This document shows, piece after piece, positions 1 through 53,558 of a stretch of DNA of 53,558 nt. The stretch spans positions 1 through 53,558 of the forward strand of contig JABSSW010000086.1 of assembly GCA_018902385.1 (NCBI GenBank), given 5' to 3'. Made by a program: the position numbers and the translations under genes. The stretch's first letter is position 1. Every line of letters begins with the position of its first letter. The notes below the pieces were generated by a model. It searched no databases. It was not told the origin of the DNA and saw only the letters and a program-made list of their open reading frames with translations. This stretch comes from Physcia stellaris. Its lineage: Eukaryota > Ascomycota > Lecanoromycetes > Caliciales > Physciaceae.

Positions 1-1100
1 TTCATTTGCAATAAAATTACAAAATTTCATCTTGAATTTCATTCAAAATAATCAAAATTTTTTGCAGAACAAAATATCGAAAACAACAAAAATAAAAATT
101 TTGAAACGTTTCAAATGTCGAAAAAATAATGAACGCAAAAAGCAACGCAATTCAAACAAAAATAAATTTAAAAACGATTATAATAAGCGCAAAAAGACGA
201 AAAAAAACTTCGACGAAAAAAAAACAATAATCGATTTCGATTGACAAGAATCGAAAAAAAACGATAAAAATTCAAATTTGATAATTTTAATCAAAATCAA
301 TCAAATTCAAAAAATTATGACGTTGAATCAAACGAATTCAAAATATTCACATAACGACAATAAGTGCAAAGATTGCGATAAATCAAATTGTATTTTCAAA
401 AATTGCAAAAACAAAAAGTCGAAAAAACATACATGAGAGATAGCATTCGATTCGAAATCAAAAAAATAATCGATTTGATGATTTTCAATCAAATTGACAC
501 AACGAAAAAATTTTATATTGAATGACGAAATTGATTTTAATTTTGACGAATCGTTTACGATCGATATCGAAATCAAAAACGTCAAACGTCGTCGAAGAAA
601 GTTTCGCATGATTAAATGCAAAAAAAACAATGATCAAAATAAATAAAAATCAAACGAGAAAAGCAAATTAAAATTCGAAACAATCATTGAATTCAAAAAC
701 AAAAATCAATTTGATAAGTAATATTTTTGTTAAACAATTTGAATTAAAATCATTCAACGTGTTTAATTGCGAAACAATGATTATCGATAATCATTTTTCA
801 AAATTTATGACGTTTATTTCGTGCAATTCGAAATGCAAAACGAGAACGATATGAATCGACGTTTTTTCAATGATAACTTTTTAGAAACGAATTTGACATG
901 AAACATGACGTTAAATTTGTCATGAATGCAATTATCAAACGCAAAAATAGATTGAAAATCGACAAAATCGAATCGTGATCATTGATTGTAAAATCAATTT
1001 TTTTAAATCGTAAATCGTATCGAAAAATCGAATCAAAAAATTAGTCAACGTTGTCGTCGATGACAAAAACAAATTTTCGTCATGTTCGTACGAGTTTTTC
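1..1100 (+). pseudogene. A gag C-terminus and probable aspartic protease remnant
   Basis: The start is an open, highly basic stretch (32-244) typical of a gag nucleocapsid tail. At 365-406 a plus-strand frame reads Cys-x2-Cys-x4-Cys-x4-Cys, the spacing of a retroviral zinc knuckle with Cys in place of the usual His. Around 731-850 a frame gives the FNCETMIIDNHFSKF pattern, which I read weakly as a retropepsin active-site region (LLDxGA...) with its Gly lost. Frames are interrupted many times. The assignment of the protease rests mostly on its position just upstream of the reverse transcriptase, so it is tentative; the zinc knuckle is firmer. Confidence 0.5.
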
Positions 1101-2640
1101 ATGACGAAAAAAAACATGAATAACGTATACATCGAACGACGAACACAAATCGATTCGATTTTTGCGAAAATAAAAAATAAATCAAATATCAAAATCATTA
1201 TATTCGAAATTTTGAAAAAATTCGTTGATTTGACAAATGAAAACAAAACATACGAATTATTTGATCACGAGTCAAACGATCATGTTATTGATTTGAAATC
1301 AAACAAAAAGTTTTTTTACGATTTCATTTATTCATTGTCAAAAACGAATTTAAAATATTACGAATTTATTTGAATAAATATTTCAAGAACGATTTCATCA
1401 AATTTTTCATTTTTTCAATCGAAACATCAATTCTGTTCGTCAAAAAAAGAACGAAACTTTGAAATTATATGTGAATTACAAAAATTTGAATTTTTGACGA
1501 TAAAAAATAGATATTTTTGTCGTTAATCGATGAAAATTTAAATCGTTTGAACAAAATTCGCATTTATACAAATTTCGATATAATAACAACATACAATAAA
1601 TTACGTATCAAAAAAAAACGAATGAAAAACGACGTTCAGAACACGATATGAACATTTTGAATATATCGTTTTATTTTTCGATTTTACTAATGCATTTGCG
1701 ACGTTTCAAAATTTCGTCAATAAAATTTTGATCGAGCGATTCGATTTCATTGTCATAATTTATTTGAACGATATAATTATATATTTCAGATTGAACGAAA
1801 AACAACACATCGAAAACGTCAAATGAATATTAAATCGTTTGCGAAAACACAAACTTTTATCAATATAAAAAAATGTAAATTTTTCAAAAACAACATTGAT
1901 TTTTAAATTTCGTTGTATTTTCAAAAAAAATACAAATGCAAAAAAATAAAATCGATGTCATACAAAAATAATCGACATTCAAAAACGTGTCAAAAATTTT
2001 GAAATTTTTGAAATTATGCAATTTTTATAAACGATTCATCAAACATTTCAATAAATTGACATTATTTTTAATTTTAATGTTAAAAAAATCAACAAAATTT
2101 CATAAAAAAAAAATCAAACGAAAACGTAATTCGAACAAAAATCGAAACAAAAATTACAACAAAAAACGATTGTCAAATGATTTTTTAATTTTCGAAATTT
2201 ACGAAATTTTCAAACGTTTACGAAATGCATTTTTGAAAACATTTATTTTGCAACATTTCGATTCGATTAAATTTATACGTGTAAAAATCGACGTTTCGAA
2301 CAAAATAATAAATAAAATTTTTTGTCAATTAAACGATCAAAATCATTAACATTCGATAATTTATTTTTTCAAAAAATTGATTTCAACGAAATGTAATTAT
2401 GAAATTCACGACAAAAAATTTTTGATCATAATTTTCGCATTCAAACAATGACGTTATTATTTCGAAAAAACGAAAAAACAAATATTCGTTTTGACGAATC
2501 ATCGAAATCTCAATCGTTTCATAATCACAACGAAACTATCATTTCGACAAATACGATAAGCGCAAAAATTGTTTCGTTACAATTTCGTCATCGATTATCG
2601 TTTTGACAACAAAAATTCAACGAACGATTTGTTTCGACGA
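1101..2640 (+). pseudogene. A reverse transcriptase and RNase H remnant
   Basis: RNA-dependent DNA polymerase and RNase H part of a Ty3/gypsy Pol. The open piece at 1101-1373 holds the RT entry region (DHVIDLKSNKKFFYDFIYSL, family form DHAIxLxPGxxPPxGPxYSL). Near 1640-1790 the palm reads FRTRYEHFEYIVLFFDFTNA and then YLND at 1761-1772, where active enzymes have YLDD: the first catalytic Asp is Asn. The open frame 1987-2349 is the thumb/connection (LKLCNFYKRFIKHF) and the start of RNase H (LQHFDSIKFIRVKIDVS). RNase H continues at 2380-2500 (NYEIHDKKFL) and ends near 2570-2640 with FVIDYRFDNKN. Trp positions are TGA. Catalytically dead. Confidence 0.9.
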
Positions 2641-4702
2641 TTTGATCATATGATCACAATTGAAAAAAAAATTGAAAACAATCGTCAGATTTTGACGCGT
2701 TTGCGACAATTTTTGCAATCGATTTCGAACGAATTTGAGATTTGCGTGAGCGAAATTCGAACGACGATGTTCGAATTCAATGACAATGAAAAAAACAAAT
2801 TTGCGAATGATTTTTTTGATTTTCAAAAATGTGCATCAAACGTGATCATCGATGAATGAAAAATATTAATATTGAATAATGCAACAATTTTTCAGTCGAT
2901 TAACGAAATGTTTGCAAAAAAACATATTCACGAACATGATATTGCATACGACGATAAAATTATTGACAATTTCGTCGAATTGATACATTCATTGTTAAAT
3001 CAAAATTCATGCGCGATTCAAATGAAACAAAAATTAATTATTTTTGATATGTCACATTCGCATTGACAAAACGAAAAAAAAATACTGTGACACGATGATT
3101 GTTTGTACGTTTCGTCAAATTTGAAAAAAAATGTCATAAAAACAAATCATGACAATTTTTTCGCTGATCATTTCGAAATAAAACGTATTTTTGAATTGAT
3201 ACGAAAAAAATATTATTGATTTAATCAAAAACGAAACAATTTCGAAAAAAACGTCGAACACGATTCGAACATGCGTGCACAAATAAAAAAAGCATTGCGA
3301 AACATGTATTATTTGCAAAAAAAACAAAACATTTCGTCACAAATCATATGAAAAATTCTCGTTTTTTTTTTATATCGAAATTCAAATGAGTTGATTTTAC
3401 AATGAATTTCGTAACGAATTTTTCAAAAAACAAAACATGAAATGAAACGACGTATGATGCAATATTCGTTGTGATAAATCGTTTGATCAAAATGACACAT
3501 TACATTTCAATCACGAAAACGATGATCGCAAAAGATTTCGTCGAAATTTTAATTCGAAAAATCATTAAATTTCATGATTTTTCATCGTCAATAACAACAG
3601 ACAAAAATTCGATTTTTATCGCTAAATATCATGACGCATTATGTTATGTTTTGAAAATAAAATTGAAATTATTCACGATTTATCATTCGCAAACAAATGA
3701 TCAAACGAAACGACAAAATTCAATCATAAAACAATATTTCAAAATTTTTGTCAATTTCGAGCAAAATGATTGAATGAAATTATTGTCGATGATTGAATTT
3801 GTTTATAACAATAATAAACATGCGTTCACGCAAATGTCATCGTTTGAAACAATCAAAAATACACGTTCAAAATGTTTTTCGAGAATTTTGCAAACTTTAA
3901 AATTAAATTCAAATTTGCTAAAAAGCATGTCGAAAAACTGATCGAATTGATGAAAATATTGAAAATCAATTTAATTTACGTTCAAAAACAACAAATCAAA
4001 TACAAAAATGCAAAAATCAAATTGATGAATTTCGACGTGAAAAATTACGTCAACGTCAACGTCAAAAATATTCGTATCAAACGCAACAAAAAATTGAAAT
4101 GAAAATTTTTCGAATCATTCAAAATATTGAATACAATAAAAAATCAAACATATCGCATAGATATATTCAAACATTGACGAATTCACAATGTTTTTCACGT
4201 TTCGTTGTTCGAAAAATCATATCTAAAAAAAAAAGAAAGTTTCGCTAAAATTCACATATCAGTCAAATGACATCGACATCGAAAAAAACGAAAAATTCAT
4301 CAATGAAAAATATTGAATCGAAATCATTTTAAACAACAAAATCTACAAAGAAAATCAAGTTTCGAACAAATCATATAATGAATCAGAATTTTATTATCTC
4401 GTTCAATGAAAAAATTACGAAAAACGTATTTGAAAACTCGTTTCAATGATCAAACATTTCAAAAATATGCTCAGAAAGTTTCATATGAAAAATTCGAAAA
4501 AAAACGATGTCAATAAAATCACGAATCGTCGACACGTTCGACGTCAAATAGATGTAATTTTCACGATGAAATTGTTGATAAGAAAATCAATATTTCACAT
4601 CTAACTCGATGTTATTTACTGTTTAAAACTTACGACGCATGAAAAATTGAATCGTGTCAAAAACATTTTCAGAAATTGTTGTTCGATCTGATTGAACGAT
4701 AA
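2641..4702 (+). pseudogene. A integrase and pol C-terminus remnant
   Basis: The integrase inserts element cDNA into chromosomes. A linker runs 2641-2870. The zinc-binding region lies at about 2870-3330, with a His pair in NHDNFFADHF. The core is in the open frame 3471-3773 (MINRLIKMTHYISITKT, then ITTDKNSIF, then SQTNDQTKRQNS). In the family these contain the D-D-E triad; here the first Asp is Asn and the Glu is Lys, only the middle Asp remains. After a TGA in place of Trp at about 3772 the frame continues as MKLLSMIEFVYNNNKHA. Further on, 3872-4102 and 4100-4220 encode the GPY/F-like C-terminal part (YRIDIFKH, then RIHNVFHVSL). Pol ends with ESCQKHFQKLLFDLIER and TAA at 4700-4702; the same tail is found in elements B and C. 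Confidence 0.9.
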
Positions 4703-5048
4703 ATATGAATGTGAAATATGATGTTGAATGCAACGATGAAAATATCGAAATTTGATATGTCAATTGCGATCGCGATTATTCGACGTTTATTTCGTTTGAC
4801 AATTTGCAATAACATATCGATTTTGATATACGAGAACAGAAAAATGAAAATAAAAAAATTCGAATTCGATTTCGTTGTCAACAATCAGTTGTCAATCATC
4901 AGATCGAAAATTGTGAATTGTACGAAATCAAACTCTCGATATTGAAAACAGCAAACAGTGAAGTCATCAAATCATGCTTTTTTTGAGTCATTCAAAAAGA
5001 TGTTTTCAAATTTTTAATGCAAATTGATTTGAATTGAGAAAAACAATC

Positions 5049-5140
5049 GATGCGAAAATCACGATCATAATGATTTTTCAAATCAACGATTTTCGATGCG
5101 AAAATCACGATCACAATGATTTTTCAAGTCATAAAATATA
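5049..5140 (+). repeat. Tandem hairpin repeat in the 3' untranslated region of A
   Basis: Two units of about 47 bp share the core GATGCGAAAATCACGATCA followed by AATGATTTTTCAA. Each unit has complementary ends (GAAAATCA and TGATTTTTC) around a short centre, so it can fold as a stem-loop. The same pair of units occurs in element G at about 37528-37612, just before its 3' LTR. The position between pol and LTR suggests a role in packaging, reverse transcription or 3' end formation, but no function is shown. Confidence 0.7.
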
Positions 5141-5220
5141 CAAATTTAGAAATTTTGTTACAAAACAGATGAAAAAATTCTGATTATCTCAAAAAATTTC
5201 GATGTTAAAAAAAAAACGCA

Positions 5221-5505
5221 TGTAAAACATTCAAAATTCAAATCGACATAAAATATGATCGAATTTCGATAAAATCGAAATATGCATCATGATCATTTGC
5301 AAAACAAACATCGAATTCGAAAAAATGCTGTTTGCATTTCTTTGTACAACAACAAACAACAAATCGAATGATTTGCAATTGAAATTTTTTATTCTTTTTA
5401 TTCGTACAGTTGTATATAGCGAGCAAATAGTGACTAAAATTTTTGATTTTTTAGAAATTAATCTAATTATCAATCAGAAACTATACATTTTTGATGTCAC
5501 ATTTC
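5221..5505 (+). repeat. 3' LTR of element A
   Basis: Starts TGTAAAACATTC, matching the TGTAAGAAATTC start of the G LTRs, and shares blocks along its length to CTATACATTT..TGATGTCA near 5481-5500. The end is blurred: similarity to G fades between 5501 and 5510, and the inverted-repeat arm is recognisable from about 5507. An open frame of 117 codons that crosses this LTR and runs into the arm (5289-5642) is not a gene. Its 5' partner is outside the window. Confidence 0.75.
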
Positions 5506-5506
5506 G

Positions 5507-6254
5507 TATTTTGCATTCAAAATATTCAAAATTAAAAACACAATTGCGAAAATTGACAAATCGTCACAAACATTTGATCGCGATAATTCAAAATTTTCAC
5601 AACACGATTGTTTTTGATGTTAAATTGAAATTCGAAATATGACAAAATATTCGAAATAAAATTAAATCAATCAACATTGTATTTCGATCGCATTTAAATC
5701 GATTTAAACATTTATAAATTGTTTTCGATCGTGTTCAATAATTTCAACAACAATTAAATGATTGTCAAAAATGAATATCGACAATGTTTAAATACGATTT
5801 ATAAATCGTGCGATCGCGAAAATTTTCAATATTCGAATACAATTTTTGAAATTTTCACAATTGACGTAATTGCAAAAATTATATATTGTTTGACATCGAA
5901 TCAAATTTGCATTAAATTCAATTTGTTTTCAATTATATTTTTCATTTTTATCATTTTTTTTGATTTTATTTGAATATATTTTTTGTTGCAATTTTCGTTT
6001 TCGATTTTTATGAATCGAAAAAAACGAAAGAAATCGTGAAAAAAAATAAACAATAAAAAAACAAAAAAATAAATTAAAAAATGATTTGAATACGAAAAGT
6101 AAATTAAAAGTGAAAAATGAATTATTGACGAAAAATGAATTGAAAACGAATAATAAAAAAAAAATTAAAAACGAATTAAAAACAAAAAATAAAAATAAAA
6201 ATGAAAAATGAATTGAAAACGAAAAAAATTGAACAAATAAAAAATCGTTGTTAT
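5507..6254 (+). repeat. Inverted-repeat arm IR-L, block 1
   Basis: This block is the reverse complement of about 41450-42185. Shared landmarks include the GATTTATAAATCGT stretch near 5800 and the AATATATTTTTTGTTGCAATT stretch near 5970, both found inverted near 41700-41890. The part 6050-6240 is a degenerate low-complexity run of short AATGAATTGAAAACGAA-like units, mirrored at 41463-41640. I recognise no gene in it. It ends with GTTAT (6250-6254), the left target duplication of element C. Confidence 0.88.
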
Positions 6255-6470
6255 TGTGAAATGCTATGCAATGATATGATATTATTACATAATTACACGA
6301 AAATATCGAAGTAAAAAGCAAATACATAAAAATCTGTAAAAACATATGTAAAAATTTGATTTTTGAATGCGTCAAAACGAATCTCGATTTTAACATTCGA
6401 TGTGATAAAATAACGATGTTAACTCGATGTTAATTTTGTTAAATATTGAATTCGATGTACGCTCGTCACA
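6255..6470 (-). repeat. 3' LTR of element C
   Basis: Direct repeat of 21211-21475. On the plus strand it begins TGTGAAATGCTATGCAATGA and ends GTACGCTCGTCACA. It lacks an internal segment of about 45 bp that the 5' copy has (around 21307-21355). The pattern ATGCAATGATAT...GTGATAAAATAA...CGTCACA is shared with the LTRs of element D. Confidence 0.92.
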
Positions 6471-7220
6471 TTATTTCTCGTTTTTTTTTCAATTTCGTCT
6501 CGAAACGATCAATTGAATTTTTTTCTCTTTGACGAACGTTTTGCGCAATCTAAATACGCTGTTGAATGACGTTGAATTGAATGATTGACGAAATGAAAAA
6601 ATAAATTCGAAATGTTGTGAAATCGATTTCGTTCGCGAAATCGATTCGTCAAAATTCGTGAAAACATCAAATCGATTTACGATGAAATGAACAATTTGAT
6701 CATGTTAATAAAATCATCGTAACAATGTTTAACGCATTGATATTTTCGCGTATGCGAAAATTTGTGTGTACATTGCATGCGACAAAACGTGAATGTAATG
6801 AATGTTTTGAAAAATAATCAATTCATACGTTTCGTCAAAAATAATTTCAACGAACATCAATAAACAAACAATTGCGAATTCGATTTAACGCGTCAACAAT
6901 TTTGAGAATTTTTGCAACATCAAATTGATATCACGAAACGAACAATTTGATCGTGTCGATAAAATTTTCGTCATCAAAATTAACGCGTCGATATTATCGC
7001 ATATACGATAATTGATTCGTACATTGCATTCAACGAAATGTGCATGTATTAAATTTTTTGAAAAACAAACATTTTAAACGAATTTTACAAATAGTTTCGC
7101 GCGTCATTAATAAACAATTGAAAATTTTGTTGACGAATTTGTAAATGTTCGAAATTTTTGACAATTTGTTGTTATTTATATTATTGCATGACTTTTTGCA
7201 TAACACGTTTTTTACATTAT
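6471..7220 (-). repeat. C 3' region with a 251-bp tandem duplication carrying a hairpin
   Basis: Between pol and the 3' LTR, two diverged units lie in tandem, period about 251 bp (about 6655-6900 and 6910-7110). Both contain ACATCAAAT..GA, ACAATTTGATC(A/G)TG and a TACATTGCAT block. Each holds a perfect short palindrome: arms ATTTTCGC/GCGAAAAT at 6742-6761 and ATTATCG/CGATAAT at 6993-7012. The arms differ between units but stay complementary. No coding sequence is seen here. Confidence 0.75.
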
Positions 7221-8286
7221 TTATTGTTCAATAAAATTTGACGACAATTTTTGAAAATGTTTTTGACACGATTCAATTTTTCATGCGACGTAAATTTTGA
7301 CAATAAATAACGCGAAATAACATGAAAACGAAAAATCGAAACAAAAATTATTTGAATCAATTTGACAATGAGTCGTAACGAATTCATGTTGACGTTTTTT
7401 GATCGATCATAAACGATGTTTACAATTTAATCATTTCGTAAAACAAATTTCGTTGTCTTTGAATTAGTTTCGTGAAAAGCATTCACGATGCTTTGAGCAT
7501 TTTGAAATTCGTCATCGTCGACATAATATCAAATTCGATCATGAGAATTTCAATTCGATCATTTGCAACGATATTGAAAACGATAATAATGATATCGAAA
7601 TTGTAATATATCATCGAATTTTCATTCAAACATTTCGTTTGCGATAATTGATTTTGAAAAATCGTTATGTTGTTTTTTCAACGAGTTTTTAAATTTTTTT
7701 TTTAATAATCAGAAATGAAAAATTGAATGAATGTGCATATCGTCGAGCAATTTCAATTCATAAACGAATTTTTTTTTTGATCATTTTATATGAGTTCAAT
7801 TTTTTGTCGTTCAATTTGTTTGACGAACGAATTGTTTTTATATGACGACGATTCAATCAAACGTAATTTTTTATTTCAAAATTTATTGAGAAACGAAATT
7901 TGTTGATTCGAACAATCATTTTTTGTTTTACATCGATAACATTGATTTTGACGTATTCGATAATACGATTCATTTTTTCGACAATAAATTCGTTTTGTTT
8001 AATCAACAAACGTTTTTTAATGATTTCGTAATCATCTAGATTTGATTCAAAAATCATTCGAGAATGATAACTTTTATTAGTGAAAAATGAAATGAATTCG
8101 ATGATTGTTGAAATATCGTTGTTGTCAACGAATTTCATGATATTTATTCAATCAATTCAATCGTTTTGACGATAATTGCAATACAGACGCAATCGAATTT
8201 CGATATTTTGATTCGTTCGTTCGATTTGATCATCGATTTCAAATTGAAAAGCAATGAACAATTTACATTTGATTTTTAATCGTTTA
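7221..8286 (-). pseudogene. C integrase second half and pol C-terminus remnant
   Basis: Minus-strand continuation of the C integrase on the left side of element B. From the right it reads IKCKLFIAFQFEIDDQIERT (about 8276-8190), which includes the catalytic Glu, then after two TGA codons the open frame 8138-7857 (MKFVDNNDISTIIEF..FFTNKSYHSRM), the family's MAEFAxNN...SPFFxNxGxHPRM block. A long coiled stretch and the pol tail ESCQKHFQKL follow, with TAA at 7223-7221. The matching first half lies at 14932-15480. The jump from homology with the B integrase to B LTR sequence occurs at about 8286. Confidence 0.9.
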
Positions 8287-8510
8287 TATCATGAATCGTG
8301 TTTGAATAAACGTATTATTGACTAACTAGACGAAAACAATAAGTTTGCAAAAACAAATAGATACAAAATGTTGAAATTGCAAACAGTGTGCGACGTCAAA
8401 TTTCAAATCACGCTAATTTCGACGTAAAATTAAAACATAGTTCGCTGTTCGATCACATATCATATCAACTATCTATTTGTCAAATTTATCTGTCAAACAT
8501 GTTCGTAACA
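8287..8510 (-). repeat. 3' LTR of element B
   Basis: Direct repeat of 14710-14931. Plus-strand start TATCATGAATCGTGTTTGAA, end TTCGTAACA. Retains slightly more CT/AG than its partner (for example ACTAACTAGA here versus ATTAATTAAA in the right copy), so the two LTRs were hit unequally by the same C-to-T process. Confidence 0.92.
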
Positions 8511-8652
8511 TTATTTTTTTCTTTTCGCGAGCGTCGTCTCGACGATTCGTTGTTGTTTCGAAATTTTGAAAATCTTGTTGATTGATTTGAATGTTTGAAA
8601 AATTCAAAAATTTCACGATCATCATTTTATTTTTTGATGTTTTGTTATCGTC
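8511..8652 (-). other. B 3' untranslated stretch
   Basis: Short stretch between the pol stop and the 3' LTR of B. It begins TTATTTTTTTCTTTTCGCG and shares a T-rich, CGTCTCGA-containing block with the equivalent place in C (6471-6510), D (46044-46085) and E (21929-21960). A polypurine tract would be expected next to the LTR on the minus strand (A-rich here), but I cannot define it. Confidence 0.5.
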
Positions 8653-10270
8653 TCAACGCTCGATAAAATTTGACAACAGTTTCTGAAAATGTTTTTGACA
8701 CGATTCAGTTCTCTATGCGATGTAAGCTTTGACTGTAAACAACATCGAAACGATAATAGAAACTGAAAATCGAAAAAAATCGAAAAAGTGAAAACGTAAA
8801 TGAATGCATCGAATTTGAAATTTTCAAATTCTAATCGAATGTAATTTCAATAAAAGTCAAAACGACGATTTTTTTTCGAAAACGACGACGATTTGCAAAA
8901 AAATCTTGAATATCGACGACGAAAATATTTGATTTAAACGATTTTGAATTTGCGACGATGAAATGATTTCGATGAAAATTTTTTATCACGTCGCGAACGT
9001 TATCGAATTCATCGTTATCGACGTAATATCACGTTCGATCATGTGATCAATTTGATCAATTGACACGATATTGAAAACGATTGTAATGATATCGAAATTT
9101 CAAAATATCGTTCATTTTTCATTCGAAATTCTCGTTGACTATAACAGAATCGAATGATTCGTTGATTTGATTTTCGAAAAAATCACAAAAATTTTTGCGA
9201 AAAAGTCAACAATGAAACACATCGTAAATTCGCATTGTTTCAAATAATTCGAATTGATAAAAATTGTTTCGACGTTTTAACATTTTGAACGAATTCAATT
9301 TTTTGTCATCGAATTTGTTAAATGATTTAACGATTTTGATGTTTCGTCGATTCAAAAAAACGTAATTTTTTTCGACGTATTTCACAACTTTGCGATGCTT
9401 GTTGATTTGAATTGTCATGCGTTTCTGAACTACGTCGACGTGATTTCGCACGTAATTGAGAATGTTTTGCATGATGTTTGTGATATTTTTCGCTTTGACG
9501 ATCAACAATCGTTCTTTTGTCGTGACATACGAAATAGAATTCGATGAAAAACTCATACGTGAATGAAAATTCTTGTTGACGAAAAACGATGACAATTCAA
9601 TAAATGCAAAAATCGCGTTGTTGTTTGCAAATTCGATCATAAATAATCAAACGTTTCAATCGTTTTGCATGTAATTGCAATATTGTCGCAATTGTTTTTC
9701 GATGTTTTGATTGATTTTTTCGATTTGATCATCAATTTTTGAATGAAAAATCGTGAAAAATTTACATTTGATGTCGAAAATTCTGCAAAAAATTTGTCAT
9801 ACGAAAAACACGAATTGAAAATCTCGATCAAATGTTATGAAAAAAAACAAATCATGAATACGAAACACGTATTGAATGAGTATTTTTGTTGTGATTTCAA
9901 CATTCGTGTTCTCGTTTTTCGCTGTACAGAATGCATAATGACGTTTTTTATTAAATTTGTCGATTATCGTGCAAATGACATTATGATCGTGAACGTCAAA
10001 TAATTTCGTGATGAAATCAATGAATATATTCGTTCAACGTTGCAAAAATATGATCAGAAAAATGAATAAATCGTTTTTACGATTTTTGAAAATTTTAATT
10101 CGTTGACATTCGTGACAATTACGTACGTATCGACGAATTGTTTTGCGCATGTTGAATCAATAATAATCACGACGTAAAAAATTTTTCATACGATTAAATT
10201 CAAAATGATTCGATGCGAAAAATTCATGAATTTTTTTGAAAAAATCAACGAACAAAAAAGCATCGACGAG
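8653..10270 (-). pseudogene. B integrase and pol C-terminus remnant
   Basis: Minus-strand integrase. The zinc-binding region lies about 10270-10030. The core begins near 10019 as DFITKLFDVHDHNVICTIID and runs through TFDRDFQF to DDQIEKINQNIEKQLRQYC near 9680. The D-D-E triad appears intact here, unlike in A. Two TGA codons replace Trp near 9640, then the open frame 9640-9206 reads MIEFANNNAIFAFIELSSFF and carries the C-terminal domain to KIVKSF..FELFETMRIYDVFH (family form ...LELPxxMxIHDVFH). The pol tail ESCQKHFQKL is at about 8720-8680, stop TGA 8655-8653. Still non-coding because of several stops. Confidence 0.9.
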
Positions 10271-10950
10271 CATTCATAATCGATTTTTGTAATATAAAGC
10301 ATCGTTTTTTTTTTGACAATCGCGTAAATTGATTTCATTCACGAAAATAAAATTTTGATTGAATGTTTCACGATATGTTCGACAATCGTCGTTTGTTTTG
10401 TTTGCGACGAAAATTCGTTCGTAAATTGATTCGTCAAATTCGACGACATGAATTTCGAATCGTTTTGAAATGAACAACATTTGTTTTTTATATTGATGTC
10501 GTTCATCGTTATCGTTTTTAAATCGTGAATTCGACATGCGAATCAAAACGTTTGTTTTAACGTTTTGAATTTCTGATTGAAACTGAATGACGATATTGAA
10601 TTTCGATAAAATTTCTGTTCAACGAATTTGACGAAAAATTAACTTTTTCGAAATTATGAAAATTTTCAAATTTTTGTGATCGATGAAAATTTTAATCGAT
10701 TCGTCAATTTTTTCGAGTTTTGAACGTCAATGTTTCAAACAACGAATGATGATCAATAATTTTTTGTCATAAATTTCGTAATTGCATTCGATTGAAATCA
10801 TGTTTCGACTGTAAAAGACAACGAAATGCAAAATTTTTTCGTCATCGTATTGCGATAGCATTTTCGCATTAACGTAATTTGAAAAATCGATTTTCAAAAT
10901 GACTTGTTTGATTTTATCGTAATGACGAAATATGAAAATTTCGATCATCG
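10271..10950 (-). pseudogene. B RNase H C-terminus and linker remnant
   Basis: The open frame 10948-10727 reads FRHYDKIKQVILKIDFSNYV and ECNYEIYDKKLLIIIRCLKH, the start of a gypsy RNase H with its ETDASDYV and YEIYDKELLAI blocks. The catalytic Asp of TDAS is conserved as D in KIDFS. The open frame 10546-10274 is the linker before the integrase zinc finger (SIYERIFVANKTNDDCRTYRE, then LRDCQKKNDALYYKNRL), typical of this lineage. A TGA at the Trp that follows LKH breaks the frame. Confidence 0.87.
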
Positions 10951-12140
10951 TTTTTTTAAATAGATTGAAAATCTCTTTTGCTTTCGTAATTCATTCGAAT
11001 TTTACGAATTTCTTGATCATTCGAATGAAAATTTTGATTTTTTTCGAAAAATCACGAATGAAACGTCGATAAAAATTGACGAAATTCACGAAAATTTGTA
11101 TTTTTTGAAATTGATAAAACGTTTCAATCAATTATGATTTGTATTTTTTTTGAATTCATGCGAAAATCATTCATCGAAAATATAACGTTTAAAAAAATCA
11201 TTTTTTTTTAAAAAATTCGCATTTTTCGATATTCATTTGTAAATCGATTTTTTTGAATTTTTTCAATATTGCTCGAACGTGCACGATATGTTTTTTTTTG
11301 AATTTGTTGTAAATGAATATGTCATTCAAATAAATTTGACAAAATTCGTTCAAAAAATTGAAATAAAAAATCATTTATGTAATGTTGTCAATTTGCAAAA
11401 TCGTTGATTAATTCAAAAATAATATTCGATATTTATACGATTTCATAAAAATGACGAACGTGATGAATTTTTCACTTTTTTTCATTCATTCGAAATTTAT
11501 TGAAAATTGATATGATATTCAATTTGATCAAATATTTGCAATTTTGAATTTTGATCAAAGTTTTTTCAATCAAAAAAATGAAATATCGATTGCGTTTCGT
11601 AATATAATTGAATCGACGATAATTCACACACAAACGTAATTGATCGTTGAATTTGATCGCAAATAAAACAAATGAAACATATGTCGTTTGATTAAATACG
11701 ATAAATTTTTTTTGCAAATTTTTTTTCAAATATTTTTTCAATTTTTTGAGTTTGAATTCGAATAAAGAATACATTCGATTGCGAAACAAAAAATTGCTAT
11801 CGTTCAACAATTCGATTTTATGATCGTATGATTTATGAAAAAGCAATTTGATGATTTTTTGAAAATCAAATATTTTTGATAAATGACGAAAATATTTTGA
11901 CATTTTTTTCATTATGCGTTCGAATATCGATTTGATTTGTTCGTGTTTTAAAATTTTTTTGATCATGACGACGATTTTTAACGATTCAAAATTCGTTTGT
12001 AATGTTTTGAACGCGAAATCGATTTGATTGATCGTAATGAAAAAACATTGAACGTTTTGTTTTCGATTTTTGACATCGATCAACAAACAAAAAAAAATTG
12101 CATCAATTATTGCGATATTCATCGAATCGTCAAAATTCAA
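10951..12140 (-). pseudogene. B reverse transcriptase remnant
   Basis: The open frame 12140-11472 (222 codons, among the longest in the window) holds the protease-RT linker and the RT fingers: KSYDHKIELLNDSNFLFRNR (family H-SYDHKIxL), MYSLFEFKLKKLKKYLKKNL, VLFAIKFNDQLRLCVNYR and YLIKLNIISIFNKFRM. The first catalytic Asp of the family TKLDI block is Asn (KLNI). Downstream, 11460-11150 carries the palm in broken frames; 11332-11321 encodes YLND instead of YLDD, so the second catalytic site is damaged too. Connection and thumb are at about 11150-10950. Confidence 0.9.
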
Positions 12141-13060
12141 CTTTGAAAATAGCGAAAATTCTGATTGTTGTTTTTTCGTTTTTCATCGTTTATTACGTTG
12201 ATTTTTCAGTTTTTTTTTTTTGACGAATGTCGTTTTCGTAACAGTCGTAATATCAATTTTTGAATTATTTGATTCGATTGTTGACGATTCGTCGTCGATA
12301 TCGATTTTTGAATGAATTGAACATTCGAAACATTTCGAATCGATTATATTTGATTCGTTTTCAACAATAAAAGATAAAAATTTGATTTTGAAACGAAACA
12401 AAATGATATATCGAAATTTTATCGTCGTTATGTGTTTTGTATTATTTTTCGACGATAATTTTGCATCGCGACGTCAATTAAATATATTTCATCGACGATT
12501 TGATTTGAAAATTTTTAAACGACGAATTTGCATCGTTTGATTGAATATGTTGTCGTGATGATTGCATTTAAACGATTTAAAAATCAATTTATCGTAAATC
12601 ATGTTCAATATAATTTCATGTTTGTTCATTCACGATTTTTTTAAAATTATCGAATGATTATCGAAATCAATGATTAACAAAAAAACGATCAATTCGAAAT
12701 GTAATTTTATCGTCAATTTGAAATATATCGCGTGAATTATAAAAAAAACATGACGATCATCGAATTCAATCAATGATTTCGATTTCAATAAAAATACGAA
12801 TTTCATGTTCAGCATGTTGCACACAAATTGCGCGATTTTTTTATCAATGAACGCATAATCGATTGCATCAATGTTTATTAAAATTTTTAATTTATGTTTA
12901 TTATCGTTGAATGATAACGTACAAATGATAATTAAAAATCGTTTGATGAAAAAATCAAACATATTATCATCGTGAATAAAATTTTTTTTTAAACATTCAT
13001 CAATCGCGTTTTTGACGTGAATTGTCAATTTTTCGAATCAAATTCGCTCGAATCGATATT
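12141..13060 (-). pseudogene. B aspartic protease remnant
   Basis: Retropepsin of Pol. The open frame 13028-12630 reads NDNKHKLKILINIDAIDYAF, where the family has xLIDTGATxYAF: D-T-G has become N-I-D-A context with the Gly lost. It continues KIAQFVCNMLNM, HVFFIIHAIYFKLTI and NHSIILKKS, the order of a fungal gypsy protease domain (HPIILGxPW at the end). The stretch 12620-12141 is linker, with 12401-12183 open and rich in Ser/Lys. The equivalent piece of C is 18756-19046. Confidence 0.82.
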
Positions 13061-14676
13061 CAAATTCAATTGATGTATTTATAATTTATGTCATTGACGT
13101 TTTTGAAATTTGTTGACGTCGAGACAAAATTTTCAATCGTGATCGAATTTTTCACACGTGAAACATTTGTTCGTGACAATCAATTGATCGATGATCGAAT
13201 CATTTTATATTTATGATCGTTTTTGAATTTGACGAAAAACGTCGACGTAATTGATTTGACAAACGAAATTGCAATCGAAACAACAAAATCGATTTGAAAA
13301 ACATTAAAATTGATTTTTGAATTCGAATTCGAATTTTTTTTTCGAATATTGATCAAATCGTTGTACATTTGTTGAATGTCATTTTTTCACGCGAACAAAA
13401 TAAAATGATGACGAAACGAATTGTTCAAAATTTGTTTCAACGACATGATAAATTTGTCAATTAAATTTTTATCAACGTAAATTGATCGAAATTGATTTGA
13501 ATATTCAAACGTGAAAATTCGAATAAAAAAATTGAAAATTTTGAATATCGATTATGATCAAATTTCGATATTCTCGACGTACGTTGCGTTGATAATTTGA
13601 ATTTTCATAAATGTTTTCGAAAAAATTGATTATCATTATTTCATTTTCGAAATAATTCAAATTGTTATATCGACGAAATTGAATATGTTTGATTGTTTTT
13701 TTTTTCAATTCAATCGATTATTGTCGTGATTATGAATCGAACAATTTCGTATCAATTATTGTTAATCGTGAATTTATCGTGAACGTTGATTTTTCACGTA
13801 AATCAATCAAAATTCAAATCGTTCGTGAATTTATCGAAATTCGAATGTTTGTTCGTGCGTTTTTTTTTTCGAAAATTTGATAAAATTTGTAACGATCGAA
13901 TCGTCAACAACAAATTTTTTTTCGTCATCATCGATATTGTTTGAATTTTCATTTGAATCGAAATTGAAAACACGTTCAAAACGACGAATTTCATTCAATT
14001 TGATCAAATCGTCATATTCAATACGTTTGTCAACGATTGATTCATCATTCGTTTTTTTTTTTTCGAACGTTTTAAATTTGTCGCGTATTTGTTCAAAAAT
14101 ATTATCGATATCGAATAGATTTTTTTTTTTGAATTTTGAACAATTTGACGAACTCGTGAAAATTTTTAAAACAATTAAATATTTGTTTCGATCGATACGT
14201 AAATCATTGAACACGTTCAAAAATCGTCGAAATGATATTGAATTCAATATTTCAATTGACGAACGATTTTTATGTTCAAAAAATGCGTGACATCGTCGTT
14301 TTGATTCGACACAACGTTTGAAATAAAAAAAAATTGACGAAATTTGTAACGAATCGTGAATTTTTTATCGATTTCGTGAATTTCGTTCAACATTTGTTCA
14401 ACGTTTTTTTGTATTTCGTCGATATTCAAATTTTGACGAAATGAATTGAATGAAATTGTTTCATAAATGATTGCGAATCATTCGAAAAAAAAAAAAAAAA
14501 AAAAATCGTCGTCGTTTTGTCGTTTTTTATCGTCGAAAATTTCGTCGTTTGCGTGTAAATTCGATTTGTAATTACACGATTTTCGTCGTTTGTCTCGTCA
14601 GAAAAATTTTTCGTCGTTTGTTTTTCACGAAAAATTTGATCGATTTGAAATTTTATTTTTGAACGTTCGCGTATCA
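13061..14676 (-). pseudogene. B gag remnant
   Basis: Structural gene for the particle shell. On the minus strand it starts near 14676 with GTG/ATG-ATACGCGAAC, read (M)IRERS, a start shared with C (MIREHS), D and E. It is acidic/basic and low-complexity from 14660 to 13830. The open frame 13708-13505 holds the conserved core FFENIYENSNYQRNVRREYRNL, which matches the retrotransposon gag domain. Open frame 13368-13180 precedes a region where a zinc knuckle is expected (about 13180-13060); I see only a partial one. Frames are open in several pieces, with TGA breaks. Confidence 0.78.
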
Positions 14677-14709
14677 CGACGAGCGATAAAAATTGAAAAT
14701 TTATTGTAA

Positions 14710-14931
14710 TATCATGAATCGTGTTTGAATAGACGTATTATTGATTAATTAAACGAAAACAATAAATTTGCAAAAACAAATAAATACAAAATGTTGAAAT
14801 TGCAAACAATGTGCGACGTCAAATTTCAAATCACGTTAATTTCGACGTAAAATTAAACATAATTCGTTGTTCGATCACATATCATATCAATTATTTATTT
14901 GTCAAATTTATCTGTCAAACATTTCGTAACA
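14710..14931 (-). repeat. 5' LTR of element B
   Basis: Partner of 8287-8510, about 222 bp, ending ATTTCGTAACA. Differences from the left copy are mostly C/T or G/A at CT or AG dinucleotides. To the right, C integrase sequence resumes directly. Confidence 0.92.
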
Positions 14932-15480
14932 ATTTACAAAAATTTTTCAAACATGATTTACGAATTGATCATCTCGATTTAAATAATGAATGAAAATAAT
15001 TTGAATACGAAATACATAATGAAGCAATATTTTGACAAAATTTGAAAAATTATCGTCATCAATCACGCAAAAAACGTAATGACGTTTTTTGATTAAACGA
15101 TCGATAATAATACAAATGACATTATTGTTTTTGAAATCAAATAATTCAATTATGAATTTTCATCGATATATCAATTCATCGTCGTTTAGAAATCGACAAT
15201 GAAATTAAAATTTTGACGATCATCGTTGAAAATTTCGATCGTTGACATTTTTGATATTTTACGAATATAACGTTTTGAATAATAAAATACTAAATCAATA
15301 ATAATAACGTTTTCGTTTTGAGTTTTTTAAACGATTCATGTTCGAATCAAAAAAAATTGATCGTGAACGTCACGAATTATTTCAATTCAAATTTAGTTGA
15401 TTCGACATTCAAAATTTTCAAAAAAAGAATTTCGTCTCGATCGAAACAATCTTGCAAATTTATTTTTCGTTGATGATTTG
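14932..15480 (-). pseudogene. C integrase first half remnant
   Basis: Minus-strand integrase zinc-binding region and beginning of the core, to the right of the B insertion. Around 15150-15000 it reads FDFKNNNVICIIIDRLIKKRHYVFC, aligned with the DVHDHNVICTIIDKFNKKRHYAFC block of B (plus-strand landmark AATGACGTTTTTTGATTAAA). The catalytic Asp in IIDR is kept. It is interrupted at 14931/14932 by B and continues at 8286 downwards. No open frame of useful length remains. Confidence 0.85.
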
Positions 15481-16470
15481 TTGAAATGATCGAAAAAAAA
15501 AAATCATATTTGTAAACAACACAATGCGAATACATTTCATAACAAGACAATTTTCGAATTCAACGACGATCAATTTTTATATTTGTTATTTTTTTTTTTT
15601 TTTTTCATTACAATTTGCAATCTCTATTCTATATCAACGTTTCAATTTATCAAATTCGTATTTCGATAACGTCAATCTCAAATGTATTTTCAATTCATTT
15701 TTTTCAATTTTCAAATGATTACAAAATAATTCGAAACGTTGCTTTTATTTGCGAAAAAGTTCAAAACATAATTCAAAAATTTTTTTATTTTTTTTTTCAA
15801 CGAGTTCGTTTTTCGAAATTTTGAAAATCGTTTTGTTCAATTCATGACGTTTGATTTGATTTCGTTGCAATTTTGATTGTTTCGATTTCGAAAAATTCAA
15901 ACAAAATAAAATTATCATAATCAGTATTTTGCATTGTTGTTTGAAATTTAGTTGAGCGAATTGTTTCATTTCGCAATGAACGTCAAAATGATTTGTTTGT
16001 AAATTTCGTGATTTTGACGACGATACATCGTTTTGAAATTCAACGTTTGAATTGAAAACGACAACGTATCGATCGTTTGTTAAAAATTTCATCGTTGCGA
16101 ATTTTCTGATCAGAAAGTGTTAACGATGTCAACGTTTATATTACAATTCGTTGTGATTTTGAAAATGTTTTGTCAAACGATAATCGAAATCTCGAGTAAA
16201 AAAGTTGTGATAAAAAAAAAAAAAACGCAAAAAAATCGTTATATATGAATCATGAATATTCGTCGAGAATCGAAATTACGATGTGTGATTCAATCAAAAT
16301 TTAATTCGACGTAAAAATTTTGTTGAAATTTTTGAAATTAGTTTTTTATTGTGTAAAAACATGATTTGTGTATATAAAATTTAGTCACGTAATTTGCGTT
16401 TAGACATTATTCGTCAGCGTTTTGATCTTTACATAATGATTTGTTCATCGATCAAAATTTGACGATAATT
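15481..16470 (-). pseudogene. C RNase H-integrase linker remnant
   Basis: Position matches the linker region of B. The open minus frame 16092-15745 (115 codons; DRYVVVFNSNVEFQNDVSSS, then NHFDVHCEMKQFAQLNF) is acidic/polar and probably pol linker, but I see no domain. The remaining part up to the end of RNase H (near 16480) is broken. T-runs of 10-16 bases occur at 15585-15606. Confidence 0.55.
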
Positions 16471-18100
16471 AATACAATTTTCGTTTTTTCGATTGATTTG
16501 CATGACGCGTTCGTATAAATCGTTTTAAACGTCAATCGAACATAATTGCAATCGAAAAAATGACAACAAAATTTTCGTTTTTTATAAATTTACGTTCGTC
16601 GTTTTCGACGAAACGAAATTCAAATATTTTAATCAAAATATTCGTTTTGACGTTTTTAATTTCGAATTGATATTGAATTTTGATGTTATAATTCGTCAAA
16701 ATTTCGATTCAACGTATTTGACGAAAAATAAATTTTTTGTTTGTTATAAAAATTTTCAAATTTTTGTGATCGATGTAAATTTCGATCGATTTCGTCGATA
16801 TTTTCGAATTCGAATTTTCAATATTTCAAATATCGAATAATAATCAAAAAAATTTTTGTTATATATTTCGTAATTGCATTCGACAAAAATCATTTTTTTG
16901 TTGAAAAAAATCATCGAATAAAAAATTTCGTCGTCGTCGTATTGAAATAAAATTTCATTTAAACATCAATTTGAAAAATCGATTTTCAAAATAATTTTAC
17001 GATTGCGATCGTAATGTCGAAAAATTAAAATTTCGATTATTTTTTTTCAAAATTTCGAATGTTTCGTTAACGAAATCAATTCATTCGAAATCAATTTTTT
17101 TTATGATCAAAAGTTAAAATTTGACGAGTTTCGAAAACGTTTTAATGAAACGTCGATAAAATTGCAAAAATTCACAAACGTTTGAATTTTTTTGATGCAT
17201 GTTGAACGAATTCAATTGACGATGTTTTGTATTTTTTGAAATTCATGCGTAAATCTTTTGTCGATAATATGATTTTTAAAAATGAAATTTTGTTTGAAAA
17301 AATTCGCATTTTTTGATATCGATTTGAAAATCAATTTTTTCAATTTTTGAAAAATTTGAATGAAATGTCGTTCATGTTGTTTTCGAATTTTATTGTAAAT
17401 AAAAATATCATTCAAATACATTTGACAAAAATGATTAATGTATTCAAACAACAAATCATTCATGTAATGTTGTCAATTGATTGAATCATTGATAAAATCA
17501 AAAAACAACACATGATATTTGTAAATGTTTAACGAACATATAAAAATAATAAAATTTTCGTTTTGTGAATTCATTCGAAATTTATTGAAAATCGATATAA
17601 TATTCAATTTGAACAAAAATTTGCAATCGATAATTTTAACGAGAATTTTTTCAATTAACGAAATAAAATAATTATTACGTTTGATTATGACGTTCAATTT
17701 TCGATAATCGACACACAAACGAAATTGTTCGTTCGATTTGACGACGAATAAAATGAATGAAACATAAAACGTTTTGTTTGAATTGATAAATTTTTTTTTG
17801 AAAATTATCGTGTAAATATTTTTGAAAAATTTCGAATTTTTTAAACGATAAAAAATAAACTCGATTTCGAAATAATTGATTCGAATTTTTCGTCAATTCG
17901 ATTTTGTGATCGTAAAATTTATGAAAAAATAATTTGTCGATTTTTTTCGAATTGAATACATTTTCGAATCGTTTAAAAAATTTAGAAATTTTGCGTTTTA
18001 ACGTTTTCGACGATTGTTTTCATAATTTTGAAAATTTTTTTGAAATTCAAATCAAAATCAATTTTTATTTTAATTAATTTTTTTTGACGTTGTCAATAAT
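16471..18100 (-). pseudogene. C reverse transcriptase and RNase H remnant
   Basis: Minus-strand RT: open frames 17896-17675 (NSNQLFRNRVYFLSFKKFEIFQKYL), 17718-17473 (CVDYRKLNVIIKRNNYFISL, FKLNIISIFNKFRM) and 17463-17212 (HFCQMYLNDIFIYNK). The catalytic YLDD is YLND at 17418-17407, as in A and B. RNase H follows at about 17040-16480 in broken frames (CNYEIYNKNFLIIIRYLKY). Sequence aligns along its length with B 10650-12140, so B and C share a recent common family. Confidence 0.9.
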
Positions 18101-19060
18101 TTCGTTCAATTTTTTCATGATCAATGAAAATGTTTTGATTTTTTTTTTTTTTAAATTCGATTAACGATTGAAAAATCGTCGCGTCAATAAAAACGACATT
18201 CAATGATATATCAAAATCGAAATTTTGTTCGTTATTTTTCATTTCGAAAATTGTAATTTTGAATCGTCGATTAAATCGACGCGTAAATTTTTTGATTATG
18301 TCGAATTTTTTTATTGATGAATTGATTAAAATCGATTTTTGAATTTCGCGTATGATTTTCAATTTTCGTTTTTTTTGAAAAATTTATTTGAAAAATAATT
18401 TTTGTTTATTTTTTCAATGACATATTTGAAATTTGAAATCAAAAATTTTTTTATTGATTGTTCGTTTTTTTTCGAGTTTTTCACAATAAAACGAAAAAAA
18501 TTATTCGAAAAATGTCGAAATTGATCGTTTTTGCAATATTTGATATTTTTGAACGTTTGTCGACGAAAACGACGTTAAAAATCGTTCAAAAAATGACAAA
18601 TAAAACGTTTTATTCGATTGTTTGTTCGAATTAAATAATTTTTGAAATATAAACGAACGTGATAACAAAAAGAAAATTTCAACGTGATCACAATGATTCG
18701 AAATGAAATAACATTCGTCGTTGATCATATTGAAAATCATTTCATGTTTGTTTATTCAAAATTTTTTTAAAATCAACGAGTGTTGTTTTATTTTGATGAT
18801 GAACAATGAAACGAAAAGTTTTGAATGATTTTGTATCGTCATTTTGAACAATATTTGATGAATAATAAATTTGATTTTGATTTTTTTTTTCGAAATTAAA
18901 AACTTTTTGAATCGCGATAAAAAAATTGAAATTAATTTTAATTTATAACATATTTTTTGCGCAATTTTTTCATTAATGAAAACGTATTCAAAAACATCGA
19001 TATCAATTAAATCATGAATCATGATTTTTTTATCGTTCGAAAACAAATTTATTTTTTTAA
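18101..19060 (-). pseudogene. C aspartic protease remnant
   Basis: The open frame 19046-18756 reads HDLIDIDVFEYVFINEKIAQKICYKLKL, equivalent to the LIDTGASGYAFI..KIAQ protease block, with the DTG triplet altered to DID. It continues to HQILFKMTIQNH and KQHSLILKKF. Open frames 18740-18501 and 18362-18093 cover the linker to RT and are basic and polar. T-runs around 18140 reflect CT to TT changes on the coding complement. Confidence 0.8.
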
Positions 19061-21181
19061 TTAAAAATTTACAATGAAATTCGTTAAAGATGTTATGTTG
19101 AAAATTTCGTGAACAAATTTTGATAATTTTTTTCGCGTTTTCGAAAAAAATTGTTAATTTTTCGATTCAACGTCGAATGTGATTGAAATATCGAAATTTA
19201 TATTATCGTCGTCGATGTTTGAAAAATTATCGTTGATCAAAAAAATGATTTGCAAATTAAACATTTTTTGTTTGATCAAATTGTCGATTCAATTATCAAA
19301 TGATTTGTCAAAAATGCATTTTTTATCAATGATTTTTTTCATCACATTTTCGACATTTTTTTTTCAATTTAAACAAATTAAAACGAACGATGACAATTTT
19401 ATACGTTTTTTTCTTTAAAAAAATCGTATATTTAATTTTCAAATTTTTTATGTATTGTTCATTGCGACGAATTTTGAAATTCAATTGATTGATCGATGAT
19501 TTGTTTTTAATAAAAAAAATGTTGATTTTAACATCGTTGTTTTTGATGCGACGATGTTTGTTATTCATGATTTGAAATTTGCGAAAATAATCGTCAAAAA
19601 TTTCATAATCGTTCAAAACAACGTCGACATGTTGAAATTTCGTTGTGATTTTTTTTTTCGAAATCGTGAATTTTGTTTTTTTTCATTTTTTTGAACAATT
19701 GATTGATTAAAAAAAAATTCGAAATAAAATTCGTTAAAAAATTCAATAAATTTCATTTTCAAATTATCGTATTGACGACGAACGTTTCGAAAATAATCAA
19801 CATCGATATAAATGTCGTTCAAAAATTTGAAAATTTGATCAATTAATTCGAAAAAATTGCGTTTAATTTCGCGTCGAATATCGATATGTTTCGCAAATTT
19901 TTTTTTTCAATTAATAATTGCAAAAATTTTTTTGAATTTATCGACGTATCAATCGAAATTGATTTTCAATTTATCAATGCATTTATTTTTTCAAATATCA
20001 TAACGAATGTATTCGAACGTATTGAAATTTTTGTGTTCAAAAAAAATAAAAAAATCAAAATGTTTGAACGAACGCGTTTTAAAATCAAATCGAAATTTTT
20101 CAATAAAAAATCAAATTGTTTGAACGAACGTTTTTTAAATTCAAAACGAATTTTTTTCGAAATTGAAAAATTTTTCAAATTTTGATAATTTAACAGTTTT
20201 TTTTCGTTGTTTATTTTTATTTTCACGAATTCGTTGAATTTTGAAAAATTCATTACATTGAATTTGAACAACAAAGATTTCGATTTTGACGACGCGCAAA
20301 ATCTCGTTGATTTCATATTTTTTTTTATTATGATTCGAAATTTTGATTTTCATGTTTTTAATTTGAAAATTTCAAACTCGAATTGCGATTATTTTTCGAT
20401 TTCGATTTCGTCGAAAAATTTCAAAAATAATTCACAATTCGTCGAAATGTGCAACAATCATGATTTGAAATTGTTGTTTCGATGAAATGTTTATTGAATT
20501 AACGATTTTAAATGATTCGTTTTCATCAAACTCATCGTCGTTTTGATCGTTTTGATTGAAATTTACGACAAAAAAAATGTCGATGATATGTTGTTCGAAA
20601 TTATCGATTTTTCGATCAAAAACGTACACGTTCAATTGTGTGATTTCATTGAACAACATTCGATTTTTCAAATTGATTTCGAAAAGAAAATTTGAAAAAA
20701 TCATGATTGAAAATTGAAATCGAATAATTGTTGAAACAAAAAAGAAAAATGAACAAAACAATGATTTAAATAAATTTTGATGATTGAATTAATTCGATGT
20801 GATGTTGAATGTTGAAATTTCTAAATGTTTTTTTATGATGAAACAAATGAATGTTGAATAAAATGTTTGTTTGTTGATGTTTTTTTTTGATTTAATGATT
20901 TTCTGATTTTCAAGCACGAATGTTTCGTCAAAAGTGATAAAAAAAAAAGAAATTTGTTGTATTGTGAATCGAATTATCGCGTGAATTCGTCTGTTTGAAC
21001 GTTTTTAAAACAAAACAAACGAATTTATTATGTTTCGTTTTTTCAATTCACAACGAGTTTATTATGTTTCGTTGTTTTCGTTGAATGATCAAAATCAAAT
21101 TGAGTCTATTATGTTTTATTCGTTCATTGAATTTAATTGTAAAAAGTTTTGTTTATTTGAATGTTCGCGTATCATGAACGA
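19061..21181 (-). pseudogene. C gag remnant
   Basis: Starts at about 21181 with ATGATACGCGAACATTC (MIREHSNKQNF), 30 bp inside the 5' LTR boundary leader. The gag core is in 19822-19613 (DIYIDVDYFRNVRRQYDNLK, then FIEFFNEFYFEF), matching the retrotransposon gag domain and aligning with B 13708-13505. The zinc knuckle remnant KKCRKCDEKNH sits at the end of 19616-19326. Pieces between 20761 and 19966 are open in several frames and probably belong to the poorly conserved gag N-terminal half. Confidence 0.78.
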
Positions 21182-21210
21182 ACATGAAGAAAAAAATGAT
21201 TTCGATATAA

Positions 21211-21475
21211 TATGAAATGTTATGCAATGATATGATATTATTACATAATTACACGAGAATATCGAAATGAAAAGCAAATACATGAAAATCTGTAAAAACA
21301 TGTAAAAAATTTTTAATTTTGAAAAAAACGAAAAACATATGTAATAAAAAAAAAAAGATTTGATTTCTTTTGAATGCGTCAAGACGAATTTCGACTTTAA
21401 CATTCGATGTGATAAAATAACGATGTTAACTCGATGTTAGTTTTGTCAAATTGAATTCGATGTACGTTCGTCACA
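21211..21475 (-). repeat. 5' LTR of element C
   Basis: Partner of 6255-6470; about 265 bp. Begins TATGAAATGTTATGCAATGA (TG changed to TA at the first step) and ends GTACGTTCGTCACA, then GTTAT, the right target duplication. It contains an extra 45-bp A/T-rich segment relative to the left LTR. Confidence 0.92.
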
Positions 21476-21721
21476 GTTATTGCGACGATTTATATAACGA
21501 TATTGACGTTAATGCAATTGATATTTTGAATCGAATTGATCAAAAAATAACAATTTATTGAAAAATTATGTATCAATCGTTTTTATAATTCGTTACGTTA
21601 ATTTTTAATACAAATCGTTAAATCAAAATATTTTTTTTTTATTTCAAATTGATAATTTATTTTGATTTGATTTAATAAAAAATTGCAAATGATAAAATTC
21701 ATAAAAATACATTTCGAAAAT
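21476..21721 (+). repeat. Inverted-repeat arm IR-L, block 2
   Basis: Reverse complement of about 41210-41450. Shared landmarks are ATAACGATATTGACGTTAATGC near 21495 and AATTCGTTACGTTAATTTTT near 21590. It lies between the right end of C and the left end of E and ends with AAAAT (21717-21721), the left target duplication of E. No gene. Confidence 0.9.
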
Positions 21722-21928
21722 TGTCAGAAATCGTGTTTGACTAAAAAAATAAACAGATAACAAAACGAAAATATTTGATTTAAAAACAAATATGTACACG
21801 ATAATCGAATGTCAAAAATAAAAATGTGTGTCAAACAAATATTTGAAAAAATCGCATTAATTTTCATTTGAATTTTCGTTGATAAAATAAAATTTCAATC
21901 GAGATTTTTTTCAGACATGCTCGTAACA
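21722..21928 (-). repeat. 3' LTR of element E
   Basis: Direct repeat of 23576-23767. Starts TGTCAGAAATCGTGTTTGAC, ends CTCGTAACA. It contains a roughly 17-bp segment (near 21838-21855) that is missing in the right copy. Confidence 0.88.
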
Positions 21929-22330
21929 TTTTTTTTTTTTAAATTTCGTTTCGAAACGAATATTTATTTTTTTTATCGATCGACATTGCGAAAAAATTTA
22001 TTGATTGTGATTTAGATATTTGTTTGATCATAATTGACGTTGAAAATTTCGACGCAAATGCGATAAACGTGAAAAAATAAATTCGAAAACAAAAAAACGA
22101 AAACGAAAACAAAATATATATGTCAAAACAATCGAAATGAAAATTTTGTTGAGAATCTTGTCGAATTGATGCGAGAAATATTTGCAAATTAATATGATGA
22201 AACGATCGATGTTTCAAAACAAAACGAAAACAAAAACAGAAACAGCAAAACGATATCGATTTCGCGAACGTATGTTGTTTCAAACTTCTCGAATTTGAAT
22301 TTTTCGAATTTTTATTAATCGACGCGTTCT
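21929..22330 (-). other. Conserved block shared by elements E and D
   Basis: The 400 bp next to the 3' LTR of E align with 46044-46440 of D: both begin with a T-rich, TTTCGTTTCGAAACGA block, include ATCGATCGAC, a run of CGAAAACxAAAACG units, and a shared AATTTTTCGAATTTT(T)ATTAATCGA stretch. In E a minus frame is open at 22283-21939 (114 codons, Phe/Ser-rich); in D at 46380-46102. The frames do not clearly correspond, so I cannot say it is coding. It may be a cis-acting region needed for mobilisation. Confidence 0.6.
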
Positions 22331-23575
22331 GATTGACTGCAAATTCTGAAACAGAAAATCATTGACGACGAACAAACGACAACGAAAAAAACGAATTGTT
22401 TTGATTGAATAAAGTCAATATTTTCGTGTTTTTCAACGTTTTATGTCATTTGCTTTCGTATCGTTGTATGTAATAAATTCATTTTTCATTGATGTTGATT
22501 GCGAAAAATGTAAAAAATCGAACGCATGCGTTTTTGAAGTTATTGTAACGATTTCATTGAAATCGATGTGCGAATTCGTTCATAAAATGTCATTGAAACA
22601 AATTCATTAATCGTTGTAACGAATTCATTGAATGTCATTGACGCAAACAAATTGTTGAAATTGACGAAACGAAACGAAACGTAATTCAAATTTTTTGTTT
22701 GAAATTTTGAATGATTGTTTGTTGATTTGATGATTTGATGTAAAAATAAATGATTTGATGTGTGTGATTTTATTTTTTTCTTTATCAAACGATGTTTCAA
22801 CGTTTCAAAAAGATGAATATTGTAAAAATCATTCGATGTCGACGAGCAAAAAGAAAATCGACTATTGATTAAATGTCGATTTTCGAGCAAAAAAATCGAC
22901 ACAATTGATTGATTGATTGACTCGAAAAAAAAAATCGATAATTGATTGTCAAAACAAACTCATTGATTGATTGATTTTCAAAACAAAAAATCAATAATTG
23001 ATTGTCATTTTCGCAAATTCACGATCATTTTCGCAAATTCACGATGCGTCAAATGAACATAAAATGCAATCATCGTTCTCAAAAAAGAAATTTTCGTTTC
23101 GTGAAAATTCGTTTTGTTGCTTCATTCACGAAAATTCGTTCTGTTGTTTCGTGATTTCTTTCGAAAAAATTTTCGTTTCGTTGATTTGAAGATGCTTTAT
23201 ATAAATTTTTCATTCAATTCACGAAAATTCGTTTTGTTGTTTCGTGATTTTTTTTAAAAAAACTTTTTGACGAATTTATTTTAATTATTCGCGTATTTCG
23301 ACGAGCAATTTGTTTCGACAAAAAAATTTGATCGAATGTCAATTATTTTCGCAAAATTCAAAACGAGAAATTTTGTTATGTTAAAAACAATAAATCATCG
23401 TCATTACGAATTGATGAAAAAATTTCGTGTGTTGAAAATCGAAATCGTCAAATAAAATTTGTGCTGAAAACGAAATAGTCACAAATTGAAAAACGATTTT
23501 TTTTTTTTATTCTTTGATCGTCACGATAACGAATGTGAAATTTACATCGTTCGTCACGATGCAAATCAAATATAA
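22331..23575 (-). other. Internal region of E with short direct repeats
   Basis: Holds an open minus frame at 22902-22540 (120 codons, Ser/His/Phe-rich, no recognised domain), many TGATTGAT units around 22905-22995, a direct doublet CATTTTCGCAAATTCACGAT at 23006-23045, and two copies of ACGAAAATTCGTT(C/T)TGTTGTTTCGTGATTT (23126-23160 and 23220-23255). These repeats could be remnants of gag-like low-complexity coding sequence. No function is assigned. Confidence 0.5.
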
Positions 23576-23767
23576 TGTCAAAAATCGTGTTTGATTAGAA
23601 AATAAACAAATAACAAAACGAAAATATTTGATTTAAAAAACAAATATGTACACGATGATCGAATGTCGAAAAAAAAATGTGTGTTAAATCGCATTAATTT
23701 TCATATAAATTCTCGTTGATAAAATAAAATTTCAATCGAAATTTCTTTTCAAACATGATTTCGTAAA
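23576..23767 (-). repeat. 5' LTR of element E
   Basis: Partner of 21722-21928, starting TGTCAAAAATCGTGTTTGAT. The end is damaged (TTTCGTAAA instead of CTCGTAACA), so the boundary at 23767 is set by the AAAAT duplication that follows and by the empty site in IR-R. Confidence 0.85.
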
Positions 23768-24516
23768 AAAATCGCGATTTTTTAAAAAACGAAAAAATCG
23801 TATCGTTGATTTTTGACATTTTTCAATTTATATAATTGCAATTGTGAATTTCAATTGAAATTTATTTTTATATTTTTTTAATATTTGTACAAATTTATCA
23901 AATTTCAAATGTTTTATCGTGATTTTCAAAAAAAAATAATTGAAAAAATCATGTTTTTTGATCGACACATTTCGTTATAACAATTTTTTTTTTCGAAAGA
24001 AAAATGTGATTTCGAAATCGAAAACGACATTGAATAAATGAAATTTTATGATAAATTATTATTGCATGATTTTTTTTGATGATATTAAATTTGTACGTTT
24101 TTTTTTTGCAATTGTTGTTGATTTTTTGAATTCAATAAAACAAACATGTTTTTTTTCATACGAAATCGACGTTTTCGAATATTATAAAATATTTTTTTTG
24201 AATTGTGATAAAAATCGATTACAATTTTTTTGATATTGTACATGATTAAATTTGTCATGTTTTTTAACATTTTATTTTTAATCGATTTTATTTTTCAAAA
24301 AAACGTATATTATTTTGTACGTTTTTTGTTTATTTTTAAATTAATGCGAATGCGATCATTTGTTCAATAATTCACGTTCAATTTTTTCAATTTTTTTTTA
24401 CGAAATAACATCATTGAAAATTTTGTTTGAAATCATTGTAATCGATATTTTCGATATGTAATTCGCATTTACACGAACGCGTCAAACAAACAATTAAACA
24501 AACAATTGATGTATGA
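23768..24516 (+). repeat. Inverted-repeat arm IR-L, block 3
   Basis: Reverse complement of 40485 to about 41210. Shared landmarks: GATTTTTTGAATTCAAT near 24120, ATACGAAATCGACGTTTTCG near 24158, and CAAACAATTAAACAAA near 24487. The 61-codon minus frame 24270-24085 corresponds to a plus frame at 40702-40932 in the other arm, both reading IDFYxN.KKIFYNIRKRRFR. I do not recognise the protein; it could be a fragment of a transposase or of a lost gene. The similarity stops near 24516; 24517-24679 has no counterpart. Confidence 0.88.
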
Positions 24517-24679
24517 ATTTTCGAATAATATCGAATTTAATCGTCGAATTACACGTTGTATAACAATCAATAAATTTTTTTCGAATTCGAAATATTGATA
24601 TATTCGTATGACGATTAAATAAAAATCGACGATTATAAAAATAAAATGCAACGATGTTTATGCAATTGTCAAAAAAATC
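24517..24679. other. Unique spacer between IR-L and element F
   Basis: About 160 bp of AT-rich DNA with no counterpart on the other side of F, where IR-R starts almost directly after the F LTR. Either a small insertion, or sequence deleted on the other side. Confidence 0.6.
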
Positions 24680-24806
24680 TGCTAGAAATAATCAATTACT
24701 AAGAATCAATATCAATGAATGTAAATGAATTGAATTGTTAATTAAATAGAAATTTGTTTAAATACAATTAATCAACGTTAATCAGTTTAGCGCAAACTAA
24801 CTAACA
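24680..24806 (-). repeat. 3' LTR of element F
   Basis: 127 bp, TGCTAGAAATAATCAATTAC to ACTAACTAACA. Direct repeat of 40358-40478, sharing TACTAAGAATC, ATATCAATGA, GTAAATGAATTGAATTG and TTTAGCGC. Short for a gypsy LTR. Confidence 0.88.
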
Positions 24807-27179
24807 ATCAATAATTATTTGAAATTCGTAACAACAATTCGACAAATCGAAAAATTCAACGTTCACGTTGATATTCTATTTTCATTTTGTTAAAAATCAA
24901 CGTCATAAAATTGATGTTTTTTTTATATTTTCATAATTCAACGTTTTAACTTTTCGTGATCATTTTGTTAACAAATTCGTAATTTTGTTGATGTTTGAAC
25001 GCGTTTTAATCATTTATAATTTTAATTTCGAAATTTTTGTTCAATATTTTTTGAAAACATCGTATTCGATATTAATATTCGATCGAAAACGTTTTTCGCG
25101 AACGACGACGTAACAAACGTTTAAAAAATTGCGATCAATATTTTTGACGATTGAATCGACATGTTGAATTATCAATTTGATTAAATCAAAACGTTTGTTG
25201 ATCAATGTGATTTTCGTTTTTTAATTTCGACAAATTTGATACGTTTCGATAAATTTGTTCGTTGACGATGATTTTTTCAATCGTTGACATTTAACATTTA
25301 TCGATGCGTTGAAATAATTCAAAAATTTGATTGTCGAAATTTCGCGCGAAATTCAAAAAAATTTCGATTTTTTTTAATTTTTCGTTTAACAAAAATCATG
25401 ATATCGAAATTTGTTTAATTGAATATCAATGAACAATTCGTCGTTGTTTTTTTTCTTTCGATTTGAACGTTTTGTTGAAATCAATTTTGATTATTTTGTC
25501 AATTGTTTTGTCAATTGTTTTGATTTCTCGTTTTTTTCGAACATTTTTTTCGACTTGAACGTCTTGTTGAAATCAATCTTGATATTTTTGTCAATTGTTT
25601 TGTCAATTGCTTTTTTTTGATTTTTTCGATTTTTTTTTCGTCGTCGTCAAATTTATTTGATTTTTCTTTTTAACGAAATTTTTCTTTATTTCAAAAATTT
25701 TTTTCACGATTTCGTCATTCATCAAATCGCGAATCAATAAATGAATCTTTTGCGTCGTTTGAATTGTTTGCAAACGTTTCGTAATTTGTTTTTTTTTTTG
25801 AATTTTGTCGACTTTGATTGTCGATATTGAATTTTTTTCATCGACGTCGTTTTTGTTAACGACGATTGAAAATGTCGATTTTGTTTTGTTGTTATTGACG
25901 ATCGAAAATGTTTGTTTTGTTTTGTTGATATTGACGATAACAAAAACAATATTGAAATTTGCAAAATTGATTGAATCGAAATCGAATGCGTTAACAAAAT
26001 TTATTGTTAATGCATCGTTGAATTCAACAACGATAAAATTTTGTTATTTTGCATTGCAATTGACAATTTTGTCATGTTAACACATTGATTTTTCGTTAGA
26101 TTTTCATACGTCATTTCGTTTTTATTTTTTCATAAAAAATAGAAATCGTTGCTTTGAATAAATTTCATAAAATAATACAATATTTCGATTTCATCATTGT
26201 ATTTGATCGTTTTTTCGCGATGCGAACAATTATCGTGAATTTTTTTTTGTTAACAAAATCAATCGAAAAACGTTGTTTTTGATTTTGTTGAAAAAATAAA
26301 ATTTGTTTTCAACGATTCAAAAAAAATCGTCAAAAAATATTATTTTTTTCGACAAAACATTCAATCAAATTGAATTTTCATTAAAAAAACGAACATTATA
26401 AAAATCGTATTCGAAAAATGTTTGATGCACAAATCGATCGTGAAACATTTTTGAAATTTCAAAAACGATTGAAACGTTTCATGTAACGTCAATCAACGAA
26501 TGCATTTGTCGATGTTGAAATTCGAATGTAATCATTTTTGAATAAAAATAAATTGTATTAATTGCGTAACAAAAACGTCGACTAACAAAACGAAAATAAA
26601 AAATAAAAATGAAAATTCAAAATGAAAATTACAAATGAAAATTAAAATGAAACGATATTCGATTAACGACGCGACAATATTTATTAAACGAAACGTTAAA
26701 ATATTGAACGAAATTGTTTAATAATATTTAAATCATGATGTTGATAAAATTTATTCGTCGACGAAATCAACGTACGCATTTATTCAAAATGCGTTGATTT
26801 TTTTGAATCGATTTTTTTGCGTTTTTTGATTTTCGACGACAATTTTGTTATTTATCTCGTTTGCGTTTTGAATTGTTGAAATTGACGATACAAAATCGAT
26901 ATTTTGCGTCGTGTTTGAAATTGATATAATTGATTGAAAATTGATTTTTTCGTAATTTTTTATCAATGTCATGAAATTCGTTAAAATTGATAATGATTTT
27001 CATTTATCAAATTCAAATTTATATTTTAATCATTTTATCAAATATTTCATTATTTTGATTTTGTCATATTTTCGATTTTTTTTTCATCAATTTTTCGATT
27101 TCGTAAAATTTTTTTTCAATCGATGTTTGATGTGTTTTTCATTTCAACGACGTTTGAATGATTCAAAACGAAATCGATT
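24807..27179 (-). other. F 3' region with amino-acid repeats
   Basis: Between the integrase C-terminus and the 3' LTR. A 92-bp tandem pair lies at about 25457-25620 (TTGAACGT(T/C)TTGTTGAAATC, then TTTGTCAATTGTTTTGTCAATTG). The open minus frame 25997-25734 carries a 12-residue repeat (SSISTKQNKHFR, SSITTKQNRHFQ and a third partial unit), echoed in 26972-26784 (SISNTTQNIDFVSSISTIQN). This may be a Pol tail or a separate accessory protein. It is more heavily mutated than the rest of F. I recognise no domain. Confidence 0.5.
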
Positions 27180-28589
27180 ATAAAAATCGACGTTTTTTGA
27201 CGTCGATTTCATTTGCATAATGAAAATGATTGAATGAATTTGTCATTTGAATGACAAATTCATTTCGTACGCAAATTTTTTTATTTTGCGTTTTATCAAA
27301 AACGATTCGATTTTTTGATTAAACAATTTAACATTGATTTGAAACGACAAAAAATATTCGTGATACAAACGAAAATACGTTTTATTTTCGAAATTAAATT
27401 TCAAACGTTGATGACGTTTGTTATAAAAAATTTTAATTTTCGTTGTCGCGAAAGCGATGACATCGTCAATTTTCTTTTAAAAAACAAAGCGAATTTTTTC
27501 GAATTTCGATTTAACGATCGAAATAATCGTGTTTGACGATTGTCGTAAAACAAATGACACGATTATCGCGATCATAATTTTTTTGAATTGAAAATCGATA
27601 ACGATTTGATTGAAAAATTTTTCGATGATTGCATGTACATTGTTGTTCAAATTGAATTGCAAAATTGACAACGCGTTCATTCAACTCATATTGAAATTAA
27701 CGATAATAAAAAATCGAAACGCAATTTTCATTGTTTGATTTGTACGTTTCGATTGATCGTTCGTTTGTGAATGATAAATCGTGTTCATGAATAAATTAGT
27801 ATTTAAACGTTTGAACATGACTCGTCAAAAATCGAAACAGAATTTTCGATTTCGATCGAAAATGATTTTTGCTGAAATATTTCAATTTGTCAGCAACAAT
27901 CGATCGATCAAAACGTTTGTTCATTCGTCGATTGATCATGTGTTTTTTCTTTGAATCAATAATGTTTTTCGAGTGAATTTGTCAGTAACGAACATGAAAC
28001 AATCGAATTCGTGATTTTGTTTAGATAAAATCAATACAAAATCAATCGATATCGTATGATAAAACATGTTGAAAATATTTATCGATGCTAGCTTTTCATA
28101 AAGTTTATGTCGTTTAGTTTGATTCAACTAACACGAAAAACAATGACGAATGTAATTGATTAATCGTTTGAAAAATCGTCGTACGTAAATTGTTTTTAGT
28201 CGATCGTAAACTCGATGATAATCGACATGAAAATTGTCGTCATGTGCTAGTTTGAGCACGTCGTGTATATTATTTTTCGATATGCATAGTTTAAATTGAT
28301 CGCTCTTTACATAGTAAATAAAATCGTCGATAAATTGAAAATCGATTTCAGAAATCAGATATGCTGAATTCGAAAATGATTTTTTATTTGACATCGTGAC
28401 TTTATTCGACGACGAAACAGACGTTGTAAACGACACAAAAATGACGATTTTTGTGATTTCGTTCTCGCTAAAAAATGTCGACGTGAAAATGATCGTGAAT
28501 GATTTCGCGTTTGACATTTCTTCGATAATCGTCGACTTTTTGTTCGATAATCGATTTTTAACGTCGTCGTTGACGAAACGTTTCAGCAA
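27180..28589 (-). pseudogene. F integrase remnant
   Basis: Minus-strand integrase. The zinc-binding domain in 28589-28128 keeps a complete HHCC set: H and H in HDDNFHVDYH, C and C in HCFSC. A TAG (from CAG) at 28127 breaks the frame just after. 28127-27936 continues LNQTKRHKLYEKL and IDFVLILSKQNHEFDCFMFV, then TDKFTRKTLL with the first catalytic Asp. Around 27790-27740 the YHSQTNDQSKRTNQ block has Lys for the catalytic Glu. 27680-27477 (MNALSILQFNLNNNVHA) is the end of the core, and 27480-27180 is the C-terminal domain (YNKRHQRLKFNFENKTYFRF). Confidence 0.9.
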
Positions 28590-28599
28590 ATCGAAAATG

Positions 28600-29440
28600 A
28601 CTTTTCAACTAACGTTTTTTTGATATTCGATAATGAATTTTTTGCGAAAGTTCGATGACATTTCGATTAACGTAATTCGTATCGAGTTCTCGTTGAAATC
28701 TGATTCATCGATGTGAAAATGATAAATTTTCAAATCAAAATTATCGATTTTTGTATTTGAGCTGAAATGACGTACGATTGAAAGTCGATTTAAAACGTTT
28801 GATACGATATTAAATTTTTCGACTTTATGAAAAATTTTGAAACGAAACTGAAAAAATAAATGTTAATTTTTATTAATTTGAAATTCAATTTATTCACATT
28901 GTTGAATGTCAATTTAATTTGATTGACAATAGTCGAATTTGCGACGTGATCGATGTAAATGACAATTGAATGTTGATTGCTCATGATCATCAAACGAAAT
29001 TTACGAACAAATTATATTAGTGATGTCATTTTCATTTTCGTTGATCAATAACGAGATTTTGCTGACGATAATATTTTGTTTAAAAACATAATGAATTCGA
29101 CGTTCGTTCGTTTGAACGAAATGCTGATAATCATCATTTTCTGTTCGTTTTTAAATTTAACGTGATAAATCATAATGTCAAAGTCGCGCTTTTTGTTGAC
29201 GTTCACGTCGATATACAGAATTTTAATTTTGTCGAAATGAATCAAAAACGTTGATCGACTAAAAACGTTTTGTAATTGATTAAAGACGTTTATTTCGATC
29301 GACGACGAATCATCGATTGAAATACGTCGATTATGTTGTTGACGAAATCGTTTTTTGTTAAATGCATGACGTAACAAACGAATTTTACGCTTTTGTAATG
29401 ACAGCGCTTTTTGAACATAATATGATACGTATTGACGCAA
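28600..29440 (-). pseudogene. F RNase H remnant
   Basis: The open frame 29440-29045 reads LRQYVSYYVQKA, FNQLQNVFSRSTFLIHFDKI, ILYIDVNVNKKRDFDIMIYH and EFIMFLNKILSSAKSRY, the RT thumb/connection and RNase H start of fungal gypsy Pol (family LYIDVDASKxxGFGVMIYH). The catalytic Asp in YIDV is kept. The open frame 28993-28790 (IVIYIDHVANSTIVNQ, then YFFSFVSKFFIKSKN) is the C-terminal half of RNase H. Trp to TGA at 29441 separates it from RT. Confidence 0.88.
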
Positions 29441-30484
29441 TCATTCGATTTTGTTTAGATAGATTTTCAATTGTTTAAAAGTTTGAGAAAAAACTAGAAC
29501 GAAAATAGTCTCAAATTTATTCGTCGCGATAGTCAATTTCAAACTATCGACTCGCTGATCTAGCAATGATATGATAAAATAATCAAGAAAAATTTTGTTA
29601 ATTTTGAGAATTATGTTCATGCGTTTGAAAAAAACGAAAATTTGATTCAAATGTCGTAAATGTTTTTTTAACGAGTTCGAAAATACTATTATGTCGTCTA
29701 CATACGCTCTAACAAAATGTCGATATTCTCGTAAAATCGAATCGATTTGTCGCTGAACGTAGACAGAAAAATTGCGATAATTTATGACAATTACGTTTCA
29801 TTGTTCGTTGTCTCGATGATTGATCACTGTCAGTTTGTGTTTATTCATCATTCGTATTAGTCATTGATGAAAAAAATCGACACAGTTCATTATCGATATG
29901 TACGAGCAATCGATAACTGTTGACAAAATGTCTGATTGTAACGACATGAAATAAACGTCGAACATCGAAATTTTATTTAATTCACGAATATTTATTACAA
30001 CGCGATCTTTGCGTTGCTCGTTGACAATACGTCATATTACGAAAACTGAATAATCGTACGAAATAAATTGATTAGTTCACGTCATTTTGTTTTCTTTATG
30101 TAGTCGATCGAATTTTTTGTCGATTACTTTTTTATTCTTCGAACTAAATGAATACATCTTGTTGATTTTCGACTTAGCGTCAAATAAAATAGATATAAAC
30201 ATTCATTGTTTTTCGAGCACGTTGATCGTGTCGTCGATGTCACGTCAAATTTCGAGATAAACTTTCGCTATCGTGAAAAATCGATTGTAAACAGACGAAT
30301 CGTCAAAAACGATGATTTCGTTTGACATGACGATTTTCAACGAAATAAATGACACAGTAGTTTCGAATATCGATACATCAAATATTGAATTAGCTGACGA
30401 ATTGATTTGCATAAAAATGATAATCGAAAAAATGTTAAACGTAATAAAATCAGCGAAAACGTCGACTAGACTCATCATGATCAC
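29441..30484 (-). pseudogene. F reverse transcriptase remnant, catalytic YVDD retained
   Basis: Minus-strand RT in broken frames, recognisable from the fingers (VINIRELNKI) through NCVDFFHQW and VYVQRQIDSILREYRHFVR to AYVDDIIVFSN; the catalytic YVDD is at 29704-29693. The open frame 29650-29441 is the thumb (LDYFIISLLDQRVDSLKLT, then FSQTFKQLKIYL). The family's GY and GQ positions have lost Gly. YVDD is encoded TAT-GTA-GAC-GAC and has no GG, unlike YLDD in A-C; that is probably why it survived. The N-terminal part 30484-30245 is the protease-RT linker. Confidence 0.9.
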
Positions 30485-30502
30485 ATTACGTAACGTCTTC
30501 GT

Positions 30503-31231
30503 TCAGTTACGTGACGAAACGATTGTTAAATGTCGATCGTCAAAAAAAACATGATAACAATCTTTTTTTTCGAAGTCGCGTAGCATGTCAATCTTTGCAT
30601 GCTTTGACAAAATTATTGATTTATTGATAACGTTTCGTATTTGTACGACGACGAGATGAACATCGATAATGTGATTGAAAAAATCATTTTCGAATTCTAA
30701 TTGTTGAAAATTTTGTTTAAATTCGAAATTGTAATTTTTATTTGTTAACAAACTTTGATCGCGTATTTTGACAAATACAGCTAGACAAATATGCGAAAAT
30801 ATAATGATTTTGTTAATTGATTTTATTGCTCGCACAATGCGTTGATCTTTGAAAATCAATTTCATGAAAACTGTCAAATTGCTACAAGCGAAAAAAATGA
30901 TAATACGTTTGTTCATGTCAAATATTATTTGCTCGAGTTTTAGAATATCGACATCGAACAAAGCGTGAATTTTCAAATCATTCATTAAATGAATCTTACG
31001 ACGAAAGTGAACTATAATTGATGATTGATTTGATAACGTATCGACAACGTAAAAATTCAATTTTGTATATTTTGAATTGTCATGTAGTTTGTCGTCGATG
31101 TCATGTACTCGAATCGATTGCTTTGTTTTGTGAATTGTGACATCGAATTTAGTTTTCAATAGATATTTTCTGTCAATCAAAAACATAGTACAATCGATAT
31201 TCGCGCAAATTTTGACTAGCTTGTCATTCAA
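30503..31231 (-). pseudogene. F aspartic protease remnant
   Basis: At 242 codons this is the longest open frame in the window. It reads VKICANIDCTMFLIDRKYLL, where the family has VxVDTGCxxSLIDR: Asp to Asn and Gly to Asp at the active site. It continues IHKTKQSIRVHDIDDKLHD, FRRKIHLMNDLKIHALFDVDIL (family LLGVDILGPE) and the long C-terminal extension with NYNFEFKQN, HLVVVQIRNVINKSIIL and MLRDFEKKDCYHV. Domain order and length match the protease-extension of fungal gypsy polyproteins. The frame is intact although the active site is not. Confidence 0.9.
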
Positions 31232-31261
31232 ATTGTAATTGATTTCTAATCTAACATAATG

Positions 31262-31573
31262 TCATTTACGAAAGTTGAAATCGACGTCGAAAATAATGAT
31301 AGTTGTAAATTCGACGATCGATAATACTTTGTCATCGATTGAATGTTTGTGAAAAACGTTCATTGATTCAATAATCGACAAATTATTGACACGTTTCTTG
31401 CGACAAATACGAACGTGACGATGTAATTTGTTGTTGAAATAAAAATCAATTTTGCACATTCGACACGTGTAATCAAAAAAAACTACGTGATTAACGTTTG
31501 ATTCGTCAACGTCAAATGAAAATTTCGACGCGTTCATAATCATCGAATCGTAATGAAAGACTGAGTCGTTCAA
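31262..31573 (-). pseudogene. F C2H2 zinc-finger segment between gag and protease
   Basis: A 103-codon open minus frame with an intact C2H2 finger: YTCRMCKIDFYFNNKLHRHV, then RICRKK; spacing C-x2-C-x12-H-x3-H. It sits directly between gag and protease, so it belongs to the polyprotein of F rather than to a host gene. Fingers of this kind occur in some fungal gypsy polyproteins; a nucleic-acid binding role during assembly or targeting is inference. The start shown is the first ATG of the open frame; the true segment probably continues upstream. Confidence 0.8.
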
Positions 31574-31636
31574 AAAAACAAACTCAAACTGATTTTGATT
31601 TCTCTCGATGACAACAAAACGTTTCGCGACAATGTG

Positions 31637-32083
31637 TCAGACGAAAATAATATCGTTTATTGTTTTGTTATCATAGTAGACGTTTTCATCGTTGACGTCA
31701 ACGTCGTCGACGTTGACGCTATGATACATTGATTGAAACGAGCGAGCGTTGACGTTAAAAAATACAAATGATCGACGATTCGAATTTGACGCGTTTTCTT
31801 TTTGCTGATCTCGTTGATTTTGATTCGAGAAATCAGTTGTCAATTGTTTGCGTGATGAAAAAACTGACAAAATCGATTGTTGTTGTTGTACGTTTGAGAA
31901 TTGATTTGCTGATTGTTGTTGTTGCATGTAAACACGATTTTGATTTCAAATTTGAACATAATTTTGCGAAACATAATTGCTCTGCGATACGAAATTCGAA
32001 AATTGAGCAAAAATGAAAACTGACTGAATGTCAAATCGAAAATAGTCGTTTTGAATATATTCATCAACAACATTGTCGTCATA
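31637..32083 (-). pseudogene. F gag C-terminal half, Gln-rich
   Basis: The open frame 31927-31637 starts MQQQQSANQFSNVQQQQS and is rich in Gln, Asn and Ser, then SMYHSVNVDDVDVNDENVYY. Upstream the frame reads through 32083, where element G is inserted. When one copy of the 5-bp target duplication is ignored, the frame here matches the frame at 38034, which supports G having interrupted an originally continuous gag. The upstream residues near the junction are DDNVVDEYIQNDYF. Confidence 0.8.
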
Positions 32084-32361
32084 TGTAAGAAACTCAAAGT
32101 TCAGATTTGCAAACAATGCGAGTCGAATCTCGTCAAAATTCGAAACATCAATTCATGAGACGATCAGTTTCATTATACTAGTTACTCGACACTCATATCG
32201 CATATCGACTAGATATTCATGCGCAAAAACTCAAAAATTCGTACAATTGAACAGACAAAACGAGTATATATTGCGTGATTTGCAAAACAATTAGTTCAAC
32301 AGTTATTAGTTTAATCATACTATTGTCTTTGTTATACATCTCTGATGTCATGCTCTTTACA
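32084..32361 (+). repeat. 5' LTR of element G
   Basis: Direct repeat of 37756-38033, same length (278 bp), no gaps in my alignment. I count about 25 differences, all transitions and nearly all at CT or AG dinucleotides. Confidence 0.95.
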
Positions 32362-34740
32362 TTCTAATAACTACAATAATCTATCGGTTAGCATCATTCG
32401 TGTATAGCATTCAGTTCAACGACTGAACGTGTCTTGTTCTCAGAATTCGATTTGAACGAGAAATTTCTTCTATAAGTGTCGAAGCGAGAAATACGTTTTT
32501 CGAAAACTGAAACGAACATCAAATCGAGAATGAAAACTTTACAGCATACAATTAAGTATCGCAATTCAAATTGAATGTACTATCACATTGTCACGTATTG
32601 TTCAGCATAGAAAGCAAGTCAAAACTTGAAAAAACAAAAAGTTTTCAAACAGAACTGCGAGAGCAAGCTATTTCAACGCGATAAAAAATTTACAACATAC
32701 AGCAATTGACTTCAATCATTCGATCTCGTTGTTGTTTTCAGCGACAAACGTCAATCATTTCAAGTTCTCGACTATTCATAGCAGTAACAGCAAATCAAAG
32801 AACGTCAAAACAATTGAAAAAGTTTGCGCATTTTGTCGAAACATTCATGCAAAATGAATCTTTTACATTCAAATTATTGAGAAACAACGCGAAAACAACG
32901 ATTTCGATCGTTTTGTTTCTTTTGCAAAATATCAAAAGTCAAAATATTAAAACATTTTCAAGAATTGATCAAACGATGATTTCAACAAGAAGCATAACAA
33001 AATATTCTGTTCAGAAAATCACATGACGACATTTACAGAAACTCGTAACTGCAAAATTGCATGATGATTTCAATAAGAAATTTCTTAGACGATTTAAAAG
33101 TGACGCAAATGCGAAGTCGTTTTTTGCAATAAAATTCAAAATTAAAACGATAAGAAATTCACGTCTGATAAAATTAATAAAAAGTCAATCAAGACGATTA
33201 CATCGTCGATGCTACATAGCACAAGAAATTGCGAATGTAACAAACATGAATCGCGATTGATTGACTCATTTTCAGTCAAATTCGCATAGTGAATGTTTTC
33301 ATAAATCATAAATCACACGTCATAAGCAATAAGCAACAAACAATAACAGCGACGAGTTTTTTGCGACGAATCATGTTGACAGTATCGTCAAACATTGTCG
33401 CAAGAAGTTCTGCATGACTAAAAGCAATAGAAACAAAATCGTTGACGAAAAATCATCGAAATTCGAAAACAAAAATCAATTCGAAAGCGATGTTTTTATT
33501 GAATTTGAACAATTTCGTTTTCAGTTTTCAATCACGAAATTGCGATTTTCAACAACAAACAATTCAGATCATTAGCGTCTGCTTCGTACGAGTATCAATT
33601 TTGAACAAAAACGATCGCAAACGTTTTTTGAACGAAAATTTTTAGAAATGATTCGAATCGATCGATTTCGTGAAACTGTTCTGAATGCAATTTGATCAGA
33701 ATGAATATTTGTTCGATTTTGACATTCTTCAATGCAAATCTCTTCATCATAAATCGTTTCGAGCACATCGAGTCGAAAAAATCAATCGTTTTTACTTTTC
33801 ATAACACGAAAAAAGTCTTCGTTATATTCGTACAAATGTCTCATAGCGAGAGAACGACTTCAAACAAAACGCAAATCATACGATAAACACAAATCTTTTG
33901 TTTCTATCGAAAATCAAAAACATATACAGAAACATCAACAAGAAAGTTGTTCAATGAGCACGCAACAAATCTGACGAACATGTGATATGTTTGACGAGTT
34001 CACAATAGATCACAACATGCGATAAATATGAGAGCGAATATTAAAGCTCGAGAACAAACAAAATTCGAAATCGAACAAAAAATCACTTCTTAGTTTTATT
34101 TATTTCTTTATCGAAAGATGACTAATAATCTTGAAAGTTTATCTGAATAATAAAAGAAACAACTCTATCGAATTTGCAGTTGAGCAAGAAAATATGCTGT
34201 ACAAACATTGAAAACAATTTTATCAAATCTTTCAATTCTGTCATTCGTTCGACGAAAACGTCAATTCTATCGTTTCGCTCATAGAAATTATTTGACCATT
34301 ATAGTTCGACGAAGATTACAATCTGTATAGATCATATGAATGTCGCACGCAACAGATTTCGCATAAAACAAAGTATAAAAACGAAACGACGATAAATCAA
34401 ACTGTTGAATACATCGTTTTATTTTTTGTTTCGTTGATTCGTTTGCACAATAGATTTCTGACGAAACGTCTAGAATTATACGTTATAATGAATTCAGACA
34501 ATACGATCACATAGTTCGTTTTTTCGATGAATGTGCGAACACGAAAACAAAAATAACTTCGTCGTCTTTTCAATGAATGTGCAAATGCAGCGAAATGAAT
34601 CGCTATACAAATAGTAATCGACAACGAGCAATGCGTTCGAAATTCATGAAATCGCACAAATTGCAAGCACAAAAAATTTCAATAAATCTGATTTCTTGAT
34701 TTCATGCTAAAGAATTGACAGAACTTCATGAAAAAATAAA
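32362..34740 (+). pseudogene. G gag-like region, unassigned
   Basis: Expected to hold the leader and gag of G, but no zinc knuckle or gag core is recognisable. Open plus pieces at 32706-33026 (106 codons, Ser/Thr/Arg-rich), 33057-33260 (basic, HDDFNKKFLRRFKSDANAKS) and 33442-33645 may be gag fragments. The RT found in A is absent. Minus-strand frames here (for example 34672-34397) look like shadows. Confidence 0.4.
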
Positions 34741-37160
34741 ACAATTGTCGAAACAATCAAGCTTTCAAACGTCGACGAAATGCACTTTTGAAAGCATTTA
34801 TTCTATCATAATTCAATTCGACTAGATCTGCTCATGTGAAAATCGACGTTTCGATTATAGTAGCATGATTTCGACAACGCAATAAGTCATAAATAGCGTT
34901 CGATCACAATAATATCATCGAAATTTCAAAACAATCGTCAATCTGACGTTTTGCGACGATTTTTGCGAACAAATCGATCAACTCGAGTCTGCTAAATGAG
35001 AAAATCACAATTACGATGATTTTTCAAGTCATTTCGATGTGACTCAAGCAATAATGCAGAAGTCAAGTCATAATGAAATCATAAATTTTTCGAAAAATTT
35101 CTGACAATCGAAAAAAACATTTCGTGTTCGAGTGAGTTTCAATTCAAAAAAAAGATTATGTATTTTTCGAGTGATTTTCAAAAAGAAATTATAAATTTTT
35201 CGAAAAATTTTTGACAACGAGAAATTAGTTCTTCGAATGATCTCGTTCAAGCAAGCGAAAAAAACAGTTTTTCGAATGATTTTCTCAACGCTCTCGATTG
35301 TGCATCAGACGTGATCGTCGATGAATATAATAATACTGATAATGCGCGAATTCTCGAGTCTGATCAATGAATGATTGAACAAAAACATATTCACGAATCT
35401 GAAATAAAAAAAGACATTGACGACGACTTTCAAACTCATACATAAATAGATGATTTAATTCGCTCATTGTCGTAAATTTCATGTGCAATTGTGAAACAGA
35501 AATTAGTTACTTTTGATATGATCACGCTCGCATTGACGATAATAGACGAAATTGAAAATTTAGCATGCAATTGCTTTACGTGTCATTAAGTTTTAATAAG
35601 AAAAACGTCGACAATATAGACAATTTTTGATCGAGCATTTCGATGAAGACATCTTGAAATCAATACGGAAATATTGTAGATCGAACAGAAATTATAAAAA
35701 AAAACGTCGTCAATAAAGACAATTTCTGATCGAATTTCGATGTGAAACGCATCTGATCGAACGTTTTGATGAGAAACATCTCAAAACATATGTTGATTTA
35801 ATAAAGCAAACGAGCGAGATGATTCATTGAACATCGAACACGATTCGAGCATGCAAACACGATCGCAAATTGCGAGATATAAGTCATTGCAAACATCTCG
35901 ACAGAATTTGAGCATGTTCATAAAAGTCGAAGAACGCTACAAAGTCAAGAATTGCGAAATATGAGTCGTTTGTCAAGACATCTCGTCAGATATATTTTTA
36001 CATGTAATGCGACAAGAAATCGAAAGCGAGATATAAATCAATTGTCAAGACATTTCGTTCGAACTGAAACATACGAATAAAAATCATATTTTAACATGTG
36101 CGCAAAACTGCAAGATATAAATTGCTGTAAACATCTTGACATAATTTAAACATGCAAACATGAATCAAAGATTTGAATAATGAATCAGAAAATTGCGAGC
36201 AAGCATTTCATAAATTATACAATAAATTATCGTTTCAATTCAACGAACATTGACATGAGTTAATTTTACGTGAATTTCATAGCATACTATCGAAAAATAG
36301 AGCATGAATCATACATTCAAAAAACGACGATCATAAAAAATTTCGCATATAGCAGAATTTCATGACTTTTCTCGTCATGTAAAGCACAATAAATAAAACA
36401 ATCAATTACTTTTGCAAAATCGTTTTCAAAACATGCATAATTCATCGAGAATATCGTCGCTCGAGACTCTGTCGCAATTCTTTAAATTTCAAAATAAATC
36501 AAGTTTGCAAATTCGTTCGATTGCTGAATATGCATAAAAATTCAAAAATAATCAAACGATTGCAAAGACATCAAAAAAGTCGTCTTGCTTTCTGAAAAAA
36601 TTATAGTTAAAAGAAAAAAAAAAATTCGCTAAAATTTTTGCATCAGCTACAAAACATCGACATTGATAAAAAAACACTCATAAATATAATCAAGTCGCGA
36701 ACAAGTCGTGCAACAAATTCAAATCAAATCATATAACGAAAAAGTATTTGAAAATCAACAACACGACAGTACAGTTTTTTTGATGATACAATCGACTCGA
36801 AAACAATCTAATATCATGACGTGTTCGATGTCGAGCGCTTTTCGCAAATATAATTCATTTGACAAATCAATTGATTTGAATAATCATGTCAATATCGCGA
36901 CACGATAAACGTTTTATAGTTTCGAATAAATGATCAAATTATGATCAAATCATACAACGAAACGTATTTGATAGTCGATATCGCAACGTTCATACGTGCG
37001 ATTTTTTGATGATACAATTGACTCGAATAATCGTGCACGATTTCATGTCACTAATTTTGTGTTGCTTATTGTCTAGAATTTACGACGCATGAAAGACTGA
37101 ATCGTGTCAAAAACATTTTCAAAAATTATTGTTCGATCTGACTGAGCGCTGAGTATCGTG
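34741..37160 (+). pseudogene. G pol remnant, rearranged
   Basis: Patchy homology to A Pol. AFKRRRNALLKAFIL near 34770-34815 corresponds to A RNase H FKRLRNAFLKTFIL. Linker sequence follows (35072-35290), with a duplicated ATAAATTTTTCGAAAAATTT(C/T)TGACAA unit at 35083 and 35190. The integrase zinc region is expanded to four units (35869-36180). An 85-bp stretch is duplicated at 36723 and 36947 (AAATCATA(T/C)AACGAAA...TTTGATGATACAATxGACTCGAA). The pol tail SCQKHFQKLL equivalent is at about 37105-37135. Frames are broken throughout. Confidence 0.75.
35869..36180 (+). repeat. Four-unit tandem repeat in the G integrase zinc region
   Basis: Four diverged units of about 72-88 bp, starting near 35870, 35951, 36023 and 36108. 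Each has (T)GCGAGATATAA(A/G)T-like sequence, then TTGTCAAGACATCTCG(T/A)CAG-like sequence, then ACATG. Element A has a single equivalent at about 3285-3345. The expansion happened in the G lineage. Confidence 0.65.
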
Positions 37161-37527
37161 ATAAAATAAAAATAGAAAATCGAAAAGATTTTCGAAATTT
37201 GATGTATTCAATGCGATCGCGATTATTTCATCAATAAAAAATCATACGTTGTTTTTGATATTCAAATCACTTTCGTCAACTCATCGACTTCGATATAGAA
37301 AACAGAAAAATAGAAAAGAAAATATTGACTCAAATTCAAATTTCATTGTCATCAATTAATTGTCAGTCATCAAACGAAAATTGTGAATTGTACGAAATCA
37401 AATTTTCGATCTTGAAAGCAACAAACAGTCGAGTCATCAAATCATGCTTTTTTTGAGTCATTCACGAAAATGATTTTCAGATTTTTAACGCAGATTGACT
37501 AGAAATCGAGAAAAATGATAAGATATT

Positions 37528-37612
37528 CGATGCGAAAATCACGATCACAGTGATTTTTCAAATTTCATAGAATATTCGATGCGAAGATCGCGATCATAAC
37601 GATTTTTCAAAT
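37528..37612 (+). repeat. Hairpin doublet in the G 3' untranslated region
   Basis: Two units TCGATGCGAA(A/G)ATC(A/G)CGATCA followed by GATTTTTCAAAT, period about 47-50 bp, matching 5049-5140 of A. A third, lone unit occurs at about 34996-35033. Between the doublet and the LTR lie two tandem CATATGAATACAG units (37630-37665). Confidence 0.7.
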
Positions 37613-37755
37613 CAGTTTCACGAATACAGTTCATGAATACAGCATATGAATACAGCATATGAACATCGACTCATACAATTCTAACAATTGATTTAACAGT
37701 TGATCGAATCGAGCATTGTCATCTCAAGAAATTTCGATGTTAAGAAGAAGACGCG

Positions 37756-38033
37756 TGTAAGAAATTCAAAGTTCAGATTTGCAAACAGTGCGAGTCGAAT
37801 CTCGTCAAAATTCGAAACATCAACTCATGAAACGATCAATTTCATCATATTAGTCACTCGACACTCATATCGCATATCGATTAGATATTCATGCGCAGAG
37901 ATTCAGAGATTCGTACAATTGAACAGACAAAACGAGTATATACTGCGTGATTTGCAAAACAATTAGTTCAGCAATTATTAGTCTAGTCATACTATTGTCT
38001 CTGCTATACATTTCTGATGTCATGTTTCTTACA
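37756..38033 (+). repeat. 3' LTR of element G
   Basis: Partner of 32084-32361; starts TGTAAGAAATTC and ends GTTTCTTACA, followed by TTATA. Confidence 0.95.
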
Positions 38034-38942
38034 TTATATTCGACATTTGATTGATCGCGATCGCGATAATCTATTTTCGACATGTCACGTTGTGATTGTC
38101 TATTTTCTCGTTGCTCGCGAATGTTTCTATTTTTGACATTGATCTCTCGTCGATCAATTTGTTCGAAAAACTGTTTGTTAATCAATTTTCATCATGAATG
38201 TTTTCGATCATTCAAATCTCGTAAAAAGTCACTCAATTTGATGTCATTGATAAATTTATTGACGTGTAGTTGAAAATCAACGTCGAACTCGTTTCAAATT
38301 TGTAATAGTTGATTGAATATTGACAATTCAATTGATTTGTTTAATCGAATTATTTTCTGCGCGTATTTTCTAAATTCACGTTTATGTTGTGCATTCGTCA
38401 TACTGTATAATTTTTTGACGAGTTTTTCATGATTTTAGTTGACGATTTTCGAAATTTCTTTACTAAATATTTTTTTCACTGATCTAGATTTTGATTTAGT
38501 AGCAAAAATTCTTTTTCATGTCGATAAAAAATGACGTATATCAATTCAAAGCGTCATTTTTTAAACATTGAAAAAAATTGCGACGTACGATGTTTTCGTT
38601 CTTTGTAACAACGAAATTTTTTGTTTTAACTATGAACAAATGAACGTCACGAAAGACGATGCTTTCGCTAATAAATTTCATAATTGCGTCGATAATTACA
38701 GATTTGTCGTCATGAAACGAGTCGAAAAAGTCTAGATGTTTCGACTGAAATTGACTATTGTCATTGTCATCATTGTCATTTTCAAATGAATCGAATGAAT
38801 CGAATGATTCAACTGATTTCTGCTGATCTCGTTGATTGATCTGTTGCATTTTTTGACGTATTTCTGCTCTAATATTCTCGATAGTTTGAATAACGACGAC
38901 ACTAACGACAATCGTGATAGTTGCTTGAAAAATTGAATTCAT
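38034..38942 (-). pseudogene. F gag N-terminal half
   Basis: The open minus frame 38942-38541 (133 codons) reads TIENIRAEIRQKMQQINQRD, an acidic SFDSFDSFENDNDDNDNSQF tract, FHDDKSVIIDAIMK and NIVRRNFFQCLKNDALN, the arrangement of a fungal gypsy gag. After a broken stretch (38540-38190) the frame 38185-38040 continues KQFFEQIDRREINVKNRNIR and ends SNVEY at the G insertion. Gag makes the virus-like particle; no zinc knuckle is seen because the gag C-terminal half lies left of G. Confidence 0.82.
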
Positions 38943-40357
38943 GAAAACAGCTATTGAGTTAAATTCTATGAATTGATCGTATATGATTTTCTCGACTGAC
39001 GTCTCGCGTGTAATAGTCGAATTGCTATCGATAAACAGATTATTGTTGATTTGTTGATTATCGATAATAAAACGATGATCTGAATCGATAATAAATGAAT
39101 AGTTTGAGACACGAGAAATTCTAACGTGAGTTTGATTTCGTTCGACTACGAGAATATCGTCTTCGTATCGAAATCGATTTTTTATACGTGAAACGATAAT
39201 TTGAAATACAACTGTTTTACGATTCGAAATGATTGAAATATCATTAAATGTCGAATTGTCGTCAGATGTTTCGATTTTTTGTCTAGATTGAAAACTTTGA
39301 TAGACAGATGTTTGTCTGTACTTTTCGATTTCTTTAAAGAATCGTGAAGCGATCGCTTTAAAGATAGCAATGTTGATAATTCATTCTGACGAATATTCTA
39401 GAAATTCGATTGACGTTATTTTGATTTCTCGAATTGTTGACGATTTTGCTGATCGAAAATTGATGTTTACAAAAATTATCACTGTCTGAATGATTTTTTT
39501 TGATAAAATTTTTGTCAACGAATGATTTGCTAACTTAAACTCATGAAGATGTCACGCAGTGACGACGATCTTTTTGCTTATCGATTGAGTTGAAATACGC
39601 GAGACTGAAATATCAAACGAAATCAATTTGATTGTCTAGTTAAAAATGTTTGTTATGTAATGACAAACTGATACATTACAATGATTTGTCAATTAGAGCA
39701 AATATTGCGTCAAACGATGACAACGAAATGCAATGAAATAAAAATAGCAAGAATAAATCAACAAAAAAAACGAGAAAATTTTCTGAAAAGAATGACGAGA
39801 CTTTTCGAAAAAACAGACGTTAAAAGAAACAAACGCTAAAATAAAAATATTCGAGCGACAAATTCGTTTGACGTGATTCGTCATTTAGCAAATTCGAAAA
39901 GAGTTGACACGATGAAAAGTCGCAAACTAAATAGAAATCGATTGTTGATTCGAAAACGAGATTGTCGATGTAAAGTTGTTTGAATTGAAATCTGCGAAAA
40001 ACTTTTGAATGACAGCTTTGTTGTTGATATTTGAATTGATTTTTTCGACTCAATTTGTTTCGAACTTCTCGACAACGAGATATTGAAATTGATAAACGCG
40101 CACGTTATGATTCGAGCGTTTTGTCAACTCATTCGACTGTGAATGACGTGTCGAATTCATGAGTAAATTGATTTTTCACGACAGTTAAATCGACGATTTA
40201 AAATTTTATGATTGACTATGATTTGTCAAACTGATGAAACTGCTGAAACAATACGTTTGATTGTTGACAAACTCGATTTGATGTAAAACGACGTATTCGA
40301 TCGACAATCAATGATGTCAAATACGTAATACAGATCGAATCTATGATGCTATCATTT
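38943..40357 (-). other. F 5' leader or upstream gag region
   Basis: About 1.4 kb between the gag core and the 5' LTR. Open minus frames of 60-80 codons (39370-39182, 39884-39693, 40053-39820) show no domain. The frame 39370-39182 (SLKRSLHDSLKKSKSTDKHL) may be the gag N-terminus. CT/AG are frequent, so this part is lightly mutated. Confidence 0.45.
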
Positions 40358-40478
40358 GCTAGAATAATCAGCTACTAAGAATCGATATCAATGAGTGTAA
40401 ATGAATTGAATTGCTAGTTAAAATAGAAATTTTGCTTAAGTACAGTTAGTCAGCTAGTCAATTTAGCGCGAGTTAGCA
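40358..40478 (-). repeat. 5' LTR of element F
   Basis: 121 bp, TGCTAGAATAATCAGCTACT to CGCGAGTTAGCA. Keeps more CT/AG than 24680-24806 (for example GCTAGTTAAAATAG here versus GTTAATTAAATAG there). The highly mutated IR-R starts within a few bases of its right end. Confidence 0.88.
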
Positions 40479-40484
40479 ATCATG

Positions 40485-42185
40485 TGTTCGTATCATTATT
40501 TGTTTAATTGTTTGTTTGACACGTTCGTGCGAATGCGAATTACATATCGAATATATCGATTACAATAATTATTTTCAGTGTTTTTTGTGAAAAAATTTGA
40601 AAAAATTTGAACGTGAATTATTGAACAAATGATCGCATTCGCATTGATTTAAAAATAAACGAAAAAACGTACAAAATAATATATGTTTTTTTGAAAAAAA
40701 TTTGATTAAAAATGAAATATTGAATGACAAATTTAATTATATCAATATCAAAAAAAATGCAATCGATTTTTATTACAATCAAAAAAAAATATTTTACAAT
40801 ATTCGAAAACGTCGATTTCGTATAAAAAAACATGTTTATTTCATTGAATTCAAAAAATCAACAACAATTGTAAAAAAAACGTATAAATTTAATATCATCA
40901 AAAAAATTTATGCAATAATAATTTTATTATAAAATTTTATTCATTCAATGTCGTTTTCGATATAATCACATTTTTTTTTTCGAAAAAAAAAATTGTTATA
41001 ACGAAATGTGTCGATCAAAAAACATAATTTTTTCAAATTTTTTTTTGAAAAAATCACGATAAAACATTTGAAATTTATAAATTTGTACAAATATTGAAAA
41101 AAAAATTGAAAATGAATTTTGAATTGAAATTCATATATTGCGAATTATATAAATGAAAAAATATTAAAAATCAACGATGCGATTTTTTTCGTTTTTGAAA
41201 AATCGCGATTTTCGAAATGTATTTTTATAAATTTTATTATTTGCAATTTTTTATTAAATTAAATCAAAATAAATTATCAATTCGAATCAAAAAAAACATT
41301 TTAATTTAACGATTTGTATTAAAAATTAACGTAACGAATTATAAAAACGATCGACGTACAATTTTTCAAAAAATTGATATTTTGCGATCAATTCGATTCA
41401 AAATATCAATTGCATTAACGTCAATATCGTTATACGAATTGTCGCAACAACGACGATTTTTTAATTATTCAATTTTTTTCGTTTTCAATTCATTTTTTAT
41501 TTTATTTTTTCATTTTTTGTTTTTAATTCGTTTTTCATTTTTATCATTATTCGTTTTTAATTTATTTTTCGTCAACAATTCATTTTTCATTTTCAATTCA
41601 TTTTTCAATTCATTTTTTTGTTTTTTTATTGTTTATTTTTTTTTCACAATTTGTTTCGTTTTTTTCGATTTATAAAAATCGAAAACGAAAATTGCAACAA
41701 AAAATATATTCAAATAAAATCAAAAAAATTAACAAAAATTGAAAATATAATTGAAAACAAATTGAATTTAATGCTAATTTGATTCGATATTAAACAATAT
41801 ATAATTTTTTGCAATTATGTCAATTGTGAAATTTTCGAAAATCGTATTCGAATATTGAAAATTTTTGCGATTGCACAATTCATAAATCGTATTCAAACAT
41901 TGTCGATATTTATTTTTGATATCATTCAATTATTGTTGAAATCATTAAACACGATCGAAAACAATTTATAAATATTCAAATCGATTCAAATGCGATCGAA
42001 ATACGACGTTAATTGATTTAATTTTATTTCGAATATTTTGTCATATTTCGAATTTTAATTTAACATTAAAAATAATCGTGTTGCGAAAATTTTGAATTGT
42101 CGCGATCAAATATTTGTGATGATTTGTCAATTTTCGCAATTGTGTTTTAAATTTTAAATATTTCGAAAAATATCGCAAAATACAA
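40485..42185 (-). repeat. Inverted-repeat arm IR-R, uninterrupted
   Basis: Inverted copy of the three IR-L blocks as one continuous 1.7-kb stretch. It preserves the empty site of E (near 41205-41215, one AAAAT) and of C (near 41445-41458, GTCGCAACAAC). An open plus frame 40702-40932 (76 codons; NAIDFYYNQKKIFYNIRKRR) matches the minus frame 24270-24085 in IR-L. 41463-41640 mirrors the low-complexity run of IR-L. Similarity ends near 42185, where IR-L is cut by element A. Confidence 0.9.
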
Positions 42186-45100
42186 ATTATAAAAAACAAC
42201 GATTGCGATAAATATCATTGACGTCGTTTCATTTATCGTTTATTAAAATTTTTGAATTCGAAATTTGAAAAAAAAATTATGTTAAAAAAATAAATATCAA
42301 TATAACGAAAAACGATATTTTATTTTTTTTGTCGATATTGATCGTCATAATCGAACATTTCGATCGCAAAAAAAATCATGTTTGATATAAATAATAATTT
42401 AATATATTTAAAATTGTTTTAACAATTTATTTAATTTCAATCGTACAATTTTGCAAAATACAAACAATCAAACGAAAAATAAACGACATGTTCGTATATT
42501 TAATAAAACACGTTAAAAATTAAATAAATTTAAATTTTCGCGAAACACGTTAAACAACAAAATAATTTAACGATCAAAACAAACAATCGTTATTTTAATC
42601 GACGACAAAAATTTTGTTTAATCAATTTCGTCAATTACAATTAAAAACGTTTCGCGTTAAATTGCATTGTTTTTTTTTTTTTTTTTTGTTTTTAATACAT
42701 ATTTGATGTCGTGTTGATTGTAACACATTTATTTTTCAATTTTTGTGTTTTTATATCAAAATTCAACATAATGTTTTCGATTCACGATTGATTCGATTGA
42801 TTAATTCAATAATTTCAAACAAATTAAATCGAATTAAAAACGCGAAAATCGACAATACGAAATTTCACGTACAATATTCACAAACGATATTCGAAATTGT
42901 TTTCTTTGCGATAATCAATGTTGCAATTAATTGTTCATGAATTAAATTATTCAATCAAATAATATTGTTAATTCAAAAACAAATTCGTTATTTGCACGTA
43001 TATAACAAAATATATTTAAATACAATCGCAAAAAAAAACGTACAAAAATCATTCAAAAAATGCAAAATTATTTCGAATAATTTCAAAAATATATCGAACG
43101 ACGAAATCGATACAAAAAACGACAACAACAATAAAAATTCAAAAAAAAAAACATGAATATTACATCAAAACGACGTTTAACAATTATTGTAAATCGAATT
43201 ATTCATGAATGATTCAACAACGTATTGAATCATTTACAATTTAAAATTTCGATATTAGATTCAACAACGTATTGAATCATTTACAATTTAAAATTTCGAT
43301 ATTAATTGATATTTTCAACATTTTTACATTAATTGTGAAAAAACAATCGACATCAAATCGAAACAAATCAAACGATTTCATTTTTTATCAAAAACAAACA
43401 ATCGAAAATATCGACGTGATATAAATCGACATTTTTTTCGACAAAATTTTTTGTTACATAAACGTTCGAAAAAAACATCGATTACACGATAATGTTAAAA
43501 AATTATTAAACAACGAAAAAACAAAAAAAATTTAATGATAAATATGCATATTTGATAAAACGAATTTTTTTTATTTTCAAACATCAATATTCAATAAATG
43601 TATCAAAATCAAATTAAACATTTGAACAAAATATAATTTCGATGCGATCAACGATTTTATTTTGAAAATATAAAAAAAATACAAACGAATGTTTGAACGC
43701 AACATAAAACGATATTCGAAAATTATAAATGTATTGCAAAATTTCGAAACGCGAATCGTAAAATTATTTACGTAAAAAATATGCAAATATTTTAACGTCA
43801 ACACAAATGTACGATTCAATCGATATTTTTCGATTTAATGCAATTTACAAAATCAAAATCATAATAATTTCGTATTATAAATTCGAAACAATTGTCAATT
43901 TTCAGTAATTGATTGCGAAATTGTTACACAATCATGTTTTTATTCGTTTTAATTACGAAAATTTTAAATCGAAAATAAATAAATGCGTGTCAATTATTAC
44001 AATAAAAATTAACAAATGTTGTGTAATTTATTTTATTTATTATTGACATTATAATCATCGCGATTTATGACATATTTTTCAAAAATTTCAAAAATGATTT
44101 CGATTTTCAAATATATATCAAAAAAATATTCAATAAATTTCGTTTTGTTATAATATTTTTTGTGATCACAATCATACATCATGCGATTAAAAAATATTTC
44201 GCAAATAATAAAAAAACAAACATGATATTCGAAAATTTAACGATGAAAAATATATTACGTGTCATTTCGATTTTTTATATTATTAACATGCAACAAACAA
44301 TTACGAATTTTACATATTAATTTGAAAAAATTTGAATTTTCGTGTTTAAAACGAAATTTGCAAATATTTTTAAAACAAAATCAAAAATCGAATCACAATC
44401 AACGCAAAAAACAATGAAATTTCAAGAATTATTTTATTAAAATGTAATTATTTCATCGAAACGATCAAAATTTTGCGAAACAATAAAAGAATTGTTTCAC
44501 GCGTTTTTACATCAAAAAATTTTTAAATTAATATCAATAATTCGAATATGATCGATAAATTCGTTAATCGAAAAATTAATGTCAATTATAACAATATTAT
44601 ATCATGTTTTTTGAAAAAAAAATTCGACACGATTTCGAATTTTCGTTTTGTTTTCAAATTTTTTACAAACAATGATCGCGTGACATCAATTGTCGAAAAT
44701 TCGAATATCGATTCATTAAAAACAAAAAAAACAACGAAAAATAAAAAAACGAATTCAATACGAAAACGAAACAATTGAAAAACGTGTCGAAAAATTGATA
44801 AATCGAATTCACATATGCGATGTCATTGTGTCTATTGTTCAATTATAAATAACAAAATATAGAAAACGCAAATTTTGAAATCGAATCGTCGAAAAAAATG
44901 AAATTTATTATTTTATTGAACAACAAAACGATCAAAAATGAACGTTTACGTACGATTTGAATTGACAAACATGATATAAAAAAATGAATATACAAAACGA
45001 AAAAATATTTAAATATATTTTGTATCGAAAATTTTGATTTATCAAAACGAATGAAAATTACAATTCAATGAAAAAAAATTGCAAATGAATTATAAAAAAC

Positions 45101-45859
45101 GTTTCGAAAAATCAATAACGATGCAAAAAAATGTGATTACGAAAACGATTTAATATATATTGAATACAAATTTTGCATTTCGTGTTTGATAAAAACAATC
45201 AATCAAAATTTAATTAATAATTTAACACGAATCGATAAATTCAATGATAAAAATGACGTTAATGATCATTTTAAAACAAAAATTTCAAAACAAACGCGAA
45301 ATGAAAAAAATAAAAAATATTTAATACGACAAAAACAAAACAAATTATCAATGATCAAAATGTGTAAAAAACAATTTGAATGTTTAAAATCAAAAAAACG
45401 AAATAAATAAAAAAATTATTAAAAACAAAAATGATTTTTTCATTACATGATGAACACGAACAACAATTAACAAAACAAAAATAACATCAATCAAAAAATA
45501 TGCGAAAAAAAATGAAATTATTTGATGCGTTTTGAAACATTTTGAAACAATTCAATATTTTAAATGTAAATTTTGAATCAACAATGAATAATTTGAAACA
45601 AATTTCAATTGTTTAAAATTTGTTTTTGACGAAACGTTGTTAATTTGAAACAATGAAAAACAATAATTTTGATTATTTGATTAAACAATTCGAAACAAAT
45701 TTTAAACGTCAAAATTAATCGAACATTTTTTTCGACGTATGTAATTTGATGATTGTTTCGATATACGAATGATATTGAATTATTATCATTATATTGATTA
45801 TCATTTTAATGCAAAACAACATTTTTCAAAAAAAAAAAATCATGACAAATATCATCTGA
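42186..45859. other. Unassigned AT-rich stretch
   Basis: No recognisable gene or element ends. Short plus frames occur at 42743-42940, 42965-43156, 44548-44778 and 45186-45410, all Lys/Asn/Ile-rich without a domain; CT/AG/CC/GG are almost absent, as in the oldest elements. A 20-base T-run lies near 42670. Because IR-L is interrupted by A at 5507, the part next to 42185 may continue the inverted duplication with DNA left of the window. Contains the 47-bp tandem duplication listed separately. Confidence 0.6.
43211..43304. repeat. Perfect 47-bp tandem duplication
   Basis: Two adjacent identical 47-bp units (43211-43257, 43258-43304). Each begins with an interrupted palindrome GATTCAA-CAACGTA-TTGAATC. 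The lack of any difference in such a decayed region means that the duplication is recent or recently homogenised. Confidence 0.95.
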
Positions 45860-46043
45860 TGTAAAATGTCATGCAATGATATAAATAAACAACAGAATTT
45901 TAAATTGCAAAACTAATTATGAAAATTTGACAAATTATATGTAAATGATTTGATTATAAACGAAATTCGAATCGCAAATTTCGTTGTGATAAAATAAAAA
46001 TTCAAACATTTTTCAAAATTTAACACATAATACGTTCGTCACA
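45860..46043 (-). repeat. 3' LTR of element D
   Basis: Begins TGTAAAATGTCATGCAATGA, ends TACGTTCGTCACA. Differs from 48250-48433 at only a few sites, nearly all C/T or G/A. Confidence 0.93.
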
Positions 46044-46440
46044 TTATTTTTCGTTTTTTTTAATTTCGTTTCGAAACGATTAATTATTTTTTTCATTTTT
46101 TTCATCGATCGACGATTCGAAAAATATCGTTGATTAAAATTTGAATAATTGAATAAATCATTGCGAAAATTGAAATGATCGAAACAAATGCAACAAACAT
46201 GATTTGAAATCGAAAATCAAAAAATCGACGAAAACGTAAACGAAAACGTAAATCATACGAATGAAAATTTTGATTGCAAAAATGAAAATCTTGATTGCAA
46301 CGAAATGTAAAAAATGTTTGATTTTTTGTATAATAAAATGATCGATTTTTTAAACAAAACAAAACGAATCGTTTTCGCAAACGTAAATTGCTGAAAAATT
46401 TTCGATTTTGAATTTTTCAAATTTTGATTAATCGATGTTT
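46044..46440 (-). other. Conserved D/E block next to the 3' LTR
   Basis: Counterpart of 21929-22330 in E. The open minus frame 46380-46102 (92 codons) ends with a hydrophobic tail (MFVAFVSIISIFAMIYSIIQ) that could span a membrane, but the matching E frame is only partly similar, so coding status is uncertain. Contains CGAAAACGTAAACGAAAACG repeats. Confidence 0.55.
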
Positions 46441-48060
46441 TCTGATTGAATGCAAACAAAAAATAAACGATAATGCGAAATTGATATGAAACAAATGATC
46501 GAACGTCGAAACGTTACGAAAAAATCGAACGTTTTCGATGCGAATGTAAATCGAATAATTTAGACTTTTTATGAAACATGCAAATCAAATCATCGATAAT
46601 GAAATAAAATTTCTAAATATGAAATTCTTGATGTTTTCGTACAAATGTTCGAAAAAATGAAATTAATCATGTTTTCATCGATTTCGATGTGATATTGAGT
46701 GTCGCAATAAAAAAATTCGAACATTTTGATGATATTGATTTAAATATCGATATAAATGTTGCAAAAAAAATAAACGAAACAAACAAAACAAACGAACAAA
46801 TGATTGTTGACTTTTTTTCGAATTTGTACGTAAATTCTGATGTAAAAAATCGAAAATTCTATTTCTAAATATGTTGTTCGCGAATATGCTCGTGAAATTT
46901 GTTTTTGAAATTGAAATTTGCATCGCAATATTTGCACGTCATTTTTCAACAATTGATTTGTTTGATATGTTTTAAAAATCGAATCATTGACGAGAATTGA
47001 ACGAAACATTAAAACGATAAATGATAATACGACGAAAAATTTGATGTAAAAATAAATGATTTCGCGATAAATTCGAACGAAATAATAGAAAATGCATATG
47101 TTAAATCTCGATCAAATTTCTGTATAATGATGAAATTTGACTAATTATTGAATCATGCGAAAACAAAATTTCGAAAACATTTAAACAATAAATCAAACAC
47201 ATTCGACTTTAAATATTGATGTTGAATTTGTTAAAAATTTTGCAAAAAACTCATTATTTTGTTGTATAAATCAAATTTCAAAATATCGCATATGAGAATT
47301 GAATCGAAAATATCGATATCGACGAAAATTGATGTTGATTTTGAAATTTTCTGTTTGATTATTTGTTTGATTTTTTGTTTAATCGATTCGATACGTTTTT
47401 TGATTCGAACTTTTACGAAAATTTCGAATTCGATTTTCTTTTGAGTTTTTTTTTTTCGTTTTTGAGTTTTCTTGATTCGTTTTGTTTTACGTTTGACTCG
47501 TTCAATCTTTTGTTCGATTTCTTTAATCAATTCGCAAAAAAATTGTGATTTTTTTTTTGCATAATCAAAATATTTTTATGTCAAATGATATGACATTCAC
47601 AACATTCAATCAATTCATATTTATTTCGAAAAAATTCAACAACGATTAGTTCTTCGAATGTAAAAATTTTCGAAAATCAATTTTGACGTTGTCGAAAAAA
47701 CGTAATCGATTTTCGCGTTTGATTCGTGAATCAAAATAATTCATTGCGAAAAAAAACGAACGATTTTCTAGATAAATAAATAAAATATCGAAAGATTTTT
47801 CAATAGAAATGATAAAATAAATATTGAATACTGATTGAATGTTTTGATTCGTAAATTGTAACTCGAAATGTTATTAAAATTATCATCGAAACAAAAAACA
47901 AATGTTGATTTGTTAAATAAATAAATATAATTGTCAAAAGTTTTCGAAACAAATAGATAATTCGAATGTTGAATTATCGTAACGATTTTGAAATCTGATT
48001 TGAAATTTCAAAATCGATTTTCTGAAAATGTGAACGTTTGTTTAATTTCGCGTATCACAA
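46441..48060 (-). pseudogene. D internal gag-like remnant
   Basis: Starts at about 48060 on the minus strand with (V)IREIKQT, the same start as B and C gag. The open frame 47530-47231 (99 codons) is almost entirely Lys, Glu, Ile and Arg (EQKIERVKRKTKRIKKTQKR) and predicts a charged coiled coil. The open frame 47009-46740 contains QILRCKFQFQKQISRAYSRT without a clear domain. No enzyme domain is seen. Confidence 0.45.
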
Positions 48061-48249
48061 ACGAACGATAAAATAAATAAAATAAAATCGAAAATAAATA
48101 AATAAAATGAAATATTGAAATTCGTTGATAATTTAGATATTGAAATTTGATTAACGAATTTCAATGTTCAATTCGTTGTTTTATTTTCGATTATGATGAA
48201 AACATATACGAAAACATATTTCGATTGAATTTGTAAAAGTTTAAAATAA

Positions 48250-48433
48250 TGTAAAATGTTATGCAATGATATAAATAAACAACAAAATTCTAAATTGCAA
48301 AATTAATTATGAAAATTTGACAAATCATATGTAAATGATTTGATCATAAACGAAATTCGAATCGCAAATTTCGTTGTGATAAAATAAAAATTCAAACATT
48401 TATCAAAATTCAACACATAATACGCTCGTCACA
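48250..48433 (-). repeat. 5' LTR of element D
   Basis: Partner of 45860-46043; starts TGTAAAATGTTATGCAATGA and ends TACGCTCGTCACA, followed by TTTGA. Confidence 0.93.
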
Positions 48434-50973
48434 TTTGACGTATATTGTTTTTAATTTTTTTTGTCATTTTTTTGTATCATTATACGTTTTTCAAATAATA
48501 AAATTTTGTATGATAAAACACGCGTTCATGTTTAATTCAATTATTTCGTTGTTTCGATTTGAATTCAAATCATTTGAAAAATTTTTTTCGTTTGCATTGT
48601 TTTTTTTTTGAAAAGTTTCGTCATGACGTTTGAAATTTGAAATATTCAATTTTTTACGTACAAATCGATCTTTTTTTTTATTTGATATAAAAATTTTTAA
48701 AACATATTTTGATACATATTGAACAAATAATATTTTTAAACAAAATTATTGATCGATTTGATGTATTCGTATCGATTTTAATCATTTTTTTTTTATTTTT
48801 TTGTCGTTGTTTTTTTTATTTGATTTTTGTTAATTTAAGAATTACGCATAAATCAATGTTCGTGTGAATATAAATTTTCAAATTTTTTATTTAACGTTAT
48901 ACAAATCGAACAATGAAATTTGTTTTTAATATTTGTAATTAATGTTTGTTTCGAATAATCGATCGATATATTTATTAAAATCGAATAATATTTTTTAAGT
49001 TTGTCGTTTGCGCATCGTATCGAAATTTTAAAAATTGCATATTATTTTAATGTTGATACGATAACAAAAATTAATTTATTAATTTTTTCGCAAAAAAATG
49101 TTAATTTACGACATAACATGATTTTTATAAATTTATAATAAAATTTCGTTTTCATATTGTTTTCGTCAATTGATATCGAAATTAAATTTAATAAAATAAC
49201 GTTTGATCGAAAATGTTATTTTATAAACGTATCGTTCAAATTTGTTATAATTATATATATTGATTATAATTGTGACACGTTATTTATATCGTTCAATTTA
49301 AATTGATTATTTATCAATTTAATCGATATTATTGTTGTTTCGATAAACATTTTTTTTGCACGTGTTATTATCAATTTGTTGTATATATTTTTGTTTATAT
49401 TCGAATATTGTCGTTTGTCGCGTGTGTTTCGTTCGACGTCGTAATTTCGTATTTACGAACAAACGCATATATTAAATTGTTCGCAAAAAATTCGTATTTT
49501 ATGAAAAATTTCAATATTTTGATACAATCGCGATAATACAACGAATAACGATTGACGAAAAATTTTTCAATTATCGATTTCACGACAAATTTTTTTTTCA
49601 TTCATTTATCGTTATGAATATTTTTGTTCAATTTGTTCAACATATTTTATCAATTGATATCATTTTTATATGTGCGTGTTTTTCACATAAATTTTAATTT
49701 TTCGTCGATATAAAATTGATTTATCGTTTTTTTAATATATTTGTTGTCGTTAAATTATTTAACAAAAACATATGCGCACGATAATTCGAAAAAATAATAT
49801 AATTTTTTATTGTTGAATTTTGTCGTTTGAATTGTAATCAATTTTCAACGATTTTTCAATTTTGATATCGATTACGTTTTTATAAATTATGATTTTGATA
49901 ATCGAATTTTCGACAAATTTTTAAATTTTTATTTTGATAAAATTGTCAAAATTTGTATCGTTAATGATTGATTCGATATTGTCAAAATAATCAACATCGA
50001 TTTTCGATATAATTTTTTTGTTTGTTTGTTCATTTTGATTTTTATTTTTTTTACGAAAACGTGATTTTGCAAATATGTGTTTTTTTATTGTTTTATCATT
50101 TGCGATTAAAATTGATAATATTTGATATTTGCGCGAATAAATTGAAAAAACGCGATTGTTTTTATCGATATAAAAACAATTTTGACAATATCATATTTTC
50201 ATTTGTTGATTTTAGAATGCGATAATTGAAAAAACGAATTCGAAAATTTATGATATTTTTGATTGTAAAAATTTCAATGAAAATCAAAACGAAAAAAATG
50301 AAAATTTAAAAAACGAAATTTTGATATTCAATTAAAATCAATTGTTCGATAATGAACGATAATTGAAATAATAATAATTAAAAATTCAAATTTCGATGCA
50401 ACGATTCATATTTTGTTTCAAATTGTTGAAAATCAATTTCAAATTCGTTTTTAAATATGTTTGTGTTCATTTTGTCAAACAAAATTTTTGAAATGTATTC
50501 ACGTATCAAAAAATTTATCGATTGTTGTTTCGATATAATGTCGCAATATATATAAATTGCACATATAATTAAAAATAATTCGTAATTTTAACGTGTGTTG
50601 AATTTGATGTGATTAAATTTCGCATTAATTTAATTAATAAACAAATTATTTTATATTTTTCATTTCATTTTTACGTCATTTGTTTGTTATCGTCGTTGCG
50701 AACAAATTTATATCGTTATTATCATATTGTAAACGTCAATTATTCGTCGTGATCGACAATTTCGATAATTCACGAATTGTTGTCAAAAATTTCATCGTTT
50801 TGTTTTTTTTCGTCGAATTTTTCACTTTTTTACAAATTCAATCGAATAAAAAAAATTTGCAAATTTGTTTTTTTGTTTCAAAAAAAACGTTATTTTGTTA
50901 TTTTCGAAATTGTCACGTTATCGAAATTTTGTTAAAAATTCGTGAATTCGCAATTAATGTTGTTTTTTTTATA

Positions 50974-51240
50974 AAAAATCGCGATTGTTTTATCAATAAA
51001 AAATTTTTGCATCAAATAAACGTTAATGCAAAAATTGTTTGATTAAAAAAAAATTAAAAATTAAATTTTGATGTTGAAAAAAATCAACACAAAAATTGAA
51101 AATTTCATCAAAAATTCGAATTGTGTCAAAAATCGCGATTATTTTATCAATGAAAAATTTTTGTATGAAATAAACGTTGATACAAAAATTGTTTTAATCA
51201 ATAAAAAATCAAAAAATTTGAACAATGAAAAAATTTAAAT
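50974..51240. repeat. Two-unit tandem repeat, period about 154 bp
   Basis: Units share AAAAATCGCGATT(G/A)TTTTATCAAT, AAAAATTTTTG(C/T)AT, AAATAAACGTT(A/G)AT(G/A)CAAAAA and ATTTTGAT(G/A)TTGA. First unit about 50974-51075, second about 51128-51250. Confidence 0.75.
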
Positions 51241-51839
51241 TTTGATATTGAAATTTTTGTTTTGCGTGCGTTTTTCGAATCGAATCAAATAATACAAAAT
51301 TTAATCAAATTTGTCGTTATTTTGTCGATTTGAATTGCACGAAAATAAACAAACATTCGAAAACAAAAAATTATAAAAAATGTAAAATAATTCGCGTATG
51401 TGAAAATGTTCGAAATTCGCATTTTTATTGATATATATATTTATTGTTGAATATTCGATTTTGAAAATCGTTGTTCATCGAAAACGAAAAAAATAATTAT
51501 TGTCGTTAATGTTGTTTTTTGAAAATGAAATAAAACGATGCAACAAATGAATGAAATTTTTAAAAAACGACGTTTTTCACGATAAAAAATCGATTGATGA
51601 ATGAATACAAAACAAAAAAAATAATTTTAATCGTCGATATCGATATTCGAAAATAAAATGAAACGATACAACAAATAAATGAAAACAATCAAAAATAATA
51701 TTTATTACATTATGAAAACGATTGACGAAATGAATAAAAAACAAAAAACAATATAACGAAAAAAAATATCGCGAATTCGCGAAAATTTTCAAAAAAATAC
51801 GTTTTTATTCATATCGAATCAAATTCAAAATAAATATTG

Positions 51840-52010
51840 ATAATTTTGATAATTTAATTTAATCGTTTTATTCAACGATCGACGAATAAATATTGCGAAT
51901 TTTGATCGTTCAATACAATCGTTTTATTCAAAAATCGACGAATAAATATCGCGAATTTTGATCGTTCAATACAATCATTTTGTCGAAATATCGCAAATAA
52001 ATAATGATAA
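51840..52010. repeat. Tandem repeat, period 56 bp
   Basis: Two good units and one partial, from CGACGAATAAATAT(T/C)GCGAA at 51880 and 51936, each followed by TTTTGATCGTTCAATACAAT. The third, near 51983, is truncated (TCGAAATATCGCAAATAA). Confidence 0.8.
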
Positions 52011-52619
52011 CATCGTTTCGTTGCGCAAAAAAAAAATTTGTCGAAATTTACAAACGATATCGATGTTATCGTTCGAATCACGAAAAAAAAAATACATTTT
52101 AATTGAAATTAGAAATTTTGCGCAATGATTTCGTCACGTTTGAAACGTTAAAAAAAAATCTGTTTCGTAATATACATCAATTAAGAAAAATTTATTGCAA
52201 AAAAAAATATCGCGTTGATCACAAATTTCGATTTTAAAAATCGTTATATTTTGAAAATATCATTACGTCGATTGAATTTTTCAAATTACGATCAAAATTC
52301 AACAAATAAATGTGTAATTTACAAAAAAATTGAATTTAAATTGAATTGTTTGAAAACAAAATGAAATATTTCAATTCGAAATTTTTGAAAATTTGTTTTT
52401 GTTTAATATCAAAACAAACATTTTTTCAATAAGACGAAAATATCAAATAAAATGAAACAATAAACATTAACAATTGCGTGTCAAAAAAATGAAAAACAAT
52501 AATCGTGAAAATTTATTTCGATTTGAATTAATAATCGACATGCAAATTCATTTTTTTAATGATTTCATTGTTTATTTTGTTTTTTCGAATTTGATTAATT
52601 GAATTGTAAATGCAATTTT

Positions 52620-52830
52620 TATTTTAATTGATATTTTACATATCAATTTTCAAAAATCGTTTAAATTTGCAAAATTTTGATTTTTTTATTTCATATTTCA
52701 CAAATCAATTTTCAAAAATTGTTTGAATTTGCAGAAAAAAATTGTTTAAATTTGCAAAATTTTGATTTTCATTTGATATTTTATAATTTAATTTCGAAAA
52801 ATTGCGTAAATTTACAAAATTTTGATTTGT
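52620..52830. repeat. Degenerate tandem repeat, period about 70-80 bp
   Basis: Three to four diverged units of ATATTTxACA(T/A)ATCAATTTTC, then AAAAAT(C/T)GTTT(A/G)AATTTGCA, then AAATTTTGATTT, at about 52630, 52695, 52740 and 52775. Confidence 0.65.
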
Positions 52831-53558
52831 TTATGTTTCATTAATAAATTTCAAATCACATTTTATAATGACAATAACATTCGTAAAAACATTCGTAAAA
52901 TCGACATTCGTATGAACAATGAAACAACGTATCAATATTTTTTTAAAATGAATAAATTAACGTTTAATAATTTAATCAAATTTTTTCAATAAAATCGACA
53001 AATTGAAATATTTTTTTGAAATACAAAACACACGACATACATTTTGAAAATTTGATACGAAATATTCGAAATTTTGTCATGATTTTGTTTCATGAAATAA
53101 ACATTTTATGATCGATTTTTATGAATTAATTGAAAAATTATCAATAAATCGTTCGAAATTGAACGACAATCGTTGAACAAATATGAAAAAAAAAAGAAAT
53201 AATTTTCGTTTTGAAAAAATTCGAAAATTTCGAACAAAAAAAAATTAAAACAATTTTGAAATTTCGTTAACGTGAAACAAATGATGATTCGCACGCATTT
53301 GCAAAAATTTTGAATAAATTAAACAATTTCGCAAAAAAATATTCGAATGTCGATCGAATACGTTCGATAATGAAAAATGCAATAATAAATCGAATAAATA
53401 TTTTTGAAATTTCAAAAAAACAAACAAATTCAAATGTTTCAATTCAAAATTTAACACAAATTTTTAATAAAAAATACGACAATGCAACATTTTTTACGAC
53501 GAGTTTTTTGTCACAATTGAATTTGATACGAACAAATCGCGAATTAAAATATAAATTT

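Follow-up and report, generated by a model that had tools for sequence, protein, structure and literature searches.

C-to-T hypermutation of repeated DNA before pyrimidines, probably of a RIP-like kind, in Physcia stellaris

The window, the whole 53,558-base stretch analysed here (G000:C86, 1..53558), comes from Physcia stellaris, a lichen fungus. It consists of DNA derived from repeats, and on both strands T has taken the place of cytosines that preceded C or T, as dinucleotide counts and repeat matches indicate. Of its 53,558 bases, 27,432 match either other parts of the window or 200 kb sampled from the genome. The segment at 1..9981 (plus strand) is homologous by blastn to another stretch of the genome, L024 (G000:C140), at 84.7% identity, both copies being saturated. 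The segment at 48432..50500 (plus strand) has many additional genome copies, the longest at 85-94% identity, and 54 pieces of the same genome match a query spanning 48001-50500. A less saturated part at 28001..40000, with a GC content of 0.30-0.32 in 2-kb bins, contains all three residual CC/GG dinucleotides of the window (at 32386, 34296 and 35667); its composition and these residues suggest that it probably represents younger insertions. Within it, the segment at 35099..38000 (plus strand) can be aligned to a less mutated copy, L028 (G000:C49:125455-128409), which allows substitutions to be tallied.

Three open frames devoid of Pro, Gly and Trp lie on the minus strand. The frame at 11475..12182 (236 codons) is a Ty3-like reverse transcriptase remnant that shares 60% identity over 235 residues with the open frame of element L026, and it matched no Pfam family at E 0.01. 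ORF analysis located the other two at 30506..31261 (252 codons) and 38544..39380 (279 codons), and Pfam searches assigned neither to a family. ARAGORN (bacterial code) found no tRNA in the window and no Rfam family was found there; on these grounds, an organelle genome was rejected as the window's identity.

The window contains a single CC and two GG, together with 579 CT and 660 AG, as well as 3068 CA, 3354 TG, 3038 CG and 3322 TA. Pooled over strands, the observed/expected ratios are 0.00 for CC, 0.24 for CT, 1.26 for CA, 3.45 for CG and 0.45 for TA. Base composition predicts 1764 CC+GG where three are observed, and the lowest number among 200 mononucleotide shuffles of the window was 1657. 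The first-pass annotation had described CC/GG as nearly absent with three left, CT/AG as strongly depleted, and CA/TG and CG as common, all of which the exact counts bear out. Compared with normal DNA of the same genome, the density per kb is 0.1 versus 117 for CC+GG, 23 versus 131 for CT+AG and 120 versus 139 for CA+TG, while that of CG is not reduced (56.7 versus 53.1). The canonical indices of the window are 0.46 for TpA/ApT and 1.36 for (CpA+TpG)/(ApC+GpT), and the RIP composite index ranges from -0.85 to -0.99 in mutated blocks versus -0.56 to -0.67 in normal same-genome DNA.

The target rule emerges from comparisons between copies. A Ty3-like element of normal composition (L025) served as the reference for seven mutated copies, taken from 24 matching pieces of which one is L025 itself; partial pieces and a full-length but more diverged one (C25:17810-20307, 70%) were left out. 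C-to-T changes affected 2177 of 2226 CpC and 2008 of 2380 CpT sites, versus 112 of 2217 CpA and 57 of 1965 CpG sites, and the corresponding differences in the opposite direction were 1/5, 11/415, 71/2183 and 58/1972. The 57 changes at CpG are therefore balanced by 58 opposite differences, giving no directional change, and CpA shows a slight directional excess; because 112 changes exceed 71, CpA is not wholly spared. In the window segment aligned to L028, C-to-T changes numbered 272 at CpC (19 kept), 220 at CpT (170 kept), 14 at CpA (381 kept) and 6 at CpG (314 kept), with 0, 5, 3 and 4, respectively, in the opposite direction, and 512 of all 544 substitutions were C>T or G>A.

CpC and CpT were mutated far more than CpA and CpG in all 23 copies compared (the window segment and 15 others against L028, plus the seven against L025), which are mutually related, so that their counts represent non-independent events. 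The CpC rate exceeded the CpT rate in 22 of the 23, the exception being L032 (CpC 64/71, CpT 87/94), and across GC classes CC is lost first and CT later. Gapped cells were excluded from the tallies, and the copy comparisons also disregarded positions at which the other copy has A or G. The 5' neighbour is nearly irrelevant, as the mutated fraction is 0.87-0.93 at CpC and 0.60-0.70 at CpT for any 5' base, and both strands are mutated in every 500-base bin of the seven copies. The proposal of C-to-T change before pyrimidines on both strands, with CC hit hardest, thus holds in these alignments, which place the changes at CpC and CpT rather than mostly at CpA. The near-intact elements L026 and L029 share 96% identity over 1200 bases, and of their 41 C/T differences, 30 are of the CpY type (C before a pyrimidine), which leans the same way but is given no weight as evidence here.

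In coding terms, 145 of 146 Trp codons became stops, versus 5 of 294 Gln codons. By eye, and uncounted, the stops in reverse-transcriptase matches appear to be mostly TGA. When the CpY rule was simulated on normal DNA of the same genome, the resulting densities were close to those observed, apart from CA being too high and TA too low; because the rates were hand-picked to fit CC and CT, the simulation predicts only the remaining densities. Rules of the CpA or the CpG type, run on the same DNA, gave densities far from those observed and were rejected.

The regional extent was assessed in 20 stretches of 10 kb from the assembly. Twelve were normal throughout (L005-L012, L014, L015, L017, L018), with CC observed/expected at 0.91-1.01, CT at 0.99-1.11 and GC at 0.48-0.51, and eight were wholly or partly mutated (L013, L016, L019-L024). 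Among the 200 one-kb bins, which come from contigs picked by rank and hence provide no genome-wide estimate, 51 held five or fewer CC+GG, 141 held more than 60, and eight fell in between. Block borders are sharp, the adjoining DNA being normal within 100-200 bases, except in the partly mutated L016, where the border is gradual. All mutated DNA that was probed is repeated. A genome-wide rarity of CC/GG, which the first-pass annotation had named as evidence against its reading, is contradicted by all 12 block-free stretches.

The pattern most likely reflects an active RIP-like hypermutation of repeated DNA with the preference CpC > CpT >> CpA and CpG, as judged from sequence comparison. C:G-to-T:A change is concentrated in repeats (23 of 23 copies, with 12 of 12 block-free stretches normal), and the genome carries RID-type methyltransferases. 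The CpA preference and TpA accumulation of the canonical process were not observed (CpA 112/2217 versus CpC 2177/2226; TpA/ApT 0.46), and neither was a preference for CpG, whose density is unreduced and whose changes (57/1965) are matched by opposite differences (58/1972). In such a process, duplicated DNA would be detected, probably ahead of meiosis as happens in RIP, and a RID- (or DIM-2-) family cytosine-5 methyltransferase with a target pocket accepting a 3' pyrimidine would mark or deaminate CpC and CpT cytosines. RID/DIM-2-type methyltransferases had been expected at the outset, and both types are present: two RID-type genes, RID-B (L001) and RID-A (L003), and one DIM-2-like gene (L002), all with catalytic motifs and motif-complete as far as read. 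The methyltransferase tree comprises 66 rows, namely the species' own RID-B and DIM-2 pieces, P0075 (RID-A), P0001-P0039 and 24 sequences chosen from P0076-P0190.

Among these three candidate genes, RID-B may tentatively be favoured as the reader. RID-A also occurs in 12 additional named lichen genera, including Gyalolechia, in which RIP was detected with the usual indices according to the available text (PMC7882544); because RID-A is shared with such genera, it may be insufficient alone for the CpY rule. It is conceivable, if somewhat short of an even chance, that RID-B is a CpY-specific reader belonging to Physcia and its relatives and that CpA-sparing RIP is common in fungi but missed by indices of CpA loss. 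The latter suggestion draws support from homologous frames in other assemblies, which, among the matches listed, have lost most Pro and Gly and retained His; of 119 listed matches besides P0272, the count took in 58, the remaining 61 having less than 70% identity or 120 residues. A comparison of L026-related frames used 45 matches (P0194-P0237 and P0239), none of which was dropped. Comparison with other organisms was made at the protein level only, because contig searches gave nothing informative: viral contigs yielded no relative, and genome contigs yielded a single contig (L052, labelled Deltaproteobacteria MAG), which has normal composition and is uninformative on the rule. An alternative with somewhat less than even odds retains the RIP-like process and assigns reading to RID-A, to DIM-2, or to separate enzymes for CpC and CpT. 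The presence of all three genes in motif-complete form and the different speeds at which CpC and CpT are lost agree with it, and the detection of RIP by the usual indices in Gyalolechia, which has RID-A, argues mildly against it.

An active RIP-like process also has to be weighed against slow decay, in which repeats carry MIP-like methylation at CpC and CpT and the methylated cytosines are lost by deamination over a long time. Such decay would likewise produce a 3' rule and spare unmethylated DNA, and older copies are in fact more depleted, but it is improbable in view of copy L049, in which C>T or G>A accounts for 657 of the 668 substitutions, with changes at 317 of 319 CpC and 320 of 339 CpT sites, versus 11 other substitutions in about 2.5 kb. 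This imbalance reads as a mutational burst rather than as C-to-T change accumulating slowly beside other substitutions. CpG is the usual target of methylation decay, and here it shows no directional loss (57 versus 58); intermediate bins are rare as well (8/200). Even less probable is an AID/APOBEC-like single-strand cytidine deaminase acting on retroelement cDNA or melted DNA, although the changes fall on retroelements and the genome contains eight matches to the cytidine-deaminase family. Enzymes of this type take their context from the 5' neighbour, which hardly matters at either CpC or CpT here, and editing of retroelement cDNA favours one strand, whereas both strands are mutated throughout the seven copies. 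Finally, although the window is a small and largely repetitive contig, an origin of the signal in a bias of the whole genome, a contaminating contig or faulty assembly is ruled out for practical purposes by the normal stretches, by blocks of mutated sequence that run into normal DNA within larger contigs (L013 on C10, 908,572 bases; L020 on C80, 132,461 bases) and by related frames without Pro or Gly in other assemblies.

To our knowledge, how RIP chooses its cytosines is not understood. The rule in Physcia stellaris, clean, near-saturated and opposite to a CpA preference, constitutes a natural specificity variant, and comparing its RID/DIM-2 proteins with CpA-type relatives makes the reader of the neighbouring base testable. 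Described RIP preferences are for CpA, CpT or CpG, as far as the accessible sources state, and the available text of a survey covering 1,239 genomes concludes that a preference for CpA is common to RIP-like defences (PMC12543289). Relative to these, CpC as the first target and the near sparing of CpA are new, and no report of CpC-first RIP was found in the accessible text of the open-access literature (PMC). The reversed preference claimed in the first-pass annotation stands in these two respects and gives way in a third, given that CpT-rich RIP alongside CpA was already described in Magnaporthe, Botrytis and Sclerotinia (PMC4352252, as excerpted). There is also a blind spot: since common indices rate the mutated blocks as less RIP-affected than normal same-genome DNA, genomes with a CpY-type rule may pass as free of RIP. 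Furthermore, stops arise from Trp rather than Gln codons, and long frames that lack Pro, Gly and Trp arise and appear in protein databases.

Canonical RIP, as in Neurospora crassa and Leptosphaeria maculans, resembles the present case in its dense C-to-T change on both strands of repeats, its sharp-bordered AT-rich blocks and its RID- and DIM-2-type genes. It differs in that CpA is the main target there, the sources giving CpA>CpT>CpG>CpC for N. crassa (PMC5496416) and about 90% CpA for L. maculans (PMC4352252), whereas in Physcia CpC comes first, CpA is nearly spared and TpA does not accumulate. Magnaporthe oryzae, Botrytis cinerea and Sclerotinia sclerotiorum share a 3' T among preferred targets and the presence of RID (PMC4352252), but CpA is the main or second target in these fungi and the available text lists no CpC signature. 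CpG-type hypermutation (Microbotryum TpCpG, Tuber, Rhizoctonia solani AG8) likewise involves C-to-T change in a non-CpA context (PMC4352252, PMC4014442, in the parts available), yet CpG is untouched in Physcia stellaris. In the R. solani table, CpC SNPs are the most closely spaced among the four dinucleotides (214 bp, versus 370 for CpG), both in genes and in repeats, though the authors report a CpG bias (PMC4014442, as excerpted). The lichen fungus Cladonia rangiformis also has sharp-bordered AT-rich repeat blocks and RID and DIM-2 homologues (PMC12542154); its target may be CpA or CpY, the available text naming no dinucleotide. In MIP of Ascobolus immersus, the RID-class methyltransferase Masc1 similarly singles out repeats (PMC4352252, available text); the outcome there is methylation without mutation, whereas in Physcia stellaris the DNA itself is mutated.

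Among the 53,558 bases of the window, CC occurs once and GG twice, the exact three noticed in the first-pass annotation, against 1764 CC+GG expected from base composition and a minimum of 1657 among 200 shuffles; the counts for CT and AG are 579 and 660, and those for CA, TG and CG are 3068, 3354 and 3038. Physcia stellaris is a lichen-forming fungus of the Physciaceae, and twenty 10-kb stretches were sampled from its assembly (43.97 Mb, 147 contigs). Twelve are normal over their full length (GC 0.48-0.51, CC observed/expected 0.91-1.01), and the loss of CC/GG is therefore not a genome-wide bias. L019, L021 and L024 are mutated end to end (GC about 0.23, 0-2 CC+GG per 10 kb), while L013, L020, L022 and L023 combine mutated and normal DNA, with the state switching within 100-200 bases in L013, L020 and L023. 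The switch is more gradual around a partly mutated piece of L016 (G000:C40:20001-30000, about 4000-7400), where 100-base bins have GC 0.28-0.54, some CC remains and borders are less sharp; this is perhaps a young target midway through mutation. The 200 one-kb bins comprise 51 mutated, 141 normal and 8 intermediate, figures that describe contigs chosen by rank rather than the whole genome. The window is largely repeated DNA, since 27,432 of its bases match the 200-kb genome sample or another window part, and two of its pieces recur in the genome as at least 153 and at least 54 matching pieces. A tandem repeat of period about 135 bases in L011 (G000:C6:300001-310000, 7342-7980) retains normal CC/GG density, which suggests that mutation passes over short tandem units.

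Between window positions 35099-38000 and a less mutated copy, L028 (G000:C49:125455-128409), C>T or G>A accounts for 512 of 544 substitutions; C-to-T changes against kept sites number 272/19 at CpC, 220/170 at CpT, 14/381 at CpA and 6/314 at CpG, with 0, 5, 3 and 4 cases, respectively, in the opposite direction. Fifteen further copies compared with L028 are mutated at 1133/1269 CpC, 917/1371 CpT, 171/1433 CpA and 98/1132 CpG sites; CpC and CpT far exceed CpA and CpG in all 15, CpC exceeds CpT in 14 (the exception, L032, has CpC 64/71 and CpT 87/94), and the order of CpA and CpG varies. The Ty3-like element L025, of normal composition and with reverse transcriptase, RNase H and integrase zinc-binding domains, offers the clearest comparison: its seven mutated copies show C-to-T change at 2177/2226 CpC, 2008/2380 CpT, 112/2217 CpA and 57/1965 CpG, and the opposite change at 1/5, 11/415, 71/2183 and 58/1972, counts that, as in the L028 set, come from related copies and are non-independent events. 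Judged by these forward and opposite counts, change at CpG is balanced, and change at CpA leans slightly towards C-to-T. Both alignments uphold the initial proposal that C is lost before pyrimidines, CC worst, with CA and CG spared, and CpA is not the main target.

The pattern follows the 3′ neighbour, and the 5′ base is nearly without effect: across 16 copies compared with L028 the mutated fraction is 0.87-0.93 at CpC and 0.60-0.70 at CpT, and the CpT range is similarly narrow in the L025 set (0.81-0.88). Cytosine-5 methyltransferases select their target by the 3′ base, and AID/APOBEC-type deaminases by the 5′ base. Because the rule lies in the 3′ base, such a deaminase, from which 5′ choice would be expected, is less favoured than a methyltransferase-linked process. 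The deaminase family PF00383 has eight matches in the genome; in a six-frame search the best (G000:C64:178666-179121) contains four TGA codons, for which introns or a mutated copy are candidate readings. We consider it likely that a methyltransferase-linked process resembling repeat-induced point mutation (RIP), with altered target recognition, mutates repeated DNA at CpY (C before C or T); trigger, timing and enzyme are inferred, and any single enzyme is less probable.

Sorted by GC, 500-base bins show CC disappearing ahead of CT: between the classes 0.35-0.40 and 0.30-0.35, CC+GG goes from 27.8 to 2.7 per kb, with CT+AG still at 102 and 61. CA+TG, at 139 to begin with, declines no further than 126-113 as GC descends to 0.20, and CG density does not drop until the lowest GC class. 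All 500-base bins of the seven L025 copies carry mutations on both strands. Between L025 and one of these copies, L049, there are 668 substitutions, of which 657 are C>T or G>A (CpC 317/319, CpT 320/339 changed) and 11 are others in about 2.5 kb; we take this great excess of transitions to favour mutation in a burst and to speak against methylated cytosines decaying slowly. When CpC and CpT loss was imposed on 110 kb of the genome's own normal DNA (rates hand-set to match CC and CT; CpA and CpG 0.003 per round), the result lay near saturated DNA in CG (49.7 vs 55.8 per kb), TC (132.9 vs 125.2), AC (86.9 vs 79.1), GC (13.9 vs 13.1), AT (136.7 vs 139.2) and AA (381.5 vs 402.8), apart from a CA excess (137.5 vs 109.8) and a TA deficit (50.2 vs 65.7), a misfit suggesting either a minor contribution of CpA or ordinary mutation at a later time. 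A CpA rule and a CpG rule simulated on the same DNA both miss the observed densities widely.

Common RIP indices would overlook CpY-type hypermutation, because the window composite (-0.91; TpA/ApT 0.46, (CpA+TpG)/(ApC+GpT) 1.36) lies below that of eleven normal stretches (-0.56 to -0.67). At compared L025 codons, the seven copies have stops at 145/146 Trp and 5/294 Gln, counted in three slightly overlapping open frames of at least 150 codons, whereas in CpA-type RIP stops would arise from Gln codons. The window's three open frames of at least 200 codons (279, 252 and 236) all lack Pro, Gly and Trp. Searching proteins with the 236-codon frame yielded 272 matches, of which the 120 listed supplied the comparisons; restricted to open frames, such a sample is biased with respect to changes that create stop codons, and to a lesser degree for His->Tyr. 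P0194-P0237 and P0239 (45 among the matches listed) keep Pro at 0/750 and Gly at 0/389 positions relative to the frame of L026, a nearly intact element copy related to them at 33-73% but not ancestral; His->Tyr occurs at 11/263 and Leu->Phe at 230/1329 positions, the latter expected because CpT loss would produce it. The source of these proteins may be this lichen itself or lichens related to it. A second Ty3-like set, drawn from P0238-P0312 (58 among the matches listed, at least 70% identical to P0272), keeps Pro at 196/995 and Gly at 44/316 relative to P0272, with His->Tyr at 3/298. Since Pro->Leu is common (209), Leu->Phe rare (6/1565) and Arg mostly gone in some matches, its rule seems to differ in detail, with CpA spared and CpG mutated in some, perhaps reflecting another CpA-sparing rule in other fungi. 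A reverse transcriptase relative of retroelement type and normal composition (31% identity) lies on a contig labelled Deltaproteobacteria MAG (NYXK01000080.1, 3001-3579), possibly a eukaryotic contaminant.

The genome contains methyltransferases of the RID and DIM-2 types that the first-pass annotation proposed to seek: PF00145 matches four stretches in three genes, namely a DIM-2-like gene (L002; motif LENV, long N-terminal part), RID-A (L003; SPPCQ and LEQT) and RID-B (L001; SPPCQ and MEET), the latter two with GNAVPP in later exons. Contig C5 encodes a RID-type protein that shares 99% identity with one from Physcia stellaris. A tree built from catalytic pieces, whose root and long branches are unsure, sets RID-A and RID-B rows apart (SH-aLRT 96) and places RID-B with RID-type proteins from Aspergillus candidus and Talaromyces islandicus (SH-aLRT 95), which together with Heterodermia are its named matches. 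RID-B relatives (L001, G000:C6:791557-792528, with P0019 and P0021-P0025) split into MEETFG and SEETDG kinds, the latter of which may mark an altered catalytic pocket. Among the best 120 of 150 matches, RID-A occurs in at least 12 named lichen genera besides Physcia, and Gyalolechia has a match. Because RIP in a Gyalolechia has been reported by index methods, in the part of that paper available (PMC7882544), RID-B is weakly suggested as a better suspect than RID-A for the CpY reader.

In the accessible part of the P. stellaris genome paper (46.57 Mb, GC 43.32%), no RIP analysis was found (PMC7513301). The open-access literature yielded no CpC-first RIP, with subscription papers outside this scope, and the hypermutation is filed as a new RIP-like variant with a reversed 3′ rule, distinct from canonical RIP. 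Against a clean picture, the available portion of a Rhizoctonia solani AG8 study gives the shortest spacing of heterozygous SNPs at CpC (214 bp; CpG 370), with genes equal to repeats, and its authors state a CpG bias (PMC4014442). As far as the excerpts available describe them, RIP targets are CpA, CpT along with CpA, or CpG (PMC4352252), including CpA with some CpT in Stagonospora (PMC2621366) and CpA plus CpC-to-TpT double changes in Monilinia (PMC8959702). A survey covering 1,239 genomes came to the conclusion that a preference for CpA is common to RIP-like defences (PMC12543289). The order is CpA>CpT>CpG>CpC in N. crassa, and CpC is likewise last in Trichoderma reesei (PMC5496416, in part), whereas in P. 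stellaris CpC comes first.
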